A DNA stretch of 64,000 nt, from contig NZ_CP047946.1 of NCBI RefSeq assembly GCF_014279655.1, positions 930,001 to 994,000 on the forward strand, in the 5' to 3' direction. This document shows positions 1-64,000 of this stretch, in pieces. How positions within the stretch are numbered: position 1 is the stretch's first letter; the number at the start of each line of letters is the position of its first letter. The DNA comes from Synechococcus sp. ROS8604. Lineage in GTDB: Bacteria; Cyanobacteriota; Cyanobacteriia; PCC-6307; Cyanobiaceae. The position numbers and the translations under genes are program-made. Below the pieces are notes generated by a model, which saw only the letters and a program-made list of their open reading frames with translations, did no database searches and was not told the origin of the DNA.

Positions 1-97
1 GATTGCGGCTCGCATTGCCAAGGGCAGGGCCTATCAAGCCGAACCTGTTGTCTTAGATCCGGAGGCTGAGCAACGCCTGCAGGAGTTGCTCAGCTGA
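1..97 (+). CDS. C-terminal end of an unidentified protein
   Basis: An open frame enters from the left edge and ends at TGA 95-97. It encodes about 31 residues, mostly an amphipathic helix ending in RLQELLS. The 5' part lies outside the window, so the product cannot be named. The next gene, on the opposite strand, converges on it with a gap of about 27 bases. Confidence 0.5.
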   Translation, partial: IAARIAKGRAYQAEPVVLDPEAEQRLQELLS

Positions 98-124
98 GCC
101 GGAAGTGTCTCTATGGCGGACCGG

Positions 125-1102
125 TTACTGACCGAAGGCCACCTGACAGGCTGCATTGAGCAATTGGGCCTCATTGGCATTGAGCGGTGCTCCGCCGTTG
201 AGGGTGCCATCGCGGCAGTTGGCGTTGAAGCGCAGCGTGTCGTAACCGTTGTCGGCTTCAAAGCTCACCACATCCCCCGTGGCCGTCACGCTGGGGTAAT
301 ACAGCGTGTAATCGGAGTTGGGAACGGCGATGTAGCTCACTTGGCTGGACTGAGCTGAATTCACCAGGCTGTTGATGGTGCCAAAGGTGGCCATCCCCGC
401 GAGTCCCCAGGCGGCTGCTTGACCCGGGTACCAACCCCAGTTGTTGTAGTAAGACCCGCCATACCAGCCGTTGTTCCAGGGGCGATTGTTCGACCAGTTC
501 GATCCGCTGTACCAACCGTTGCCGTAGCGATCCCAGTTGTTCACGGCATCGCGGCGGGTCTCGGAACGATTGTTCACCCGATCATTGCGGCCGCTCTGGC
601 GTTGATCCGTGCGGCTCGTGCGTCCCTGCTGACGGGAATCAACGTTGTTGCTGCGCGAGTTTTGGCGTGTTCCCCGGTTGTCGGTGCGGCTGGTTTGACG
701 CGTATCACGGGTGCCGCTGCGCGCGCTTTGCCGATTGCTGCTCGTGCTGCTGCGCGTGCTCTGGCGGCTACCGCTGTAGGAACTGAAACCGGTGCGGCCA
801 CTGCTGGAGCGACTGCTGGAGCGGGAACCACTGCTGCGTGAACTGCTGCGTGAACCACCACTTCTGGAGCCGCCACCACTTCTGGAGCCGCCGCCACCTC
901 TGGAACCACCGCCTCTCGATCCACCGCCGCGTTGGCTGATCAGCAGCTCTTCTGTGGCAGACGTTTTCGTGGCAGACGTTGCTGGAGGCTCAACGCTGAG
1001 ACCACGATTGGGCGCAAAGGCGGAGAGGGCTGCTGCCGGTTGCAGCATCAGCAAAACGCCGATCGCTCCTGCTAAGCCTGTCTTTCTGGCTTTGCTTGTC
1101 AT
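125..1102 (-). CDS. Exported Ser/Arg/Gly-rich low-complexity protein
   Basis: A 325-residue protein with a signal-peptide-like N-terminus: a short basic stretch, then a hydrophobic core around residues 10-27. Residues about 58-195 are built almost only of Gly, Ser and Arg, then Asn/Arg/Gln, in repeats such as GGGSR and RSSSR. A Trp/Tyr/Gly/Asn-rich stretch follows near 190-235, then a globular-looking C-terminal domain of about 90 residues with two cysteines. The start overlaps the stop of the upstream gene by 4 bases, so the two are probably co-transcribed. The basic repeat suggests a cell-surface or polyanion-binding role, which is inference. I recognise no family. Codon periodicity on this strand is the best among overlapping frames. 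Confidence 0.75.
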   Translation of the reverse strand: MTSKARKTGLAGAIGVLLMLQPAAALSAFAPNRGLSVEPPATSATKTSATEELLISQRGGGSRGGGSRGGGGSRSGGGSRSGGSRSSSRSSGSRSSSRSSSGRTGFSSYSGSRQSTRSSTSSNRQSARSGTRDTRQTSRTDNRGTRQNSRSNNVDSRQQGRTSRTDQRQSGRNDRVNNRSETRRDAVNNWDRYGNGWYSGSNWSNNRPWNNGWYGGSYYNNWGWYPGQAAAWGLAGMATFGTINSLVNSAQSSQVSYIAVPNSDYTLYYPSVTATGDVVSFEADNGYDTLRFNANCRDGTLNGGAPLNANEAQLLNAACQVAFGQ

Positions 1103-1599
1103 TTTTGAATGGCCTCCATGAGGCGATCGCAGCCGTTGTCAAAGCAAGACACATCCACACGGCCGTTGCTTGCAAAGGCCAAACCGATGCGGGTGCGGCC
1201 TTGAATGGCATGACCGCCTTGGGTCAGCACATCGGCCAGAAAGGTGGGATTGTTCACGCAAAAGGCCTTGCTGTTGAAGCAAAGCTCCTCTGTTTTGAAA
1301 TTGATCGAGGCGTTTTTGACCGAGGTCCAAGGCGCGCTGTTGCTCGCCCGCCCTTCGATGCGGACGTAGGGATCTTCAATCACGCGGTAACTCACCGTGC
1401 GTGAGCCAAAGCGATGGTGATATTCCGTGGTGTCATCCACATCAATGGCCTTCACCTGGCATGAAAAGTTGGGGGAGGTTGGGGTGCTGCAGGTGGTGTC
1501 GAGCACGTAAAGCTCCTCGGCAAATACCGCTGGAGCACCAAGGCCGCTGCAGAGCGCCAGCAGAGCTGTCAGCACCTTGCTTCGTTTGGAAACAAGCAT
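1099..1599 (-). CDS. Exported hypothetical protein
   Basis: About 166 residues when started at the ATG giving MLVSKRSKV; a start 12 codons upstream is also open. I prefer the shorter form because it gives a normal signal peptide: basic residues, a Leu/Ala core, and a likely cleavage site after AVFA. The mature part has six cysteines, which suggests disulfides in the periplasm or outside the cell. It overlaps by 4 bases the Ser/Arg-rich exported protein downstream, so the two probably form an operon of secreted proteins. Function unknown. Confidence 0.7.
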   Translation of the reverse strand: MLVSKRSKVLTALLALCSGLGAPAVFAEELYVLDTTCSTPTSPNFSCQVKAIDVDDTTEYHHRFGSRTVSYRVIEDPYVRIEGRASNSAPWTSVKNASINFKTEELCFNSKAFCVNNPTFLADVLTQGGHAIQGRTRIGLAFASNGRVDVSCFDNGCDRLMEAIQK

Positions 1600-1664
1600 G
1601 AAAAGGGTGAGTGCGCAGAGGGATATGACCTCCATCCCTTCAAGATGGCCACAGCGAGAGCGGT

Positions 1665-1943
1665 GTGGTGAAAATGTGCACCAATGGGATCAAGGAGCGT
1701 CGTCAACGCCTCCACGACATCCTGTTGGCCCTCCTGGCCCAACAGGGTGATTTAGAGCTGATGGATGTGGACAATCCCTCCGGATTGGTGGGTGGGGGCA
1801 GCCGCGATGCACCAGTGAATGCTGCCCGCTGGCTGGAGCGCAATCGCCGGGTGTTGCAGCGCTATCAAGCGCTGGTGCGTACGGCGGTCACGCTCGATGC
1901 CCTCCTTGATGCGGAAGATGGCATCGCTCAGGAACCCTCTTGA
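1665..1943 (+). CDS. Small conserved-type hypothetical protein
   Basis: Up to 92 residues from a GTG, or slightly fewer from the ATG three codons later. It is mostly helical, with Arg-rich and Leu-rich segments (LHDILLALLAQ, ERNRRVLQRYQALV) and an acidic end. No signal peptide or membrane segment. Its 3' end overlaps the converging transporter gene by 16 bases. No family recognised. Confidence 0.5.
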   Translation: MVKMCTNGIKERRQRLHDILLALLAQQGDLELMDVDNPSGLVGGGSRDAPVNAARWLERNRRVLQRYQALVRTAVTLDALLDAEDGIAQEPS

Positions 1944-3466
1944 TGCAGCAGTTGTTGCTCGCGGCCAATGATCAACAGCAGCAAGCTGATCGCAAACAGC
2001 AGCCCCGTGAGCACTGCTACAGCCAACATCGTTCCGGCTAGCCCCTGGGTGTAGGCCTCCCGCAGCAGGTGCAGCAGTTGATGAGACGCGGAACCATCAA
2101 GGGAGATCGGGCTATTGCGTAAAAACAAACGAATCTGTTCGTCGACTTGAGGCAGATGCTCCAAGCCAAGGCCTGCGGCTTGCATGCGGCTGTGCAGATC
2201 ATGGAAGCCGAAGCCGCTGATCATGGTTCCGCTGGCGGCGAGCCCAAAAGCAAAGCCCAGCTGGCCGCTGGTGGTACGAAAGGCCAGCACCGATCCAAAG
2301 CAATCCTTTGGGGCTTCCTGGACAAATAAGGCGGATTGGGGCACTGCCACAAAGGCCAGGCCGAGGCCGGCCAGCATCAAGGCTGGCAGCAGCTGCCAAT
2401 AGGGCGTTTGCACCTGCACGATGGCGAACAGGGCTAGGCCGAGCACCAGCGCCACACTGCCGCCCGCCATTAAGACCAAGGTGCGCCGGCCTGGGCCCAT
2501 CCAGCGCCCGGCATAGATCCCGGCCACACCAAAGCAGATCAGGAAGGGCAGCTGAGCCATGGCCACCGCACTGGTGCTGTAGCCCTGGACCAGTTGCCAG
2601 AAGTTGCTGGTTTGCAGCTGCACCACGGCTTGGGCCACATTCCAGCCGATCCCGTTGATCACCGCGGCGGCAAAGAAACCGCGCAGGTAGAGCCGGGGCG
2701 GAAACATCGGTTTTCGGCTGCGTCGCTCCAGGAAGATGTGCAGCACGAACAAGAGCAGTCCACTGCTGGCCGGCAGCCAGAAGCTGGGGCTGCGCAGCCC
2801 TAGGGCTGCGTGGTTGATGCCAAATAGGAACAGCACCATCGCAAGTGCGATGCTCCCAAGGCCAGGGAGGTCGGGCTTGAGGGAGCGATTGCCTGGAATC
2901 GTTGGCAGCAATGCGGGTAAGAGCAGCAGGCTGGCGCTGCAAATCATTGGCACCAACAAAAAAGACAGGCGCCAATGGATCGTGGCCATCCAGCCACCAA
3001 GCAGGGAGCCGCTGATGAAGCCCACCACGATCAGCAGGTTCCAGAGGCCGAGGGCGGCGCTCACGCCAGCGGTTGGCGTCACGAAGCGCACGCTGGCAAA
3101 GGTGCTGGTGAGCACTGAGCCGAGGGCGATGCCGGTGAGGGCACGGCCGAGTAGGAACAGCCCTGCCTCGCCCGCCAGCATTGAAAGAAGATTCCCCACC
3201 ACCGCGAGCAGCAGGGAGGCCGCCAGCACCCTTCGCCGGCCAAAACGGTCGCCGAAAAAGCCCATCGCCAGCACCGATGCGGCTTGGGCCAGGGTCGACA
3301 CGCTGGCGCCGAGGGCCAAGACAGCGCCATGCATCTGCAGGGCATCGCTGGCTTTCACCAAGGCGATATTGGCCACGCTGGGGTCGATCAGCTGCAGGCT
3401 GGCGAGGATGCCCAGATAGGGGATGCAAGCCAGTGATTGCAATTCCCTTAAACTTCCTACTCTCAC
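1928..3466 (-). CDS. MFS transporter, DHA2-like drug or metabolite exporter
   Basis: A 512-residue integral membrane protein with 13-14 predicted hydrophobic segments, typical of the 14-helix DHA2 (EmrB/QacA-like) branch of the major facilitator superfamily. The loop after the second helix carries the MFS motif A form GDRFGRRR at about residues 72-79. Family knowledge predicts proton-driven export across the inner membrane; the substrate cannot be read from sequence. It is divergent from the glucosidase gene downstream on the other strand, about 170 bases away. The N-terminus is short before helix 1, so the start is reasonable. Confidence 0.85.
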   Translation of the reverse strand: MRVGSLRELQSLACIPYLGILASLQLIDPSVANIALVKASDALQMHGAVLALGASVSTLAQAASVLAMGFFGDRFGRRRVLAASLLLAVVGNLLSMLAGEAGLFLLGRALTGIALGSVLTSTFASVRFVTPTAGVSAALGLWNLLIVVGFISGSLLGGWMATIHWRLSFLLVPMICSASLLLLPALLPTIPGNRSLKPDLPGLGSIALAMVLFLFGINHAALGLRSPSFWLPASSGLLLFVLHIFLERRSRKPMFPPRLYLRGFFAAAVINGIGWNVAQAVVQLQTSNFWQLVQGYSTSAVAMAQLPFLICFGVAGIYAGRWMGPGRRTLVLMAGGSVALVLGLALFAIVQVQTPYWQLLPALMLAGLGLAFVAVPQSALFVQEAPKDCFGSVLAFRTTSGQLGFAFGLAASGTMISGFGFHDLHSRMQAAGLGLEHLPQVDEQIRLFLRNSPISLDGSASHQLLHLLREAYTQGLAGTMLAVAVLTGLLFAISLLLLIIGREQQLLHQEGS

Positions 3467-3638
3467 TGGGTTTTCACGCGTTCTTCATCAGGTCTTGGTC
3501 AACGGCCAAAGGGGCTGGCTATTGCTGCCGATGACCCTTTGACGGATGCAGGGGTGAAGGGTTCAGGCGTCTTGCTCCTAGCAAGGCCCTGGCTCTTCTG
3601 GCCAGCTCTGGCAATCTGGGTCCACTTTCGGCCTCTGC

Positions 3639-6140
3639 ATGGCACCGCTCGGACTGTCCGCATTGCGTTCACGGCTGAGCCGCGGCTCATCAGGGAAGGG
3701 TTGGCAACCACCAGAAGCCAGCTGGAGCCGCTCCTTTGGTTTGGGCTGGTCGTCTCCGTTCACGGTGCGCTACGCCAGCAATCTCGACGACGGTCCCTGG
3801 CATGGGATGCCCCTAGGGGGCTTTGGAGCCGGTTGCATTGGCCGCAGCTCCCGTGGCGATTTCAACCTTTGGCACCTCGATGGCGGTGAGCATTGGTACG
3901 GCAGCATCCCTGATTGCCAATTTGCGCTCTGGGAACAGCAAGGCGATCAGGTGCGCGTGCATGCCTTGGCCACAGAACCAAAGCGTGATCACTCCAGGCC
4001 GGAGTCAGGCAAGCCGCTGAGCAGCTGGCAGTGGTATCCCGCCAGCACGGAGGAGAGCAGCACCGGCACCTATGCCGCTCGCTATCCCCTGAGTTGGAAC
4101 CACTACGAAGGGGTGTTTCGTGCCCAGGTGAGTTGTGAGGCGTTCAGCCCGATCCTTCCGGGTGATTACCAACGCAGCAGTTATCCGGTGGCGGTGTTCC
4201 GCTGGACGATCAGCAACCCCACCAACAAGCCCTTAGAGCTGTCGTTGCTGCTGAGTTGGCGCAACACGGTGGGTTGGTTCACCAATACTGATGCCTCGGC
4301 GGAGGTGCACTTCCGTGATGACGGCAGCCCCGAGCACAACTACGCCCCAGCGATTGGAGCTGGCGAGGGCCAGAGCAACCGCTGGATCGATGCCGATGGC
4401 CTAAGCGGGGTGCTGCTCGATGGCAAGCGCTCAACGCCGTTGGCGGAAGGGGAAGGGCAGTGGTGTCTGGCCCTGCCAGACAGGCTGGAGGGTGTGGAGC
4501 TGATGCGCTGCAGCCGCTGGGATCCCAGTGGTGATGGCGCCGAGCTCTGGCAGCCGTTTGCCACGGATGGGGTGATCCCCAACAGCAATAACGATCGCGC
4601 CAGTCGTAAGGGCGAACACGCCAGTGCGGCGATCGCCGTGAAATTCACCCTGGCGCCGGGTGAAACCCGAGAGATTCCGGTGGCGATCAGCTGGGATCTG
4701 CCGGTCACGAGCTTTGCGACGGGCGTGCGCGACCTGCGCCGCTACAGCGATTTTTATGGCGCCGATGGTTGCCAGGCGGCGGCGATTGCGGCAGAAGCAC
4801 TGCGCGATTGGACGTCTTGGCACGAGCAAATCGAAGCTTGGCAAGCGCCGGTGTTGGCGCGTAAGGAGCTCCCCGAGGAGCTGCGCATGGCGCTGTTCAA
4901 CGAGCTCTACGACCTCGCCAGTGGCGGCAGCCTCTGGACGGCCGCCACCTCCAAGGATCCCTACGGCCGCTTCGGGGTGCTGGAGTGCCTCGACTACGCC
5001 TGGTACGAAAGCCTTGATGTGCGTTTGTACGGTTCCTTTGCCCTGCTCCAGCTCTGGCCGGAGCTGGATAAGGCGGTGATTCGCAGCTTTGCCCGAGCGA
5101 TTCCGGCGGCCGATGCCACCCAACGGCCGATCGGTTGGTATTTCACCCAAGGCCGCGGCCGGGTGGAGGCGGACCGCAAGGTGAAAGGGGCCACACCTCA
5201 TGATTTGGGGGCACCAAATGAGGTGCCGTTTGATGCCACCAACTACACCGCCTATCAGGACTGCAATCTCTGGAAAGATCTCGCCAGTGACTACGTGCTG
5301 CAGGTGTGGCGCACGTTCAAATTGGCTCCCACCGGAGAAGACCTCAGTTTTCTGGCGGAGTGCTGGCCTGCGGCAGTGCAGGCCCTGCACTACCTCAAGC
5401 AATTTGATGTGAATGACGATGGCCTGCCCGATAACGGCGGGGCGCCGGATCAAACCTTTGATGATTGGCCGCTCAAGGGGGTGAGTGCCTATTGCGGTGC
5501 GCTCTGGATTGCGGCCCTGGAAGCTGCGTTAGCGATGGCGCAACGGCTGCAGCTGGAGTTGGGATTGGAGACCGGCGATGAGCAGCACACCTTTAGTGGT
5601 TGGCTGGAGCAATCCCGCGCCAATTTTGATGCGCTGCTGTGGAACGGCGAGTACTACGACATCGATGCCGAAAGCGGCACGCCGGTGGTGATGGCCGATC
5701 AGCTTTGCGGTGATTTCTATGCGCGTTTGCTGGAGTTACCGCCGGTGGTGAGTGAGGCCAACAGCCGCAGCACCTTGAAGGCGGTAAAGGAAGCCTGCTT
5801 TGACAACTTTGCTGGTGGATCGCTCGGGGTGGCCAATGGCTTGCGCCGTGATGGCACGCCCTTGGATCCAAATGGCACCCATCCTTTGGAGGTGTGGACG
5901 GGGATCAACTTTGGAATTGCCAGCTATTACCGCTTGATGGGTGAAAGCAAAACCGCAGAAGCGATCTGCTCCGCGGTGGTGACCCAGGTGTATTCAGGCG
6001 GATTGCAATTCCGCACCCCGGAAGCGATCACGGCCGTGAATACCTTCCGGGCTTGCCACTACCTGCGGGCGATGGCGATCTGGGGCCTCTGGGCCACGCA
6101 CACCGATTGGGAACCGATTCCGGGCTCGCAGAGGGGATGA
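3639..6140 (+). CDS. GH116-family beta-glucosidase (GBA2-like)
   Basis: An 833-residue protein matching the bile-acid beta-glucosidase / non-lysosomal glucosylceramidase type, glycoside hydrolase family 116. The N-terminal beta-sandwich begins with the family signature PLGGFGAGCIGRSSRGDF near residues 55-73. The C-terminal (alpha/alpha)6 domain holds the likely nucleophile Glu449 in GVLECLDYAW and the DQTFDDW motif at 604-610, which carries the acid/base aspartate. Both are intact. There is no signal peptide, so it is probably cytoplasmic. The substrate in picocyanobacteria is not known; a glucosylglycerol-like or glucosylated lipid substrate is only a guess. The 3' end abuts a decayed toxin-antitoxin remnant. 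Confidence 0.9.
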   Translation: MAPLGLSALRSRLSRGSSGKGWQPPEASWSRSFGLGWSSPFTVRYASNLDDGPWHGMPLGGFGAGCIGRSSRGDFNLWHLDGGEHWYGSIPDCQFALWEQQGDQVRVHALATEPKRDHSRPESGKPLSSWQWYPASTEESSTGTYAARYPLSWNHYEGVFRAQVSCEAFSPILPGDYQRSSYPVAVFRWTISNPTNKPLELSLLLSWRNTVGWFTNTDASAEVHFRDDGSPEHNYAPAIGAGEGQSNRWIDADGLSGVLLDGKRSTPLAEGEGQWCLALPDRLEGVELMRCSRWDPSGDGAELWQPFATDGVIPNSNNDRASRKGEHASAAIAVKFTLAPGETREIPVAISWDLPVTSFATGVRDLRRYSDFYGADGCQAAAIAAEALRDWTSWHEQIEAWQAPVLARKELPEELRMALFNELYDLASGGSLWTAATSKDPYGRFGVLECLDYAWYESLDVRLYGSFALLQLWPELDKAVIRSFARAIPAADATQRPIGWYFTQGRGRVEADRKVKGATPHDLGAPNEVPFDATNYTAYQDCNLWKDLASDYVLQVWRTFKLAPTGEDLSFLAECWPAAVQALHYLKQFDVNDDGLPDNGGAPDQTFDDWPLKGVSAYCGALWIAALEAALAMAQRLQLELGLETGDEQHTFSGWLEQSRANFDALLWNGEYYDIDAESGTPVVMADQLCGDFYARLLELPPVVSEANSRSTLKAVKEACFDNFAGGSLGVANGLRRDGTPLDPNGTHPLEVWTGINFGIASYYRLMGESKTAEAICSAVVTQVYSGGLQFRTPEAITAVNTFRACHYLRAMAIWGLWATHTDWEPIPGSQRG

Positions 6141-6141
6141 T

Positions 6142-6335
6142 TTGGCTTCGATTGTCTTGACTGAAATGCACAGGCGCATCGATGCCAAGCGCGGCAATGC
6201 CGTGTTGGTGGCGGAAGAAGATTGGAAGGCGATGCAAGAAACTCTTATCTCTCCTCGATTCCCGGCATGCTGGAGTCGATCCTGGAAGGGATGGCAGCAC
6301 CAGAATCCGCGCTCAGTGAGCCCCCTGGCTGGTGA
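6142..6335 (+). pseudogene. Remnant of a YefM/Phd-type antitoxin gene
   Basis: The stretch reads KRGNAVLVAEEDWKAMQETL in one frame, a hallmark of YefM antitoxins, then shifts by one base near 6244-6250. The typical tail IPGMLESILEGMAAPES follows in the second frame, ending at TGA 6333-6335. Restoring one T in the CTTATCT stretch would join ETL to YLSSIPG. The N-terminal DNA-binding part is also damaged: only a few residues precede the conserved core, with no clear start. A toxin remnant follows at once, so this is a dead type II module. Confidence 0.75.
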
Positions 6336-6359
6336 GCTAGCCAGTGCCTCTCCCTCTTA

Positions 6360-6443
6360 ATGAAGCCTTGGTTGGAGATTTCAAGGGTGCTGGCAGACGA
6401 GCAGATCGTGAAGGTGTTGAGGGTTTGGAGTCATGACGCATGA
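6360..6443 (+). pseudogene. C-terminal remnant of a Txe/YoeB/RelE-family toxin
   Basis: An in-frame run of 27 codons ends at TGA 6441-6443 and gives VLADEQIVKVLRVWSHDA, matching the last beta-strands of Txe/YoeB-type mRNA interferases (pattern of a KV-x-x-WSHYE-like ending). The first roughly 60 residues of a normal toxin are missing. It lies directly behind the YefM antitoxin remnant, in the order normal for yefM-yoeB. The ATG at 6360 is probably chance. Confidence 0.65.
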
Positions 6444-6487
6444 GGATTGGTCTGGCCTGCATTCTCTGCACGCCATAGGGTTTGAGC

Positions 6488-6858
6488 ATGCTTGCGACTG
6501 GAACCACAACCAAGACTTCTGTGGCCGCGATCCGAGAGCGGAAACGGGAGGAGCGGATCCAAGCACTCAGAAGCCAAGCCGGCTTGCTGCTTTCTCATTT
6601 TGATGGGTGCAGTCTCTGGTTGTTTGGCTCCTTGGCGCGAGGAGATTGGGATGCGTTTTCTGATGTAGACGTGCTTGCTGTCGGCCGGGATCGGGGATGT
6701 GCTGATGTGCTGATCGATTGGCCGATCAGGTTCTCACCTGCGGGATGGCGGATGACGTGATCGCGCTCACCGACAGGAAGTGGCAGGAGCTGCGCCAGGG
6801 GCATGCCCCCTACTGGCGTGCGATCGCTGCAGATAGCGTGTGCCTCGGCGATCGATGA
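6488..6858 (+). pseudogene. Frameshifted minimal nucleotidyltransferase (MNT-like)
   Basis: The first frame encodes a helical N-terminus and the nucleotidyltransferase motif LFGSLARGDWDAFSDVDV, with the G-S and D-x-D metal-binding residues. It then runs into a TGA near 6759 after a shift close to 6720. The next frame continues with plausible family sequence (VLTCGMADDVIALTDRKW to the end LGDR, stop 6856-6858). Such proteins often pair with HEPN partners in type VII toxin-antitoxin systems. An ATG overlapping the stop (ATGA) begins a 16-codon ORF that dies quickly, perhaps the lost partner. A sequencing error is possible, but neighbours are decayed too. Confidence 0.7.
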
Positions 6859-6922
6859 GCGCACGGATCGAAGCAACGGTGCAGTGCAGAGGAGCCCAGC
6901 AATAACAACGCAAATCGCCTCT

Positions 6923-7685
6923 CAATCGTCGCTGCCTCGGGCAGGTTCAAGCCTGTTCAGCAACATCGGGGTTGTTGGATCTGCTTTATGTGGCCCGCGA
7001 GCCGTTCAGCCGCGGCGAGGAATTTAAGGCGCAGAGCCGAGAGGAGATGGAGGGGGCCTTCATCGGCTTTTGCCGCGGAGGACTGGAGGGCTATGCCAGT
7101 GCCCTCACGGATAAGCCCTGGCTGTTGGATAAAAGCCGCGGTTGGAGTGTGCATGACGCCTTTCTGGATGCGTTTTATCCCAACCCCAAAATTGTGTGCA
7201 TGATCCGTGATCCCCTCGACATTCTCTGTTCGATGGAGCGCAATTTTCGCAAGGCAGGCTTGCGTGATCCAGGGATGGTGAATCACAGCGAGATGCTGAA
7301 CACCAGCCTGGAGAAACGTTTGGATCATTGGGTGGTCTCGCCGCCGGTGGGTTTGGCAATGGAACGGTTGCAGGAAACGTTGTGCCAGGGCATCGATCAA
7401 CAGATGTTGTTCATTCGCTATGGGGATTTATGTGCTAACCCGCGTTTAGAACTTGAGCGTTTTTATTCCTATTTGGGACTCCCTTATTGCGCCAATCACG
7501 ATTTCAATCATGTGGAGCAAATCACTGTTGAAGATGATGAGGTGTATGGGGTGTTTGGTGATCATCAGATTCGCCACAATGTGGCACCACAGGCCAGCCA
7601 GGCTTTAGAGGTGTTTGGGCCGGGCTTATGCGATTGGATTCGGGAGCGCTACGGATGGTTTTATGAAAGATTTGGCATTGATTGA
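6923..7685 (+). pseudogene. Sulfotransferase-family gene with deleted or shifted N-terminus
   Basis: From about 6970 to TGA 7683-7685 a long frame encodes a sulfotransferase-like protein. It includes MIRDPLDILCSMERNF (the 3'-PAPS-binding region with R-D-P) and a C-terminal part ending YERFGID. The usual N-terminal 5'-phosphosulfate loop (LPRSGST-like) is not in this frame. It appears just upstream in another frame as SLPRAGSSLFSNI at about 6926-6965. Roughly 20 codons between the loop and LLDLLYV seem to be lost together with the frame. The open part could be translated from TTG 6972 or ATG 7048 but would lack the cofactor loop, so I call it broken. Without damage it would sulfate a glycan or small molecule. 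Confidence 0.65.
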
Positions 7686-7868
7686 GTTTAAGTGTCTATT
7701 GCTCAATGGCTAAAAAGTTCCGAGAACTTTGCATAATTAACCAGCTATTAGTGATCAGAGAAGACTGTTGCCTGGCAGAGGAGGTGGCTGTTAGGGTTCA
7801 AAGTGTGTCTGTCTTTAAAAAGGTGAGTCAACGGTTTGAGCTTGTGCATGGAGGGGTGGGAGGAATAA

Positions 7869-8618
7869 TTATGAATCCTTTTCCTGATCCTTGACATAGT
7901 TAAAGAATTTGGAGGTTCGGTTGTCAAAACTCCACTCCCAATCTTCTCGTTTGCGAATGATGATGCAGTTATGTGCAAACTCGACAGATGCCACCGCATC
8001 ACAAGTGTTCTTTGTTAGACCTGCATCACGTAATCTCGATAACGTTGATTCTCGATCAGAAATGGCGAGGAATTCTCTATTGATCCAATCAACAAGAAGT
8101 TTCATGGCTGCCATCAGTGATCGAGAATTGTAAAGTCCGTATTGAGTTTGATAGCCATAGAGGGATCCTCTCCGCCAGTACGAGACCTCGATGTCCTCAA
8201 GGATATAAATGCCGCCAGGTTGCAGGACCCTATCAAAGAAACAGTTAAATGTGAGGAGTTGGTGCTCAGGAATGTGAGACCCGTCATCGATCACGGCAAA
8301 GGCTTTTCCTATTTTGTTGCCAAGCAATTGCAATTGCTTGGCATTGCTTTGATCGCATTGATGAATGAGATAGCGATTCCCTTTAGCCTGCATGTTGATG
8401 TCAATGCCATGGATAAAAGCATGGGGAAAGTATTGATGCCACAGTTCCAGGCTTTTTCCTTCGTCAATGCCAATCTCTACTAGATTTCCTTGGGAAAAGC
8501 GAAAGCGGTCGAGATAATACGGATAAAAAAGGTGGTAGCCATGATGATGAAATTTATCGCTTCCAGATGCTTCAGCAGCTGCAGAAAAATCACTGGGAAC
8601 TGAGGATTCCATTGTCAC
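7869..8618 (-). CDS. Class I SAM-dependent methyltransferase-like protein
   Basis: About 249 residues. The SAM-binding motif I is NLVEIGIDEGKS at about residues 45-56. It is followed by HGIDIN (acidic residue ending strand 2) and AFAVIDDGSHIPEHQ, as in MycE/TylF-like or cephalosporin-hydroxylase-like methyltransferases. The DDGSH motif often binds a metal. It overlaps the upstream glycosyltransferase-like gene by 4 bases (ATGA), so the pair is an operon, probably modifying surface polysaccharide or a sugar; this is inference from context. G+C is lower than in flanking core genes, which suggests transfer. Confidence 0.75.
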   Translation of the reverse strand: MTMESSVPSDFSAAAEASGSDKFHHHGYHLFYPYYLDRFRFSQGNLVEIGIDEGKSLELWHQYFPHAFIHGIDINMQAKGNRYLIHQCDQSNAKQLQLLGNKIGKAFAVIDDGSHIPEHQLLTFNCFFDRVLQPGGIYILEDIEVSYWRRGSLYGYQTQYGLYNSRSLMAAMKLLVDWINREFLAISDRESTLSRLRDAGLTKNTCDAVASVEFAHNCIIIRKREDWEWSFDNRTSKFFNYVKDQEKDS

Positions 8619-9160
8619 GCCAATGCTGCCTCTAGTCGCTGAAATACATCAGTATCGACGGAACAGCCCATCGCGAGCATCAACCGTTGTCTAATTAGGA
8701 GCTCCTCTTCCTTGCTGAGCAAGCCATTGGAGAAACGCTTTTCTAGGGAGCTAAAGGCGCGGACGTGGGTGAGAGGGGTGCAATCGATGGCAGCAAATCT
8801 CCAAATATTGAGGTGAGCGGCGCAGAGAGGTATCGCGAATCGATCGAGGCCATAGCCACTGCGTATGCCTTGGAGAAACGGCATGGAGGCATCGAGCAAA
8901 TCACGACGCAAAAAAGGAGCCATGATTTCAATAATCGGCACCCTGTGCAGGCTGCTGCCCACCCTTTGGCGTAACCAGCCGTATTCCTTGCAGAGGCTGC
9001 TGCTAAAGCTCACCGCCGGCTGGGAGGCACTGAGGTTGTAAATGCGTGCTGTGGCCAATAAGGTTTGGATGTCACTGCTGCGCAGCAAGACGTCGTCATC
9101 AATGAAGCCCATGTAATGACCAGGCCCAGGAGGAGGGAGCTGGAGCCAGGCTTCTTCCAT
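8615..9160 (-). CDS. Glycosyltransferase-like protein, possibly 5'-truncated
   Basis: About 181 residues. The N-terminal sequence has HYMGFIDDDVLLRSSD, an acidic D-D-D motif of the kind that binds metal and nucleotide sugar in GT-A folds, and resembles DUF707-type proteins. Full-length relatives normally have an extra N-terminal half before this motif. Here the frame begins only 15 residues earlier, next to AT-rich DNA with no gene, so the gene is probably truncated. It is coupled to the methyltransferase downstream by a 4-base overlap. Assigning a sugar is not possible. Confidence 0.6.
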   Translation of the reverse strand: MEEAWLQLPPPGPGHYMGFIDDDVLLRSSDIQTLLATARIYNLSASQPAVSFSSSLCKEYGWLRQRVGSSLHRVPIIEIMAPFLRRDLLDASMPFLQGIRSGYGLDRFAIPLCAAHLNIWRFAAIDCTPLTHVRAFSSLEKRFSNGLLSKEEELLIRQRLMLAMGCSVDTDVFQRLEAALA

Positions 9161-9700
9161 CAGATGGCCTTTGCATTTAATTTTATTTAATTTGTATTGG
9201 TTCTGGTCAGCTTGCTTTGCTGTTGACTCATTGATTCACTGTTCGGAATGGTTTTACTTTCTGGCATATATTGCTTCTCTGGATTGTGTTCGATTCAGAG
9301 CTTCGATCGCTTTCAGTTTAGCTTGTTTGATGGGTATTGTTTCTTGGCGATTATTTAGTATTGATTTGGCAGAAGAAGGTTCTTCTTTAGAGTTTTCTGT
9401 CTAGTTGTAATTGGTCATGCTTGATTGGTTTTCAGCCATGTTTCGTGTCGGTTTGTTTGCCATGATTCAAAAAGTTAAACGTGATTTATGATCGCAAGTC
9501 TTGATTGATGACGTGTAGTCTTTCCTCTTTGTAAGTGCTTCTGGGACTCGTTGTCGAATGGATTCGTTTGATACGGTACTTAGTGTTTTAAGTAAGAAAG
9601 CTTTTTCATGGAATAGTCAAATTTCTAGAGCTTTTTAGCTTTGATTTTGTTTTCATCCCGTCTTTTCGTAAAAAATGATGACTAATTTTTTTCTTGTGGT
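9161..9700. other. AT-rich stretch without a supported gene
   Basis: About 540 bases, clearly richer in A and T than the flanks, with many short T-runs. A 77-codon open frame at 9171-9404 on the plus strand has a hydrophobic, irregular composition and no recognisable motif, so I do not call it. The stretch lies between a truncated glycosyltransferase gene and a decayed chitinase and is probably a degenerated intergenic region or an old junction. Confidence 0.4.
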
Positions 9701-12700
9701 TTGACCTATCAAGTCAACCCTGCAGGATCTGATATCACCGGTTTGAATCCCACAATAGATCGCCTTGATTTTGGAGAGATTTCTGTTCATGGCTTAATTC
9801 TTGTTGCGTTGCCTGATGGCACAGCAGGAATTGTGAATCCCTGGGGTGATCAAGTGCAAACGCTTCAGGGTTTGAGCTGGAATGATCTCAGTTTGGATAA
9901 CCTTGGTGTTGTTTGTAATGAACATCTTCGTCAAGATATTGGGGCGGTGCTGTCTTGGGAGCAAAATATTGGTCCATGGGATTCAAGCACTGTGTATGTG
10001 CGCTCCCATCATTTTGGTGTCTAAGAGGTGATTAATGGCTTTGATCCTCAAACTCAAAAGCTGAATTTTCTATACACAGCTACCCATGAACGACTTTCGG
10101 GTGCCAACACCGATCAGGGCTTGTTGATTCAGTTTGAGCCCACGAATCAAAGTGTTCTATTAACAGGAGTTCAAAGCAGTGATTTTATTGGTGCCAATCT
10201 CGAGTTTCATCACGATTAGGTGATGGAGGACAACCTCGAGGTTTCCTTTGGCTTTACTGCTGAAGAGGTGTCCTTGGTCAGCCGAGCAGGTCTGCTCACA
10301 CCTCAGGCTCCGAGTGGTGCTTCCACAGATGGCGATCAGGTGCGTGCTGGTCTGATGGTGAATCCTGATTCCACGTTGATAGCGATGGAATCTTCCCACT
10401 CCATGCAAGCTCACAGTGTGCACAACCATTCGATGTCCGATGGCATGTCGGCTGATGGCATGGGTTCGCTGCCATCGAGTTCGGGTGATTTGCAGGCCTC
10501 GGTTGCTGGCCAGCTTTATTCGGGTGGAATGGGTGGAACTCTCACGCTCTCGAATACGTCTGCTGTAGCGCAGAGCGATTGGTCGTTCAGTTTTTTGACC
10601 AATCAATCTGGCTTTGAGAGTTGGTCGGCGGAATCCTCCGTGACTGATCTTGGTGGCGGTACCTATCAGGTGATGATCACTCCTCCAGCATGGGGGCTTG
10701 AGATTCCGGCTGGTGGTTATGTTGTCCTCGCTTTCAATGCCAACAGCGTGGGATTGCCGGCAACGGGTGCCTCATCAATGCGCTGTTCTTTGTTAATGGG
10801 TCTGGTGCCGGAGTTGTTGCACCTGTTCCACCAGAAAACAGCGACACATCTTTGTTGGCTGTTATTTAAGCACCGCCTGTTGTTGAAACACTGTCTGATG
10901 TTGAGGCATCGGTGGTGATGGCAGATGCGCAGGGCTTTTCCGTCTCAGCCTCCATCAATGGAGGTTGGTCTGGTGTCTTCGCGGGAGAAATCAGCGTGAC
11001 TAATCTCGGAGATGTCTCTGCCGGTACCGACTGGAATGTTGCCCTTGTGATCGATGTACCTCTCACCTCGGTGAGCAACTTTGATGTGGAGTCTTCACTG
11101 CGGAGCGATGGTCACTACGAAGTCTCACTTTCTCCGAAAGCGTGGTCTGCTCCATTGGCTCTAGGTGCCTCTCAGGTGTCCTATTACCAAGCTGCAGGTG
11201 ATGCAACAGACCCAGCTCAAGTGTTTGATTTTGTTGATGTTGTGGTTTCGGATCGTTCAGTGACCACTTTGGAGCAGACGGATCCTCCAGCTCAGATCAC
11301 CGAATCAGCGCTCTCTGATACAGCGGAAATTGAATCCATCGCCATTGTTGAACCCATTGTCTCGAACCAATCGAACGGCTCAGTGGATCCACAGGCAGAT
11401 GCCTCAATGATGTTGAGGGAGCAAGCACTTTTTCCGTTACCGTTGATTGGGCTTCGGATGGGGAGGGTGACATGCGAATCGTCACCTATTTCGAGGAATG
11501 GGGTGTGTATGAGCGCGATATCAATCTGTCTGCTGTGAATGGGCAAGCAATGACCCATCTCAACTACAGCTTCTTTGATGTCAAAGCCGATGGCTCTGTT
11601 CAGCTGTTTGATACTTATGCAGCACAGGAGAATCTCTTTGATGCTGCTGATCAAGTAACTCGAACCTTCACAACAGCTGAGTATCAGGCCGTTGATCCAG
11701 TCCTGATCGCTGTTTATAACTCAGATTGCTACACGATTACTGAAACGGCTGAATCTGTCACAGTTACCAGTGTTCCCGTTGGTTGGAATGATGCTGGACC
11801 TCAAGATGCCGGTAATTTCGAGCAACTGAGCCGTTTCAAGGAGCTCAACCCCAATGTTTAGCTTGGTTTTGCCCTTGGTGGATGGACGCTCTCAGATGAG
11901 TTCAGCACGGCCTTTGCAACGCAAGCAGGCCGTGATCAGTTCACGAGTGATGTGGTGGATATTTTCACAACCTATGAGTTCATCAGTGTTGTGGATTTTG
12001 ATTGGGAATATCCCGGTGGTGGTGATGCGGGCAATGCATCGAGTGCCAATTATGGGGCCAATTTTGCCCTAGTACTTGAGCAGTTGCGCAGCGAGCTTGA
12101 TGCACTCGAATCGCAAACTGGCTGAAACTTTGAGGTGTCGATCGCTATGGCGGGCGGCTTAGAACAACTTGCTAATCTCAATCTTGCTTGAATCGATACC
12201 TATGTTGATTTTTATAATGTGATGACCTACGACTTCCGCGGAGGTTGGGAGAATCAAACGGGGCATCAAGCGGCAATGACAGGGGATGCCAACAATTACG
12301 ATGTCATCACTGCTGTTTCTGTCTTTGAAGAGGCTGGGTTTGCCCTCAACAAGGTTGTTTTATAAGCTACCGCTACACCCGGGCTTGGGGTGGTGTTGAG
12401 GATAATGGCACCTTTGGTTGTCAACAATCTGGCACTGGGTCTGAAGTGCAAGGGTCTTTTGAAGCTGGGGTTTATGACTACAAAGACATCGTGTCTGATG
12501 TAATCACCGTCAGACATGTTTGTATTGGGATGATAACAATAAACCGGCCTTCACCTACAACGGTGATGAATGGAGTTCGATTGAAACAACTGCCACGATT
12601 GCCTGTAAAGCCGCCTACGTGCAAGAGAAGGGTCTAGGCGGAATGCTGTTCTGGGTCTTAAGTAATGATGCAGAAGGCGATCTTAGTTTAGTGAAAGCAG

Positions 12701-12828
12701 CTGATGATATTCTTCTTCAGGGTGGTTCCTGTCAAGAAGCTATTGTGAGTGCACCCGAATTTGATTATATATTGGGCAGTAATGGCGAATTTGGTTTAAG
12801 TGATTTTACGGTTTTAGTTTTAGCTTAA
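9701..12828 (+). pseudogene. Decayed multidomain chitin-binding GH18 chitinase
   Basis: Four blocks can be stitched together. An N-terminal domain (9701 to about 10300) is interrupted by TAA 10022-10024 and TAG 10217-10219. Two tandem CBM2-like Trp-rich binding domains follow (about 10490-10760 and 10915-11190), separated by a frameshift near 10770 and a TAA at 10867-10869. After another shift near 11425 comes a GH18 catalytic domain starting MRIVTYFEEWGVYE. It has stops at 11859, 12123, 12189 and 12363 and two more shifts near 12366 and 12515. The active-site motif survives as VVDFDWEYPGG, although the first Asp of the usual D-G-x-D-x-D-x-E has become Ser. Chitin degradation is known in some marine picocyanobacteria; this copy is dead. 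Confidence 0.9.
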
Positions 12829-12879
12829 ATTTGCTTATTGTTCATGTAGTGTTGATTGCTATCGCCGATGGCTGAGTTA

Positions 12880-12907
12880 AAATCCTTCTATTGATAGGAG
12901 GATTTTT
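12880..12907 (+). terminator. Strong hairpin terminator after the chitinase remnant
   Basis: An 11-bp stem with only one G-U pair, loop TTGA, followed by a T run. It sits about 50 bases after the former chitinase 3' end and still looks functional. Confidence 0.75.
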
Positions 12908-13033
12908 GGCTTTTCTTATTGGTTTTTTTCTTCTTTTTTGTTGGCAAAATGGTGCTGTTTTCATTTCACACCTGCGTGTTTCGCAGTCGTGGCAGCAAGC
13001 GCCGATGATGGCTGCATCGATTGGTCTGAACGA

Positions 13034-13531
13034 ATGGGCGTGCTGCGTCGACTTTTGTTTTCCTTGTTAGCGGCGGTGGTGCTGCTGCTGATCACCCCAA
13101 ATGCAGCTCTTGCCCAGGTGCATCAGCACAACGACGAGGCTGGAGCACCGATGCTGCGCAGTCTTGAAAGTTTGCGTGACCTTGATTACGACAGTTGGCA
13201 GGCCGTGGCCTATCGCACCGGCAAGCCGGGGAACCCCGTTGTGCTTAGGATTGTTGGCTATCCCGGAAAAGTGAGGCTCGATCACCCAGCGTCTTTGCTG
13301 GTTCAGGCTGGAGTGAGGAAGTGGCAATTGGATGACATCACCCTCGACAATCCAGCCCTTGCCAAGGACGGCCGAGAAGCTGCTGCTGAATTCGCCCTCG
13401 ATCCGCTCCTCAGTGATCTAAGTAACAACCGACCATTGCGCTTGTTCCTGCCGGGTGTGTTCAATGAGCTGCCCGTACCTCCCTACGTGGTGCGTGAGTG
13501 GCGCGACGTGCAAACCCAGCCGCTGAGCTGA
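13034..13531 (+). CDS. DUF3122-type exported protein
   Basis: About 165 residues from ATG 13034. A frame 32 codons longer is open, but the ATG gives a clean signal peptide: MGVLRRLLF, a hydrophobic core, and a likely cut after ALA. The mature part (LRSLESLRDLDYDSWQAVAY) fits the cyanobacterial DUF3122 family, which is of unknown function and probably periplasmic or thylakoid-lumenal. Its stop overlaps the ribD start by one base, so the two are co-transcribed and likely translationally coupled. Confidence 0.75.
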   Translation: MGVLRRLLFSLLAAVVLLLITPNAALAQVHQHNDEAGAPMLRSLESLRDLDYDSWQAVAYRTGKPGNPVVLRIVGYPGKVRLDHPASLLVQAGVRKWQLDDITLDNPALAKDGREAAAEFALDPLLSDLSNNRPLRLFLPGVFNELPVPPYVVREWRDVQTQPLS

Positions 13532-14649
13532 TGCAAACCGGCTGCAACCGCTGGACTCCTTGGATGCGTCGGGCGCTGCAATTAGCAGCCTTGGCGGACG
13601 GCCAAACAAGCCCCAACCCCTTGGTGGGGGCAGTGGTTCTTGACGCGCAAGGAGCCTTGGTGGGCGAAGGCTTTCACGCCAAGGCAGGACAAGCCCATGC
13701 CGAGGTTGGTGCGCTTGCTCAAGCTGGCTCTCGTGCGAACGGAGGCACGATCATTGTCACGTTGGAGCCCTGCTGTCATCAGGGCCGCACCCCCCCCTGT
13801 GCGCAGGCGGTGATTGCTGCTGGCATTCAGCGCGTTGTTGTGGCCCTTACAGATCCTGATCCACGCGTGGCCGGTGGTGGCATTCAGCGTTTAAGAGATG
13901 CTGGATTGGAGGTGATCGCAGGGGTGATGGAGGCAGAAGCGGCCCAACAAAACCGAGCCTTCGTCCATCGCGTTCAAACGGGTCGTCCCTGGGGACTTCT
14001 CAAATGGGCGATGAGTTTGGATGGTCGCACTGCCCTGCCGAATGGCGAAAGTCAGTGGATTAGTGCTCCTCCAGCTCGCGCTTGGGTGCATCAGCTACGC
14101 GCCAGTTGTGATGCGGTGATTGTGGGAGGTGGCACCGTGCGCACCGATAACCCCCTGCTCACCAGCCGCGGTCGTCGCTTGCCCGAACCCTTGCGGGTGG
14201 TGCTGAGCCGCAGCCTTGACTTGCCTGCCCAGGCCCAGCTTTGGGATACAAGCCTGGCGGCAACCCTTCTCGCCCATGGGCCAGGTAGCGCTGATCGCTC
14301 TCTGCCTGAGGGCCCGGAGCCTCTTGAGCTTTTGGCCAGCGAGCCCTTGGACCTTCTGCAAGTCTTGTCTCAAAGAGGTTGCAACCGGGTGCTCTGGGAA
14401 TGCGGCCCGGCCTTGGCAGCAACAGCTCTACAGCAAGGGTGTGTGCAGGAGTTGGCGGTGGTGATTGCCCCCAAGCTTCTTGGAGGCACATTGGCGCGAA
14501 CGCCCCTTGGTGACCTGGGTTTCTCGGCGATGGATCAGGTGATTCCTGTTTCCGGGCTTTCGGCAGAGCGCCTGGGCCGTGATGTGTTGCTGCAATCTTT
14601 AATGCCTGCCCTTGGACCAGCTGTTCACGGGGTATCCCAAAGCGATTGA
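13531..14649 (+). CDS. ribD: Bifunctional riboflavin biosynthesis deaminase/reductase RibD
   Basis: About 372 residues from ATG 13531. The N-terminal cytidine-deaminase-like domain has the zinc motif HAE at 56-58 and PCCHQGRTPPC at 80-90, with Glu58 as proton shuttle. The C-terminal reductase domain (about 155-372) begins PWGLLKWAMSLDGRTA and has the NADPH-binding-type VIVGGGTVRTDNP. It carries out steps two and three of riboflavin synthesis from GTP: deamination of the pyrimidine and reduction of the ribose side chain. An in-frame start 11 codons earlier exists, but ATG 13531 overlaps the preceding stop and is preferred. Confidence 0.93.
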   Translation: MQTGCNRWTPWMRRALQLAALADGQTSPNPLVGAVVLDAQGALVGEGFHAKAGQAHAEVGALAQAGSRANGGTIIVTLEPCCHQGRTPPCAQAVIAAGIQRVVVALTDPDPRVAGGGIQRLRDAGLEVIAGVMEAEAAQQNRAFVHRVQTGRPWGLLKWAMSLDGRTALPNGESQWISAPPARAWVHQLRASCDAVIVGGGTVRTDNPLLTSRGRRLPEPLRVVLSRSLDLPAQAQLWDTSLAATLLAHGPGSADRSLPEGPEPLELLASEPLDLLQVLSQRGCNRVLWECGPALAATALQQGCVQELAVVIAPKLLGGTLARTPLGDLGFSAMDQVIPVSGLSAERLGRDVLLQSLMPALGPAVHGVSQSD

Positions 14650-14919
14650 AGCGTCCAGGGACCGCCCTCTATCACCCAAAACGCTCCATTCACCAGCCGG
14701 ACGTTTTGATCGATCGCTTCAATCTTTTGCAACTCGCTGGTGCTGAGTTTGATCTCCGCCGCTTGAAAGTTTTCAAGCAACCGTGACGGTTTAACGGATT
14801 TAGGAATCGCTGAGATGCCCCGTTGCATATCCCAGGCCAGCACCACTTGCGCCGGAGAACAGCCTCGCGTTTCCGCAATCGAGCGAATGACGGGATTTTC
14901 GAGCACAACCGGCGCATCC
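14625..14919 (-). pseudogene. C-terminal fragment of an aldo/keto reductase gene
   Basis: About 98 codons ending at the stop 14625-14627 encode the last quarter of an aldose-reductase-type AKR: ENPVIRSIAE, AQVVLAWDMQRG, the NADP-binding IPKSVKPSRLLENF, and the tail GGPWTLQSLWD. Homology stops abruptly near 14919, where a piece of lhr begins on the other strand. The same-strand N-terminal piece of an AKR of the same type lies at 16741-16920, so one gene was split. The frame stays open further upstream only as antisense of lhr, which is not AKR sequence. The 3' end overlaps ribD by 25 bases. Confidence 0.8.
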
Positions 14920-14924
14920 TTCAC

Positions 14925-15695
14925 ATGCGGGCCGAAGTGGATCGGGCCAGTCGCGGCGACCTCGACACCCCGGAGCTGCAAGCTCTCCTGCCCTTGCTGG
15001 AGCGTCAGCAGGACCTCTCTGTGTTGCCATGCATCGATCAGCTGCTGGTGGAAACCTGCACCACGAAAGAAGGGAGCCATCTCTACACCTATCCCTTCGA
15101 AAGCCGTTTCGTACACGAGGGAATTGGCTTTCTCTGGGCCGCTCGGCTCACCCAGCTGGAACGAGGCACGATCACTGTGTCGGTGAACGACTACGGCTTC
15201 GAGCTGCTTGCACCCAAGGGCTACCCCATGGCTGAGCTGCTGGAAGACCATCGCGATCAACTGTTGGCGGCTGATGCTTTGGAACGGGATCTGGAACAGG
15301 CCCTCAACCTCTCCGAACTGCGACGCTGCCGTTTCAGAGCGATCGCTCAGATCGCTGGGCTGATGAACCGTGGCTTTCCTGGTTCCAGCAAAAGCACCGG
15401 ACAACTCCAGATCAGTGCTTCGCTGCTGTTTGATGTGTTCGAGCGTCACGAAGCCGGCAATTTGCTGCTGCAGCAAGCACGCCGTGAAGTGCTGGAGGAG
15501 CAACTCGAACTCTCGAGGCTGCGGGCGGCGCTCGAACGCGCCCAGGCTCAGACGTTCCTCCACATCGAAACACCACGGCCAGGACCGTTGGCTTTCCCGC
15601 TGCTGGTGGAACGGCTCAACAACCGAATGAGCAACGAAACCGTGCTGGAACGGGTGATGCGGATGAAAGCGGAGGCGGAACGCAATGAACGCTGA
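14925..15695 (+). pseudogene. C-terminal fragment of Lhr-type DEXH helicase
   Basis: About 256 codons match the C-terminal domains of ligase-associated Lhr helicases: ETCTTKEGSHLYTYPFE, SVNDYGFELL, GFPGSSKSTGQLQ, QARREVLEEQLE and the end LAFPLLVERL. The whole N-terminal ATPase core (about 550 residues, Walker motifs) is absent. The sequence starts exactly where the AKR fragment on the other strand ends. It cannot act as a helicase. It was probably carried in beside the methylglyoxal synthase gene that follows in the same direction. Confidence 0.8.
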
Positions 15696-15769
15696 ACGTG
15701 CGCCTCGGTACGGCAGGCACCTGAAGGCATGACTACGTTTCAGCCAAAACGCATCGAGGCGTACAGGAC

Positions 15770-16666
15770 ATGGGCACCGAAGACCTCACCAACTTTTTGA
15801 TCGCCAGCAGCGAGCTTCCCAAGACTTTCTCAGAGGATGAGATTGCAGCCTTCGCCGCCCAGCTGCATGTGGAGGAGCACCCGGCTGGTGAACTGTTGAT
15901 GAAGGAGAGCACGCCCGCCTGCAGCTTGATGTTGCTGTTGTCAGGAGAGGTGCGGCGCATGCTTGCCGATGTGGAACTGGACCTGCTCCGTGCCGGTGAA
16001 TTCTTCGGTGAAAGCATGTTCACCGACGAAGGCAGTCACTTCGCCAATGTGGTCACAACGCAGCCGGTGACCATTGCACGCCTTTCGGTCGACCACTACG
16101 GATCGCTGGTGGAAACGGCACCGATCACCGCGAGGAAGTTCAAGCAATACTTCTCAGCCATCCACATGCAGGAGGTTTACGAGAAGCAGGGACTGAGTTT
16201 TGTGGACCAGCGCAGCTACCTCGGCCTGGTGGCCCACAACGAGATGAAGGAAAGCCTGATGGGATTCGCCGGCATCCATGCCGACAAACTCAAGCGTTTT
16301 CACCTGGTGGCGACTGGCACCACTGGCATCAAGTTGTATCAGGAAGTGGGGCTGATGATTTCCAAAAAGCTGGCCTCAGGCCCGCTTGGCGGTGATCAGG
16401 CGATCGGGAAGATGATCTCGGAAAACAACATCAAAGGTTTGATCTTCTTCCGTGATCCCCTCTCGGCCCATCCCCATCACGCTGATATCGAAGCCTTGGG
16501 GCGTTTGTGTGATGTGTATCAGGTCCCGATGGCCACCAATCCCGGTGGAGCAGCTGCCCTGCTCAACTACCTGCTGATCGACCATCCAGAGGAACCGGCC
16601 ATCCCCAACCGCGTGTTGGAGAAGTACAAAAACGCACAGAAGAAAGTTGTGGCACAACCGGCGTGA
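15770..16666 (+). CDS. Fusion of a cyclic-nucleotide-binding-like domain to methylglyoxal synthase
   Basis: 298 residues. Residues about 20-130 form a CRP-like cNMP-binding fold (LLLSGEVRRML, LRAGEFFGESMF). Residues about 150-270 match methylglyoxal synthase: VAHNEMK (His156, Lys160), ATGTTG, GPLGGDQ (Asp209), IFFRDPLSAHPHHAD (His236, Asp239). These correspond to E. coli His19, Lys23, Asp71, His98 and Asp101, so the enzyme, which turns dihydroxyacetone phosphate into methylglyoxal and phosphate, looks competent. E. coli-type proteins lack the N-terminal domain. The Arg that binds the cyclic phosphate is not seen (GSHFANV instead of a PRAA-like stretch), so another ligand, or none, is possible. 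The gene sits inside a split aldo/keto reductase locus. Confidence 0.85.
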   Translation: MGTEDLTNFLIASSELPKTFSEDEIAAFAAQLHVEEHPAGELLMKESTPACSLMLLLSGEVRRMLADVELDLLRAGEFFGESMFTDEGSHFANVVTTQPVTIARLSVDHYGSLVETAPITARKFKQYFSAIHMQEVYEKQGLSFVDQRSYLGLVAHNEMKESLMGFAGIHADKLKRFHLVATGTTGIKLYQEVGLMISKKLASGPLGGDQAIGKMISENNIKGLIFFRDPLSAHPHHADIEALGRLCDVYQVPMATNPGGAAALLNYLLIDHPEEPAIPNRVLEKYKNAQKKVVAQPA

Positions 16667-16740
16667 TGATTTAAATCGTTCGCAATCGACAGGATGTGAT
16701 CCAGAGCTTGTCTCTTGTGACCTCACGATTGTGAATGGCG

Positions 16741-16920
16741 TCAGAAAATAGCGTCGCCAACTTCCTTTTCATTGCCATAAATGCTCGCACAATCAATGTG
16801 GCGATATCCAATCTTGATGGCTTCCCGTACGGCCGTATAAACCTGTCTTGATTCGGATTTCCAGATGCCCAGACCCAAGAGCGGCATTCTGTTACCGTTG
16901 CTTAGGCAGGCGTATTGCAT
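16741..16920 (-). pseudogene. N-terminal fragment of an aldo/keto reductase gene
   Basis: 59 codons from ATG 16918-16920 to TGA 16741-16743. It encodes the first beta-strands of an [16 protein letters not shown] and [14 protein letters not shown], with the catalytic Asp and Tyr of the family. It stops at GDAIF, where a normal protein continues for about 260 residues. With the 14625-14919 fragment on the same strand it accounts for both ends of one gene; the middle, about 160 codons, is missing. Confidence 0.8.
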
Positions 16921-16989
16921 GGCTGTTATTGATTCTTTTGTTGTCTTCAGCTTAAAGCTGAAATCCCCGAGTCACCGTCGATCGTCGTT

Positions 16990-17712
16990 CTAAAAAATGT
17001 CTTTTTCTTCCACTTGGTTGGTGTAGCGACCAATCAGAACTCCCATCACCACCGCTAAATAAAGCGGTCCAATGATTCCTGTCACCACCGCCAGCATCCG
17101 CGAGACAGGCATGACCGGTTGGATGTCTCCAAAGCCCACCGTGGTTAAGCAGATAAAAGCGAAATAGTTGATTTGGGAAAAAGCTCTTACGGAGACCAGC
17201 ACGCTGGCGTTGGGCCCACTGGAAGATTCTTGAAGGATGTTGAGTGGTTCGAAACTGCCCGGCTGAATGGTTTCCACCGCACTCATCACCAATCCAGAGG
17301 TGAGCCCCAAAAGCAGATAGCCAGCGGCCGCACCCATCAGCAAGCCAGCCGTCACTTTGCGTTCCTGGGAGAGCCGTTCCACCAAGCGGATCACGCTCCA
17401 GCCCACCAGCACACTCCAAGTGAGCACGAGTGGAACGCCGCTCACCACCCAGCGCACAGGCGTGATTTGCCACAACAGCAGGGCAACCAGGGCCGCGAGC
17501 CCTAGCAGCTGATACAAACGGTCCTCAACAGTGAGCACCGTTTTGCGGATCATCACCAATTGCGTGAGCAGCAGGGCGATGAGGCCGTAACCCAGGGGGC
17601 CGATCCAGCTCAAGCGTGGAAAAGCAAAGCTCACCAACACCACTATGCAGAGGGCTAGCAGCAGCTCATAAATTTTTTCTTGATAGCGGCGCTTCGCTCG
17701 GTCTGATTTCAT
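16990..17712 (-). CDS. Potassium channel family protein
   Basis: 240 residues with about six hydrophobic segments, the last two flanking a pore loop with the K+ selectivity filter TTVGFGD at 190-196. The N-terminus is short and basic. There is no C-terminal RCK/TrkA regulatory domain, so gating is intrinsic or depends on partners. It probably mediates K+ flux across the plasma membrane. It is divergent from ftsH; the 264 bases between them hold no other supported gene and must contain both promoters. Confidence 0.85.
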   Translation of the reverse strand: MKSDRAKRRYQEKIYELLLALCIVVLVSFAFPRLSWIGPLGYGLIALLLTQLVMIRKTVLTVEDRLYQLLGLAALVALLLWQITPVRWVVSGVPLVLTWSVLVGWSVIRLVERLSQERKVTAGLLMGAAAGYLLLGLTSGLVMSAVETIQPGSFEPLNILQESSSGPNASVLVSVRAFSQINYFAFICLTTVGFGDIQPVMPVSRMLAVVTGIIGPLYLAVVMGVLIGRYTNQVEEKDIF

Positions 17713-17976
17713 CGTCGGAGCATTCCGCCAGGCTCAGGATTCCAACGATCGCGAACGCCAGCGAGCCCAGCAAGGTGGTGGGTATGCGGGTGATCAGCAG
17801 GTGTTTCCTGCTCAAGGAGCGCAGCCTTGGGAACCCATTCGCGCCGGAGCCATGCCCGGTTGCCAATGGGGGCGCAGCCTTTCGCTTGTGACCCAGGCGT
17901 TCGGTTCTCCTCCCAGCACGGCCACCCACCAGGGAAACAACCGACTTAGTTTGGTGCGCATTCGGGAAGCAGCTAC

Positions 17977-19860
17977 ATGGCGATTCGAGAGGACGACAAT
18001 CGCCCTAATCGGCGCTTCGGGATCATCAACCTTGTTTTGATTGGCTTCGGAGTGTTGTTGCTGCTCAGCAGCTTTATTCCCAATCAAGGCATGCAACAGG
18101 TGCCTCGGGTCCCGTATTCCTTGTTTATCGATCAGGTCAACGATGGAGCGGTTAAGCGTGCCTTCATCACCCAAGATCAAATTCGTTATGAGCTCAGTGA
18201 GGTGGAGGAAGGTGCTCCTTCCGTGCTCGCCACCACGCCGATCTTTGACATGGATCTGCCTCAGCGACTGGAGAGCAAAGGCGTTGAGTTTGCCGCCGCG
18301 CCGCCGAAGAAGCCCAATATTTTCACCACCATTCTGAGCTGGGTGGTGCCACCACTGATCTTCATCTTGGTATTGCAGTTTTTTGCCCGCCGCTCCATGG
18401 GTGGAGGCGGCGCTCAAGGTGCGCTTAATTTCACCAAGAGCAAGGCCAAGGTGTATGTGCCTGATGAGCAATCCCGGGTCACGTTTGCCGACGTGGCAGG
18501 TGTGGATGAAGCCAAAGACGAGCTCAATGAGATTGTTGATTTCTTAAAAACACCCGAGCGTTACACCGACATCGGCGCACGCATTCCCAAGGGCGTGTTG
18601 CTTGTAGGCCCCCCAGGAACAGGTAAAACTCTGCTCTCCAAAGCCGTGGCTGGCGAGGCCGGTGTTCCTTTCTTCATCATCAGCGGCTCTGAATTTGTAG
18701 AACTCTTTGTGGGAGCTGGTGCTGCTCGTGTTCGTGACCTGTTTGAACAGGCCAAAAAGAATGCTCCATGCATCATCTTTATCGACGAGCTAGATGCGAT
18801 CGGTAAGAGCCGTTCAGGCTCAATGGGTGTGGTTGGAGGCAATGATGAGCGCGAGCAAACGCTGAATCAATTGCTCACCGAAATGGATGGCTTTGCCTCC
18901 AAAGACAAACCCGTGATTGTGTTGGCCGCCACCAACCAACCTGAAGTTCTCGATGCCGCTTTACTTCGCCCTGGTCGGTTCGACCGTCAGGTATTGGTCG
19001 ATCGTCCTGATGTCTCAGGTCGTAAAACGATTCTAGATATTTATGCCAAAAAAGTAAAACTTGCTGACGAGGTTGACCTCGACAAAATCGCTCAAGCCAC
19101 CAGTGGATTTGCAGGTGCCGATCTTGCCAACCTCGTGAATGAGGCAGCGCTCCTAGCGGCACGTAACTATAAAAAAGAAGTTGTTCAGGGCGACCTTAAC
19201 GAAGCCATCGAGCGGGTTGTTGCTGGCCTTGAGAAAAAAAGCAGGGTGATGCAAGACGACGAGAAAAAGGTTGTTGCGTACCACGAGGTTGGTCACGCGA
19301 TCGTGGGACATTTGATGCCAGGCGGCAGCAAAGTGGCCAAGATCTCGATAGTGCCCCGCGGCATGAGTGCTCTCGGCTACACCTTGCAACTCCCCACTGA
19401 AGAGCGCTTTCTCAATTCCCGCGAGGATTTGGAAGGGCAAATTGCCACCCTCCTCGGCGGTCGCTCTGCAGAGGAAATTGTTTTCGGCAAAATCACCACA
19501 GGAGCTGCCAATGATCTGCAGCGCGCCACCGACATTGCTGAGCAGATGGTTGGCACCTATGGCATGAGCGACACCCTCGGCCCCCTTGCCTACGACAAGC
19601 AGGGCGGTGGCCGTTTCCTTGGCGGTAACAACAATCCCCGCCGTGCCGTGAGTGATGCCACGGCTCAAGCGATCGATCGTGAAGTGCGCGGTCTGGTTGA
19701 TCGTGCCCATGACCAAGCCTTGTCGATCCTGCGCCAAAACATGGCGTTGCTCGAGACGATCTCCCAAAAAATCCTTGAAAAAGAAGTGATTGAAGGAGAT
19801 GATCTCAAGGATATGCTGTCCGCCAGCGTGATGCCTGAAGAGCAATCCCTCGCTGCTTGA
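17977..19860 (+). CDS. ftsH: ATP-dependent zinc metalloprotease FtsH
   Basis: 627 residues. There are two membrane helices (about 15-32 and 113-130) with a small lumenal or periplasmic domain between. The AAA+ ATPase follows, with Walker A GPPGTGKT (211-218), Walker [12 protein letters not shown], and the second region of homology [21 protein letters not shown]. The M41 protease domain has HEVGH (436-440) with Glu437 catalytic. Cyanobacteria have several FtsH paralogues that act as hexamers in membrane-protein quality control, including photosystem II repair; which one this is cannot be settled here. A good terminator follows. Confidence 0.95.
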
Positions 19861-19913
19861 TCTTCTGCGCATCCGTTCCCGAAGACACCATTCCAATGTC
19901 TAGAACCCTCACG

Positions 19914-19941
19914 AACTGCTTCCCTTGGGGGCAGTTTTTTT
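19914..19941 (+). terminator. Rho-independent terminator of ftsH
   Basis: AACTGC pairs with GCAGTT, extended by CCC/GGG across a two-base bulge, then a run of T. It lies 53 bases after the ftsH stop. Confidence 0.8.
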
Positions 19942-20102
19942 GTTGGATTGATCAGCTTCAGCCGCCGCTAAGAACCGCCGCAACCGGTTCGAAAATTTGA
20001 ATCCTTTGGCGTCAGGAACAGCAACGGTTCCAGCACGCAGGGGTTGGAAGGCTTGACGAGCAGCCCTTTCATCCCCGATAACACTCCTTTGAAGCCGCTG
20101 GC

Positions 20103-21050
20103 ATGGATAAGGGCGTTGCTGCTGTTCTCACCTCCCTGAGCGGGCGTGATTACCTGTCGTCTGCGGACGTTTCGGCGCAGGAAACCCAGGCTCTGCTCGA
20201 CCTTGCGCGCCAACTGAAGTCTGGTGACCGTCGTATCGATCTCGGCAATCGGGTGTTGGGCTTGATCTTCACCAAAGCGTCCACGCGCACCAGGGTGAGC
20301 TTTCAAGTGGCGATGGCCCGCCTCGGTGGTCAAACCGTTGATCTCAATCCCCAGGTCACCCAGCTCGGTCGTGGTGAACCCTTGGAAGATACGGCCAGGG
20401 TTTTGAGTCGTTTTTGTGACGCTCTTGCTGTGCGCACCTTTGCCCAACAGGAGCTCGTGGATTACGCCTACTGGGCGTCGATTCCGGTGATCAATGCCCT
20501 GACGGACCTCGAACATCCCTGTCAGGCCTTAGCTGATTTCCTCACGATGCAGGAGGCCTTTGGCGATCTGCAAGGTCAAACCCTGGCCTATGTCGGGGAT
20601 GGAAACAACGTGGCCCACTCCTTGATGCTCTGCGGTGCTCTTTTGGGCGTGAATGTGCGCATCGGTTGTCCCGATGGATTTGAGCCCCTTCCTGGGGTGC
20701 TTGATCAAGCCCGTGCTCTTGCCGTATCTGGAGCGCAGATCGAGGTCACCAGTGATCCAGTGGCGGCGGTGCGCGGTGCTCAGGCGCTGTATACGGATGT
20801 ATGGGCCTCGATGGGCCAGGAGGAGGAGCAAGCGGAGCGCGAGCAGGCGTTTAAAGGTTTTTGCTTGGATGAGGCCCTGCTTTCAGAAGCGGATCCCAAA
20901 GCGATTGTTCTGCATTGTTTGCCTGCCCATCGCGATGAGGAGATCAGTGCCGGGGTGATGGAGGGTGCCTCCAGCCGGATCTTTGACCAGGCGGAGAATC
21001 GTCTGCATGCCCAGCAGGCGCTCCTCGCCGTGTTGCTTGGTGGTTTGTGA
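20103..21050 (+). CDS. argF: Ornithine carbamoyltransferase
   Basis: 315 residues, the usual length. It has the carbamoyl-phosphate-binding STRTR (60-64), the HPCQ motif (138-141) and the ornithine-binding HCLP (271-274). It converts ornithine and carbamoyl phosphate to citrulline in arginine synthesis, in the cytoplasm. The GTG start of the following hydrolase overlaps its stop, so the two are translated together, although no metabolic link is evident. Confidence 0.95.
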   Translation: MDKGVAAVLTSLSGRDYLSSADVSAQETQALLDLARQLKSGDRRIDLGNRVLGLIFTKASTRTRVSFQVAMARLGGQTVDLNPQVTQLGRGEPLEDTARVLSRFCDALAVRTFAQQELVDYAYWASIPVINALTDLEHPCQALADFLTMQEAFGDLQGQTLAYVGDGNNVAHSLMLCGALLGVNVRIGCPDGFEPLPGVLDQARALAVSGAQIEVTSDPVAAVRGAQALYTDVWASMGQEEEQAEREQAFKGFCLDEALLSEADPKAIVLHCLPAHRDEEISAGVMEGASSRIFDQAENRLHAQQALLAVLLGGL

Positions 21051-21799
21051 GCGCATCGCCCCAGGCGTTTTCGCTGCCTGGTGGGGCCGTGACTGTGGTT
21101 CTCATTCATGGGTTTACCGGCTCACCCTCTGAGATGCAGCTCCTCGCGCAGGCCTTGAATTCCGAGGGCTATGGCGTTGAGGTTCCCCTGCTCATGGGCC
21201 ACGGCACCACCCTGAGCGATTTGATGGAGGTGCAGCCACAGCAGTGGATCGACCCTCTTGATGCCTTGATCACGCGCCTGTTGTCAGAGGGGCAGAGAGT
21301 GGTGGTGGGTGGACTGTCGTTGGGCTCGATTTTGAGCCTGCAACTGGCGTTGCGTTACCCGCAAATCAAGGCTCTCTTGCTGTACTCACCCCCCATTCGC
21401 AGCGGAGATCCCCGCCGCTTTTTGGCCCCTTTGCTGATCCGCTTCACGCAATCGCTGCCAAAGCCCGCCTCTGATTTCTTTGATCCGATCGCGGCAGAGC
21501 GGCTCTGGTCTTACGACCGCTATCCCGTGGCAACCAGTGCTCGCGTGCTCGATCTCATCTCCTGCACGCGCAAGCAGCTCACCCAGGTTCAGCAACCGCT
21601 GCTGGCGATTGCCAGTCGTCGCGACAAGGTGATTTCAGCCAGTGGTCTTCAGCTGTTGATGCGCAGCGTGAACTCTTCTCCTCGAGACCTTCATTGGTTG
21701 GAGCGCAGTGGGCATGCGATCACGGTGGATGCTGAATGGATGGTGGTGCGTGATCTCAGTCTCGACTTTCTACGTAAGATTTTTTCAACGTCAACTTGA
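21047..21799 (+). CDS. Alpha/beta hydrolase, carboxylesterase-like
   Basis: 250 residues from a GTG that overlaps the argF stop. It has the oxyanion-hole HGFTGSP (21-27), the nucleophile elbow GGLSLGS with Ser91, and a late histidine in ERSGHAITVD, as in Est30-type carboxylesterases or monoacylglycerol lipases. No signal peptide, so cytoplasmic. Substrate unknown. Confidence 0.85.
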   Translation: MSASPQAFSLPGGAVTVVLIHGFTGSPSEMQLLAQALNSEGYGVEVPLLMGHGTTLSDLMEVQPQQWIDPLDALITRLLSEGQRVVVGGLSLGSILSLQLALRYPQIKALLLYSPPIRSGDPRRFLAPLLIRFTQSLPKPASDFFDPIAAERLWSYDRYPVATSARVLDLISCTRKQLTQVQQPLLAIASRRDKVISASGLQLLMRSVNSSPRDLHWLERSGHAITVDAEWMVVRDLSLDFLRKIFSTST

Positions 21800-21802
21800 A
21801 GC

Positions 21803-21973
21803 ATGGATCAAGTCGAACGAGACAATTGGCAACGGGTTCTGGAAGCCCTAGAGGCAGCCGGTGACCGTGAGAGCGGCTTTTATCGCAGGGCTCAAGCGAT
21901 CTGCAACGGTGAGCCAGATCCCTTGCTCGAGCAGGAGCGGCAGGATCAGGAGCAGAGGGAGCAGGGCGCATGA
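21803..21973 (+). CDS. Small acidic helical protein
   Basis: 56 residues, starting MDQVERDNWQRVLEAL and ending in a Gln/Glu-rich helix. It begins four bases after the hydrolase stop and its stop overlaps the next start by 4 bases (ATGA), so it belongs to a tight operon. No family recognised. Confidence 0.65.
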   Translation: MDQVERDNWQRVLEALEAAGDRESGFYRRAQAICNGEPDPLLEQERQDQEQREQGA

Positions 21974-22218
21974 GCATGAATCCGATCGAGCGAGGCCTAG
22001 AGCAATCCTTTGAGCTCGAAAAGTGGGGCCGGTTCATCCGTGAGTGCGATGACATCGACACCCTTCGAGAAACAGCTCTTTCTTTGGTGCAGCAACTCGC
22101 TCAGCTCAAGGCCTCCGGTGCCTGGATGGCCTCTCGTGCCTCCGAATCTGAAAACGCCAAATTGGAAATGTTGGCGGAATTGATCAAGCAAAAAAATGTC
22201 GACCAGGACAATCCATGA
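21970..22218 (+). CDS. Small helical hypothetical protein
   Basis: 82 residues, predicted all-helical (FELEKWGRFIRECDD, LRETALSLVQQLAQL), with no membrane segment. Both ends overlap neighbours by 4 bases, so translation is coupled in the argF-hydrolase-small-gene operon. The composition suits a protein-interaction role; function unknown. Confidence 0.7.
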   Translation: MSMNPIERGLEQSFELEKWGRFIRECDDIDTLRETALSLVQQLAQLKASGAWMASRASESENAKLEMLAELIKQKNVDQDNP

Positions 22219-22703
22219 GCGTTCTTTCTAGGCTGAACAATTGCGGTGGCTTGCAAACATCTGCTTCAGTGCGAACCATCCTGATCATGGGTTCCACGGC
22301 CGCCGCCGTGTCTGTTGCCTCGGCGTTGCCGGGCCATGCCAACTGGTCGCCAAAACCTGAGCCCAAGTTTTGGAGTCAGGTGCGCCGGCAAATGATGGAT
22401 CAGGAAACGTCTGCGCCATCGGATTGGACGTTTATGGAGGCGATGCAATCCCCCAAGGTCGATGCGGCTGAATATCTGCGTGACCCTCGCCGCCTTGATC
22501 AGACGGTGACGTTTCAGGCCCTGTTGTTGATGCGCAAAGGCGAGAGCAACCCGTGGGGTATGCGCCAGCTATCGATGCGCGCCCAATGCCTTGATGGGGT
22601 GTTGGAGCGGCAGGATCAGGAGGGGCGTTGGAGTCCCTACCCAGGGCGTCAGGGAACGGCTGCCAAGGTGAACTGGATCTGCGCCCAAGCGCCCAATCCT
22701 TGA
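22215..22703 (+). CDS. Exported hypothetical protein
   Basis: 162 residues. A hydrophobic segment at about 20-40 with a likely cut after HANW or ALPGHA suggests export. The mature part has FWSQVRRQMMDQE and two Cys. It is the last gene of the coupled run before lexA. No family recognised. Confidence 0.65.
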   Translation: MSVLSRLNNCGGLQTSASVRTILIMGSTAAAVSVASALPGHANWSPKPEPKFWSQVRRQMMDQETSAPSDWTFMEAMQSPKVDAAEYLRDPRRLDQTVTFQALLLMRKGESNPWGMRQLSMRAQCLDGVLERQDQEGRWSPYPGRQGTAAKVNWICAQAPNP

Positions 22704-22729
22704 GCCCCTTGCCAAACCCTCATGGAATA

Positions 22730-22743
22730 GGTACAAATGTATT
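22730..22743 (+). promoter_or_regulatory. Candidate LexA (SOS) box upstream of lexA
   Basis: The stretch GGTACAAATGTATT fits the cyanobacterial SOS consensus RGTACNNNDGTWCB at all positions but one (T for C). It lies about 20 bases before the lexA start, as expected for autorepression. Confidence 0.6.
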
Positions 22744-22763
22744 GACTGAATTGGACCGTCCCG

Positions 22764-23381
22764 GTGACCACTGGATCCCCCGAGCCGCTCACCACTGCTC
22801 AGCAGGAGCTTTACGACTGGCTGTCGGACTACATCGGTAGCCATCGCCACAGCCCCTCTATTCGTCAGATGATGCAGGCGATGGGGCTGCGTTCACCCGC
22901 TCCTGTGCAAAGTCGATTGCGCCATTTGCAGCAGAAGGGTTGGCTCACTTGGCAGGAGGGACAGGCGCGCACCTTGCAATTGTTGGGGGATGTGGCGTCG
23001 GGTATTCCGGTGCTTGGCGCTGTAGCGGCAGGTGGTTTGGTGGAAACCTTCGACGATGTGCAGGAACACCTTGATCTGGCTCCGGTGCTCGAAACCCGGG
23101 GCTTGTTTGCCCTCACCGTGAATGGTGATTCGATGGTGGATGCCCACATCGCCGATGGTGATGTGGTGCTGATGGAACCTGTGCAGGAGCCGGGTCGCCT
23201 GCGTCAGGGCACGATCGTGAGTGCTTTGGTGCCAGGGAGTGGCACCACCCTTAAGCATTTCCATCTCGATGGCCGTGTGGTGCGCTTGGAAGCGGCGAAT
23301 CCTGCCTATGCCCCCATTGAGTTGCCAGCGGAGCAGGTGCAGGTTCAAGGCAAATTAATGGCGGTGTGGCGCCAGGTTTGA
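22764..23381 (+). CDS. lexA: LexA repressor
   Basis: 205 residues, starting at a GTG. The N-terminal winged helix (about 1-70, SIRQMMQAMGL) binds DNA. The S24 domain has the self-cleavage site Ala89-Gly90 in AVAAGGLVE and the dyad Ser123 (GDSM) and Lys164 (TLKHF). All are intact, so RecA-stimulated self-cleavage should work. A near-consensus SOS box precedes it. The element insertion site in tRNA-Ala lies 65 bases downstream. Confidence 0.93.
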   Translation: MTTGSPEPLTTAQQELYDWLSDYIGSHRHSPSIRQMMQAMGLRSPAPVQSRLRHLQQKGWLTWQEGQARTLQLLGDVASGIPVLGAVAAGGLVETFDDVQEHLDLAPVLETRGLFALTVNGDSMVDAHIADGDVVLMEPVQEPGRLRQGTIVSALVPGSGTTLKHFHLDGRVVRLEAANPAYAPIELPAEQVQVQGKLMAVWRQV

Positions 23382-23445
23382 GCTCCGTGGCGGTGTATGC
23401 TTCGCCACGACAGCGAACAGGCTTGCGGGTCTTGTAGCTGTTGAT

Positions 23446-23518
23446 GGGGCCATAGCTCAGCTGGTAGAGCACCTGCATGGCATGCAGGGGGTCAGCGGTT
23501 CGAATCCGCTTGGCTCCA
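23446..23518 (+). tRNA. tRNA-Ala (anticodon GGC)
   Basis: A 73-nt cloverleaf: acceptor GGGGCCA/TGGCTCC with one G-U pair, D-arm with AGCTCAGCTGGTAGAGC, anticodon stem CCTGC/GCAGG around loop ATGGCAT, T-loop GTTCGAATC, discriminator A. CCA is not encoded beyond the discriminator. From 23476 on, the gene is the left attachment site of a tandem island array. Confidence 0.95.
23476..23518 (+). repeat. att copy 1 (within tRNA-Ala)
   Basis: 43 bp from the anticodon loop to the discriminator base, identical to copies at 34023-34065 and 46474-46516. It is followed by TTGAG. Confidence 0.95.
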
Positions 23519-23548
23519 TTGAGATCTCACTCCCTGAGACTGGTGAGT

Positions 23549-23573
23549 GAGTCTGATTCTTAAGTCTGATTTC
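23549..23573 (+). repeat. Candidate integrase arm site, left end of element A
   Basis: Two direct copies of GTCTGATT at 23551 and 23564, 13 bases apart, inside a 25-bp segment that recurs with 23 of 25 matches at 33884-33908 near the other end of the element. Position and spacing suit arm-type binding of the element's integrase or excisionase. Confidence 0.6.
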
Positions 23574-23922
23574 AAGTGGGCAGGTTCCTTGTCTTTCCCA
23601 CCACATGTAGTGGCGAGATTGAAGCTTGCAGTTTCTTGCCGCAGCATGTAGTGTCACTTTAACGAAACTCGAATCATCTCGATTTAACGATTCGTCTGTG
23701 GGAGCACGATGATCACCCATCGCCGCAGGCTCTACAAGTCACTAGAGCAGCTGACGGTCTGCTAGTGCACCAGGTGAAACGGTTGGAGACGCCAGTGTCA
23801 CAGGATTTGGGAATGCTTACCCCCTGGACTTGATAAGCAGACGAGAAGAAACGGGAATAAGCAACCGGATCGTGGACAGATGGCCGGTAGCTGATTTCGT
23901 TTTTCGTTCTTTATTGACAACC

Positions 23923-24138
23923 ATGACTTCGTCTTGGAAGCGCACCCCTGATGCTGCTGAGCAGCTCGGCGTCTCAAGCGACACGCTTAAGCGCCGCCGC
24001 GATATCGCTGGTGGATTTTTAGAAAACGGACGCGATTACAACCTCGGTCCGAGCCGCAATTCATCGATCACCTGGAACGTTGAAAACGTACGTAGTGCAT
24101 TCAATCAGCGCGGTCTCCTTGCAAGAAAGGAGGGTTGA
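23923..24138 (+). CDS. Small helix-turn-helix protein, excisionase or regulator-like
   Basis: 71 residues from ATG 23923; the frame is open 31 codons further up but has no coding character there. The start TPDAAEQLGVSSDTLKRRR is a MerR/AlpA-like HTH, as in excisionases and element activators. A helical tail follows (WNVENVRSAFNQRG). It heads the replication operon of element A, so it may act as regulator, excisionase, or both. Confidence 0.7.
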   Translation: MTSSWKRTPDAAEQLGVSSDTLKRRRDIAGGFLENGRDYNLGPSRNSSITWNVENVRSAFNQRGLLARKEG

Positions 24139-24140
24139 TC

Positions 24141-24299
24141 GTGCAAAAAAAAGACCCCCGCTGCTCCTACAGCAAGAGCCCACAATTCGTTAGCTCCATT
24201 TTATTTGGAAATCCAGGTCGTTACCTAATGACCTGCCGTCAAGACGTCGAATTAGAGGCTCAAGTTTCTGCCGCCACCGCTCAAGAGGTGCGGTCATGA
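24141..24299 (+). CDS. Small element protein of unknown function
   Basis: 52 residues from GTG 24141, two bases after the HTH gene stop. It overlaps the next gene by 4 bases (ATGA), which supports real translation. It contains SKSPQFVSSILFGNPGRYLM and two cysteines. No family recognised. Confidence 0.55.
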   Translation: MQKKDPRCSYSKSPQFVSSILFGNPGRYLMTCRQDVELEAQVSAATAQEVRS

Positions 24300-24925
24300 G
24301 CACCTCCCTGATCGAAGAGAACCTTTCTGCTCCATTTAATCCAACTCAAAACGCGCCTTGGATCACCATCGCAGGAGCGAATCAAGGTCTGGACTGCTTT
24401 CAGAAGGTTCACGCTCTGATGGATTTACGACCCACCTACAGGGCTGTCATTGGCAGCGTGATGGTTTGGTGTCGTGATGATCTTCAACTATCGAAACCGT
24501 CGTATTGGATGAGGCCCTGGCCGATTCATTGTTGGTGCATTGATGACGAAGGGCGAATCGTTGATCCAGCTTTCCGCAATCTCCAATTCTGGGAAAAGGC
24601 TTCAAACGTTCGTTTGCCTGATGACCTGACCGCTGCGTCATTCCCGATGATCAAGGACTCAGATCGTCTATTGGTTGACGCTACTTATTTGGTTCATTCC
24701 TGGCCTCTCAACGAGACGCCTCAATGTCCAAAGGTGATTTACGCCCCAGGGGTTTTATGGCACTCACCGAATGAGACCAAAGCAAGTTTGAGCTTGTGGG
24801 AGCTCAAGTATTGGTCCAAGGCGGCAAGGACCACTACCGCTTATGGGGGAGTGGCTCTATGCCAACTCGTGTGGTTGCTTGATCAGGTCAATAAGGAACT
24901 AGAGCCTCGGGGGTTTGGAAATTGA
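24296..24925 (+). CDS. Element protein of unknown function with His...Asp motif
   Basis: 209 residues, no signal peptide. The central part has PIHCWCIDDEGRIVDPAF, where a His, an acidic turn and a Asp-Pro recall the second half of a papain- or transglutaminase-like site. An upstream Cys (MVWCRDD) could be the nucleophile, but this is speculation. It lies in the operon between the small element gene and the primase and is coupled to both by overlapping stops and starts, so it probably serves replication or host takeover. Confidence 0.65.
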   Translation: MSTSLIEENLSAPFNPTQNAPWITIAGANQGLDCFQKVHALMDLRPTYRAVIGSVMVWCRDDLQLSKPSYWMRPWPIHCWCIDDEGRIVDPAFRNLQFWEKASNVRLPDDLTAASFPMIKDSDRLLVDATYLVHSWPLNETPQCPKVIYAPGVLWHSPNETKASLSLWELKYWSKAARTTTAYGGVALCQLVWLLDQVNKELEPRGFGN

Positions 24926-25806
24926 GAACCCCAAAACCTCAACTCCTGCGCCTTCAGACCCTTATTTACCAGGGCTGTTGCCTTCTTCCGTGCGGCGCGA
25001 ATAAAAACCCACTGATTAAAGCTTGGCCCTCTTCGGATGGTTTTTCCCTGCAGCAAATTGCGGACCATCCAGGCGTGAAATCTGTTGGGTTACGTACCGG
25101 TACAGAAGACGGTCGGATCATTTCAGTTGACCTTGATGGCGAAACTGCCGTCGACAAGGTTGCCGAGCACGGTCTCAACCCCTTCACCGGAACTTTCATC
25201 GTTGGGCGACGTGGTGACACTTATCGGCTGAAGCTCCAGTTCCAGCTCACCCCTGAACAGGACGCGCAGATCGGTCCATTCCAAGGAAAGATTCATACCA
25301 AGGATCCAATCAATGGCGCGAAGGGTGAAGCCGTCGAGATCTTCTACAGCCGGCGTCGTCAGGTGATCATTGGCGGCCGTCATCCCAGTGGTGAGAATTA
25401 CATCTGGCTTGATGGTTGCGGTCCAGATGCACTGTCAGCGCCGGATGCGCAGTGGTGGGCATTTCTGAAGGAGTGCCACGCCAGCTCATTACAGCCATCG
25501 GCAGCGATCCGGAGGGGAGGCACTCCCTCTCGTAACGGCCGTTCCCGCAGGGCTAACCCGTGCCCGACTTGTGGCAGGCATGACGGCCCTGGCGGCTCAA
25601 ACCTCTGGTGCGAGTACAGCTCCAGCGGACTGTTGTTTTGCATGCCGGGCAGCACGTTTTCAGCGCCTGCTGGGCTCCGCGTTGGTGATGTTCATAACGG
25701 ATGGGCACTCAAAAAAATCACTCAAACAGCAGACGGTCCCGTTCATGTCTTTGGCAATCACGACCTAGATAAATTGAAGAGGCAGAACAATGCACAAGCT
25801 CGTTGA
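24922..25806 (+). CDS. Prim-Pol type DNA primase/polymerase
   Basis: 294 residues from a TTG overlapping the previous stop. The N-terminal two-thirds is a bifunctional primase/polymerase fold: PCGANKNPLIKAW, GLRTGTEDGRI, the metal-binding VDLDG (Asp70, Asp72), and EIFYSRRRQVIIGGRHPSG. Near residues 212-240 is a Cys-rich zinc-finger-like stretch (CPTCGRHD ... CEY ... CMPG), as in other element primases. It would prime replication of the element. It overlaps the helicase gene by 17 bases. Confidence 0.85.
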   Translation: MRTPKPQLLRLQTLIYQGCCLLPCGANKNPLIKAWPSSDGFSLQQIADHPGVKSVGLRTGTEDGRIISVDLDGETAVDKVAEHGLNPFTGTFIVGRRGDTYRLKLQFQLTPEQDAQIGPFQGKIHTKDPINGAKGEAVEIFYSRRRQVIIGGRHPSGENYIWLDGCGPDALSAPDAQWWAFLKECHASSLQPSAAIRRGGTPSRNGRSRRANPCPTCGRHDGPGGSNLWCEYSSSGLLFCMPGSTFSAPAGLRVGDVHNGWALKKITQTADGPVHVFGNHDLDKLKRQNNAQAR

Positions 25807-27061
25807 GAAGACCCCATCAGGTTGGTGGGTCGACGACTCAGGCTGGCACCGCACACCCTGCAACGCCGGAGATTTAGCTGCAATGATCCGCGGTGCTGCC
25901 TACAAGCTCCGCTTCAACGAACTGTCAATGGAGGTCCAGCTCGATGGTGTGCACGTCACCTCTGAATGGATGGAGACGGCTTACGTCGAGTTCCAGGAGC
26001 ACGGCTGGAAGGCAAAGAAAAACGACGCTTACGACGCGATCCTTCAGGTCGCGAAAAAGAGTCGCTTCCATCCGATCGAGCAGTACTTCAGGCGGATCGA
26101 GCAGGACAAATCCATCAAGCCGGTGGACCTGTCGACATGTGCGCAGGACTACTTCGGGGTGAGCGGTGAGTTGGCGAACGAAATGTTCTGCGCCTTTCTC
26201 AGAGGTGCCGTCTGGCGTGTTCTCAACCCTGGGTGTCAGTTCGATGCAGTCCTGACCCTTAAAGGTCCACAAGGCATTCGCAAAACCAGCGCACTAAGGG
26301 CCCTGGTGCCTGATCCGGAATGGTTCAGCTCCAGTAGCCATGACCAGCTCAAGGATCAAACCATCGCCCTTCACAGGGTGCTGATCACTGAGCTTGGTGA
26401 GCTTGAACATCACACCGGCAAGCGTTCAGCCGGTGCTCTGAAGAACCTGATCACTAACCCTCGTGATTTGCAGCGGGTGCCGTATGGACGGGCCTATGAA
26501 TTCATGCCCAGGCGGTCTGTCTTGGCCGCCAGCGTTAACGGTGATGACTTCCTTCGAGACACCACAGGGAATCGCCGCTTCTGGGTTGTGGACCTGCCTC
26601 AGCAACAGCATGTCGACGTGATTGACACTGATCACATCGCCCGTAATCGAGACCGCATTTGGAAGGCTGCAATCGCGCAATATCGCGATGGACTGAAGCC
26701 GATGCTCGGCGAAGCCCATCAAGGGCTTAGCGATAAGCGAAACGAGGGTTACTCGGTCGAAAATCCATTCACAACTGCTGTTGAGTTGCGCTGTCTTCAT
26801 GCCTTGAAAGCATCGAAAGGCTTTTCGCTATTGCTTGCGATTGAGCTGTCATTGGTCTGTGCATCAATCGAGAAAACCGACGATGGCGATCGTGTCGTTC
26901 AACGACCACCAACCACTCGCGATTTTCAGCTAATGGCTGAATGCCTCAAGGGCCTTGGCTTTGAACGTGAGCCAAACCCCACCGGTAAGGAGCGAACACG
27001 GAAATGGAGGTTCAATGGCACAGACAACACAGGGGTTAAGTCGAGGGTGTGTGTCAACTGA
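25790..27061 (+). CDS. VirE/VapE-type superfamily 3-like helicase
   Basis: 423 residues of the virulence-associated E family, usually found behind Prim-Pol primases in phage satellites and islands. Walker A is GPQGIRKT (159-166; the usual second Gly before Lys is Arg here), the Walker B-like strand is VLITELGELE (198-206), and GDDFLRDTTGNRRFW (251-265) carries the arginine finger. It should form a hexameric replicative helicase at the element origin. A 12-bp iteron-like array lies 173 bases downstream. Confidence 0.85.
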   Translation: MHKLVEKTPSGWWVDDSGWHRTPCNAGDLAAMIRGAAYKLRFNELSMEVQLDGVHVTSEWMETAYVEFQEHGWKAKKNDAYDAILQVAKKSRFHPIEQYFRRIEQDKSIKPVDLSTCAQDYFGVSGELANEMFCAFLRGAVWRVLNPGCQFDAVLTLKGPQGIRKTSALRALVPDPEWFSSSSHDQLKDQTIALHRVLITELGELEHHTGKRSAGALKNLITNPRDLQRVPYGRAYEFMPRRSVLAASVNGDDFLRDTTGNRRFWVVDLPQQQHVDVIDTDHIARNRDRIWKAAIAQYRDGLKPMLGEAHQGLSDKRNEGYSVENPFTTAVELRCLHALKASKGFSLLLAIELSLVCASIEKTDDGDRVVQRPPTTRDFQLMAECLKGLGFEREPNPTGKERTRKWRFNGTDNTGVKSRVCVN

Positions 27062-27234
27062 GAACCAAGGACAGCCCTAGGTTTTGCCATCCCTCAACAC
27101 ATACACACAGGGCTGTCTTCTAAATAAGAGAATTAGATAAAAGAGAAGCAATAGAAGTCTGGGAAAAAGTCTGTGCGTCTGTGTCAGCTCATCAACCGCG
27201 CAAGCTTTTGTTTTATCAGGATCGGACAAGGCCC

Positions 27235-27318
27235 AATGCGTTTTTCATTGCGTTTAAGAATGCGTCTAACGTGATGAATAACATTGCGTTTAAAAATGCG
27301 TTTTAGATTATGTTTTAG
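27235..27318 (+). repeat. Seven-unit 12-bp iteron-like array, candidate replication origin
   Basis: Units begin exactly every 12 bases at 27235, 27247, 27259, 27271, 27283, 27295 and 27307. Five contain TGCGTTT or TGCGTCT in the same phase, with consensus AWTGCGTTTWAG; the fourth and seventh are degenerate. The array sits in the gene-free, A+T-rich stretch right after the primase-helicase operon, where an element origin is expected. Confidence 0.75.
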
Positions 27319-27336
27319 GGAATCAGATTAAAGGGG

Positions 27337-27597
27337 TTGCGTAATAGCCAGAGGTGTGTTTACTGCCAGAACTACCGGCACAAAAGCAAAGGCGGCCCTA
27401 GGTGCCATTGGGGCTCAAGAATGCTGAAACGTCTGGTAGAAAAAGGCAGAAGCAGTCAAAGCAGGAAAAACCGGGTCTCACCAGGACAACAGAAATTACC
27501 CTTTGCATTTGATATCAGACTCAATCAAATACCAGACGAGTGGCATCAAGTTGCGGTGAGATTTAGAAAAGCCAATGGCATAAGAGATGGCGATTAA
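27337..27597 (+). pseudogene. 3' fragment of a REP-type (Y1) transposase gene
   Basis: About 86 codons closely match the C-terminal third of the intact transposase at 29034-29819: CQNYRHKSKGGPRCHWGS, RVSPGQQKLPFAF, RLNQIPDEWHQVAVRFR, ANGIRDGD. The HUH catalytic half is missing. It belongs to the left copy of a duplicated transposase-barrel block. Confidence 0.85.
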
Positions 27598-27807
27598 CGG
27601 CTATTGCTGTGGTGAATAAATTGAGGGGGGTAAGCGTATCATTAGAGATCTTGAATGCAGAGGTTGAGTTTGCCTTGCCTAAATACTTAAAGTGGAATTA
27701 ATTAATATAGAAATCATCGATGGAAGAAATGCTGGCACGATATAGGTGCCAGGTATCGTATGCCTCATTAGGGAAATTTAGGCGTGATTAGGCAGTGATT
27801 AAAGAAA

Positions 27808-27831
27808 TAAAAAGCCCCTGTGGTGGCAGGA
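27808..27831 (-). terminator. Terminator of barrel gene 1
   Basis: On the minus strand CCTG pairs with CAGG around CCACCA, followed by GGCTTTTT. A near copy serves barrel gene 2 at 29998-30023. Confidence 0.6.
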
Positions 27832-27895
27832 GGTTTTGGATGTTAAGGTCTAGGAACACATCTACACCCGCATTCGGTGGTTGTACAGGTATTGA

Positions 27896-28858
27896 TCAAT
27901 ACAGGTTTGTGAGGAATCCCTGTTCGCTCCTCCAGTGGGTTAAATCAGGTGAATCGTGCACCCTCACATCCCGGCTGCTTGGTGTTGATGTTAGGGCATT
28001 GATCACAGGGTGTTGTTGAACTTTTTTCCGTTGCGCTGTTGTAGCCGCACCACCAAATTGCACTTTAAGGTCTGCTGAAACTCTTGTCTCGAATGCCTCG
28101 TCGTAGGAGATATTCACTCCAGCTGTTAAACCACTGCTGATTTCATAAGCCAAGCGTCCGAATACGCCAGAACCATCTGCTGAACCAAGGTCACCTTGCT
28201 GGTAGTAATAGCCAACAGAAGCATTCAGCTCAGGAGTGATGAAATAACCAACATCAAGCCCGTAGGTGTTGAGTGAACCGCCTTGAAAAACGCTGTTGAG
28301 TTGAGCTTCTTTCTCACCAACCGGAACTAAGGCATAGGCATTGAAGTTCCAACTGTCTGAGACAGCTTCTGCATTCACAGCAACCTGCTGGAAGAAGACA
28401 CTGCTCTTGTCTGTGACGGATACCCCTGTATCGGCATCACCTGTAGCCATCGGACGGCTGTCATAACCAGCATTCAGCCCAAACATCCAGCTGCGGTCTC
28501 CATTCAGCCAGCGATAACCAAGCCTTGAGGAAGTGCTGATCGTGGTGCCAGCAACTTCTGTATTGATCAGGCTGCTGTCATTGCCGTAATCAGCGAAGTT
28601 GACATTCGCCAGTACATCAGCAAAGAACACACTGTTCTCGCCAACAGAGAGAGGCAAGAACCCACCAATACCTGCTTGATTCGGTGTTCCAGCTCCTTGC
28701 AATGCAACTTGAAACCCAATGGTGGGCTTGACAACACCCCTAAGGCTGATGCTCATCACACCAAGGTCATCAACACTGCCGTCCTCTTGCGCAATGGCGG
28801 GCAGAGAAGCAAGAGAGATGGCAGAAGCAAGCAGCCCCAGGGAGAGACGACGCAGCAT
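27896..28858 (-). CDS. Outer-membrane beta-barrel protein, copy 1
   Basis: 320 residues with a signal peptide (MLRRLSLGLLASAI, cut after AIAQ). The rest is made of alternating strands rich in Gly, Tyr, Asn and Ser (SSRLGYRWLNGDRSWMFGLN, ASVGYYYQQGDLG), a barrel resembling the inverse-autotransporter (intimin-type) beta domain. A short helical tail (NALTSTPSSRDVRVHD) follows, with no passenger domain. Copies 2 (30083) and 3 (35518) are close paralogues. It may be a porin or a surface receptor; that is inference. It is transcribed against the element's replication operon and has its own terminator. Confidence 0.75.
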   Translation of the reverse strand: MLRRLSLGLLASAISLASLPAIAQEDGSVDDLGVMSISLRGVVKPTIGFQVALQGAGTPNQAGIGGFLPLSVGENSVFFADVLANVNFADYGNDSSLINTEVAGTTISTSSRLGYRWLNGDRSWMFGLNAGYDSRPMATGDADTGVSVTDKSSVFFQQVAVNAEAVSDSWNFNAYALVPVGEKEAQLNSVFQGGSLNTYGLDVGYFITPELNASVGYYYQQGDLGSADGSGVFGRLAYEISSGLTAGVNISYDEAFETRVSADLKVQFGGAATTAQRKKVQQHPVINALTSTPSSRDVRVHDSPDLTHWRSEQGFLTNLY

Positions 28859-28952
28859 TAGGCGTTAATAGATGGCGTAACGATGCCTTGCTTGTGCTGC
28901 TGCTACACGCTGCAGTAGGCAGTTTCAGCTTTGCTGCTATTCAGTAAGCAAC

Positions 28953-28976
28953 AAAAACCCCGCTCGTGGCGGGGCT
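28953..28976 (-). terminator. Hairpin upstream of barrel gene 1
   Basis: Read on the minus strand, AGCCCCGC-CACGA-GCGGGGTTTTT. It lies about 95 bases before the barrel gene start and belongs to the leader block shared by all barrel copies. Its original upstream gene is gone here. Confidence 0.7.
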
Positions 28977-29033
28977 AATGAATATTCAGTCGGGAGATCG
29001 TTAGCGACAATTCACCATCTGGTTGTTGATTCA

Positions 29034-29819
29034 ATGGGTCGATCATCTCGTCGGCTTCCTCCAGGACATTCATTTCATATCACGCTTAGATGCAATAGCC
29101 GTCAGTTTCTGATTGCCAAAGGATTGAGAAGGGATGTGCTGCTTGCTGTGCTCACTAAAGCCAAGCAGAAGGTGCCTCATCGCTTATATGCGGTGTGTCT
29201 GATGGCTAATCACCTGCATTTGCTTCTGCGTCCTGATGATGCAAATGAATTGCCAAAGCTGATGCATTGGTTTGGCTGGTATTCAGCCATGGCACTAAAC
29301 CGCCTTTCTGGTCGTTGCGGGCATTTTTGGGAAGCCAGGTATTACGCCACTGCGATTGCTCCAAAAGATCACAGGCGAGTGCTGAATACGTTGCGGTATA
29401 TCCACGCCAATCCAAAGGCAGCAGGAATCAGAAAAGGGTTTTATGACCCCTATTCCAACTACGGGCATTACGGAAGATTGGCGTGTGATGGCATCAGTGA
29501 GTGGCACCCAAGCTTTCTGCAATTGGCATCAAGCCTGAAGGGATGCTCCAAGCGCTATGCACGCTTTTGCCAAAAGTATCGCCATCACGCCAAAGGAGCA
29601 GCCAAGTGCCACTGGGGCTCAAGCATGCTGAAGCGATTGGTTGAGACAAGAGGTGGTCGTAGAAGCAAGAGCAAGCGTGTCTCACCAGGGCAACAAAAAT
29701 TGCCGTTTGCCTTTGATGTGCGGCTCAATCAAATCCCAGCGGAGTGGCATCAAATTGCGGTGAGATTTAGAAGGGCAAATGGCATTCGTGATGGCGATCA
29801 AATACTCAAGCTTTGGTGA
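29034..29819 (+). CDS. REP-associated tyrosine (Y1/HUH) transposase
   Basis: 261 residues. The Y1 domain shows FHITLRC, the HUH motif in ANHLHLLLR (His60, His62) and the likely catalytic Tyr122 in LRYIHANPKAAGI. A basic C-terminal extension follows. Such TnpA_REP proteins are single-strand transposases related to IS200/IS605 and usually sit near palindromic repeats rather than inside a classic IS. A 3' fragment of a second copy lies at 27337-27597. Confidence 0.85.
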   Translation: MGRSSRRLPPGHSFHITLRCNSRQFLIAKGLRRDVLLAVLTKAKQKVPHRLYAVCLMANHLHLLLRPDDANELPKLMHWFGWYSAMALNRLSGRCGHFWEARYYATAIAPKDHRRVLNTLRYIHANPKAAGIRKGFYDPYSNYGHYGRLACDGISEWHPSFLQLASSLKGCSKRYARFCQKYRHHAKGAAKCHWGSSMLKRLVETRGGRRSKSKRVSPGQQKLPFAFDVRLNQIPAEWHQIAVRFRRANGIRDGDQILKLW

Positions 29820-29997
29820 TTAAGCTAGGGAATATAAATAGCTTTAGAGTAAATTAAGTCAAGGGTGGATTTGTTATGAATACGTAAAATTATTTCTGAT
29901 TAGTTCCTTCCAAATAAGCCATCAAGGCAACTTTCTACATTGCAATGGTGCCAGGTATTAAAGGCTGATTTACTGGTTTATGGGTGTGACTGAAGAA

Positions 29998-30023
29998 ATA
30001 AAAAGCCCCTGTGGTTGCAGGGA
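29998..30023 (-). terminator. Terminator of barrel gene 2
   Basis: On the minus strand CCCTG pairs with CAGGG around CAACCA, followed by GCTTTTT. It is homologous to the hairpin at 27808-27831. Confidence 0.65.
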
Positions 30024-30082
30024 CTTCTGGGGTTAGGTTGGTTGGGTTATGTGTCGGTTCATATAGTGATTTATTGTTTAGT

Positions 30083-31090
30083 TTACCCCATTTGGGTATT
30101 CACTCTCTGATCCATACACCCCATTCGCCTTAACTCTTCCCTCGTTGAATTCCATAATTGCCATTCGTCTGCGTTGCATGCATCTTCGTCGTGCACCCGC
30201 ACATCCCGATTGCTTGGCGTTGATGTTAGGGCTTCAACTGCAGCATTGGATTTCGGTGTTTCTTTCCCAGGACCACCATTGGTATTGAAGCGCCACTTGA
30301 TGTCAGCGGAGAAGCGTGACTTGAATGCACTGTCATAAGAGAGGTTGGTGCCAAGCGTTAGTCCGTTGTTGATGGAATAAGCGAGGCGACCCAAAACACC
30401 AGAGCCATCAGCCTCATTCATATCACCGTTTTGGTAGTAGTAACCAACAGATGCCCTTAGGGCTGGCGTCAGGTTGTAACCCGCATCCAAGCCAAAGGTA
30501 TCTAGTGCGCCGCCTTGATAGACGGTGTTGAGCTGTTGCTCGGTATCACCAGTCGGGATAAGTGCATAAGCATTGAATGCCCACTTGTCGCTTACTGCTT
30601 CTGCATTGACTGCAGCCTGCTGGAAGAAGACCGTGCTGCGGTTGGTCACAGGCACCCCCGTATCGGCATAGCCCGTTGCCATTGGTCGGGTGTCATAACC
30701 CGCATTCAGCCCATACATCCAACTGCGGTCACCATTGAGCCAGCGATAACCCAGCCGTGATGAGGTGCTGATCGTGGTGCCAGCAACAGTGGTGTTGATG
30801 ATGCTGCTGTCATTGCCGTAATCAGCGAAGTTGACGTTCGCCAGTACATCAGCAAAGAAGACGCTGTTGTCTCCAACAGAGAGAGGCAAGAACCCGCCAA
30901 TACCGGCTTGATTCGGTGTGCCTGCTCCCTGCAGTGCGCCTTGAAAACCAATAGTGGGTTTGACGACATCCTTCAGGCTGATGCTCATCACACCAAGGTC
31001 ATCAGCACTGCCGTCTTCTTGAGCAATGGCAGGAAGGGAAGCAACAGAGATGGCAGAAGCCAACAGCCCTAGGGAGAGACGACGCAGCAT
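30083..31090 (-). CDS. Outer-membrane beta-barrel protein, copy 2
   Basis: 335 residues, same architecture as copy 1: signal peptide ending AIAQ, barrel strands (SSRLGYRWLNGDRSWMYGLN, ASVGYYYQNGDMN) and a tail with the conserved RDVRVHD. Copies 1 and 2 agree strongly over the first two thirds and differ more near the C-terminus, which suggests recombination or selection on exposed parts. Its flanks, the transposase 3' end on one side and the leader with hairpin on the other, are duplicated too. Confidence 0.75.
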   Translation of the reverse strand: MLRRLSLGLLASAISVASLPAIAQEDGSADDLGVMSISLKDVVKPTIGFQGALQGAGTPNQAGIGGFLPLSVGDNSVFFADVLANVNFADYGNDSSIINTTVAGTTISTSSRLGYRWLNGDRSWMYGLNAGYDTRPMATGYADTGVPVTNRSTVFFQQAAVNAEAVSDKWAFNAYALIPTGDTEQQLNTVYQGGALDTFGLDAGYNLTPALRASVGYYYQNGDMNEADGSGVLGRLAYSINNGLTLGTNLSYDSAFKSRFSADIKWRFNTNGGPGKETPKSNAAVEALTSTPSNRDVRVHDEDACNADEWQLWNSTREELRRMGCMDQRVNTQMG

Positions 31091-31184
31091 GGAGCGTGAA
31101 TTAGATGCCGTAACGATGCCTTGCTTGTGCTGGTGATGTCCGCTGCAGTAGGCAGTTTCAGCTTTGCTGCTATTCAGTAGGCAA

Positions 31185-31212
31185 TAAAAAACTCCCGCTG
31201 TTAAGCGAGAGC
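31185..31212 (-). terminator. Terminator after the DUF4278 gene
   Basis: On the minus strand CTCTCGCT pairs with AGCGGGAG (one mismatch) around TAAC, followed by TTTTTT. It separates the DUF4278 gene from barrel gene 2. Confidence 0.75.
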
Positions 31213-31234
31213 TGATTGATGTGAAATCCTTGGT

Positions 31235-31342
31235 TTACTTGGCGTATGACACGCCGCGATAGGTCAATGGTGCCTTCTTGGTTGCATCAAAACCAACACC
31301 TTTGTGCTGGACATACTGCTTACCACGATAGGTGAGAGTCAT
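31235..31342 (-). CDS. DUF4278-type small protein
   Basis: 35 residues, starting MTLTYRGKQYVQHKG and ending LTYRGVSYAK. The two YRG repeats are the hallmark of the DUF4278 family found in cyanobacteria and cyanophages. Function unknown. It has a clear terminator 23 bases downstream. Confidence 0.8.
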   Translation of the reverse strand: MTLTYRGKQYVQHKGVGFDATKKAPLTYRGVSYAK

Positions 31343-31672
31343 TTGAGGTTCCTCAGAAATCCAGGTCCCCGTTCCGTGGCCTGGCGAGTCTGCGCCTCAC
31401 AGAAGTGAGGTGAACGTTCTTTGTAGTTGGTACTACTTTATTTTTATAGCAACAACGTCAACGTTTCTGTTGTTCGTGCTGTTACACAAGTGAATCCAAT
31501 CTTTCTATTGGCAGCATATCTATACAGAAACGAAAAAACCCCCAACAGTTAGGGCAGGGTTAGAAGGCTTTAGCGTTGGTTGCCAGAGCTTCATCAGCAG
31601 TGCCACGCTTGCGCTTATCAGGCAGCTTGGTCGAAATGATGTCGTCATACAACTAATCCAAGTCCTCACCCG
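31343..31672. other. Intergenic stretch with a small gene remnant
   Basis: About 330 bases. On the minus strand at 31577-31650, the phrase DDIISTKLPDKRKRGTADE ends at TAA, with a TAG just before it, so a small basic protein gene seems to have decayed. A C-run/G-run hairpin with a T run lies near 31533-31558. The rest holds presumed promoter sequence for the DUF4278 gene. Confidence 0.45.
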
Positions 31673-31927
31673 TTATGGGTACAACACCTCCATAATTTCC
31701 CAACGGGACTGCAGACTCACGCCTAGCTGCCAAGCCATCAGCCTGTCCCTTTCCTCTTCCACCAATAAGAACACCATCCAATCCGGCTCGACCTCACCAG
31801 CCACATCCCTTCCAAGCTGTTCAATACCGAGGGTTAACCAAGACTTGTAGCCATCAACGTCGTTAGCTCTCAGTGCCATCAGTAGCTCCTGCAGCAGAGC
31901 AAGCGTCATTTGAGTGTCGACGGTCAT
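31673..31927 (-). CDS. Small element protein of unknown function
   Basis: 84 residues from the ATG giving MTVDTQMTLALLQELL; the frame is open further up, but that part contains a terminator hairpin at 31967-31992, so the shorter start is right. It is helical, with LRANDVDGYKSWLTLGIEQLG and an acidic centre. No family recognised. Confidence 0.55.
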   Translation of the reverse strand: MTVDTQMTLALLQELLMALRANDVDGYKSWLTLGIEQLGRDVAGEVEPDWMVFLLVEEERDRLMAWQLGVSLQSRWEIMEVLYP

Positions 31928-31966
31928 TGCAGGTGGGTGACTGATTGGAGTATTCCCCGCTGCAAT

Positions 31967-31992
31967 CAAAAACCCCGTTCGTGGCGGGGCTT
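31967..31992 (-). terminator. Hairpin terminator on the minus strand
   Basis: AAGCCCCGCCACGAACGGGGTTTTTG read on the minus strand. It resembles the hairpin in the barrel leaders. Confidence 0.65.
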
Positions 31993-32166
31993 GGTTAATT
32001 CTTAGTTGGGGAAGTGATTTCAACATCTTCTATTGCAACACAAGGGTCCTTACTGGCTAATATTAAGTGAGTTGATTCGAGGCACGTTGCTTTTGCAGGC
32101 AATACGCGAAGGAATAGTTAGAAGATTGCACGTATTGCAGACTTTCCCCCACGTATAGGCTAGTTC

Positions 32167-32550
32167 ATGAGTGCAACAAAGACATTGATTTCTGTTTCTG
32201 AAGCTGCTGAAATTCTTGGTCGATCCAAAAGTACGGTTTATGCCGCTTTGAATGAGACACCGCCGCGGCTGCATTATCACGATGTACGGCGTCGGTTGCT
32301 TCTAAGGGAAGGTCTTGAAACACGTTTCGCCCGATCAACCCGGCCACGAATTGATAAACCTCAGGCACAGGCGGCGGAGAGAAAGAGGAAGACAGCTGAT
32401 TTTCAGAAACAATGGGAGATCATTGCAGAAACTGCAAACAAAACCCTTGATTGCGGTGCTTGGCCAGGTCCGCCATGGTCGGGTAAACAATGGGCAGTTT
32501 TAGCTGGATGTATTGATATTGCTATTGAAGAGGCCAACTCTGAGATTTGA
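32167..32550 (+). CDS. MerR/excisionase-family HTH protein
   Basis: 127 residues. Residues about 8-45 form a winged-helix start (VSEAAEILGRSKSTVYAAL) as in excisionases and AlpA-type regulators. The C-terminal half is helical (WEIIAETANKTLD, WAVLAGCIDIAIEEA) and unfamiliar. It is convergent with the integrase gene, and likely controls excision or integrase expression. Confidence 0.7.
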   Translation: MSATKTLISVSEAAEILGRSKSTVYAALNETPPRLHYHDVRRRLLLREGLETRFARSTRPRIDKPQAQAAERKRKTADFQKQWEIIAETANKTLDCGAWPGPPWSGKQWAVLAGCIDIAIEEANSEI

Positions 32551-32589
32551 GGCAGGGTGCTTACTGTGAAATATTTTCCAGAGTGTTAA

Positions 32590-33861
32590 CTAAGTGATTG
32601 TTTCTAGGGATTTAATCGCAGCATCAACTGCGATTTTTGTAGAGGCAGTGTCAGTCCATTGGCCGTAATGGCGAATGTGGGTTCGTAAGTCATGCCCCAT
32701 CATCCACGCAGTGTCTCTTAAGGGAACTGGCTGGGGATAATACTTCGCTGATCTCCATGCATAGCCATGCCTTAGGCAATAGGGGGTTAGTTCAGGATTT
32801 TTCTGTTTCAGCGTTTGCCAGGTTGGGTTTCGATCGAGGTATTGGCGGAAGGTATGTCCGCATGCCTTGTAGGCGTCTGGTTCGAGATTTCTGATGCTTT
32901 TTGGGAGCCTCACCAATCCGCTGGCATACAGCTGAACGAGTCGGGCACCTTCGCCTGGTAGCTCTTTTAGCGGTAGCTCCACGGCATTCCTTGGTGGTTT
33001 TGGTTCAGCGGCACTGTGAGCGTTTCGCTTTACGTTGCCGACCATCAACTCGCCATCTTCAACGTTCAGAACCATTAGTTCGGCTGGTCGAAGACCAAAC
33101 AAGCCAACGAGACCAACGGCGAGCCTTAATTCAGGATCTGACTCCAATCCATTCAGCAGGACTAAAAGTTCTTCGGGTTTGATCGGTGTTGTTGGTTTGG
33201 GCGTCGATTGCCGCTTACCGATTAGCTCCTTCATGTCGTCGCATTCCAATGGCAACCACTTTTTGTTCGCTCCGCATTTGTTGACGGCAAACCTTAGGAA
33301 CCGTGCGACGTCCAACATGTTGCGTTTTCGCCCTGATGATCCTGGCTCCATCTCCATCAGGTGTTTTCTGGCATAGAGCCGCATCAATCCACCGCCATCG
33401 TGTGCGGCACCACTTCGAGCAGTTATTAGATCCACGGCTCTATTGATTCGATATTCCTCGTGTTCGGCGTAGTTCGTGGCTTTTACGGTTCCTGAACCAA
33501 CCCGACTGTCTTTGTAGCGTCCTTGGACTTCGCTCCAGTTCAGGTCGACACCAGTGACTTCAGGACTATTTCTGACCAACTGATATGCGTCAGTCATTCC
33601 AATGTTGAGTTGATCCATTCGGTCGACGAGCTCACCAATCAGGTTGAGAACCTTGCGATGACTTCCTCGCGTGAAGAGCAGATCGGTCGATATGAATTGC
33701 GTTCGACCGTGGCGAGCATTGCCAGCTTCAGCCTTTCCAATTTTGAAGCGACCGTATTGATCTTTGAGGACCCACCCAGGTCCGTAGTCACCTTTGACGC
33801 CTTGCCGGAGTGTTTTTAACCACTGCTGCGCCTGAGCCATGAGTCTCTTCTTGGCGTGCAA
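32590..33861 (-). CDS. Tyrosine integrase of element A
   Basis: 423 residues. A long N-terminal arm-binding and core-binding part is followed by the catalytic domain: first Arg in GLFGLRPAELM, then RHGYAWR (box II HxxR-like), GHDLRTH, and the nucleophile Tyr in HYGQW. It is clearly homologous to the element B integrase, with many identical stretches (NVKRN, TFRQYLDR, LRHGYAWR, GHDLRTH). The start is 160 bases from the att repeat it should act on, and candidate arm sites lie between. Confidence 0.9.
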   Translation of the reverse strand: MHAKKRLMAQAQQWLKTLRQGVKGDYGPGWVLKDQYGRFKIGKAEAGNARHGRTQFISTDLLFTRGSHRKVLNLIGELVDRMDQLNIGMTDAYQLVRNSPEVTGVDLNWSEVQGRYKDSRVGSGTVKATNYAEHEEYRINRAVDLITARSGAAHDGGGLMRLYARKHLMEMEPGSSGRKRNMLDVARFLRFAVNKCGANKKWLPLECDDMKELIGKRQSTPKPTTPIKPEELLVLLNGLESDPELRLAVGLVGLFGLRPAELMVLNVEDGELMVGNVKRNAHSAAEPKPPRNAVELPLKELPGEGARLVQLYASGLVRLPKSIRNLEPDAYKACGHTFRQYLDRNPTWQTLKQKNPELTPYCLRHGYAWRSAKYYPQPVPLRDTAWMMGHDLRTHIRHYGQWTDTASTKIAVDAAIKSLETIT

Positions 33862-33883
33862 GTGATTTAAGGATGTCAGAAAT

Positions 33884-33908
33884 GAGTCTGATTTTCAAGT
33901 CTGATTTC
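33884..33908 (+). repeat. Candidate integrase arm site, right end of element A
   Basis: GTCTGATT at 33886 and 33899, again 13 bases apart, in a 25-bp segment matching 23549-23573 at 23 positions and in the same orientation. Confidence 0.6.
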
Positions 33909-34022
33909 TGCTTTTTCTTGCTGCAGCAGGCTGTGGCAGGTTGTCGCGTCTTCCCTAAGAAAGCCTATTTTCACTCAGGTTTTTGCTGTTGTCGCAACGC
34001 TTCTCAGGTTCTGCTGGCTTTT

Positions 34023-34065
34023 CATGGCATGCAGGGGGTCAGCGGTTCGAATCCGCTTGGCTCCA
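34023..34065 (+). repeat. att copy 2 between elements A and B
   Basis: Identical to the tRNA-Ala 3' end over 43 bp. There is no 5' half, so this is not a tRNA gene. It shares CTCCACT at its edge with copy 3. Confidence 0.95.
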
Positions 34066-34100
34066 CTTCAAGAATAAAACTTGTCACTGACAGGTTTTTT

Positions 34101-34125
34101 GGCGGCACGTAAGAGCCGCTTTTTT
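34101..34125 (+). terminator. Hairpin terminator at the left end of element B
   Basis: GCGGC pairs with GCCGC across ACGTAAGA, followed by six T. Confidence 0.65.
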
Positions 34126-34505
34126 AATGCCGAAAAAGCTAAATATCATTTTTGATGCGCAAAATGATGCACAAAAATTTGGTGTCCCGTATGGCCGCGG
34201 CTGTTTCCTTCGGTATCTCATGCGAGCTGACTCTGCCCAGCGCGTGGTTGGTTGTTCTGTCATCTCTGGAATCGATCTGGATGGCTTCGCACTTGTGCTG
34301 AGGGCTATGTGGCGCGCCTCATTCCCCGTGTTAAGCAACTTGCTTCTTCGAGAAGTAGCTGCTGCGGGTCACCAGGGTGGCTGTGTTTGCTTGGGCGATA
34401 TGGCGGGTTTGGAAGACCAACGGCTGAAGCAATTGGGCTGAACTGGACTCATCCTTTCGAGTGGTTGGGTCTTACCCCAATGGGCAATCTGGCCAAACTG
34501 CTCTG
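34126..34505. other. Possible degenerate coding stretch, left end of element B
   Basis: Open frames exist on both strands, the longest plus-strand one at 34127-34441, but none has convincing codon structure or a recognisable motif. The frame ending near 34506 has PFEWLGLTPMGNLAKLL, which looks protein-like, so a broken gene may be present. Confidence 0.3.
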
Positions 34506-34763
34506 ATGTGGCAGCAGCAGCCTGATTACGCGCGATACAAGGAGAAGTCCAACAGTGAAGGCTGGCTGTTGAACAGACAAGAGGGAACGCTCATCCAGAT
34601 CAAACCCGATGCAGCAACGCAACATGCCCAGTTCGTATTGGTGAGCTACTACCGTTTGTCAGCACGGCTGAAGAAACCTGTACGGCAGCAGCAAATGCTC
34701 CGTTACCTAGGCATCATGCGCACAACAGATTCAGTTCAATGCTCCGATCGCTTTCAGTCTTAA
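34506..34763 (+). CDS. Hypothetical protein (weak)
   Basis: 85 residues from ATG 34506, with a hydrophilic, plausible composition (YARYKEKSNSEGWLLNRQEG, FVLVSYYRLSARLKK). It overlaps the lipoprotein gene start by 25 bases. No family recognised. Confidence 0.35.
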   Translation: MWQQQPDYARYKEKSNSEGWLLNRQEGTLIQIKPDAATQHAQFVLVSYYRLSARLKKPVRQQQMLRYLGIMRTTDSVQCSDRFQS

Positions 34764-34930
34764 CTTTGGTCATTTGCTTAAGCGTTATCTCGCTTTTGAC
34801 TGCTTGCTCGAATGATGGCATTGCATCGTTGAATCCTAGTGTTGATCGGGAAGCGGGTTTGGTTGAGCTGGGCACAATGGATCAAGCACCAAACATGGAT
34901 CAAGAATCACTCAACTTTGATCGCCTATAG
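34739..34930 (+). CDS. Small lipoprotein
   Basis: 63 residues. The N-terminal signal ends in the lipobox LLTAC, so it should be lipid-anchored. The mature part is short and acidic (DREAGLVELGTMDQ). Function unknown. Confidence 0.6.
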   Translation: MLRSLSVLTLVICLSVISLLTACSNDGIASLNPSVDREAGLVELGTMDQAPNMDQESLNFDRL

Positions 34931-35088
34931 CCAATTGATCTGAGGTGGTGTCACGAACCAGTTGATGCGTTATGCCGACAAGTCTTGGCTGGCACTCGGC
35001 ATTGAAGAGATTTAGAGATGATCTTTATTAGCTAGTCCGAGAATGATGAAAAGCATTATTTAACTTCGCCCGGTGAAGCGATATTAAT

Positions 35089-35244
35089 TCAGCCGATCCA
35101 AATTCCAAGCAGGATTCCGATGATCAAAGCCGAGAACCAGACAAGGGCTCCCATCTGGTATTCGCTAAGACCAAGCTTTTTCTTGATCCAGAAATAAGCA
35201 TCACGATCTGCGCCAACGATTGACTTTAAGGGGTTTTTAGCCAT
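35089..35244 (-). CDS. Small single-span membrane protein
   Basis: 51 residues from the ATG giving MAKNPLKSIVGADRDAYFW; an upstream start adds 11 residues. A single C-terminal membrane helix (VWFSALIIGILLGIWIG) follows a basic amphipathic part. No family recognised. Confidence 0.55.
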   Translation of the reverse strand: MAKNPLKSIVGADRDAYFWIKKKLGLSEYQMGALVWFSALIIGILLGIWIG

Positions 35245-35321
35245 TTGATTTAAGTGCAGTCGTTCTGATTTTTGCAAAGGAACCTATTTGATGCAAGAGG
35301 TAATGATCAGCACTGTCATCC

Positions 35322-35390
35322 TTCGCAGCTAGAACCAGCGTGTCTACAAGGGCACCCTCGGTTCGAGTCCCGCACTCTTCGCTTCGCAAC
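35322..35390 (+). other. tRNA 3'-end-like fragment
   Basis: The stretch contains GGTTCGAGTCCCGC, a T-loop-like sequence, preceded by an anticodon-arm-like and variable region, but the T-stem pairs imperfectly and no 5' half exists. It may be a relic attachment site from another tRNA, or chance. Confidence 0.3.
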
Positions 35391-35517
35391 CAAGTAATCC
35401 CCGCCACAAGCTGGGTTTTTTAATGCTTACTGAATAGCAGCAAAGCTGAAACTGCCTACTGCAGCGTGCAGCAGCAGCACAAGCAAAGGCATCATTACGG
35501 CATCTATTAACGCTCCA

Positions 35518-36514
35518 TGCTGCGTCGTCTGTCCCTGGGGCTGCTGCTTCTGCCATCTCTGTTGCTGCCCTACCTGCCATTGCGCAAGAGGGCAGTGCTG
35601 ATGACCTTGGGGTGATGAGCATCAGCCTCAAGGATGTGGTCAAACCCACCTTTGGTTTTCAAGGAGCACTGCAAGGAGCAGGAACACCGAACCAAGCCGG
35701 TATTGGTGGCTTCCTGCCTCTCTCTGTTGGCGACAACAGCGTCTGGTTTCTTGATGTCCTCGCTAACGCTAATTTCGCTGATTACGAAAACAACAGCAGC
35801 CTCATCAACACCACTGTTGCTGGCACCACGATCAGCACCTCATCAAGGCTTGGTTATCGCTGGCTGAATAGTGACCGCAGTTGGATGTACGGGCTGAATG
35901 CTGGTTATGACAGCCGCCCGATGGCTACAGGTGATGCCGATACAGGGGTATCCGTCACAGATAAGAGCAGCGTCTTCTTCCAGCAGGTGGCTGTGAATGC
36001 AGAAGCGGTCTCTGATAGCTGGAATTTCAATGCCTATGCCTTAGTGCCTGTTGGTGAGAAAGAAGCTCAACTCAACAGCGTTTATCAAGGCGGTTCACTC
36101 AACACCTATGGGCTTGATGTGGGTTACTTCATCACTCCAGTGGTGAATGCGTCTGTTGGGTATTACTACCAAAATGGTGATCTAGGCACGGCTGATGGTT
36201 CTGGCGTACTCGGACGCTTGGCTTATGAAATGACCAGTGGCGTCACAGCAGGGGTCAATCTCTCCTACGACGAAGCATTCGATACAAGAGTTTCAGCTGA
36301 TCTTGAAGTTCGATTTGGTGGTGCACGTACAACAGCGCAACGCAAAGAAGTTCAACAACACCCTGTGATCAATGCCTTAACATCAACACCAAGCAACAGG
36401 GATGTGAGGGTGCACGATGCAAATGCCTTCGATTTTGCGCGAGCTATACGTAGACGATTCCCCAAGGTACTGTGTGATGGCAAAATCGGATTGTGCGACG
36501 ATATCGGGGTTTGA
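35518..36514 (+). pseudogene. Outer-membrane beta-barrel gene, copy 3, frameshifted in the signal peptide
   Basis: ATG 35518 begins MLRRLSLGLL as in copies 1 and 2. One base is then missing in the CTGCTGCTTCTG stretch near 35547, so the frame ends at a TGA after about 32 codons. From about 35560 the right frame is open to TGA 36512-36514 and matches the paralogues along the whole barrel (SSRLGYRWLNSDRSWMYGLN, ASVGYYYQNGDLG, RDVRVHD). An internal ATG at 35612 could start a product without a signal peptide, which would be useless for an outer-membrane protein. Copy 3 lies on the strand opposite to copies 1 and 2 and in the neighbouring element. Confidence 0.8.
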
Positions 36515-36647
36515 TCAACGAGCTCATAAATCAAAATAGAATCAGGTTAACTCCCAAAGCCATTGTCAAAGCAAGAGCTTTTTACTTCTATAATCACTGA
36601 CTAACCATTGCTAAATGTCATCCAGTGCCTGGCACCAATTAATACTT

Positions 36648-36711
36648 AGCCCCGCCACGAGCGGGGTTTTTAATGCTTGCTGAATAGCAGCAAAGCTGAA
36701 ACTGCCTTACG
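36648..36711 (+). repeat. Orphan copy of the barrel-gene leader
   Basis: Hairpin CCCCGCCACGAGCGGGG with a T run, then the conserved leader with TGAATAGCAGCAAAGCTGAA, as found before all three barrel genes. It breaks off after CTGCCTT and no barrel gene follows. Confidence 0.8.
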
Positions 36712-36720
36712 TGAACGTTT

Positions 36721-37254
36721 TCACCGGCAGAGCTGAAAGCGAACAATGCTGCGGGTCAGCCCTTTTTCGGACCAGTTGGGCATCACCCTCCAAGGGGTGT
36801 GCACCGTAAGCATGTCGCCGTCGATCGTGAAAAATCGGGTTTGTTCGGTACCAACCCACTCGGGGTTCCAGGCCACATCTACCTCGGTGATCCAGCGGTC
36901 ACTCTCGAGGCGGTAGATGCCGGTGTAGGCGATCATGCTGCTCAGCAGGGCCGATCGCTCTTCGGCGTTAGAACCCGGTTTGCGCCCCTCAGCCGAGAGC
37001 ATGAAGGAGAGACGGCCTTCAGGAGTGAAGATCACATAGCCAGTGGGCTGATCGCCCATCGGCGCGAATGTGTCGCCGCTGGACTGTTGCTCGACGTCGT
37101 AGCTCAACAGCTGCCAGGCGCCATGAACGGAGGGGGAAGTAATGGCTTGAGTGGACTGAACCGAACTGAAGGTCACAACTGAGCCTGTTTCTTTGCGGCA
37201 ACCTACCGATCGTGATCCAGCTTCGCGAGCCTCAATCGAGGCATTCCTGTGCAA
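36721..37254 (-). CDS. Lipocalin-like domain protein
   Basis: 177 residues; the true start may be 25-30 codons downstream because the first part is irregular. The core (HGAWQLLSYDVEQ, GYVIFTPEGRLSFMLSA, YTGIYRLESDRWITEVDVA) fits the small lipocalin-like_5 family, a beta-barrel that could bind a hydrophobic ligand. The orphan barrel leader lies just past its 3' end. Confidence 0.65.
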   Translation of the reverse strand: MHRNASIEAREAGSRSVGCRKETGSVVTFSSVQSTQAITSPSVHGAWQLLSYDVEQQSSGDTFAPMGDQPTGYVIFTPEGRLSFMLSAEGRKPGSNAEERSALLSSMIAYTGIYRLESDRWITEVDVAWNPEWVGTEQTRFFTIDGDMLTVHTPWRVMPNWSEKGLTRSIVRFQLCR

Positions 37255-37400
37255 TAAATGCCATGGAATGGCGATCCGGTAACAACAGCAACGAAATCAA
37301 TCAGGGGCCGGAGCCCGGAAGGGCGCTGATGTATAGCTATCAATCTCCCGACTGAATAGTCACTAGACCACTACGGTTGCGGGAAACTTAGACTCTTGCT

Positions 37401-37826
37401 ATGAAAGCAGTATTTGGCTTTTGGGCTTTGTCAAATCAACGTGTAGCACTTGCAATCCTTGGTGGCTTCATTCTCGCAGGGCAAGTACATGCGAAACCAA
37501 TGAACAAGAATTTGAATCTTATGTCAGTTAATAACGAGGCAGACATGAGAAGAGCCATTTGTATGGATGCTGGCGCAACTTCAAAACTTCTGATAGCAAA
37601 GATGACAGTAGTGAAGAATGTGAAAAGCGTAAAGTGTAAATCCGGTGAAGCTCTGATTAGATACAGAGAAGACGCCTCCGATCCAGGGCACGTGTTGGTT
37701 AATATCGACCCTCCTAATGGCAATAGCAAGGGTTTAGACTGTGACGGTAAAGCTGATATTGGGCTTCACTATATAGGCTTAAACTGTTTAGAGTCAAGTT
37801 TAGAGTCTACTTCGCATTCTAAATAG
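37401..37826 (+). CDS. Exported hypothetical protein
   Basis: 141 residues with a signal-peptide-like N-terminus (core near 15-30, likely cut after VHA). Four cysteines and a Lys-rich mature part. Low G+C compared with the core genome. A strong terminator follows. Function unknown. Confidence 0.65.
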   Translation: MKAVFGFWALSNQRVALAILGGFILAGQVHAKPMNKNLNLMSVNNEADMRRAICMDAGATSKLLIAKMTVVKNVKSVKCKSGEALIRYREDASDPGHVLVNIDPPNGNSKGLDCDGKADIGLHYIGLNCLESSLESTSHSK

Positions 37827-37862
37827 GCGATTAAAATATAATCATCTATATGTTTTGGTATT

Positions 37863-37887
37863 GCCCCGCTATCAGCGGGGTTTTTTT
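37863..37887 (+). terminator. Rho-independent terminator
   Basis: CCCCGCT-ATC-AGCGGGG followed by seven T, 37 bases after the upstream gene. Confidence 0.85.
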
Positions 37888-37892
37888 ATTGC

Positions 37893-38042
37893 ATGGTTGA
37901 CCCATCACTGCTGCATCAGTTACCCGTCAGCGGAGAGGGGCGGATTCGAGCTCACGGTGCCCTTGCGTCCCTGATTTATCTCGTTATTTTTGTCTCGTCG
38001 GAAGCGTTGCGTTTGGCGCACCACCGGCAGCACAACAATTAA
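37893..38042 (+). CDS. Small possible membrane protein
   Basis: 49 residues from ATG 37893. A hydrophobic middle (LASLIYLVIFVSS) could span the membrane. It starts right after a terminator and ends 8 bases before the next gene. Weak call without a family. Confidence 0.35.
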   Translation: MVDPSLLHQLPVSGEGRIRAHGALASLIYLVIFVSSEALRLAHHRQHNN

Positions 38043-38050
38043 AAAACAGC

Positions 38051-38542
38051 ATGACGACTCCCCTTAAAGCGCAGCGGTATCTCCTGCGTGATGGCAAGTT
38101 CATCACCGCTTCAATCCGACTTGATCCAGCTCACATCTACCGATACGCCTGCCAAAACGGTTTGGTGATCCTTGCTCTGCTCTCAGCTCAGGTCGAGAGG
38201 TTATTGCTTCGGTTGATCCAACAACAAGCAGAAGAATCCTCTGCGCTGAGGCAAGAACCAGCACAGCCAACCAAGGCGCCCCAGCTGAGCATGCGCCGGC
38301 TGACGCTGGGAATTGTTAGCCAGTCGACGCTTCTGGGGCTTGTGCTCGATCTAGCCCCAGATCAACCCAACTGGCACAACGGCTTGAGTCTCAGATTTTT
38401 GGACATGAGCCAAGGCCAAATTGGACAAGAATCGCCGCACCAATCTCACGCGATGAGACGGGCAAACACCACCGCGACAAGGCCAACTGGCACAGCAAGA
38501 GCCTGTGTCACTGTGGAGTCCGCAGTGGCGCTGGCGTCCTAA
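38051..38542 (+). CDS. Hypothetical protein
   Basis: 163 residues with a hydrophobic stretch near 38-48 and a Gln-rich middle. The C-terminal third is Ser/Thr/Arg-rich and may not be genuine. No family recognised. Its end overlaps a converging gene by 4 bases. Confidence 0.4.
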   Translation: MTTPLKAQRYLLRDGKFITASIRLDPAHIYRYACQNGLVILALLSAQVERLLLRLIQQQAEESSALRQEPAQPTKAPQLSMRRLTLGIVSQSTLLGLVLDLAPDQPNWHNGLSLRFLDMSQGQIGQESPHQSHAMRRANTTATRPTGTARACVTVESAVALAS

Positions 38543-38823
38543 GGGAAAAGGAATAGTTCTATTGGGCTTTTGAAGGTCCACCAAGGTGCGACAGAGTTGC
38601 CCTGATCTTTCAGACAACGCTTCATCGCTTGCTTCAATTTGGGCGATCCGCTGGGAAAGCTGTACCGGAAGTTCTCTTCGTCGCAGGTGTCCCTTGAAGT
38701 GGCAATAGCTCTAGCCACTGCAAGCTCACGCATGAGCTGTTTCCCACGGATGACGGCATAGGCGCCGTAACTAAAGGAAAAGCCTGTAGTGAGGATCACA
38801 GCACCGCAAGCACCGCGAACCAT
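38539..38823 (-). CDS. Hypothetical membrane-anchored or exported protein
   Basis: 94 residues. The N-terminal 25 residues are hydrophobic (signal or anchor), followed by a charged part with two Cys (DTCDEENFRYSFPSGSP, KRCLKDQG). The pattern suggests an exported small protein. No family recognised. Confidence 0.5.
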   Translation of the reverse strand: MVRGACGAVILTTGFSFSYGAYAVIRGKQLMRELAVARAIATSRDTCDEENFRYSFPSGSPKLKQAMKRCLKDQGNSVAPWWTFKSPIELFLFP

Positions 38824-38949
38824 CTATTTAGTGATGTTGTCCATGCCTCAAGGCTGACGCAGTCGCTGTCAACAAGCGCAGCCTGCACGCGCGCAGAGGC
38901 GGTTAAAAGCGGCATTTCGCCACGAGATATGGCGCACTATCGGCCACTC

Positions 38950-39399
38950 CTAGGGGGGGGAAGTCGCAATATGCGAGTGCTCTAGGGGGGGTAGGCGCTT
39001 GAGATAGGACGCAAGCCCCAAATCCTTTCCTGCTTTTAGGAGCCGCGCACGGCGCCTCAGGCTGTTGCGTTCTTTCTTGGCTTGAATCTCCACGCAACGT
39101 TCAAAACACACCATTGCTTTCGAGTGCGACAGATGCTTTTGAGGGTTTCGCTTCGGCTTGCGTTTGGCGTCTTTCGGTGGCTTGCTGCTGATCTGAACCG
39201 CTGGGAGCTGGCTTCTGCTCAGGCTGAAACCGTTCTCTTTTGCGACCGCCCAAAAACTCGCTGCGTTGCGGGTGGTGGTGCTGGCCAGTACCTGCCGCGC
39301 AGCATGTGGTGTCGGCCAGCGGTTCCCGAGGAGGTTTAGGGCTTCAGCGTCTGGATTGGCCGCGCCTGCCTCCCTTAGCGCCGCTGAACACCCGCACAA
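38950..39399 (-). CDS. Basic hypothetical protein
   Basis: 149 residues, strongly basic. Residues about 20-55 (ALNLLGNRWPTPHAARQVL) look folded, and the C-terminal half is Lys/Arg-rich (KRKPKRNPQKH, NSLRRRARLL), which suggests nucleic-acid binding. Overlapping plus-strand frames look less protein-like. No family recognised. Confidence 0.45.
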   Translation of the reverse strand: MCGCSAALREAGAANPDAEALNLLGNRWPTPHAARQVLASTTTRNAASFWAVAKENGFSLSRSQLPAVQISSKPPKDAKRKPKRNPQKHLSHSKAMVCFERCVEIQAKKERNSLRRRARLLKAGKDLGLASYLKRLPPLEHSHIATSPP

Positions 39400-39448
39400 T
39401 GCGTTTCTGTCACTTTCATAGGTTCCTTGCCCTCCTGTCCTGCTTGGG

Positions 39449-39937
39449 ATGTATCGGGCTGCATCGCGGATCTCTTCAATCGTGCGGGGCGCGTGGCATG
39501 GATGCCTATTGGATGCCTATGGCACCAACTACTTGTCGCCTGTTCCGCAAAGGGATGCCGTTGAAGTCGGCAAAATCCTCCGGCGCTTGGGGTATGTCAA
39601 AGACAAACATCAGCTCCGTAAGAACGGCAAAAAGCTCAAACGCATGTGGCGTCGTGTTGACGCCTCAAGTGCCTCAACGGTTAGCCAACCACCTGAGGCG
39701 GGGCAAACCCCAACAGGCGGAAGCGAAGACAGCAATTCGCCTCATGTCTCTAGTTCTTTGATTGAAAGCGAACAGATACAAGAGGAGGAGCAGATCATCG
39801 CTACCGCGTTGTTGGGGAAAACACCTGAGGCACCTGAGGCGCTGTCCGTGGGCAGCAGCTTTGACGTGCCTAATCACAGACATAGGGGGTTGATCAACAA
39901 TGACGAAAGAGCCGATAGTTGGGACGCTTGGGACTGA
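39449..39937 (+). pseudogene. C-terminal fragment of a replication helicase/primase (possible)
   Basis: The first 70 codons include VEVGKILRRLGYVKDKHQ and KLKRMWRR, the form of the winged-helix C-terminus of VirE/D5-type element helicases. A low-complexity Glu/Ser-rich tail follows. No ATPase motifs are found upstream, so the gene is probably truncated. It may be the relic of element B's replication module. Confidence 0.45.
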
Positions 39938-39967
39938 AATCCAAGTGCCTGACTAGGTTTTTTCACA

Positions 39968-40183
39968 TTGTTAAAGCGCCGTATTTCCCAGGGAAAAACG
40001 CTAGTGCTCTCTCCACGCGACATAGACCGCCTCAAGACTCGAACTAGAGCTCTGAGGCAGTTAGCCCTTCCACCTGATCTGAAGATTCGGATTTTTGTGG
40101 AAGGGGAAGTCATCAAAGAAATCCCGTCTAATGATCACAGGACCATGGACGTGATTATTGAAAACCAGCGTGAATTGATTTAG
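39968..40183 (+). CDS. Small hypothetical protein
   Basis: 71 residues (LSPRDIDRLKTRTRALRQL, LKIRIFVEGEVIKEIPS), hydrophilic and well composed. It follows the helicase fragment by 30 bases and converges with the small integrase. No family recognised. Confidence 0.5.
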   Translation: MLKRRISQGKTLVLSPRDIDRLKTRTRALRQLALPPDLKIRIFVEGEVIKEIPSNDHRTMDVIIENQRELI

Positions 40184-40197
40184 GCCCATTCATGGGG

Positions 40198-40857
40198 TTA
40201 AGCACCATTCATGACAGCGTGATTCTTCCCCTGATCTGAGACATCGATGTAACGAGCCAATATCCCTAAATCCACATGACCAGAGATTGCTTGAATCGCC
40301 CTTATAGGGACTCTATTTGCACTCGAAGCAGTCAGAACACTCCGTCTGAACGAATGCGTTGAAATTCCTTCAAAGCCGCATTCAATGGCAGCTTTTCTGA
40401 GCGCATGATCGAAACCAAGACGTGTCAAATGCTCACCAGGATTACGACCTGGGAACAACCAAGCATCTGGATCATTATTTGGCTTTGATACCTGCTTCCA
40501 AGTTGCTAGCTCGGCAGCAAGTTGAGGATGAATTGGAACGGTTCGAGTCTTCTTGGCAATTTTTGTTGTTGGAGCGGTCAAGAGCATTTGGTTTTCTAGG
40601 ACATACTTCCACTTGAGCTGCAATCCTTCGGACACCCGAGCAGCAGTGCGTCTCAGCAAGTGAGCCAAAACACGATGGTTGTCAGGCAAAGCGAGAAGAA
40701 GCAGATCAAGCTCAGCAGTCGAGAGAGTACGTGCTCGACCGAAGCAATCTTTCTTCATTTTTCTATTTAGTTGCCAAGGTTCTGAGGCCATGCCGAAACT
40801 GGTATGTCCTCTTTTGAATAGTAGAGCACTAGATCTGTTCTCGGACAGCAACTGCAT
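40198..40857 (-). CDS. Small tyrosine recombinase, second integrase in element B
   Basis: Up to 219 residues; the start is probably about 22-33 codons further in (MASEPWQL or MKKDCFGRA). Only the catalytic domain is present: Arg in LRRTAARVSEGLQL, HSFRR, GHVDLG and Tyr in ARYIDVSD. All catalytic residues appear intact. It differs from the two large integrases and resembles short XerD-like proteins, which may invert or resolve DNA or come from a third element. Confidence 0.75.
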   Translation of the reverse strand: MQLLSENRSSALLFKRGHTSFGMASEPWQLNRKMKKDCFGRARTLSTAELDLLLLALPDNHRVLAHLLRRTAARVSEGLQLKWKYVLENQMLLTAPTTKIAKKTRTVPIHPQLAAELATWKQVSKPNNDPDAWLFPGRNPGEHLTRLGFDHALRKAAIECGFEGISTHSFRRSVLTASSANRVPIRAIQAISGHVDLGILARYIDVSDQGKNHAVMNGA

Positions 40858-41194
40858 CAGATTGGCTGACAGTATTTCTTATCTAAATTGCAATCATGAT
40901 GATTATCTTTATCTTCGATAATGCTTATGCTTGGCAGCTTTAGTATCAAGACTGTTATTATCAGTAACTTGGATAAGCAGGAGTTAGAGTTGCGATTATA
41001 GCTTATGTATTCGAAGCACCCAGGACTTGTTTAAACAACATAGATAGCTGAATAAGTATTTGTCAAGGAGTGGGGGTAGTGGTTGGATGTCATGGCAAAG
41101 GTGAAGCTATGAAAACCAACTATGACTTGGGGATAACTCATAGTGTAATTATGGCTGAGATTTGATAGGATTGGGATAAGTTCTTGATCCAATC
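40858..41194. other. AT-rich intergenic stretch
   Basis: About 340 bases rich in A and T, with several TTATC/GATAA-like short repeats and no supported gene. It must contain the promoter of the small integrase. Confidence 0.4.
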
Positions 41195-41428
41195 TTGGAC
41201 AGCGACTGGAATCTTTCGGCACAAGATTGGACGGTTATGAGCCGTTGCAATCGTGCTGCGGAGATGCTGTTCCCGTACAGCAGCCGCCAAGCCGAAGCTT
41301 GGTCTCTTTGGGCTTTTAAACAGTTTCGAATGGCTGGACAAAGCCCTGAGGAATTGAGAGACATTCGCTGTCCAAGGATAAAAGAACTGCATCAACGTCG
41401 TCCACCTAAAACATTTCCTTCCCGATGA
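41195..41428 (+). CDS. Small hypothetical protein
   Basis: 77 residues, Trp- and Arg-rich (DWNLSAQDWTVMSR, AEAWSLWAFKQFRM). It overlaps the next gene by 4 bases (ATGA), which supports it as real. No family recognised. Confidence 0.5.
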   Translation: MDSDWNLSAQDWTVMSRCNRAAEMLFPYSSRQAEAWSLWAFKQFRMAGQSPEELRDIRCPRIKELHQRRPPKTFPSR

Positions 41429-41912
41429 GTAATGCTGCTGCCTTTGCTGGGTTTTGGGTACGTAATTTCCCAGAACAAACTTGTCCTCCTGTTCCTGAAC
41501 AGTTGAGTGAGTTGGGATTGACCGCTCAGATGGCGATGCAGTCAGATGCACCAGAGCTGTATACGGCGATGTCTGGCGGCAAGAGCGGCTACCGGCTGCC
41601 TGCTGATGGACGGTGCGTTTGGAGTCAGGGCAGCTGGTTCCAGGGGATGCAGAGGTCTTACGTGCTGCTGGTCTTGAGGTTCAAGCTCAGCAATGTGCGC
41701 GGTTACGCCAAGCGCAAACAGACCAAGCGATGGCAGATCACATTGCGCATAGTCGAGCTGTTTACCAACAAGAGATGGAGCGGACTTCTGCTTGGCAAGA
41801 AAAGGGAGTTCTTGAGCGGATGGGTCACGAACCAATGTGTCCTCAGCAAATTGCTGCGAATCAACGAAATGGTGCGGGACAAGTTGGCAGGTGCGACCGC
41901 AAAGCTCGTTGA
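41425..41912 (+). pseudogene. Frameshifted hypothetical gene
   Basis: The first about 60 codons (MSNAAAFAGFWVRNFPEQ) look coding. Near 41610 the good frame shifts: the plus-one frame continues with LESGQLVPGDAEVL, QTDQAMADHIAHSRAVYQQE and ERMGHEPMCPQQIAAN, which is protein-like, to TGA 41910-41912. The original frame runs on to 41982 but turns basic and irregular. No family recognised. Confidence 0.5.
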
Positions 41913-42225
41913 TGCAACACCCCGCATTGCGGACATGTTGATTGCTGTGGCACTGGACCCAAGATCCAAGCCATATAGATGATTGATTTCGCACACCGAT
42001 ACCAAACGTGCGCGCGGCTTTCTCACGTCGGCAAAAGGCGGAAGGTCTTTGGTCCGGTTGCAGGTGTAACGACTGCGACTCAGCTTTCAATCACTCCCAC
42101 TGGTATGAGTCAACACGTTGATCCGGCGGGCAGTTTCAGTTTTGCAAGAGGTTTGTGGGTGATAGTAAACCCCACTTATGGCGTGAACTGTTCAATATTT
42201 TGTCGTGAAATCGATCACACGTTGT

Positions 42226-43803
42226 TTAAACTCTCAGCTCCATCCGACCAGCAAAAGACTTTAGAGATTGATCTATCTCATGGGCGCTACGAATGCCGGC
42301 ATATACGTAATGGTCAGGACGCACCAAGACACCAATGCATCCTGATTCCTGAAGCCAAGACTTTAGGACTCCAAAGGACTCAGTGACCTCCCAAATGAAC
42401 CCATCTCCCTCAGAAACTGGGGCATGAGCATCCCGCATTAAGACAATCGCAACTCCGATGGCCCTAGCCGTAAGACTAATGAGTTCGATTTGCTCTTGAT
42501 TGATGGCGTCTGCCAGGAGAATGATTCGAAAACAAGGCTCCATCAAATCGTCCATAAGAACTTTGCTTTTGCAAGAGTTCGAAACCAGAGGCTGGGGAAG
42601 AACGGTGCCGGCCAGGGGGGAAGTCCCTTCGATAAAACCATCTTCCAAGGGTGCAATCAGATTTTCACGCAAGGTTACCTTTGTATGACCACCATTCTCC
42701 GCGAGAATTTGGTCATCTCTCTGTCTTGCCTTATCCGGATCAAGCTCAGTGATAATAAGTCCACACTCAATCGTAATTTTGGTTGTGCTCACTACATTTG
42801 GGCGCCTCTCTTGGACATAAGTATTGAGGAGGTCTGGGGTGGCTGAACCTGATAGGACACTGTTCAGTTTCCAAGCGAGATTGCCGGCATCTCTCAATCC
42901 CTGGCACATTCCTTGGCCAAGGAATGGAGGAGTTTGATGTGCACTATCACCTGCCAAAAACACGCGCGAATCTTGCCACTGTTCTGCCACAAGCGCATGA
43001 AAGCGATAAGAAGCAGCACGCCATATTTCGGCTTGACCCGGCTTGAGCCAAGGTGCCATCAACTCCCATAAATAATCATCAGAGAGAGCATCTTCGAGAT
43101 TGTCACCTGGGATTACCATAAACTCCCAGCGCCGATGATTGCCCGGACAACAGATCATGGTGCATGGCCTATTTGGATTGCAATATTGCACATTTACCTG
43201 CGGCAGCGCGTCAATAAATTCATCACCTACAATCATATCTACTACGATCCACGGCTCATTGTAATTGAGATTTTCGACGCCACAGTCCATTTGATGCCGG
43301 ATCGGGCTAGATGCGCCATCGCAGCCAATCAAATAGCGCGCATCGTAATCAAAAAATTTATCGTCGGGAGCCTTTGCTTTAATCGTTACACTCGTTGCGG
43401 ACTGTTGGTAATCTAAAAAATCATTGCCCAGCAGAACATTGATCGTAGGCATTAGCTCATTAGCGTCCCTGAGCACCGTCTCGAGATACGGCTGATCACA
43501 CGTGTAGTGAGGACTCCAAGTCAGTGGATAGGGCTCGGGAATGTGCTCAAGCCTTTGAATAACCCGACCGCTGGCATCAATATAAATTTCATCGCGAAAG
43601 GACTCAACATACGGAACTAAATCCTTGGTAATACCGATGCGCTGAAATAATCGCATGGCATCATGGTCAAACCCCACAGCCCTTGGCTTAGGATAAATAC
43701 CGGTAGATTTTTCGAAGACAACAACACTCAAGCCTAGCTTTCCAAGCAATCCAGCTAAAGTGGCACCAACTGGACCATAGCCGACAATGGCAACGTCATA
43801 CAT
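42226..43803 (-). CDS. FAD-dependent aromatic hydroxylase, MhpA-like
   Basis: 525 residues from the ATG giving MYDVAIVGYGPVG; a start 7 codons earlier is less likely. It has the Rossmann GxGxxG (residues 8-13), the DG motif in YLIGCDGASSP, and the GD motif in VFLAGDSAHQTPPFLGQGM, all hallmarks of class A flavoprotein monooxygenases. The nearest type is 3-(3-hydroxyphenyl)propionate hydroxylase MhpA, which adds a hydroxyl to a phenolic ring using NAD(P)H and O2. No ring-cleavage partner is seen nearby, so the substrate is open. Unusual cargo for a marine cyanobacterium and likely acquired from a heterotroph. Confidence 0.8.
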   Translation of the reverse strand: MYDVAIVGYGPVGATLAGLLGKLGLSVVVFEKSTGIYPKPRAVGFDHDAMRLFQRIGITKDLVPYVESFRDEIYIDASGRVIQRLEHIPEPYPLTWSPHYTCDQPYLETVLRDANELMPTINVLLGNDFLDYQQSATSVTIKAKAPDDKFFDYDARYLIGCDGASSPIRHQMDCGVENLNYNEPWIVVDMIVGDEFIDALPQVNVQYCNPNRPCTMICCPGNHRRWEFMVIPGDNLEDALSDDYLWELMAPWLKPGQAEIWRAASYRFHALVAEQWQDSRVFLAGDSAHQTPPFLGQGMCQGLRDAGNLAWKLNSVLSGSATPDLLNTYVQERRPNVVSTTKITIECGLIITELDPDKARQRDDQILAENGGHTKVTLRENLIAPLEDGFIEGTSPLAGTVLPQPLVSNSCKSKVLMDDLMEPCFRIILLADAINQEQIELISLTARAIGVAIVLMRDAHAPVSEGDGFIWEVTESFGVLKSWLQESGCIGVLVRPDHYVYAGIRSAHEIDQSLKSFAGRMELRV

Positions 43804-43824
43804 CTTGGGCTTTCTGAATAACAA

Positions 43825-44374
43825 GAATACTAGCAGGAGTTAACCGAAAAGAATTTACCCTGATCGGCCTCATGGATTGGTGGTGAATTGCCAGTTTTAA
43901 AGCATTTGCCGGCGATATTCGGGGTCGATTACATTATCCACGATGACAGGTGCTAGGCATAGGCAACCACGATCTCCCATCCCGACGCCCAAACGCGAGT
44001 GCACAAAGAACTTCCAGTAATTGGTGTATGTACAACGTGGCGCACAGCCCGTTTTCCTTTCACATTTGGGATTCTCTAATTGGGTCCATCGCGGTCTCCA
44101 GGCCTCCGTTTGTATTCAGAGAAAGGTTGGCTCGAGGCGCCAACAAATCGCACGTGACTCGGAACAACGAGGTCGGCGTGCGCTGATTGACGGCAGAATT
44201 GATACACGACGTCCGGTATTGGACTTGCAGGTGGTCGAAAACTCCGGGAAACATACCCCCACTGCGGCAGCCTTTTGCCAAATCCGACGCGGTGATTTTT
44301 CTTATGCGATTCCCCGTCGACTCCAGTTGCCCGTCAAATCTCTCGCTCTGTAATGAGCTCATCTTGACGATCTA
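43825..44374. other. Gene-free or decayed stretch upstream of the hydroxylase
   Basis: About 550 bases. Short minus-strand frames such as NYWKFFVHSRLGVGMGDRG look protein-like but have no proper start and are broken by stops and shifts. I think a former gene next to the hydroxylase has decayed, but I cannot identify it. Confidence 0.35.
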
Positions 44375-45025
44375 TCATTGACCTTTTATCTCAGTAATCG
44401 TCGAGACGCGGTTCTTAATAGGTTCACGTATGACGTCATCAGCGTGTGTCATTTCTTCATCAAATTTAAAGTCAAGGAGCTCCTCCGCCTTTGCACGCTC
44501 ACCAAGATCTCTGGCGCCCTTGTTTTTCTTGCCCTTGTGAATGAGCGCGCCCGTAATTATCTTTGAAATTTCCCTAAGGTGATCAATTTTTTCCTGGTAT
44601 TTTGACTCGTCCAGTTTTTCTAGACTAATGAATGGCTCGGTCTTGTCATCTGCGGTAACTGCTGCCCAGCTTACGTAAAATAGATTGCTTTCCTTGATGG
44701 TGTCAAGCAGGGAAAGATATAGATAGTCTTCAAACCTCTGCTGAAAATACCCAACTCTATATTTTGACTGCTTGGCGCGTATTTGCCGTACTTTGTCTGG
44801 TGTATATTTCCCAACTCTTTTTGTGCATCCTTCGTTTCCTTCTCTGAATTTTGAGTGAGCAAAATGCGGTGCTCTTTTTTCTCCTCTTTTTAAAAACACA
44901 TTAGCCCTGCATTCAGAGCACACGATCAAGTTTTTGCCGATCAACCATCCATCATCTCCATTCATCTGCAGGAATTCCTCCACGCTCATTGTTTCGAGCT
45001 TTACGAGAGAAAATGCATAGTCCAT
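44375..45025 (-). CDS. CoiA-like zinc-ribbon protein, possible nuclease or defence gene
   Basis: 216 residues. The N-terminal part VCSECRANVFLKRGEKR followed by PHFAH is the zinc-ribbon/HFAH signature of the competence protein CoiA family. A conserved GCTKR stretch and a helical middle (YFQQRFEDYLYLSLLD) come next, then a charged tail (KGKKNKGARDLGERAKAEE). The nuclease core of CoiA is not obvious. A+T-rich, beside the integrase, so probable element cargo. Confidence 0.6.
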   Translation of the reverse strand: MDYAFSLVKLETMSVEEFLQMNGDDGWLIGKNLIVCSECRANVFLKRGEKRAPHFAHSKFREGNEGCTKRVGKYTPDKVRQIRAKQSKYRVGYFQQRFEDYLYLSLLDTIKESNLFYVSWAAVTADDKTEPFISLEKLDESKYQEKIDHLREISKIITGALIHKGKKNKGARDLGERAKAEELLDFKFDEEMTHADDVIREPIKNRVSTITEIKGQ

Positions 45026-45061
45026 CTGTTGATTTTCCTACGACGTGCTGGTCGGCCACGT

Positions 45062-46297
45062 TTACGCTTCGATCAGTGTGCCAACCGCACGCAGAACTGA
45101 CTCTTTTACATCTTCATCTGTAGTCCACTGTCCGTAGTGTTTCGTATGCGTTCTTAGGTCATGTCCCATCAGCGCAGCAAGGTCGCGCATCGGTACAGCT
45201 TTGTCGTAATAACTAGCGCCCCGCCACGCGTATCCATGCCTGAGCCCATAAGGCTTCAGTCCTGGAGTTGATGCCACCAGGTTCTGCCAGTAGGGATGTC
45301 GATCCAGGTATTGCCGGAAGGTATCGCCACAAGCCTTCAGCCCTTTGGCATTCGTGATGGTGATTGGAAGCTTCACCAGTCCAGAGTCGTATAAATCAAG
45401 AATACGTTTGCCTTCCCCGGGAAGGTCTTTCAAATCCAACGGAAGCACTAAACGTGGAGGCTTTGGGTTACGGGCTGTCTTGCTGTTGCGTTTTACGTTC
45501 CCAACTTTGAGTTGGCCTTCATCAATGGACAGCATCATCAGCTCTGCCGGACGCAAGCCATAAAGGCCAACCAAAGCAACCGCCAACCTCAGCTGAGGCT
45601 TTTCAGCCAAAGAATTCAGCAAACTTAAGAGTTGCTCAGGCTTGATGGGAACGGTTGCTTTTGAGGCGGTTTCTCGCTGGCCAACAAACAAATCGGCGTC
45701 TTCACCAATGGGTGGCAACCACTGTTGTGGGGCACCGCATCGCTTGACGGCAAAGGTTAAAAAGCGGGCAACGTCAAGAAGATTCCGCTTACGGCCAGAG
45801 CCACCAGGAGCAACATTCGCCAGGTGTTGAAAGGCATAGGCACGGAATAGTGACGCACCATCGTGAGGGGCCTTCTTAGGCAAGGCCAAGAGCTTTAAAA
45901 CACGATTGACGCGGTAGCGCTCGTTGGAGTCGTAGTTGTCCTGGGTGACGTCACCGCTCACGACAACACGCAGCTGTTCATATCGTTTTGCGATGTCTTC
46001 CCAATCCGGTTGCCCCGGCGCTGAGTCAGGCGTGTGGGAAATCAGCTTGTAGGCATCACCAAGAGATAGTCCTAGAGACTCCATACGTTTTCTGACCTCA
46101 CTCAGCAGTGCGGTGAGCTTGGTCTGGCTTGAAGGGGCCCAGCTCAAGTGGGTTGTGACTGCCTGTCGTCGTTGACCTGGTGGAGCAAAACAAAGCTTGA
46201 TCCGACCTGACTGCTCTTCAATCAGCCAACCTTTTCCGTGCTCCCTGCGAAGCAGGTTTCGAACGTCGGTAATCCAGGTGGTTTTTGGCATGAACAC
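45062..46297 (-). CDS. Tyrosine integrase of element B
   Basis: 411 residues, same family as the element A integrase: Arg in GLYGLRPAELM, RHGYAWRGASYY, GHDLRTH and Tyr in HYGQW. The conserved stretch NVKRN and TFRQYLDR are shared with A. Its start lies 177 bases from att copy 3. The intervening DNA has different short repeats from element A's arm sites, so the two integrases may be specific to their own ends while using the same core. Confidence 0.9.
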   Translation of the reverse strand: MFMPKTTWITDVRNLLRREHGKGWLIEEQSGRIKLCFAPPGQRRQAVTTHLSWAPSSQTKLTALLSEVRKRMESLGLSLGDAYKLISHTPDSAPGQPDWEDIAKRYEQLRVVVSGDVTQDNYDSNERYRVNRVLKLLALPKKAPHDGASLFRAYAFQHLANVAPGGSGRKRNLLDVARFLTFAVKRCGAPQQWLPPIGEDADLFVGQRETASKATVPIKPEQLLSLLNSLAEKPQLRLAVALVGLYGLRPAELMMLSIDEGQLKVGNVKRNSKTARNPKPPRLVLPLDLKDLPGEGKRILDLYDSGLVKLPITITNAKGLKACGDTFRQYLDRHPYWQNLVASTPGLKPYGLRHGYAWRGASYYDKAVPMRDLAALMGHDLRTHTKHYGQWTTDEDVKESVLRAVGTLIEA

Positions 46298-46473
46298 CTG
46301 CTTGTTGTGCAGGGCGTCATCGACTTCCCCCTATCTTAGGGGAAAAACTAGGGGGAATCTGTTGCAAGCAGTCATGACTGGTTAGAAGCGTGAGACTGAC
46401 TTACCCTTGAAAACCTTTTGCAACAGCTAGTTTAGTCAGTAATCGCAGGGCTTCTCGTCTTGAAGCTCGCTTG

Positions 46474-46516
46474 CATGGCATGCAGGGGGTCAGCGGTTCG
46501 AATCCGCTTGGCTCCA
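46474..46516 (+). repeat. att copy 3, right end of the tandem array
   Basis: 43 bp identical to the tRNA-Ala 3' end; also shares the preceding TG with copy 1 and the following CT with copy 2. Core chromosomal genes resume after it. Confidence 0.95.
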
Positions 46517-46622
46517 CTAGGTTTTTCAGCTAGTGGCACTCCCCGAATCGTGTGAAACTTGGTGCAAGAAAGCGCAGACATCTGTGCTTCCTTGCATTCA
46601 ATTCAGCATTGCGGCTGAGTGC

Positions 46623-46940
46623 TTAGGCCATCTTTGCGAAGAGCCTTTTGTGATGGTCCACAACGTCTTGGCAACCGATCACAGGAGTGAAGTCCATCTC
46701 AATGCCGTGTTGAGCAAGCCAAGGAGCAAAAGGTTCAAAAATCTGAGCGTCACTTTCGGCTTTAAATAAACAGGTCACCCGACCAGCACCTGGTGCATGG
46801 ACGCGAAACAGCATCTCAAAGCCAGGGAAGCTATCGGCCTTGGCCATCTCCCCTGAATACCATAATTCACAAAAACTTTTATAGGCAGCGAGCTGACCTT
46901 CAATATCCGGAAAAGTACAGTCCGCGAGATACATTTGCAT
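46623..46940 (-). CDS. DUF3303-type protein
   Basis: 105 residues (PGAGRVTCLFKAESDAQIFE, FEPFAPWLAQHGIEMDFTPV), matching the small ferredoxin-like DUF3303 family. Cytoplasmic, function unknown. First core gene after the island array. Confidence 0.7.
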   Translation of the reverse strand: MQMYLADCTFPDIEGQLAAYKSFCELWYSGEMAKADSFPGFEMLFRVHAPGAGRVTCLFKAESDAQIFEPFAPWLAQHGIEMDFTPVIGCQDVVDHHKRLFAKMA

Positions 46941-47078
46941 GGTTGGCTAAAAATGAAGACATTCGTTTCCAAGCCACTGCCCATCGAAGATGCTGCTCAA
47001 GTCACCACTTACTGACCGCTCGTCTCAACCTCCGAGATATTGAGAGGTCCTGGACCTAGGGGATCCTTTTGATGCCAG

Positions 47079-47522
47079 TCATTGAACAGGAACCGTGTTG
47101 GGCATTCCCTCCACGCTGGCAAACGTCACCAGGCTGATGGCTGGTTTAGTCCCTCTGTTGATCACGTAGTGCGGCTCTTCCGGGTGACCTTCAAGGAAGC
47201 CGTCTCCGACCTTAATGGTGTCGGTCTCCTCCGCACCATTGACGATCCTTACATTGCTGAGTTCTCCTTGCTCAACCATCACAACAACAGGTGCAGGATG
47301 GATGTGCAATGGAATTTTGGCGCCGACAGGAAGCGTGATCCGATAGACCCGCATCTCTGGCGTTCCCTCGGGATAGGCGACAACGTTGCCGCCGAGGGTT
47401 CGATTTGCTGTGAACAGTTCTTCGACCACTGGCTTGGGTGATGCCAGGGCAGGGCCAGACAAAAGCAGCGCGGTTGTAGCACCAACCCCAAAAAATTTTG
47501 AGAACATCATCTTTTTGCGCAA
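47079..47522 (-). CDS. Exported cupin-domain protein
   Basis: 147 residues. Signal peptide in the first 27 residues (cut after ALA). One conserved cupin barrel has PLHIHPAPVVVMVEQGEL (metal-binding His pair and Glu) and a second motif GFLEGHPEEPHYV. It may bind a metal or small ligand in the periplasm. Confidence 0.8.
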   Translation of the reverse strand: MRKKMMFSKFFGVGATTALLLSGPALASPKPVVEELFTANRTLGGNVVAYPEGTPEMRVYRITLPVGAKIPLHIHPAPVVVMVEQGELSNVRIVNGAEETDTIKVGDGFLEGHPEEPHYVINRGTKPAISLVTFASVEGMPNTVPVQ

Positions 47523-47593
47523 GAATTATGGGCCCTCATAGTGCAAGGGGTGGTTCGCTGAAGTGGATGACAAACGTTTTCAGCGATTGCTGA

Positions 47594-47725
47594 TCAAGCT
47601 GCCTCTTCGTATAAATCTTTGAGCTGATCGAGCTCGGCCCTCAGATATTGAATCTCAAGCCAGTCCGTAGACAGCTCAATGGCGATTTGAAGCCGCTCAA
47701 TCTGACGCTTAAGAAGCAAGGACAT
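47594..47725 (-). CDS. Small helical protein
   Basis: 43 residues starting MSLLLKRQIERLQIAIE and ending LKDLYEEAA, a probable coiled coil. Typical of very small conserved cyanobacterial proteins. Function unknown. Confidence 0.55.
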   Translation of the reverse strand: MSLLLKRQIERLQIAIELSTDWLEIQYLRAELDQLKDLYEEAA

Positions 47726-47864
47726 CTGCCAGAGAACGGGTTTAGCTATAAAACCGCGCTCTGAAGGTTATGCAAGCACTGAAGTGCCAGTGAACAGCGG
47801 CTGATTCCCGCGTCAGCACGCGTTCGCGAGGATGGCGACGCAGGTCACTCTTTAACGATTCCAG

Positions 47865-48335
47865 ATGCCATCCAAGCCCCGGAACCGAGTTGGTGAGGTG
47901 TACGGAAAGCTCACGGTCGTCCGTGCCTCAGAGCGTCGTACCAAAAGCGGAAATGCCTATTGGTGGTGTCGATGCTCTTGTGGTCGGGAACGTGAGGTTC
48001 CAGGCGACAAACTTTCGCAGAATTCAGCCCGTAAAAAGCCCTTGGTCACGGCCTGTTTGGATTGTTCTCGAGAATTTCAGGTTGAAGCTGTCTGTGCCAA
48101 AAATGACCGTGAAGAGCGTCAACGACGCATCGATGCCAAGCAGCGTCGCGCCCAACTGCAAGGCAAAGTCCCTGATGGATGGCTGTCGCTGCCACTCACT
48201 GACGCCCATGCAAGGGAGCTGGGGCAGGTGTTGTTTTTTCGTGGCACGCTTTGCCTTCGAGGGCATCTGGCGCCCTATCGCATTAATGGGGGCTGCCTCA
48301 CGTGCTCTGGGCAAAAGCCTTCTGCTGCTGATTAG
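47865..48335 (+). CDS. Zinc-ribbon protein, phage HNH/AP2-companion-like
   Basis: 156 residues. The N-terminal part RVGEVYGKLTVVRASERR and WWCRCSCGREREV, with CxC and later CxxC pairs, resembles the zinc-ribbon modules beside HNH or AP2 domains in phage proteins. A second Cys pair is near the C-terminus (GGCLTCSG). Probably nucleic-acid-binding; no catalytic core seen. Confidence 0.6.
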   Translation: MPSKPRNRVGEVYGKLTVVRASERRTKSGNAYWWCRCSCGREREVPGDKLSQNSARKKPLVTACLDCSREFQVEAVCAKNDREERQRRIDAKQRRAQLQGKVPDGWLSLPLTDAHARELGQVLFFRGTLCLRGHLAPYRINGGCLTCSGQKPSAAD

Positions 48336-48352
48336 CGTTGTTCCGCTGCCGC

Positions 48353-48745
48353 TTAACCCTCTTCCGTTTGTAGCAACTGGGCAACTCCATTTCCAAACGA
48401 CCAGTCTTCGCGTTGTGTCGGACTAATACTGATGAAGAGGTCTTCTTTATGAATTCCTTGTTTCTCTAGCGCTTCCGCAAGCATGCGGAACAACTCCACT
48501 TTTAAGGCTTTGCTCCTGGGCGAAGATGTGATTTGAAGAAGCAGGGGTGGATCCTCTGATCGTTTAATCCCCCACATCTCACGACTAATCCTCATGCGTG
48601 ATTTTGGACGTTCATTAATAATATAGAAGCCTCCATTCTCTGGGATTCCCCACGCGCTCACAAAGCAAGAATGAATGGTTTCTTGAAGCTGATCTATCGC
48701 CTCTTCAGGCATTCCCTCTGTGATATTAATTGTGATGAGTGGCAT
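48353..48745 (-). CDS. Tautomerase-family protein
   Basis: 130 residues beginning MPLITINITEGMPEE, where Pro2 would be the catalytic base after Met removal, as in 4-oxalocrotonate tautomerase and MIF-like proteins. The length suits the double-repeat subfamily. Substrate unknown. Confidence 0.7.
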   Translation of the reverse strand: MPLITINITEGMPEEAIDQLQETIHSCFVSAWGIPENGGFYIINERPKSRMRISREMWGIKRSEDPPLLLQITSSPRSKALKVELFRMLAEALEKQGIHKEDLFISISPTQREDWSFGNGVAQLLQTEEG

Positions 48746-48986
48746 TCTATTGTTTAATACTATGATGCATCCTTAGCATGGATCGATCCCTTAATCGGTC
48801 CTTCTTGTGACTGATTGTTCACGTTGCATGTTTCAGCTGATCGGCTCAATATCCCATGCTTTTCCATGCGAGAGGGTCTCTCAATGTGGATCGAATGGGG
48901 AGAGTTTTCAATTCGTTTGCATCGCTGCGTCTTCGCTGATCACAATGCGAGACTGATTGCAACCTTGCTTCTGCGGTTAAGGCCCC

Positions 48987-49253
48987 ATGGCATCGAGAGA
49001 TAGTATTCGGGCTGTGTTTGCCGATCCCCAGCTCGATGGGATGGATCGTCTCTATCAAGCGATTGGTGCGATGCTCAAAGACGGCGTTGCCTTTGATAGC
49101 GCCTACGCCCAAGTTGTTCAATCTGGTGCTGATTCCACTAAGACCTGGATCAGGTTTTGTGTTCAATCGGCTAGCAGATTTGATGAACCACCCGAGGAGT
49201 CGGAGTTTCTAGCCGTATTGGAGGAATGTTGCAGAGAGCATGTTGGCGTCTGA
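48987..49253 (+). CDS. Small hypothetical protein
   Basis: 88 residues (DGMDRLYQAIGAMLKDG, EFLAVLEECCREHVGV), helical, cytoplasmic. The 240 bases upstream contain no convincing gene. No family recognised. Confidence 0.55.
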   Translation: MASRDSIRAVFADPQLDGMDRLYQAIGAMLKDGVAFDSAYAQVVQSGADSTKTWIRFCVQSASRFDEPPEESEFLAVLEECCREHVGV

Positions 49254-49477
49254 TAAGACAACACGCTAGTTTTTATTTTAGAAATGCTTGAAAGACTGAT
49301 CAGACACTGTTTTTATCCAATGATGTGGAGCATTTGTTGATTGACCGGTTATAATCTCAACGAATGATTGAAATCACTTGCGTTTAGAGTGTTTGAATGA
49401 ATTTTGATGGATCAAGTTAAGCTCAAAGTTTAAAGCTGTTTTATCACTTTATCATTTAAACGGTTTGATATCGGTTC

Positions 49478-49666
49478 TCAATCTTCTTCTTCAACCTGGG
49501 GGATGTCTGCTGACCAGGCTCGCTCGAGTGCGTTCACATTTTCATTTCTCTCAGGAGACTCAACGATCACGTTGACGTTGCGCTTGGCAAGAATCAAGCG
49601 TACGAGTGAAACCAGAAACCAGTATGCCGTGGCAAACAGCACACTGAAGTAGACAAAGCGCATCAT
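49478..49666 (-). CDS. Small membrane-anchored protein
   Basis: 62 residues from ATG 49666, preferred over a longer frame because it opens directly with a membrane helix (VYFSVLFATAYWFLVSLVRL). The acidic tail ends DIPQVEEED. Function unknown. Upstream, 49254-49477 is A+T-rich and has no gene. Confidence 0.55.
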   Translation of the reverse strand: MMRFVYFSVLFATAYWFLVSLVRLILAKRNVNVIVESPERNENVNALERAWSADIPQVEEED

Positions 49667-49779
49667 CACTCTTCTCCTGACGATCTCTATGTTATCGGCA
49701 GTTCGTGGGGGGGTGCGGTCCAAAATTCTCGTGTTCCTGTTCGCCGCCTCCCTTGACCAACGTCCAGGTGACGAGTTTG

Positions 49780-50133
49780 ATGGAACACTTTGTGGTAGCA
49801 ACAATGCAGGACGAGGCTCTTAAGGCGTTGATCTCTGATTTGGGAGAGGGGATCGTGATTGATGCGGAGCTGCTTGAGGGGTGCTCGGTTGCCGCCCACG
49901 ATCTTGACGACATGGATGCCGTACAAGCTGCTGAGGTTGCAGCGCATGTCTTTACGACGTTGTTTGAAACCAAGGTTTCAGAGCAGACGGGCGAGAGTGC
50001 GGAACCTGAGGAAGGTGAATGGTCTGGCGTTGTGAATGGGTTTCGTTTTGTGATTGAACGCGATGGTGATGGTGACCTCGTCGTCGATTTCAGTGATGCT
50101 CCCTCTGGAACGACAGGCGATGCTGGAGGGTGA
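49780..50133 (+). CDS. Nif11-like leader-type protein
   Basis: About 117 residues from ATG 49780; the first about 65 (MEHFVVATMQDEALKALI) resemble the Nif11-like domain that precedes ribosomally made peptides in picocyanobacteria. The acidic C-terminus lacks a Gly-Gly/Cys-rich core peptide, so this is probably not a prochlorosin precursor. Confidence 0.5.
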   Translation: MEHFVVATMQDEALKALISDLGEGIVIDAELLEGCSVAAHDLDDMDAVQAAEVAAHVFTTLFETKVSEQTGESAEPEEGEWSGVVNGFRFVIERDGDGDLVVDFSDAPSGTTGDAGG

Positions 50134-50187
50134 GCCCGAAGGAGCGTCTGAGTTTGCCCATGAGAGCTAGAGCTTCAAGGTCGTGGC

Positions 50188-50340
50188 ATGCGGATTGAGA
50201 AAGTTGAACAGGTTGCTGCCTTGATCATTACGGCTGGCCTCGTGTTCGGAAATTTTGTGATGTTCACTCCCTGGAGGAATGACCAAGACCCTCGCAATCG
50301 TCCAGATCCTGCCCTTCAAACACAGCCTGATCGACCTTGA
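50188..50340 (+). CDS. Small single-span membrane protein
   Basis: 50 residues. One hydrophobic helix (VAALIITAGLVFGNFVMF) and a polar tail with RNDQDPRNRPDP. Family unknown. Confidence 0.5.
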   Translation: MRIEKVEQVAALIITAGLVFGNFVMFTPWRNDQDPRNRPDPALQTQPDRP

Positions 50341-50468
50341 CTCCAGCTTTTGATTGAAAGTTTCCGTGGATTGCAAGGGTTGTTTTGATTCCGCTTCTCA
50401 GGGATTGGTTCTTGGGATTTGCCTCTGGCCAAAAGGCTTTATGCTGAGATGTCTTCGAGCCTTTGATT

Positions 50469-50600
50469 GTGGGAGATTACACAGTCGCCATTCTTGCAAC
50501 CATTGGCCTTGTGATCGTTTTTACTGTTCCCGTTGTCTGGCAGTTTTTACAACCTAATGATGACGATTTTGGCGATATTAGTAAAAAGCCAAAGCAATAG
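50469..50600 (+). CDS. Small single-span membrane protein
   Basis: 43 residues from GTG 50469. An N-terminal helix (VAILATIGLVIVFTVPVVW) and an acidic-then-basic tail (DDDFGDISKKPKQ). The layout recalls small photosystem or respiratory subunits, but I cannot assign it. Confidence 0.5.
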   Translation: MGDYTVAILATIGLVIVFTVPVVWQFLQPNDDDFGDISKKPKQ

Positions 50601-50631
50601 TTGTCGGTCATTTTTTGGCCGCGCAGCTTGC

Positions 50632-50883
50632 TTAATTTCCTTCTGTGGAGTTGTTTAATCGTCTCTCTTCGGGTGTTAGATATTCTTTGATGATGGGAGA
50701 CTCTTCACCAGCTTCTAATGCCTTGATATCTCGCTCGATATTTTCGATAAACAGTTTGTTTCCATTGGCTTTAGCAATGACAAGCACTTTGTTCAATTGC
50801 TCTAGCAGTTGCTCGTAATCGCTCATTGATCTTTTTGTGGCTACAGCTGATGGTTGATGATCGTTTGGCTTCAGAGCAGACAT
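50632..50883 (-). CDS. Small hypothetical protein
   Basis: 83 residues from the ATG (two codons after a GTG). Helical, charged (YEQLLEQLNKVLVIAKANG, IERDIKALEAGEESP). No family recognised. Confidence 0.5.
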   Translation of the reverse strand: MSALKPNDHQPSAVATKRSMSDYEQLLEQLNKVLVIAKANGNKLFIENIERDIKALEAGEESPIIKEYLTPEERRLNNSTEGN

Positions 50884-50895
50884 CACCACAGCCTC

Positions 50896-51105
50896 TCATT
50901 TTGGGACGGTTTTGTTGGTTTGGCAATGCGCCTTAACACCGATGCCAGTTGGTGGTTGTTGGCTCAAACTGTTGAGATGAGATCGGAGACGCTTTGACAG
51001 ACGACACTCCACCTGAGTCTTCAGCAGAAGCAAGCTGACTTCAGCTGTCACCTCCAACAGTTTCACTAAGACAGAGAAGGAGGGCATGTTGAGGATTGGC
51101 ACCAC
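50896..51105 (-). CDS. Doubtful small protein
   Basis: 69 codons, hydrophobic N-terminal half. Codon composition is weak, and a start 6 codons in is equally possible. Kept at low confidence because nothing else explains the stretch. Confidence 0.25.
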   Translation of the reverse strand: MVPILNMPSFSVLVKLLEVTAEVSLLLLKTQVECRLSKRLRSHLNSLSQQPPTGIGVKAHCQTNKTVPK

Positions 51106-51171
51106 CGTTTGTTGTCGTTTTTCGATGGGGAGAGCTAGCTCCCCTACGTTTCTGAAATTTGGAGAATCTTC

Positions 51172-51471
51172 ATGTCCAAAGCTGCTGTTTCCGTCTTCCA
51201 GGCTCAGCCTTCACTGATGTCCGTCGATGCGGCATCCGAATGCCGTCTACGCAATGATCGTCAGAGCTATTTTTCGATCACCAGAAGCCTTGTTCAAGCT
51301 CAGTTCAAGCTTGATGACCGCGAGTTGTCTCGACGCTTGTGGCAGGAAGTGGCCGACCGAGATCTTGATGTGAGTCGGATTATCAATTTGCTGTATGGCT
51401 GTTGGTTTCACCAGGATGAGGATGAAATGATTGAGGTTGATAACCGTCATCTTTCATTATTGGTTGACTAG
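51172..51471 (+). CDS. Small hypothetical protein
   Basis: 99 residues. The N-terminal Ser/Ala-rich part is followed by RSLVQAQFKLDDRELSRRLW and an acidic end (DEDEMIEVDNR). No signal or membrane segment. From 51472 to 51745 no gene is evident. Confidence 0.55.
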   Translation: MSKAAVSVFQAQPSLMSVDAASECRLRNDRQSYFSITRSLVQAQFKLDDRELSRRLWQEVADRDLDVSRIINLLYGCWFHQDEDEMIEVDNRHLSLLVD

Positions 51472-51745
51472 CTTGATGCTTTAAGCACCAATCAAGCCTT
51501 TTGTGTGATGGCTTTAAAGTGTCTCTCTTTAATGGCAGCGCTTTAAGGCTTTGTGATAGTGGACGTTATTGTTTTGCCTTGGCTGTGCAATGTTTTGCAG
51601 CGCAGGTGGCGCAAGCTTGAATCCAAGATGTAGAAAAATTGAGCCTCAATTGATTGATTTTTGATATCAGTATTTTGCCTGCTGTTTGTACTTTTGCAAC
51701 GTTGGCTTTGTCAGTTGTTTGGCCGTTTAGCGAACTCTCTGCTTG

Positions 51746-51946
51746 CTATGCACACTTTTGCTGATGATGAGATTGTGTGGCTGCATAGCGCCGTCCTGCC
51801 TTATGGGCCTCTCCCACTGTCCTGAAGTTTCCTACGTGGTCGTAATGCACTCCATTGGTGGTGGCAGAGACTGAATAAAGGCTTGAAGTGACCTTTTGTA
51901 CGCACCAATGCATGAAACAGGATGGAGCCTTCTCGAGCGACTTCAT
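51746..51946 (-). CDS. Small hypothetical protein
   Basis: 66 residues from MKSLEKAPSCFMHW; a frame up to 138 residues is open, but its N-terminal half has poor codon structure. The core SVSATTNGVHYDHVGNFRT looks like a small beta fold with a helix (GEAHKAGRRYAAT). No family recognised. Confidence 0.45.
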   Translation of the reverse strand: MKSLEKAPSCFMHWCVQKVTSSLYSVSATTNGVHYDHVGNFRTVGEAHKAGRRYAATQSHHQQKCA

Positions 51947-52147
51947 GTCTTTTGCTCTGTCGAATGTGTTGAAAGTAAGATAGTATTGTGTTTTTAGCGC
52001 TCTCCCTTCACGAAAGTCCATTTTGTTTAAGTTTTTCTTTAGGATTGCGCTGAACAGTGTTGGTTGTTCGTGATTTTGGCTCTTGTTCGCCAAAACCGAC
52101 TCGCTCAATTGATTCCATGACTCGTTGTTGTTGCTGAGGATTTTTCT

Positions 52148-52363
52148 ATGGCTCTTGATCAACTCAAAGCTTTTCTCGTCAAGATGCAGGACGACGAGGC
52201 GCTTAAATCCACCGTTCTCTCGGCTTCAACAGCGGATGATGTAGCCAAAATTGCTGCCAAATTATGTTATGAGTTCTCTGGAGATGAGTTATTACGCCAA
52301 TCTGGGAAAAAAGTGGGTCGCGTGACAGTCTCTAAACAAGAAACTCCCGGTGAATACAATTAG
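52148..52363 (+). CDS. Nif11-domain protein
   Basis: 71 residues. MALDQLKAFLVKMQDDEALK and ADDVAKIAAKLCYEFSGDEL match the Nif11 leader-like domain. The ending PGEYN is shared by stand-alone Nif11 proteins of marine Synechococcus. There is no core peptide, so its job is unclear. Confidence 0.75.
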   Translation: MALDQLKAFLVKMQDDEALKSTVLSASTADDVAKIAAKLCYEFSGDELLRQSGKKVGRVTVSKQETPGEYN

Positions 52364-52467
52364 TTTGAAAAGCTGAGTTGTCACTATTTGCAGTCTGATG
52401 GCTGTTGTGGAGGTGTTTTTTGAACCGATATTCTTTCAAGTAGAAGATAATATTTCATTTGCCTGGA

Positions 52468-52719
52468 TTATTCGATTGGTTCTCGATCAATGCTGATCTC
52501 AAATTCTATTCCGAATCGATGGGCGGTTGCTCTAAATCGTTTTGCTAGCTCTATAAAGAGTTTTTTAACCAATTCGTCGTCAAACTCATAGATCTCTAGA
52601 TTTGCCGTTTTTGACATTGCTTGGAGATCTTCAACCAGTTTTTCTACTCTGGTTGAAAAGACTTTCCCAAACCGTGCTCGTTTCTCCGTTGACGAATTAA
52701 AATCTGGCACATTTGTCAC
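52468..52719 (-). CDS. Small hypothetical protein
   Basis: 83 residues, charged and helical (RVEKLVEDLQAMSKTANLE, ELVKKLFIELAKRFRATA). No family recognised. Confidence 0.55.
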   Translation of the reverse strand: MTNVPDFNSSTEKRARFGKVFSTRVEKLVEDLQAMSKTANLEIYEFDDELVKKLFIELAKRFRATAHRFGIEFEISIDREPIE

Positions 52720-52874
52720 GGTGTGGCCCCCATCCTTATCGTTGCTCTATCGCTATTTTTGCATGCCATCTCTTCATGCAAAAGAATTCTCGGATTATTT
52801 TTGACCACCATTCCAGTCCGATGAGAAGCGATGCTTTGTTCGGCTGGAATGATCATTGATGCGTTTGTATAAAT

Positions 52875-53900
<1,026 letters not shown>

Positions 53901-54008
53901 CTAGTTATAGGACCTGTGCATCGTTCTGCATGTCTGTATTTGAGGATGCTCACATGTTATTGGGTATTAACACTCAGATTTCGTGTTTAGCGTGTTGTCT
54001 TTTTGGCT

Positions 54009-54665
54009 TTAGAGATTGCAGGGTTGATTTGATGTTACAAGGACTTCATCGCCAAGGTTGATGGTTTTGATGAGTTTATTGAGATCCTTGTTGTTCATAT
54101 TGATGCAACCACCTGTTACGCGTTGCCCGATACGTGTTTTATCATTCGTTCCATGAATTGCAAAGCTGTACCACCGGTAGATTCCGTCGTATGCGTTAAA
54201 GTTGAATGGCTGGGGTGTTGGTGGTACTGGGGTAAGGCTGATATATCCTGATCCGTACTCACCAGTTTCCCCATCTCCTTTAAAGTCTATAGAGTTCATA
54301 TTGTTGAATAGATTCTTGGCTAGATATTGTTTTGTTTTCCCGGATTTTTTGATCAGCGCTTCATCCATTTCGAATCTATCTTTGCTCATAATTGCATTCA
54401 CTTTGAAGGTTCCTAGCGGGGTTATACCTTCCTGAAATGTGCTGCCGATGCATCCAACGCCATTTTTCCCATAGCCCACCTCGAACAGCATCTCTTGGCC
54501 ATCGCTTTGAGCAATTCCTTTGCTTTCTTGTGGTTTGCCTTGGTTGAGTTTGATCTCGATAGGTCCCTCACCTTGTGACGAGACTTTGGTTTTGTTTGAT
54601 TCTTGCATGCATCCTGAAAGCAGGAGAGCTGATGTTGTGACCATCAACATCTGTGCTACGCGCAT
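54009..54665 (-). CDS. L,D-transpeptidase (YkuD) family lipoprotein
   Basis: 218 residues. Lipobox LLSGC (Cys19) anchors it to a membrane. The YkuD fold shows AIHGTND and the catalytic Cys in TGGCINM, with the catalytic His nearby. Such enzymes form 3-3 peptidoglycan crosslinks or attach proteins to the wall in the periplasm. Confidence 0.82.
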   Translation of the reverse strand: MRVAQMLMVTTSALLLSGCMQESNKTKVSSQGEGPIEIKLNQGKPQESKGIAQSDGQEMLFEVGYGKNGVGCIGSTFQEGITPLGTFKVNAIMSKDRFEMDEALIKKSGKTKQYLAKNLFNNMNSIDFKGDGETGEYGSGYISLTPVPPTPQPFNFNAYDGIYRWYSFAIHGTNDKTRIGQRVTGGCINMNNKDLNKLIKTINLGDEVLVTSNQPCNL

Positions 54666-54743
54666 GATCGTTAGGCTGGTTGTTCACCTATCATGGCTTT
54701 ATTTTAATCATCTGCCTGCATTGATGGGCATGTTCTGAATGTT

Positions 54744-54842
54744 TTGGTTTTGAAGCTTCTGATTGCATCCGCATTTCTGCTCGGTTTGTTAGCCCTCACG
54801 CAGTTTCTCGTTCGCCGTGGAATGTCGCGTGATGACGATTAA
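54744..54842 (+). CDS. Possible very small membrane protein
   Basis: 32 residues from TTG 54744 with one helix (LLIASAFLLGLLALTQFL) and the tail VRRGMSRDDD. It has the plan of a tiny cyanobacterial membrane protein, but the start is uncertain. Confidence 0.3.
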   Translation: MVLKLLIASAFLLGLLALTQFLVRRGMSRDDD

Positions 54843-54937
54843 CTTTCTAGCTTGTCCGTCGTTCGTTTGAAGCCTTTTTACGAAATGGTTTCGGCTGATG
54901 CAATTGGCCTGATGATGAGCCAAATTCACCTGCATCC

Positions 54938-55195
54938 ATGGCCTTTAACCTTTTGGCAGTCGCCTCTCCTGCAACCTTCAGTTGGTCTCCAAAGGTGGGT
55001 CTCTTAATGGTGTTGTGCAATATCCTTGCTATCTATCTCGGAACAACAATTTTTCAGGCCGGGGAGGGGACTCAACTACCTAATCCTAAATACTTTGGGG
55101 GTTTGGGTTTAGAGGCTCTACTGGCTACAACCAGTCTTGGCCATGTCATTGGCTTTGGTGTCATTCTCGGCTTCGGCGCTGCCGGCTTGCTTTAG
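54938..55195 (+). CDS. psaK: Photosystem I subunit PsaK
   Basis: 85 residues. Two membrane helices (VGLLMVLCNILAIYLG and the C-terminal HVIGFGVILGFGAAG) with the conserved FSWSPKV start and the loop GGLGLEALLATTSLGH. PsaK sits at the edge of PSI and helps bind antenna in energy redistribution. Full length. Confidence 0.92.
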   Translation: MAFNLLAVASPATFSWSPKVGLLMVLCNILAIYLGTTIFQAGEGTQLPNPKYFGGLGLEALLATTSLGHVIGFGVILGFGAAGLL

Positions 55196-55251
55196 TTGTA
55201 GGTCTGTTGCCTTGAATGCTGTCCTCATTTTTTGAGGGCGGCTGCCTTGGC

Positions 55252-55932
55252 TTATGTAGTTTTTCTTTGATACTTTTTGACAAGTCCAGCAACGAGGGCT
55301 AAGGCAAAGACGCCTAGAAGCGCTAGCCCAAGCATTAACTTCCCTCCGCTAAAGACCCCAGCGCCCAGGGCAACAATGGGTGGATCACTCAATGCCACGC
55401 TGATGATGAGTGCTGGAGTAAATATCTTCCACTTGGTTCCGCCAAGGCCCGCTGCGTAACTCACAAAATCAAACAGACCTGTCATTAACAGTCCTGTGAG
55501 GAAGAAAGGATTTCCTTCGATTTGTGACTGGTTGAAGCTTTCAATGCGTTTGCTTGCTTTCTCTCCTACGAGGGCTCGCACGGGTTTTTGTCCAAAGCGT
55601 TTGGCTACCAAAAATGCGATTTGGCAAAAAACTAGATCGGTAATGAAGATTGTGATCAGTCCTGTCTCAAACCCAAGCAGTGCGCCAGCAAGTAGTGAAT
55701 ACGCTGTGCTCGGTAAGGCCGGAAGCAGGATGCTGACTCCCCTGAGCGCCACAATCCCAAGTGGTGCCCATACACCCATGCCTTCGACCTGAGCACGCAG
55801 GGGTTCGAGGGCGTGGGTGTGGGCGAGATGGAGCACAACAATGGCCAGAGCTACAACAGCGCTGACGCCAATGATTTTGCGAAGTCGCTGCACGTAACGC
55901 TGATGGAGTTTGAACGTTGTTGACTTTTGCAT
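55252..55932 (-). CDS. TVP38/TMEM64 (VTT-domain) membrane protein
   Basis: 226 residues with about six hydrophobic segments. The VTT signature region has LLPALPSTAYSLLAGALLG and GNPFFLTGLLMTGLFDFVSY, as in DedA-related proteins. Probably a lipid scramblase- or transporter-like inner-membrane protein; substrate unknown. Confidence 0.8.
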   Translation of the reverse strand: MQKSTTFKLHQRYVQRLRKIIGVSAVVALAIVVLHLAHTHALEPLRAQVEGMGVWAPLGIVALRGVSILLPALPSTAYSLLAGALLGFETGLITIFITDLVFCQIAFLVAKRFGQKPVRALVGEKASKRIESFNQSQIEGNPFFLTGLLMTGLFDFVSYAAGLGGTKWKIFTPALIISVALSDPPIVALGAGVFSGGKLMLGLALLGVFALALVAGLVKKYQRKTT

Positions 55933-56232
55933 TTTTTAATCGCGCATGACCCTTTTTATTTCGATGTGGAATGAGTTGTTACAGCTTTTTTGTTATTGAT
56001 TGCCTTTTTCTTGCCTTAATCTCTTGCCTGCGATTCTTCTTTTAATCCACACTTCTTTTGTTTGTTTTCTGGGTTTTCAAATTCTTGCTTGATTTCAGTT
56101 CTCTGTTGCTGTTGCTTTGACTTTCCGCCTGCTTTTGTTTGGTTCCTCCTCCTGATCCACAGGTTTTCTTTGGGATTGGCTTGATTTTGATTGCTTTGTC
56201 AGCGTTACCTTTCCGGCAAATGCCCCGTTCCT
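55933..56232. other. Intergenic stretch, T-rich
   Basis: About 300 bases between divergent genes, with long T-rich runs on the plus strand. It should hold both promoters; I see no gene. Confidence 0.4.
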
Positions 56233-56415
56233 ATGGATTCGATTGATCTCGAAGTGGTGAATGTTCTGGTTTTCCAGCAGCTTCTGGAGTCTGTCGAGAG
56301 CGAATCCTGGGCGGAGGCCACCATGGCCCTGTACAAGCTGTACGACATTGAGGCTGGTCAAACATTCTCTGATTTAGAGGACGACGAAGAAGAGCTCCTC
56401 CCCATGGCGGCCTGA
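56233..56415 (+). CDS. Small acidic hypothetical protein
   Basis: 60 residues from ATG 56233 (MDSIDLEVVNVLVFQQLLE), ending in a very acidic stretch (DLEDDEEELLPMAA). Converges with the transporter gene 6 bases away. No family recognised. Confidence 0.6.
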   Translation: MDSIDLEVVNVLVFQQLLESVESESWAEATMALYKLYDIEAGQTFSDLEDDEEELLPMAA

Positions 56416-56420
56416 ATCGT

Positions 56421-57722
56421 TCAGCACTGTTGGGGCTGAGCCTGTTTCAGTAAGGGTTTGAAGGCTGTCTCCCTTGTGAAGAAGGCAGCTGTCATAAAGG
56501 TGCAAAGACCACTGAGTGCCACCCAGATCGCTAAATAGATGGGATTTCCGCTCGCCCTCGCAATCAGTACAGCCGCAATCAGTGGGGTGGTTCCACCAAA
56601 CCAGCCCTCCGCAAGGTTGTAGGCCAAGGCTGTCCCCGTGCATCGCACCTCCGCGGGCATCAGCTCCACGTTGGCTGGGCCCTTGCCACCATCCACCACG
56701 GCAAGCGCCAGTGTGAATCCCAGTTCTCCACGAACGATCGATTGTGGGTCCTGGCTGTGAATCAGTTGGAGGAATGGAAGTGCCCCAATGCAGAGCAGGG
56801 CTGCCCCACCCATCAACATCGGTCTTCTGCCGATCCTGTCTGAGAGCCAGGCTGTGATCGGGTATAGCAGCAGCAAAACAGCCATCACATCCGTATTCAG
56901 GCTGAGAGCCACGCCGTCTGCGATCCCGTCCACGTCTTCGACGTAGGTCACTAAATAGACATAGACCGCATAGAAGCCAACGCTGCTGGCAATGTTCAGC
57001 GCCAACACCCTGAAGAATGCCGTTCGGTGGGCACCCAGGGTTGAGGAGAGTGGGGTTTTTGTTTTGTTGGATGTGTTGTCTTCTTCAACGCCTTGGCGAA
57101 TAATCACCCCCGTTAGGGCCACGACGGAGCCCAGGGCAAAGGCCACGCGCCAACCCCAATCCCCCAGTTGCGTTTGTGTGAGGGTTCTCGTGAGGAGATC
57201 TCCAAAGGCTGAACCCATCAGCATCCCCAACACTGAACCCCAGAGTCCCCAGATGCAAAAGAAGCCCCGTTGTCGATCTGGAGCGGATTCGGCCAGGAAA
57301 ATGATCGAGGTTGTGTATTCCCCCCCGGCTGAAATGCCTTGCAGGAGCCGTAGCAGCACCACGGCAATCGGCGCTGCAATTCCGATCTGGGCATGGGTGG
57401 GTAAAAAGGCCATCCCTACCGTTGGGATCGCCATGGCGATCACCGACAGGGTTAGGGCGCGGCGACGTCCCACCAAATCGCCGATGCGGCCATAGACAAT
57501 TCCCCCAAGGGGGCGGACGATGAATCCAGCAGCAAATGCTCCAAAGGCACCAATCAGGGACGCCGTTGGGTTGGCTGAGGGAAAAAATTGTTGGCCAATC
57601 ACCGTGGCGAAGTAGCCATAGAGGGCAAAGTCGTACCACTCCATCACGTTGCCGATCAGACCGGCGATTAAGACCCTTGCTCTGGATGGCGGTTTCGAAC
57701 CATTCCCTTGTTCTTCCAGCAT
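56421..57722 (-). CDS. MFS transporter, metabolite:H+ symporter (MHS) type
   Basis: 433 residues from the ATG giving MLEEQGNGS; a longer start adds 18 residues. Twelve hydrophobic segments. The family markers MEWYDFALYGYFATVIG at helix 1 and GRIGDLVGRRRAL (motif A) fit ProP/KgtP/ShiA-type proton symporters for osmolytes or organic acids. The substrate is open. Confidence 0.85.
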   Translation of the reverse strand: MLEEQGNGSKPPSRARVLIAGLIGNVMEWYDFALYGYFATVIGQQFFPSANPTASLIGAFGAFAAGFIVRPLGGIVYGRIGDLVGRRRALTLSVIAMAIPTVGMAFLPTHAQIGIAAPIAVVLLRLLQGISAGGEYTTSIIFLAESAPDRQRGFFCIWGLWGSVLGMLMGSAFGDLLTRTLTQTQLGDWGWRVAFALGSVVALTGVIIRQGVEEDNTSNKTKTPLSSTLGAHRTAFFRVLALNIASSVGFYAVYVYLVTYVEDVDGIADGVALSLNTDVMAVLLLLYPITAWLSDRIGRRPMLMGGAALLCIGALPFLQLIHSQDPQSIVRGELGFTLALAVVDGGKGPANVELMPAEVRCTGTALAYNLAEGWFGGTTPLIAAVLIARASGNPIYLAIWVALSGLCTFMTAAFFTRETAFKPLLKQAQPQQC

Positions 57723-57809
57723 CAACACAGCCGTCCCGAATCTCCAGATTGGACGACCGGGCACGGTTGAACTCACTTTGCTAAAGAGAGTTCAAACTCC
57801 CTCACGCTG

Positions 57810-58097
57810 ATGTGCCTACTGGCTGCTCTGGGCCTATTCGTTCCCAGGTTGATTCTGATTCTTCTCTGGTTTGTGAATGCGCCCTTTGTGCTCGGTCCCT
57901 TCAGTGGCTTACCTCTTCCAGATTTTGTTGCACCCTTGATTGGCTTGGTGATATTGCCAACCACCACCTTGGGTTTCTGCTGGGCGAGTGCGTCCTATGG
58001 CGGCATGAGTTCGTTTAGTGGACTCCTCATTGTTGGAATTGGTTTATTGATTGATTTTGGTTTGATCGGTGGCGGGAGAGGGATTGCCCGCCGTTAA
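57810..58097 (+). CDS. Small three-span membrane protein
   Basis: 95 residues with three hydrophobic helices (LILILLWFVNAPFVL, LIGLVILPTTTLGFC, LLIVGIGLLIDFGLI). This plan is common among small cyanobacterial membrane proteins of unknown role. Confidence 0.75.
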   Translation: MCLLAALGLFVPRLILILLWFVNAPFVLGPFSGLPLPDFVAPLIGLVILPTTTLGFCWASASYGGMSSFSGLLIVGIGLLIDFGLIGGGRGIARR

Positions 58098-58116
58098 TCA
58101 AGCTCCTTGAAGTGGA

Positions 58117-58296
58117 TTAGGGCGAGCCCAGCCCTTCAATGCATAGGGTGCTGGCTTTTGGTTGCCATGCCTTGATCAATGTTGCGTTGGCTTCGCACTG
58201 ATCTCTTGAGGCTTGTGGAACTTTTTCTAGGGCCGCAGTGGTGCGATGAGCCCCATAGGTGGCCCAGGTGATGATCAGCCAAGTGATGGGTTCCAT
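58117..58296 (-). CDS. Small hypothetical protein
   Basis: 59 residues, beginning MEPITWLIITWATYGAHRTT, a hydrophobic start that could be a membrane anchor, followed by a charged part with two cysteines. Good codon structure. Function unknown. Confidence 0.6.
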   Translation of the reverse strand: MEPITWLIITWATYGAHRTTAALEKVPQASRDQCEANATLIKAWQPKASTLCIEGLGSP

Positions 58297-58371
58297 GGTG
58301 CGTTAAGTGAATTCTCCTTCCAGCTTGTCGTCTCGTGCTGCCCAATTGCGGACGTCTCCTTGGCTTTTGTT

Positions 58372-58539
58372 TTACACAAGGATGTCGTCTTCAATCAGCC
58401 AGCCTTTGAGGATCAGCTCTGCTTTTTTGGGTTCGACGTCTGCGGCCGGTACATCAACCATCAAAAACACACCATTGCGGTTGCAATAAAGCCGTCTGAG
58501 TCCAATCACGTGGGCGGCTCCTGCTTGTGCTCTTCCCAT
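58372..58539 (-). CDS. Small hypothetical protein
   Basis: 55 residues from the ATG giving MGRAQAGAAHVIGLRRLY; the frame stays open upstream, so the start may be earlier. ADVEPKKAELILKGWLIEDD follows. Composition is convincing; no family known to me. Confidence 0.55.
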   Translation of the reverse strand: MGRAQAGAAHVIGLRRLYCNRNGVFLMVDVPAADVEPKKAELILKGWLIEDDILV

Positions 58540-58602
58540 CTTGTTGAGGGTTGCCTGAATCTTTAGTAGCGGCTGAGACCAAGCACGGATCGTTCGAATG
58601 AA

Positions 58603-59280
58603 TCAGCTGTCGCTGATGTCATGCAATCTGTCAATTAAGAGGTCAACATCGGTTGCATTCCCACCATCTTCAGCCCAGGCTTCGGGTTGAATTCTGTCTT
58701 GAATTTGTTGATTCAATCGTGTGGCGTTGCGCAGATTGAGCAGGGTTTGGTTGCTCGCTGTTTGCGTTGTGGTTAAACGTGTTGCGGTTGCCTGTGATGA
58801 GGATGCCTGTGTTGAGGTTGCTGGTTTCTCTCCGATCAAGTGGCAAGCGACGCGCCGCGTGCTTCCAAGTTGGCGATGCTCCCACAGATACACCGCTTGC
58901 CAGGTGCCCAAGAGCAAGCGACCGTTTTGAACGCTGAGGGTCATGGTCTGACTGGTGAGGGCCGTTCGAATGTGAGCAGGCATGTCGTCGTCTCCTTCGT
59001 CGTCATGGAGATAACGCCGCCGTTGGCCTTGAGCGTCTGCCGGTCCTTTGCCGTCCTGTGGCACAACGGCCTCCATCCAGGCGGCTAAATCCTTGAGCAC
59101 GCGTGGATCGGCGTTTTCGTTGATCGTGAGGCTGCAGCTGGTGTGCAGACAGGTGAGGTGCAAAACCCCTTGCTCGATGTCCTTGCTTCCGAGCCAGGAT
59201 TCAATGCGCTCGTTCAGTCGCGTGAACCCTTTCCCTTTGGTTGGGATCTCGAGTTGCGTCAAGGACTGTGCAAAGGCCAT
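58603..59280 (-). CDS. YjbQ/UPF0047-family protein with a C-terminal extension
   Basis: 225 residues. Residues 1-150 match the YjbQ fold: HTSCSLTINENADPRV, the metal-binding HDDEGDDDMPAHI, and GRLLLGTWQAVYLWEHR. YjbQ-type enzymes are reported as secondary thiamine-phosphate synthases. The usual protein ends near 140-150. Here about 70 more residues follow, Thr/Gln/Ala-rich (STQASSSQATATRL) and then acidic-helical, which looks like a linker plus a short tail of unknown use. Confidence 0.82.
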   Translation of the reverse strand: MAFAQSLTQLEIPTKGKGFTRLNERIESWLGSKDIEQGVLHLTCLHTSCSLTINENADPRVLKDLAAWMEAVVPQDGKGPADAQGQRRRYLHDDEGDDDMPAHIRTALTSQTMTLSVQNGRLLLGTWQAVYLWEHRQLGSTRRVACHLIGEKPATSTQASSSQATATRLTTTQTASNQTLLNLRNATRLNQQIQDRIQPEAWAEDGGNATDVDLLIDRLHDISDS

Positions 59281-59301
59281 CGAGACTTGGTCCAGGGATC
59301 T

Positions 59302-60060
59302 CTATGGTTTAGCGGTGTTGATTGTTTCTGGGCTTGCCGTGTGGGCTTCTAGCCCGAAAGGCTCGCCAGGCACTGGGATGACAACGCGTGGATCAGGCTG
59401 CTCTTTGATCGTCGCCCCTTGCAGGAGGGTGCTGATCAGTCCGCTGAAGGTCACGTCTCCACCCGTTGTACTGGCCAGCACCGTCCGGGGCGTGAAGCGT
59501 TGAATCAAGTCTGGAAGCACGCTGGCACCGGTAATGAAGTTACCGGCGAGTGGTAAGCCGAGGTCGATCACCGGGGTAATCACGGTATCGACAGGCCGGG
59601 AGGCCAGTTTGGGATCGAGCACGCCGTGGGGCTCGAGATACAACGACCCATCGGACCAATCAAGGAGGTAACCGTTTTCCACATTGGGCACCGCTGCGCC
59701 TGCTGTGGCCTCGATGCTGAGCTCCTTGATGGTGCAGGTTTCACCCGGTTTGAGGGTTTCAATCTGTTCAAAACCCAAACGGTTCACCACGTTTGCGGCA
59801 GCTGCAGAGCCCACCACAGGCAGGTTGCGCGGCAGCAGCTTCAGGCTTGGTTGGTGGCAATGATCGGCGAGTCCTTGGGTCAGCAGAAGCAGGTCAAGAT
59901 TCTCCGGAACAGGCCAGGGGTGGGGCAGTTCGCCGCGCAGCATCCAGGCTCCAGGCGGGAACACCAAGGGGCCACTGAGCCAGGGGTCGACGAGTACACG
60001 AAGATCAGCGATTTCCAAAAGCCAACCATTGGCACCGAAATAGGTTGCTTGTGAACTCAT
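59302..60060 (-). CDS. MBL-fold metallo-hydrolase-like protein
   Basis: 252 residues resembling the UlaG-type branch of metallo-beta-lactamase-fold proteins (GANGWLLEIADLRVLVDPWLSG, LLTQGLADHCHQPSL). The canonical HxHxDH motif is altered to TQGLADHCH, so one metal site may be weakened. Substrate unknown. Confidence 0.75.
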   Translation of the reverse strand: MSSQATYFGANGWLLEIADLRVLVDPWLSGPLVFPPGAWMLRGELPHPWPVPENLDLLLLTQGLADHCHQPSLKLLPRNLPVVGSAAAANVVNRLGFEQIETLKPGETCTIKELSIEATAGAAVPNVENGYLLDWSDGSLYLEPHGVLDPKLASRPVDTVITPVIDLGLPLAGNFITGASVLPDLIQRFTPRTVLASTTGGDVTFSGLISTLLQGATIKEQPDPRVVIPVPGEPFGLEAHTASPETINTAKP

Positions 60061-60185
60061 TGCTGCTCCTTCTTTGGCGTCTGCAGCGATTCACTGAGGC
60101 CCAGATCGATTTCACCGATCCAAGCCAACATGGCCAAAAGGGCCAAAACGGAGCCGATTAGGGGAACCAAGCGGCGGGCTTTCAT
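60057..60185 (-). CDS. Small membrane protein
   Basis: 42 residues, starting MKARRLVPLIGSVLALLAML, one helix, then a polar tail. Its stop overlaps the MBL-fold gene start (ATGA), so the two are coupled. Confidence 0.6.
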   Translation of the reverse strand: MKARRLVPLIGSVLALLAMLAWIGEIDLGLSESLQTPKKEQQ

Positions 60186-60236
60186 GAACGCTAATCAGTG
60201 ACTGAACCGTAGAAGGGCGTTGGCTTGCTCCGTGAG

Positions 60237-61109
60237 TTAGGCGAGAACGGCTAGGGCAATTCCGCTCACCGCCAGGAGTGATGCGCACACGCCAGCTGCG
60301 CGTGGATGGTCGCCTTCCGGTGCTGCCACCAATAAAGCCATCACGGGGGCCGTGCTCAAAACCGTGATGCCGATACCGAGGGGCAATTGCTTCAACACCA
60401 CCTGCTGCAACACAATCCCCACATTGGTGCCGAGCAGGGTGGCCAACAGCACTCTTGGCCAGCGCCTGTGGTTTGGGCGGGGCTTCGGGAACAGGGTGCG
60501 GATCCGCAGCCATGGCAGCAGGAGCAACAACCCTCCCAACAGGCGAGTGGCTGCGCTTTGCCATGCCGTGAGATCCGTGCTGATCAAAACGCTGCGGGAG
60601 ACGGCTGCTCCGCTCACTCCACACAACACGGCGAGTAGCGCCAAGACAATCCCTTGCCATTGCACGCTCCGACTGCGATCGCGATCGCGCGTGCTGTCCG
60701 GTGGACTCTGACGCGCGACAAGCAAAACCGATAGCGACACCATCGCCGCGCCTAACCAAGCTTGCCCTTGAATGCTCTCGCCCATCACGACGAGTCCGCC
60801 GAGGGCTGCGAGCAACGGTGCCAGAGCCTCAAGCGTGAGGGTGCGTCGTGTGCCAAGACGACGAAGGGCGGCCAGATAAAAGCTGTCTCCTAAGGAGATG
60901 CCGAGCCCACCGCTGATCAACAGCCAGAGCAGGGCTTGGCTCTCATCTGCCCATGGCAGGAACAAGAGCACCGGCAGCAACAGGGCACAGGCGATCGCGT
61001 TTTTCAGCCCGTTCAGTTCAAGAGCCGTCAGTGAGGTGGAGAGGCCACGCCAAAGGCTGCTGGCCAAGGTCCAAGCCAGCGCTGCGACCAACCCCGCGAT
61101 AACGCCCAT
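60237..61109 (-). CDS. EamA/DMT-family transporter
   Basis: 290 residues, ten hydrophobic helices in two EamA repeats (for example LISGGLGISLGDSFYLAALR and LGTNVGIVLQQVVLKQLPLG). Probably a metabolite exporter in the inner membrane. It lies 7 bases downstream of the ferredoxin gene and is likely co-transcribed. Confidence 0.85.
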   Translation of the reverse strand: MGVIAGLVAALAWTLASSLWRGLSTSLTALELNGLKNAIACALLLPVLLFLPWADESQALLWLLISGGLGISLGDSFYLAALRRLGTRRTLTLEALAPLLAALGGLVVMGESIQGQAWLGAAMVSLSVLLVARQSPPDSTRDRDRSRSVQWQGIVLALLAVLCGVSGAAVSRSVLISTDLTAWQSAATRLLGGLLLLLPWLRIRTLFPKPRPNHRRWPRVLLATLLGTNVGIVLQQVVLKQLPLGIGITVLSTAPVMALLVAAPEGDHPRAAGVCASLLAVSGIALAVLA

Positions 61110-61116
61110 GTTTCAA

Positions 61117-61368
61117 CTACCAATAGGGGTCTGTGGCGAATTCCACGCGAAGGGATCCGGAGCTTGAAGCTGGCACCGTGCTGATGCAGGCACGCACCGT
61201 TTGACCATTGACATCGATTTCGCATGCGCCACAACTCCCACCGAGACAACCTGTAGGGATGTGCACTCCTGCCGCTTGAGCAGCGCTCAGCCAGTCATCA
61301 CCTTTGGAACAAACGCTTTGGCTTCCATTGGGCCATTGGATTGTGATGGTCGACGGCTTGTTCCCCAT
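61117..61368 (-). CDS. 2Fe-2S ferredoxin-like protein
   Basis: 83 residues with the plant-type cluster pattern: Cys41, Cys46, Cys49 in CLGGSCGACE and Cys61. It should carry one electron at low potential. It lies between cobQ and the EamA gene, so a link to cobalamin metabolism is possible but unproven. Confidence 0.85.
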   Translation of the reverse strand: MGNKPSTITIQWPNGSQSVCSKGDDWLSAAQAAGVHIPTGCLGGSCGACEIDVNGQTVRACISTVPASSSGSLRVEFATDPYW

Positions 61369-61471
61369 GGTGGCGTTAAAGGCAAAACGACACCCTCGGG
61401 TGGATGCAGTACCGACTGCTTCAGTTCTGAATTCACTCTAACGAGCCTCAAAGATCGAAAGGTTTCAGCCG

Positions 61472-62974
61472 TTAGCTGGCTAGCAGTGGCTCGAGGTTGA
61501 TGTGTTGCTCGAAGGCATCCGCGAGACGATCAAGCAGGGCATCTCGCTGCCGGCTGTGATGCGGTTGCTGTTCACTGAGCGGGGGCAATCCCTTGCGCTT
61601 CCTCAACTGATTCAGCCAGCGTCTCCGCCAAGGGCCACTTTCAAACACCCCATGGAGATAGGTGCCTGCCACAAGACCTCCCTGCTCTCCGATGGGATTC
61701 ACCCAGCCAAGATCGGCATCACGGCACAGCATTTGGCAGGTTTCAGATCCTGTGGTGCGGCCATGGTGCAGCTCAAATCCCTCGAGCTTGAGAGCGCTGC
61801 CTCCTTCGGGCCATTGAGCCACACTGCTGCGCTGCTGAAGCGCTTTATCTGCTGAAAACACCGTTTGAAGTGGCAGGAGGCCCAGGCCCTCTTGGCTGCT
61901 GTGGCTGGCTGGGGCGCCGCCTTCTAGACCCTCGGGATCGCAAAGTTCATCGCCAAGCATCTGCATCCCGCCGCAGATGCCAAAGATGTGTCCACCGTTT
62001 GCGGCGTAGGAGCAAAGCGCCTTCCCCAGCCCGTTGTTGTGGATTGCAGCAAGGTCGCGAAGTGTCTGTTTGCTGCCTGGGATCACAACGGCATCGGGTT
62101 GGCCAAGGTCTTCGCCTGGGGCGACCCAGCGCAGTTTCACTGTGGGCTCGGTTTCAAGTGGATCGAGGTCCGAGAAGTTGCTGAGGGAAGGCAGCTTGAG
62201 CACAGCAATCTCGAGGTCAGTTGCTCCTCGCGTTGGTTTGCGCTCGAGTAAGTCGAGGGAATCCTCAGGTGGGAAAACATCGTTGAGCCATGGCATGACG
62301 CCCATCACCGGCACTCCGGTGTGGTCTTCGAGCCAGGTTCTTCCTTCATCAAAGAGTTCTCGGCGCCCGCGAAAGCGGTTGATCAAGATCCCTTTCACCA
62401 GAGGTTGCTCGACCGGACGAAGCAAGGCGAGGGTGCCAACGATTTGGGCAAACACGCCGCCCCGTTCGATGTCGGCAACGAGCAAGCAGTTGGCTCGCAG
62501 ATATTGCGCCAGCCTCAGGTTGGTGAGGTCGCGCTTTTGCAGGTTCACCTCCACAGGACTGCCGGCCCCTTCCAGGACCAAACGTCCATGGGGCCATTGC
62601 TGTTGCAGCTCGGCTAATCCGCTGCGAATCGCTTGCCAACCTGGGCGGAACCAATCGCGGTAATAGTGCTCCGCTCTGGCGCTGCCGACGCTTTGGCCGG
62701 AGTGGATCACTTCGCTCGTGCTGTCGCCTTTCGGCTTGAGCAGCACCGGGTTCATGGCACAGCAGGGTTCGAGTTTGGCTGCCCAGGCTTGCATCGCTTG
62801 GGAATAGGCCATTTCGCCTCCGGACGCATCCACCCAGGCGTTGTTGCTCATGTTTTGCCCTTTGAAGGGCAACGGTTGCTCTCCACGTCGTTTCAACACC
62901 CTGCAGAGAGCTGCTGTCATCAGTGTTTTGCCGGCACCACTCGAGGTGCCAAGCACCATCAGGGGGCGCTGCAA
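61472..62974 (-). CDS. cobQ: Cobyric acid synthase CobQ
   Basis: 500 residues. The N-terminal synthetase domain has the P-loop-like [18 protein letters not shown]. The C-terminal class I glutamine amidotransferase has the nucleophile Cys in [11 protein letters not shown] and the late His in [10 protein letters not shown]. It adds four amide groups to adenosylcobyrinic diamide in cobalamin (pseudocobalamin) synthesis. Full length, intact. Confidence 0.93.
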
Positions 62975-63046
62975 GGGAGCAAAGGAAACATCGGAGCCAT
63001 CATTCTCTCTTTGGAGTGGTCCAAGGAAGGGTTAGTCCCCAGGAGA

Positions 63047-64000
63047 TCATTCCTGTCGTGGAATGCGTGGCTCTTCTTGGGTCATCGAGCTCTGTTTCTC
63101 GAGAACGTCTTCACCGCCACCATTGACAGGCTCCAACCAGGAGCCAAACAGATGGCGCAAAATGTCAATCAACTCCTGACTGGAACGGGTGAGTTGATCG
63201 GCATCCTTGAGCGACTCAACAACCAAAGGTTGGGTTTTCTTGAATGAAGGATCGTGTGTCTTGCTCCACAGCCTCGGTGGATTGGCTCACGGCGTGAACA
63301 TCTTTGGCCACGCTGGCGATGGATTCCCGCACCACGGGGGCCGCGGCTGTGACTTCCTTTTGCAACGACTCCGCAAGACGACGGGTGGAATCAAAGGCTG
63401 TGCTGATGCTCCCGTCTGCTGCTGTTAAGGCGTTGGTATTGCGCAGCGTGAGATTCAGTAGTTGTTGAGAGCTGGCCAGCTCTTTGAGCAGGGCATCGAA
63501 ATGGATCGGTTCGTCGTAGCCGATGGTGCGGCCTCTGATCTCCTGGGCTTGTTCTCGTGGTCTGGGATCGGCAGTGATCACGAGATAGGGCTCGCCGATC
63601 AACCCCTCTTTGGCGAGACTTGCCTTGCTGGAAGGCCCGATCAGATGGGCTTTGTTTTCCTCAATCTTGAGCGTGACCTTCACCTCGCCTTGATCATCGA
63701 GATGCATCGTTCCCACTTGACCCGCCACGATGCCGGCAATGCGGATGTCTTCTCCGTGGTTCAGTCCATTGACGTCGCTGGCTTTGATGAAGATGTCAAC
63801 AAACCGGGTGCCCCAGCGCTGCGCTTTGGCAAACCCCACGAGGACAAACACAACCAGCAGAAGGCCTGATCCCAGGAAGAGAAGACGGTCTATTCGTTGT
63901 CCTTGTTGTCTGGGAGAAAGCGTTACCTGATCAATTCCTTCATGGGCAGAATTTTGGTCACTAGGAATCAGATCAGCTTCAGGCCGATCCCCATCATCAA
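63047..64000 (-). pseudogene. MlaD-family (Ttg2C-like) substrate-binding gene, frameshifted; 5' end outside window
   Basis: The frame enters from the right edge with a cytoplasmic part, then one membrane helix (LFLGSGLLLVVFVLVGFA) and the MCE domain (DVNGLNHGEDIRIAGIVAGQVG). It runs into a stop at 63216 after SFIQENPTFGC. Dropping one T in ATTCAAG near 63242 restores the family C-terminus (KKTQPLVVESLKDADQL to PRIPRQE, stop 63047-63049). MlaD proteins feed lipids to an ABC transporter for outer-membrane asymmetry. The gene looks intact otherwise, so the shift may be a sequencing error, programmed, or a recent mutation. Confidence 0.75.

Follow-up and report, generated by a model that had tools for sequence, protein, structure and literature searches.

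In Synechococcus sp. ROS8604, an open reading frame at 15770-16666 of the window (the whole 64,000-nucleotide stretch of DNA that was analysed) encodes a protein in which a methylglyoxal synthase (MGS) domain comes after a cyclic-nucleotide-binding (CNB) domain. We lean modestly toward a reading in which the proteins of this family are MGSs controlled by cAMP or cGMP, and in which the focal copy, having been transferred, most likely works without cyclic-nucleotide control. Catalytic activity, the identity of the ligand, the direction of regulation, and the decoupling of the focal copy are what we infer from the evidence below. The parts of the gene are as follows.

15770..16666, + strand: CNB-MGS fusion coding sequence, 298 aa, ATG start, recognised with Pfam, NCBIfam, AlphaFold2, and Foldseek; by the listing of open reading frames, its stop codon lies outside or at the end of this interval
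15770..16159, + strand: CNB domain, about residues 1-130, from PF00027, the predicted CNB fold, and Foldseek matches to HCN, PKG, and CRP
16007..16051, + strand: phosphate-binding cassette, residues 80-94, placed by alignments
16121..16195, + strand: long helix between the sensor and the enzyme, residues 118-142, from DSSP on the AlphaFold2 model, in which confidence in this helix drops past about residue 130
16208..16606, + strand: MGS domain, residues 147-279, from NF003559 (144.8 bits) and alignment with E. coli MgsA

The initial annotation had proposed a CRP-like sensor placed before a methylglyoxal synthase, and the profile searches, the structure prediction, and the fold search agree with it. 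PF00027 (CNB) matches residues 36-115 at 46.3 bits (cut-off 27.5), PF02142 (MGS) matches residues 175-256 at 49.2 bits (cut-off 24.1), and the NCBIfam model NF003559, methylglyoxal synthase, exceeds its cut-off of 84 over residues 147-279; TIGR00160 reaches 135.6 bits, below its cut-off of 146.9. Structure prediction, which had been suggested as a check on the sensor, returns a CNB fold: the AlphaFold2 model has a mean pLDDT of 82, with residues 1-130 mostly at 83-96, and confidence in the MGS fold is lower in places than in the well-predicted CNB fold. Since the pTM is 0.49, the placement of the two domains relative to one another in the model is unreliable. A Foldseek search with the model finds MGS structures first (highest TM by target, 0.91), and the best 50 matches include the CNB domains of HCN, PKG, and CRP.

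The fusion is not confined to this genome. An alignment assembled from the relatives in a contig scan with 22 matches and from the matches of genome searches contains 24 full-length fusions, in which both domains can be aligned and which are 41-82% identical to the focal protein. The labelled hosts are Synechococcus, Trichodesmium, Verrucomicrobiota, Myxococcota, Pseudomonadota, Latescibacterota, Gemmatimonadota, and Bacteroidota, and outside the picocyanobacteria and Trichodesmium the members are mostly marine metagenome-assembled genomes (MAGs) of other phyla; many members of the family are MAGs, so that taxon labels may be wrong. One contig labelled Crocinitomicaceae (L063) has genes that cluster with Synechococcus island genes and is probably mis-binned. 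The distribution is sporadic: 10 of 201 genomes in the taxonomic family of the focal genome carry the fusion (two of the ten in a divergent form), and among 289 genomes from the phylum of the genome with locus L071, the only match over both domains is that genome's own. Viral carriage was considered and dropped, as the viral contigs searched with the fusion as query gave no relative. A single origin for all CNB-MGS proteins was likewise rejected, because the MGS tree places L055/L056 and L059/L060 apart from the main group, although that group has weak support as a single clade (56/50) and the outliers sit on long branches. Of these outlying proteins, L055, L056, and L059 have lost the catalytic motifs (the CNB score of L055 is also below the Pfam cut-off), and L060 keeps GGDQ and has TTAHTG in place of ATGTTG. 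Two genomes of family f7 encode an FHA domain (PF00498 in L058) together with an MGS-like domain lacking the catalytic motifs (L058 and L061).

The sensor cassette of the focal protein reads G80-E81-S-M-F-T-D-E-G-S-H90-F-A-N-V, and His90 (codon 16037-16039) occupies the position of the phosphate-binding Arg of PKG and of most relatives; the suspicion that this Arg was missing is thus borne out in both the PKG and the family alignments. By a count of alignment rows, the cassette Arg is kept in 18 of the 24 full-length members, including every non-picocyanobacterial one. The other six are all picocyanobacterial, with His in the focal protein, G186, L066, and L067, Ser in G162, and Gln in G123. 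They lie at three places on the MGS tree (focal/G186/G162, L066/L067, and G123), and L065, the sister of G123, has the Arg. Judged from the alignment, then, the Arg has been lost, and among the 24 members this loss is confined to picocyanobacteria.

Further evidence on the ligand comes from gene neighbourhoods. CHASE2-class III cyclases, two of them scanned with Pfam and the others assigned by sequence cluster and a PF00211 search, are present in 11 fusion loci, 12 bp to 6 kb from the gene. The nearest are at 12 bp (L065), 20 bp (G004), and 24 bp (G061); one stands 726 bp from the divergent fusion of G062, and in L063, L066, L067, L077, L080, G101, and G123 the distance is 2.8-5.9 kb. The cyclases nearest to the fusion face it in convergent orientation and do not share one operon with it. 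Several fusion neighbourhoods also encode regulators of the CRP type, an MscS channel with a CNB domain (CNB-MscS), a FecR protein, and a protein consisting of a lone CNB domain. Other neighbouring genes were noted in passing: a phosphofructokinase gene (L075, 9390-10712, - strand; likewise, by sequence cluster, in L063, L065, G004, and G061), and a gene whose product combines a class V aminotransferase domain with two stretches of CNB type (L078, 2185-5004, - strand). L088 contains, at 2423-6583, five 226-aa open reading frames of one sequence cluster whose starts are 870 bp apart. Across the 201 genomes, PF00211 is found in 9 of the 10 with a fusion versus 76 of the 191 others (Fisher P 0.002), and in 7 of 8 when only canonical fusions are counted (Fisher P 0.011), values that are optimistic because the genomes are related. 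Furthermore, since the cyclase island also holds unrelated genes, the linkage of cyclase and fusion is an association.

Because the pocket of the family is mostly canonical, with its Arg, and because a class III cyclase is often encoded nearby, the ancestral ligand of the family was probably cAMP or cGMP. Methylglyoxal synthase is restrained by phosphate. In the model that we favour for the family, a class III cyclase would make cAMP or cGMP, which would be the ligand of the N-terminal CNB domain; a shift of the interdomain helix would then alter the rate at which the MGS domain converts dihydroxyacetone phosphate to methylglyoxal and phosphate.

The focal genome provides a different setting. 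Profile searches of the whole genome with PF00211 (class III cyclase) and GGDEF, the two models to which the cyclase negatives apply, gave no match. The genome encodes glyoxalase I and five CNB domains, including that of the fusion; no Arg cassette was seen when the other four CNB sequences were read by eye, and Pfam assigns two of these four proteins, L120 and L123, to the CRP family of regulators. Thus, with the pocket Arg lost and no class III cyclase found in the genome, the focal enzyme would run without cyclic-nucleotide control. A simple rule that loss of the Arg follows loss of the cyclase was rejected. In L066, L067, L077, L080, and G123, a cyclase lies no more than about 3 kb from the fusion, but the Arg is absent (as in L066, L067, and G123) or the reading frame is broken. 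In addition, G186, G162, and G112 have cyclases elsewhere in their genomes, so the Arg loss in G186 and G162 is not a sequel of cyclase loss.

The surroundings of the focal gene suggest how it came to be there. By blastn comparison with L096, L098, and L100, a foreign segment of about 1.77 kb stands where the middle of an aldo/keto reductase gene used to be, as listed below.

14625..14924, - strand: C-terminal remnant of the interrupted aldo/keto reductase
14925..16691 (approximate): foreign segment, about 1.77 kb, replacing the middle of the reductase
14925..15695, + strand: Lhr-type helicase gene, 3' end, accompanying the fusion, 81% identical to the G162 protein
16741..16920, - strand: N-terminal remnant of the interrupted aldo/keto reductase

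About 430 bp of the reductase middle is missing in the window, and both ends of the gene flank 14925-16691. An intact reductase gene stands at the matching place in the same-genus genomes G555, G559, and G563, and PF00248 spans the full length of the intact reductase in L098. The helicase fragment comprises the last ~257 codons of the gene. A full-length Lhr-type helicase encoded elsewhere in the focal genome is 68% identical to the G162 protein versus the 81% of the fragment, and an Lhr-type helicase gene adjoins the fusion upstream in L062, G162, and G112. The greater similarity of the fragment and the adjacency of the two genes in relatives point to a lineage like G162/G186 as the most likely donor of the segment. 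The focal gene would therefore have been transferred from a lineage related to G186/G162.

Whether the sensor still serves some purpose can be approached through its rate of change. Between the focal gene and that of G186, its nearest relative, Nei-Gojobori point estimates of dN/dS are 0.03 for the MGS part and 0.22 for the CNB part (dS is saturated in several other pairs), and identity to G162 is 33% for the CNB domain and 83% for the MGS domain. These values indicate that the enzyme is strongly kept and the sensor less so; even so, a value of 0.22 means that the focal CNB domain remains under constraint, consistent with a structural or sensory role that has been retained. The fusion gene of G112 (L087) is broken within the CNB part and has an MGS part that is open and retains the motifs, and the L080 fusion lies in two frames in a single-cell assembly, possibly through sequencing error.

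From the sequence, the focal sensor is probably either decoupled from cyclic nucleotides or retuned. The latter was in essence the initial interpretation, which is right about the fusion, the conservation of the MGS domain, and the absence of the Arg; its suggestion of another ligand is not established, and the pocket of the family as a whole is mostly canonical. A focal CNB domain that responds to a different small ligand, such as a nucleoside, a non-canonical nucleotide, or a metabolite, and still controls methylglyoxal formation, seems unlikely to us but deserves some weight. A dN/dS well below 1 and a domain predicted to be intact are consistent with it, and non-canonical CNB domains can sense other ligands, for example in trypanosome PKA (PMC10959531) and in a survey of CNB domains (PMC2246266). 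However, the CNB domain diverges much faster than the MGS domain, and the broken genes of G112 and L080 suggest less need for a sensor. As neither PF00211 nor GGDEF is found in the focal genome, a new ligand is no more likely in this copy than a loss of control by ligands.

A further possibility, that the CNB domain is a ligand-free structural or oligomerisation element in every member, would accommodate the members that have no Arg and keep a conserved MGS domain, but it is quite improbable given the 18 members with the cassette Arg and the frequent proximity of the gene to cyclases.

Decoupling from cyclic nucleotides, the reading preferred here, supposes that the enzyme itself works. In E. 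coli numbering, H19, D71, H98, and D101 are the catalytic residues of MgsA. They correspond to H156, D209, H236, and D239 of the focal protein. Alignment with the E. coli reference, a full-length match to PDB 1b93, shows that the equivalents of H19, K23 (K160), D71, D91 (D229), H98, and D101 are kept, together with the ATGTTG (181-186) and SGPxGGDQ loops, the latter as SGPLGGDQ (203-210). The claim that all key residues are present holds for these positions and both loops but not for Asp20, which is Asn157 in the focal protein and Asn in all 24 full-length members; the other MGS motif residues are invariant in all 24. On this basis, the focal protein is probably an active MGS. That the MGS domain is instead catalytically dead, leaving only a sensor or scaffold, is very unlikely: the universal Asn and the related MGS-like domains without catalytic motifs (L055, L056, L058, L059, and L061) would fit, but the invariance of the remaining motif residues and the dN/dS of 0.03 argue for a working enzyme, and an MGS-DAGK protein (L037) also has Asn at the Asp20 position.

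The fusion resembles several known systems in part. With the MgsA proteins of E. coli (1b93), Thermus (2xw6), and B. subtilis (6f2c) it shares the fold, the catalytic motifs, and the above-threshold NF003559 match, but the MGS chains of the PDB have 126-178 aa and no CNB domain, and the fusion has Asn for Asp20. The cyanobacterial two-domain MGS (the L035 type; Synechocystis Sll0036, PMC11897720) likewise joins a cyanobacterial MGS to an extra domain; there, however, the addition resembles a kinase (DAGK_cat plus YegS_C in L035) and sits at the C terminus, and the proteins form a separate group on the MGS tree. The fold and the spacing of the phosphate cassette are those of the CNB domains of CRP, PKA/PKG, and HCN, from which the focal copy differs in having His for Arg and a metabolic enzyme as its output. 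Lastly, marine picocyanobacteria have a cAMP island, Syn_GI122, in which cyclases lie near CRP or a cAMP-regulated MscS (Dore et al. 2020, PMC7522525). In several relatives the fusion is surrounded by genes of the kinds that make up this island (cyclase, CRP-type, and CNB-MscS), but the focal copy is not part of a cluster of this type, and PF00211 has no match anywhere in its genome. The word "methylglyoxal" does not appear in the main text of the paper on the island. Nor does it appear in the text of the CNB survey (PMC2246266). A search of open-access literature found no paper joining methylglyoxal synthase with a CNB domain. The initial remark that no described example was known therefore still stands, and as far as searched, the CNB-MGS fusion is undescribed.

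If the reading of the family is true, a second messenger could act on the enzyme itself, and in marine phytoplankton cAMP or cGMP signalling would be tied to the toxic route around lower glycolysis. Because members with and without the Arg occur naturally, this idea is directly testable, and the focal copy would represent a case of such an enzyme moved away from its signalling setting.

Follow-up and report, generated by a model that had tools for sequence, protein, structure and literature searches.

A layered integration array at tRNA-Ala(GGC) of Synechococcus sp. ROS8604: a complete integrative element stacked on a probable fusion of two others

The window, that is the whole stretch of 64,000 nucleotides that was analysed, corresponds to positions 930001-994000 of the complete single-contig genome of Synechococcus sp. 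ROS8604 (2,876,904 bp) and contains an intact tRNA-Ala(GGC) gene in a lexA-tRNA-Ala arrangement kept genus-wide (Table 1). A preliminary description of this DNA had reported three identical 43-bp copies of the 3' part of this tRNA, and these were indeed confirmed as the sole ones, since the last 43 bases of the tRNA occur exactly three times in the 2,876,904 bp when up to three mismatches are allowed, with no 43-bp copy expected by chance. Identity extends over 45 bp between copies 1 and 3, as against 43 bp in both other pairs of copies, and the flanks differ among the three, the duplication being limited to the tRNA part. The att copies bound two segments of 10,547 bp (A) and 12,451 bp ('B'). 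Each segment has, as had been described, its own related large integrase beside its right repeat, and these two enzymes, IntA and IntB, are 49% identical and each reads inward from the right att copy of its segment. Concerning the cargo, a search for defence genes gave just weak DruB-like matches, to the protein with a CoiA_N domain.

Table 1. Features of the tRNA-Ala(GGC) locus, in window coordinates; "arm-type" denotes probable integrase arm sites.
Feature	Position	Strand	Basis
Intact tRNA-Ala(GGC), integration target and left attachment site	23446..23518	+	Rfam; ARAGORN gives 23445-23519
att copy 1, 43 bp, anticodon loop to CCA	23476..23518	+	
Element A, including att copy 2 at its right end	23519..34065		att bounds; IntA pair confined to its two ends
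Left arm-type pair of A, AGTCTGATT twice, 13 bp apart	23550..23571	+	
Small HTH-like protein, retained near the ends of most relatives	23830..24138	+	weak HTH matches
209-aa protein without assigned family, element A	24296..24925	+	
Prim-Pol primase/polymerase	24922..25806	+	Pfam PF09250 8.1e-8
VapE-like/phage helicase	25790..27061	+	PF05272 1.3e-55; phrog_1313 2.3e-56
Cargo: secreted, probably outer-membrane protein, paralogue 1	27896..28858	-	without Pfam match
REP-associated/IS200-like transposase	29034..29819	+	PF01797 2.3e-13; NF047646 7.5e-18, under its cut-off
Cargo: paralogue 2	30083..31090	-	
HTH_17 protein, candidate excisionase, convergent with IntA	32167..32550	+	phrog_66 excisionase 7.7e-4; HTH_17 2.8e-5
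IntA tyrosine integrase, 423 aa	32590..33861	-	
Right arm-type pair of A, AGTCTGATT twice, 13 bp apart	33885..33906	+	
att copy 2 (right of A, left of X)	34023..34065	+	
Left part of 'B': putative left end of lost X, and cargo	34066..39496		X-class pair; homology to G019 left end and own tRNA-Arg element
Orphan left arm-type pair of X, TGATGCGCAAAA TGATGCACAAAA, 12 bp apart	34153..34176	+	matches G006/L014 integrase pair 20/22
Cargo: paralogue 3, frameshift within signal peptide	35612..36514	+	
B-type helicase remnant, last 112 residues	39449..39937	+	78% identical to L073
Interval with putative fusion point of X side and B-type element	39496..39552		
Small second tyrosine recombinase, 219 aa, retained in B-type relative L073	40198..40857	-	PF00589 2e-23
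Cargo: MhpA-like FAD monooxygenase	42226..43824	-	PF01494 9.3e-55; NF004829 over cut-off
Cargo: protein with CoiA_N domain	44375..45025	-	PF25164 3.8e-9
IntB tyrosine integrase, 411 aa	45062..46297	-	
Orphan right arm-type pair of IntB, TAGGGGAA / TAGGGGGA, 12 bp apart	46337..46356	+	
att copy 3, right boundary of array	46474..46516	+	
Conserved chromosomal flank, directly 3' of the tRNA in G030	46517..64000		

The uninterrupted tRNA-Ala locus, which the preliminary description had suggested seeking in related genomes, is present in the relative G030 as an exact empty site with position 23518 joined straight to 46517, and the corresponding artificial join aligns to this genome at 94% over 2,710 bp. 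In another relative, G011, a lone 9.4-kb A-like element lies at the same tRNA-Ala together with a second att copy, its integrase being 78% and its helicase 54% identical to those of A. The empty site and this single element support the earlier proposal of site-specific insertion at one tRNA-Ala. Since in G030 the tRNA is followed by the sequence that lies here after 46516, the low-GC stretch after this position is old chromosome and not island. A third island, considered for the low-GC flank at 46.5-58 kb, was thus rejected, this flank being collinear in G030, as it is in G007 beyond ~48.4 kb.

Element A is a complete integrative element, with an integrase, matching pairs of repeats at its ends, a candidate excisionase, Prim-Pol, a VapE-like helicase and cargo. 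It has the duplicated 3' part of a tRNA as att, with the intact tRNA restored, and conserved integrase residues, the empty site in G030 and matching arm-type pairs at both ends were found as well. Its earlier designation as an element at tRNA-Ala holds, and its close relative G011 sits alone at this tRNA. The primase-helicase module noted previously is likewise present in A, but in 'B' neither the primase nor most of the helicase was found, just a C-terminal remnant of the latter being left. Excision of A by IntA is predicted, and A would be the sole segment to excise cleanly. The circle junction proposed for A was right as to its right side (34065), but the partner would be 23519 and not 23476, because 23476-23518 is the retained part of the tRNA.

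Relatives of these integrases were found in Synechococcus, Cyanobium, Aphanothece and Prochlorococcus single cells, and none in IMG/VR or phage records. In most relatives with enough upstream sequence, the tRNA-Ala 3' part is located ~150-310 bp upstream of the gene. A third family member of the same genome, at 2,070,884, lies beside a fragment of tRNA-Arg(TCT), with the intact tRNA-Arg 19.6 kb off. The residues R258, K278, R364, H390 and Y399 are invariant in 19 sequences, as is the replacement of the HxxR histidine by tyrosine (Y361-x-x-R364). In an AlphaFold model of IntA (pLDDT 84) the N-terminus forms a three-stranded sheet with a helix, and the best match of the model is full-length lambda integrase at ~14% sequence identity. 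The anticodon arm around ATGGCATGCAG is common to the 3'-type att copies and to a 5'-type copy in Prochlorococcus L099, and is taken as the putative core. Stacked sites occur in several relatives: L073 has a B-type element and, after it, a second element whose helicase is A-type; in L072 a 7.4-kb unit containing fragments of integrase comes after an A-type integrase; and in L087 two integrases diverge from one att.

One of the recurring features of this family is a direct repeat pair positioned between the integrase start and att. Among 26 non-redundant members, using as criterion at least 9 of 10 matches within 180 bp upstream of the integrase, a pair at exactly 12 bp was observed for 19 and at 13 bp for four, with a shuffled mean of 0.08, and other spacings are rare. 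The repeat motif varies by integrase class. Matching pairs are present at both ends of A, of the G011 element, of L073, of G006 (~35 kb apart) and of the tRNA-Arg element of the same genome, and the IntA pair occurs genome-wide in exactly two places, which are the two ends of A. In a cross-comparison of integrase pairs with left ends, which was carried out without the L073 integrase-side slice (107 bp, lacking its repeats), IntA scored 21/22 with the left ends of A and G011, IntB 19/22 with that of L073, IntG006 21/22 with that of G006 and IntArg 21/22 with that of the tRNA-Arg element, the usual background being 10-13 of 22. Some members of other classes reach 15-18/22 with related left ends, and hence privacy of the code is imperfect within the TGCGC-type group. 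With motifs read by eye from the listed pairs, motif similarity tracks that of the N-terminal domain (partial correlation 0.59 given the catalytic domain; permutation p 0.0005) and has a partial correlation of 0.06 with that of the catalytic domain given the N-terminal domain. IntB and the integrase of L073 have the same motif, their identity being 81% in the N-domain and 62-65% elsewhere, whereas IntA and IntB are 30% identical in the N-domain and 62% elsewhere. The repeat pairs are probably arm-type integrase sites. Beyond this, we lean towards the reading that in this family of picocyanobacterial integrases the N-terminal domain and the tandem pair of ~12-bp period act as a one-to-one address code that can be read, with the core being shared and the arm pairs private. 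With such a code, several elements could share a tRNA as a stack and yet not mobilise one another, and the sequence of a decayed island would reveal the owner of each of its ends.

The second segment does not have matching pairs at its two ends. Its left end carries a pair of the X type, GATGCGCAAAA/GATGCACAAAA, and its right end the pair of IntB, each with a single occurrence in the genome. The left end scores 20/22 with IntG006 of the G006/L014 class and 11/22, which is background, with IntB, while an integrase of the G006/L014 class is absent here. In L073, the one single-cell contig that serves as B-type reference with both ends, the order is att, HTH gene, Prim-Pol, VapE helicase, small recombinase, small genes, integrase and att, and only the right half of such a layout is left in the window. 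Homology to L073 begins at 39,552, and homology to the cargo of the genome's own tRNA-Arg element, followed from the left, stops at 39,496, which places the fusion point within 56 bp. On the left side, a sequence like the left end of 'B' adjoins the tRNA directly in G019 (85% over 290 bp). Mismatched end pairs together with the truncated helicase lead to the conclusion that 34066-46516 is, as judged from these homologies, a fusion in which the left end comes from a lost element X and the right part from a B-type element. The notion of B as one coherent element is thus abandoned, with one end belonging to a third class, the other to IntB and the helicase cut at the fusion. For the same reasons excision of B or of A+B, previously envisaged, is not expected. 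An array of two coherent elements, excisable singly or together, with B merely the older, would account for the three identical att copies and for the retention, in both segments, of an intact integrase ORF whose catalytic residues are conserved; it is nevertheless unlikely, because the end pairs of 'B' differ and are each unique in the genome, whereas all five controls match at both ends, and because 'B' is without the primase and most of the helicase.

The identity of the 43-bp att copies is also what would be needed if IntA acted in trans on the whole array, with A, B and A+B all moving at low frequency, and some tyrosine recombinases do carry out low-level recombination without arm sites. 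However, the ends of 'B' are without the IntA pair and the N-domains of IntA and IntB are just 30% identical, which makes action in trans improbable too, marginally more so than two coherent elements. That the att copies are duplicated tRNA pseudogenes, generated by segmental duplication or homologous exchange and not by integrases, is hardly credible: cargo paralogues common to A and 'B', and between islands, reveal that homologous exchange does act here, but the three copies have nothing but the 43-bp tRNA part in common, G030 has an empty site with a perfect join and the tRNA-Ala 3' part precedes most family integrases with upstream sequence at the distance given above.

The locus is thus very likely a layered tRNA-Ala array, in which intact A is stacked on a fusion of X with a B-type element and a shared core is combined with private arm pairs. 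Such an array would have arisen as lambda-like integrases repeatedly inserted elements, in a site-specific way, into the anticodon arm of a single tRNA-Ala(GGC). The catalytic part of these enzymes would act on the shared core and their N-terminal domain on the private pair at each end. X and a B-type element would have inserted at tRNA-Ala, a deletion would then have taken the X integrase, the intervening att and the left half of B with the primase and most of the helicase, and A would have inserted at the tRNA afterwards. With IntB lacking a left partner and X lacking an integrase, 34066-46516 should be stuck, save for homologous recombination or low-level arm-independent events. Since private arm pairs imply that co-resident elements should not recognise each other's ends, IntA and IntB would not be interchangeable, and mobilisation of one element by the integrase of the other, which had been raised as a possibility, is not expected with a third class's pair on the left of 'B' and IntB's on its right. 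An arrival of A as the last element is favoured. The earlier proposal of B first and A later agrees with the decay of B and with the position of the X left end in G019, but either order yields the same structure, so the order is not proven, as insertion of A into the tRNA copy and insertion of X-B into the right copy of A look identical.

In marine picocyanobacteria a large share of the variable gene content resides in islands at tRNA genes, whose still-mobile pieces are usually hard to tell from the rest. If the address code holds, element ends, the owner integrase and the ability to move would become predictable from sequence alone, stacked islands could be divided into live, fused and dead parts, and concrete predictions would follow on which circles form and which do not.

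Stacking at a tRNA is an already known process, and ICEs/IMEs provide well-described cases of stacked elements and decayed neighbours at tRNA genes (PMC5704250). Tandem accretion of ICE, IME and CIME, for example in ICESt1-related arrays (PMC5704250), shares with the present locus successive insertion at one tRNA, a decayed neighbour with att sites and composite ends. However, the decayed unit here would be a two-element fusion that still encodes an integrase, and no relaxase or conjugation gene was present among the Pfam/NCBIfam/PHROG matches of the ORFs scanned in A and B. The same ORFs gave no match to terminase or capsid genes, with small uncharacterised genes remaining, and with neither a packaging or capsid-hijacking gene among these matches nor a relative in IMG/VR or phage records the elements would not classify as phage satellites. 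Closer in host, and the obvious group to compare with in picocyanobacteria, are the tycheposons of Prochlorococcus, in so far as represented by the papers citing them (Hackl et al. 2023, cited in PMC10187409 and PMC10872708), with which a picocyanobacterial host, tRNA insertion, a diverged tyrosine recombinase and cargo are shared; this is a likeness of features, and A is not classed as a tycheposon. The same integrase family is present with Prim-Pol and VapE at tRNA-Ala in Prochlorococcus single cells (L085). Another picocyanobacterial integrase, linked to tRNA-Phe/tRNA-Cys, was found by a protein language model and is described there as belonging to a family distinct from tycheposon integrases (PMC10187409). 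Compared by description, it has in common with the present family marine picocyanobacteria as hosts, tRNA-linked islands and a diverged tyrosine integrase, whereas the targets here are tRNA-Ala and tRNA-Arg. The lambda-type integrases (PDB 1z1b; ICEMlSym IntS, PMC11963761) share a predicted fold with an N-terminal arm-binding-like domain and a core with flanking direct repeats at both ends. In contrast to lambda integrase, to which identity is as low as noted for the IntA model, the repeats here mostly form a tandem pair of 12-bp period with a class-specific motif, and the usual histidine of HxxR in lambda-type enzymes is a tyrosine in this family.

Elements A and B at tRNA-Ala(GGC) carry paralogous cargo genes, two in A and one in B, whose products are secreted proteins, probably with an outer-membrane location, and no match to this family was found in Pfam. 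Several islands of the ROS8604 chromosome hold many members of the family; a 179-bp stretch at the 5' end of the cargo paralogues has 35 matches genome-wide, and the islands at 1.71 and 2.08 Mb have in common a 4.6-kb block with 98.5% identity. In B, the paralogue contains a frameshift within the signal peptide, in a CTG-rich stretch (about 35520-35612), which could reflect either decay or phase variation. In other islands, relatives of the REP-associated-type transposase of element A occur alongside the cargo family. Element A also contains a Glutamine-II riboswitch, situated upstream of cargo. In the left part of the window, GC is also lowered, at 0.42-0.51, over a second region (7000-13000).

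Features of the cargo, of element B and of related elements
Feature	Location	Strand	Remark
Secreted-protein paralogues	window 27896-28858, 30083-31090, 35612-36514		
Paralogues elsewhere	own genome, around 0.81, 1.03, 1.71, 2.08 and 2.42-2.44 Mb		
REP-associated-type transposase	window 29034-29819		
Transposase fragment	window 27364-27619		75% identical, near the transposase
Glutamine-II riboswitch	window 31360-31419	-	score above Rfam gathering score
219-aa recombinase	window 40198-40857	-	little outside catalytic domain
tRNA-Arg(TCT) element	own genome 2,070,618-2,090,288 (L108, L109)		19.6 kb; IntA/IntB integrase family
tRNA-Ala mirror arrangement	L099 9768-9841 and 13907-13951		Prochlorococcus AG-402-G10
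Divergent integrase pair	L087 909-3772		Synechococcus AG-670-A05

The cargo paralogues of A and B are also present in the tRNA-Arg(TCT) element of the same chromosome, both ends of which bear matching repeat pairs, i.e., putative arm-type sites. The B-type relative (L073) retains the small recombinase of B, and so do some further genomes within the genus. In L087, one att copy is common to two diverging integrases of the IntA/IntB family, each with its own repeat pair. In L099 the host side holds a duplicated 5' half of tRNA-Ala and the recombinase end the full tRNA.

Follow-up and report, generated by a model that had tools for sequence, protein, structure and literature searches.

CoiA-like proteins have been placed in the PD-(D/E)XK clan of Pfam (PMC1913061, in the part of that paper accessible to us), and the CoiA domain is named among the anti-phage defence proteins of an E. 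coli pangenome screen (PMC9519451, likewise in its accessible part). In the portions of the literature available, nothing was found on the CoiA-like gene analysed here or on a cross-phylum chimera. This gene lies on the minus strand at 44375-45025 of the 64,000-nt stretch of DNA under analysis (the window), which belongs to the single-contig genome of a cyanobacterium, probably a marine picocyanobacterium (2.88 Mb, 99.97% complete, 0.02% contamination). It was delimited by ORF calling, a CoiA_N match, and comparison with its two sources; it starts with ATG and keeps an open frame throughout its 216 aa. Judged from these comparisons, the data show that the ORF is composed of a cyanobacterial-family N-terminal part and a planctomycete-like C-terminus, with a visible zone where the two meet.

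An earlier note on this DNA had described a CoiA C-x2-C...HFAH signature at the N-terminus of a 216-residue protein without an evident nuclease core, positioned beside the integrase of an integrative element, and all of this was borne out, with coordinates and motif correct. Pfam CoiA_N (PF25164) matched residues 35-59 (44849-44923, minus strand; E 3.8e-9, 36.3 bits against a cut-off of 26.3), and the alignment columns place the zinc ribbon at C36, C39, H54, and H57. When the window protein was aligned with six others from the phylum, the columns C36, C39, H54, F55, H57, C67, and R70 were invariant. A match to Pfam DUF7830 stayed below its cut-off. No nuclease domain was detected by Pfam, NCBIfam, PHROGs, or PADLOC; specifically, no Pfam or NCBIfam nuclease model, hence no PD-(D/E)XK part, appeared at E up to 5. 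NCBIfam had no match to the ORF, and PHROGs gave one weak unnamed family (E 0.067). Searching the PDB with the protein sequence returned two bacterioferritin matches, both with E >1, and AlphaFold2 on the single sequence gave a mean pLDDT of 34.2, too low for a fold search. The plasmid collection contained no DNA match, and among plasmid proteins there was one match, a Deinococcus CoiA zinc ribbon, over residues 32-90. The phage protein collection gave no match, scans of the viral contig collection yielded neither a match nor a confirmed relative, and Rfam over 34000-47000 of the window gave nothing at gathering score. With no catalytic domain detected, the remaining zinc ribbon could presumably at most bind nucleic acid.

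The gene is located 36 nt downstream of a tyrosine integrase gene on the same strand (45062-46297, minus strand, 411 aa), which was identified by phrog_1 (E 1.1e-9) and Pfam Phage_integrase (E 2.6e-4, below cut-off). A tRNA-Ala(GGC) gene found by tRNA calling (23445-23519, plus strand) serves as integration site. Its 3' end recurs on the plus strand as 100% identical copies of 43 nt at 34023-34065 and 45 nt at 46472-46516, and the region 23445-46516 therefore carries two integrative elements, one behind the other, at a single tRNA-Ala gene: element A (~23.5-34.1 kb) and element B (~34.1-46.5 kb). The first copy marks the boundary of A and B and the second the right end of B, so that tRNA 3'-end repeats flank the integrase genes, as in tRNA-targeting integrative elements; each element has its integrase just within its right border. 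The element A integrase (32590-33861) had no Pfam match and was assigned by DNA similarity to two related loci (L031 and L032), whose ORFs at that place also match the element B integrase. Within element B there is a second integrase-type ORF (40198-40857, 219 aa, Pfam Phage_integrase E 2e-23), the shortest of the three. A query of 43830-46420 matched 4 of the 31 genomes of the genus, namely the window's own and three others; in these three the similarity is confined to the integrase part, and the rest of the 30 other genomes had no match. The slot at the side of the integrase varies, because L031 carries a T5orf172 protein in it, and L032 one with DUF3104; in a further locus (L033) the integrase has the opposite orientation and adjoins the tRNA.

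The N-terminal part has one near relative. Querying 300 genomes of the family with the whole protein gave two matches, the window's own genome and a genome of another genus of the family (G267). DNA comparison showed that 44685-45043 (minus strand) is common to both, with 303 of 362 positions identical (84%). A frameshift and in-frame stops interrupt the G267 copy, which was recovered in two frame pieces, corresponding to residues 1-56 (79%) and 42-115 (70%). Over 108 pooled codons, from which stops and the frameshift were omitted, dN was 0.088 and dS 0.82 between the window and G267 (dN/dS 0.11), indicating selection on the N-terminal part during most of the period after the two copies diverged. 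DNA similarity to G267 ends near residue 119; farther on, 18 residues align again, and no relative is known for residues ~116-161. The broken copy (L019, 8123-8483 and 10192-10507) lies ~1.7 kb from a tmRNA gene, and tmRNA genes are another frequent site of integration.

More distant relatives share the zinc ribbon. In the phylum, 7 of 386 genomes matched at E <=1e-3, comprising the window's own and six with distant proteins that have the zinc ribbon and the stretch following it in common with the window protein. Alongside these six no defence genes were visible, as judged by the opening residues of the adjacent ORFs. When 400 family genomes were searched with a profile, nine matched: the window's own, G267, G198 with a distant relative in an open frame, and six with weak matches (E 2.2e-4 to 7.8e-4), which were taken as chance, having at least four stops each. 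In G198, a member of the window's family, the CoiA-like zinc-ribbon protein is the last of an operon of DUF3780, DUF1156-methylase, and PLD-helicase genes (L053, 224-8072) and begins 4 nt after the PLD-helicase gene. PADLOC recognised the three operon proteins (E 2.9e-230, 2.6e-35, and 7.6e-246). Speaking against a defence link, the CoiA-like protein itself was matched neither by PADLOC at 1e-5 nor by Pfam at 0.01.

At the other end of the protein, a scan of genome contigs found a single relative, on a contig (L004) of a Mariniblastus MAG. The DNA is identical at 234 of 255 nt (E 3e-101) over the last ~45 codons and on past the stop, and a second stretch, matching a second repeat copy, is identical at 79 of 85 nt and extends down to window position 44214. 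The planctomycete-like segment starts at about residue 172 of the ORF. It consists of a coding tail (44375-44512, minus strand; 15 differences in 138 nt from the planctomycete genome G300 by DNA comparison) and a 3' flank of 161 nt (44214-44374, minus strand, by DNA comparison), which includes an intergenic repeat of ~85 nt (44214-44298). In L004, the matching tail is the end of a 211-aa ORF, termed gene X here. The assignment of these contigs to planctomycetes follows the MAG name of L004 and the relatedness grouping of the genomes. Gene X occurs in 2 of the 199 genomes of the G300 family, G300 and G349, in the latter on a 69-kb contig; the window segment matches 7 of the 199, of which G300, G349, and G418 match over at least 76 nt and G312, G415, G454, and G482 over 21-48 nt only. 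Within the G300 genus, 2 of 28 genomes match the segment (G300 and G931). We rejected the possibility that L004 is cyanobacterial and misbinned, since gene X is found on the 69-kb G349 contig and G418 and G931 have the repeat as well. L004 also carries, at 1058-1954, a PDC-S02 candidate defence gene (PADLOC E 2.3e-99). No genome could be recognised as the planctomycete donor: the coding tail departs from that of G300 at 15 of 138 nt, and gene X is confined to 2 of 199 family genomes.

The non-coding part of the flank at 44266-44374 has 3 differences in 108 nt plus 3 gap columns, against 15 in 138 nt in the coding tail (p 0.024). Taken from the sequences, a flank that is better conserved than the coding tail is the reverse of expectation, and a single simple transfer does not explain it. 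For the tail, dN/dS was 0.27 between the window and G300 (44 codons) and 0.30 between G300 and G349 (43 codons). Decay is not demonstrated, since the ORF is open and the tail value resembles that between planctomycete tails.

The two similarities overlap at the junction. Residues 162-179 resemble the tail of the G267 copy (score 50), and the residues from 172 on resemble gene X (score 188); neither score was reached by any of 2000 shuffles. The overlap zone (44489-44512, minus strand) includes 'RDLGE'; the DNA there, CTTGGTGA, is common to the window and G300, and G267 has CTTGGCGA, one base different. The G267 tail reads on as '..LGETAEYWLTQNRKVIKIEALIDTEAPYKKA', and this piece had no Pfam match. 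Residues 115-172 were also tried as homologues of gene X, and the score of 35, equalled in 84 of 2000 shuffles, was not accepted.

On this evidence we consider it likely that the ORF is a cargo gene of the tRNA-Ala integrative element, the 3' end of which was replaced in frame, at a microhomology, by planctomycete-type DNA, with loss of its own C-terminus. The ancestral protein would have had a CoiA-type zinc ribbon followed by the middle part and by another C-terminus. A piece of planctomycete-type chromosomal DNA of ~0.3 kb, comprising the end of gene X and the intergenic repeat, would have been joined to it in frame at the short microhomology, so that the resulting ORF has a foreign tail of ~44 residues and its own C-terminal part is gone. 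Illegitimate recombination presumably caused the joint, and the direction of transfer was presumably from planctomycete to cyanobacterium. The product may be a remnant with little or no function, a label chosen because the C-terminus is lost and the only near relative is broken. The nuclease core is probably absent because the gene is a chimera in which the end was exchanged; by analogy with the architecture of CoiA, our guess would be that the lost C-terminus was the start of that core.

The same joint could also have given a product that is expressed and useful, that is, a young cross-phylum fusion gene in which both sources can still be recognised. This reading is conceivable but unlikely.

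It is rather unlikely that the gene is a working anti-phage or anti-element gene, in which a stand-alone zinc-ribbon protein binds foreign DNA and excludes competitors and the tail is irrelevant. The intact ORF directly behind an integrase, the purifying selection on the N-terminal part, the variable slot beside the related integrases (T5orf172 and DUF3104 proteins), and the place of the G198 relative behind a defence-type operon are consistent with such a function, as is the listing of a CoiA domain among E. coli anti-phage systems (PMC9519451, accessible part). Against it stand the foreign C-terminus, the broken state of the nearest relative in G267, the lack of a Pfam match in the G198 protein, and the single Deinococcus zinc ribbon as the sole relative from phages or plasmids. 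PADLOC matched DruB only weakly and only over the zinc ribbon of the window protein (38 and 73 residues, E 2.5e-4 and 9.3e-3), not over most of DruB. Matches of the five phylum relatives scanned were likewise DruB matches of zinc-ribbon length only, and among five window ORFs scanned there was no other Druantia protein. The suggestion of the earlier note that this is a stand-alone defence or DNA-uptake gene of a new type is not supported, given the planctomycete-like C-terminus, the broken G267 copy, and the CoiA anti-phage domain already present in the accessible part of the literature. The locus gives the appearance of a gene that was damaged or recently fused, and not of a new defence system.

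We also considered that the planctomycete segment was an artefact of assembly or contamination, in which DNA from a planctomycete in the same culture was attached to the cyanobacterial contig. Marine cyanobacterial cultures are often not axenic, the flank is identical to a planctomycete contig at 105 of 108 positions, and the segment is absent from the other 30 genomes of the genus. This origin is nonetheless quite improbable, as the genome is a single contig of high completeness and very low contamination, the overlap at the joint (~8-14 nt) is far below usual assembly overlaps, and the reading frame stays open across it. An assembly error at the joint itself, which is known from the assembled sequence alone, is possible.

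The ~85-nt repeat is present in G300, G349, G418, and G931. Copies lie between genes of Mariniblastus-like planctomycetes at L018 5601-5693, L062 2132-2224 and 5659-5743, L063 1669-1756, L064 3376-3468, L065 201-291, and L066 3943-4033. A 25-nt core pattern, allowing <=3 mismatches, was found in four of five genomes tested, once in the window genome and never in G267; its reversed control gave no sites. The tail could in principle be where an integron-type gene cassette ends, recombination site included, the joint then being made by an integron integrase and not by chance. The L004 repeat lies behind two plus-strand ORFs and shares their strand, a weak third copy is at 893, and the repeat occurs twice on one strand of a G931 contig (G931:C90). 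An integron integrase above cut-off was found in four of four repeat-bearing planctomycete genomes, a count that covers repeat-bearing genomes only and so has no background. The sites of TAACAA...GTTATC type adjoining the integron integrases of G931 and G418 (L079 and L080) presumably are attC-like, as they read by eye. Such a cassette is very improbable and was set aside: in four integron integrase loci the repeat model found nothing significant, the repeat has no stable fold and does not surpass its shuffles in folding, the sites beside the two integrases differ from it in kind, and the two cyanobacterial genomes have no integron integrase at E 1e-10.

If the joint is real, the locus offers a legible example of how a short piece of DNA from another phylum reshaped a coding gene, and both sources can be seen in it together with their meeting point. 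Exchange of the end would account for a CoiA signature without a nuclease. It also advises caution, in that orphan genes at the side of integrases should not be named new defence genes from a motif alone.

Compared with known systems, the window protein resembles DruB of Druantia weakly over its zinc ribbon but covers only 38-73 of the 477-552 profile positions. Its likeness to the E. coli CoiA-domain anti-phage system is one of domain name alone (PMC9519451, accessible part). With the CoiA_N proteins of the phylum (L021-L026; ORFs of 208, 257, 258, 428, 446, and 852 aa) it shares the zinc ligands, C67, and R70, invariant in all seven aligned sequences; they differ from it in being 20-26% identical and in having different C-termini of their own. 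With the CoiA competence protein (PF25164) it shares the C-x2-C...H-F-A-H zinc ribbon near the N-terminus, but it has no detected nuclease part and its C-terminus comes from another source. The CoiA domain in phage defence is already published (PMC9519451, accessible part), and the interesting part of this locus is the in-frame joint between two phyla.
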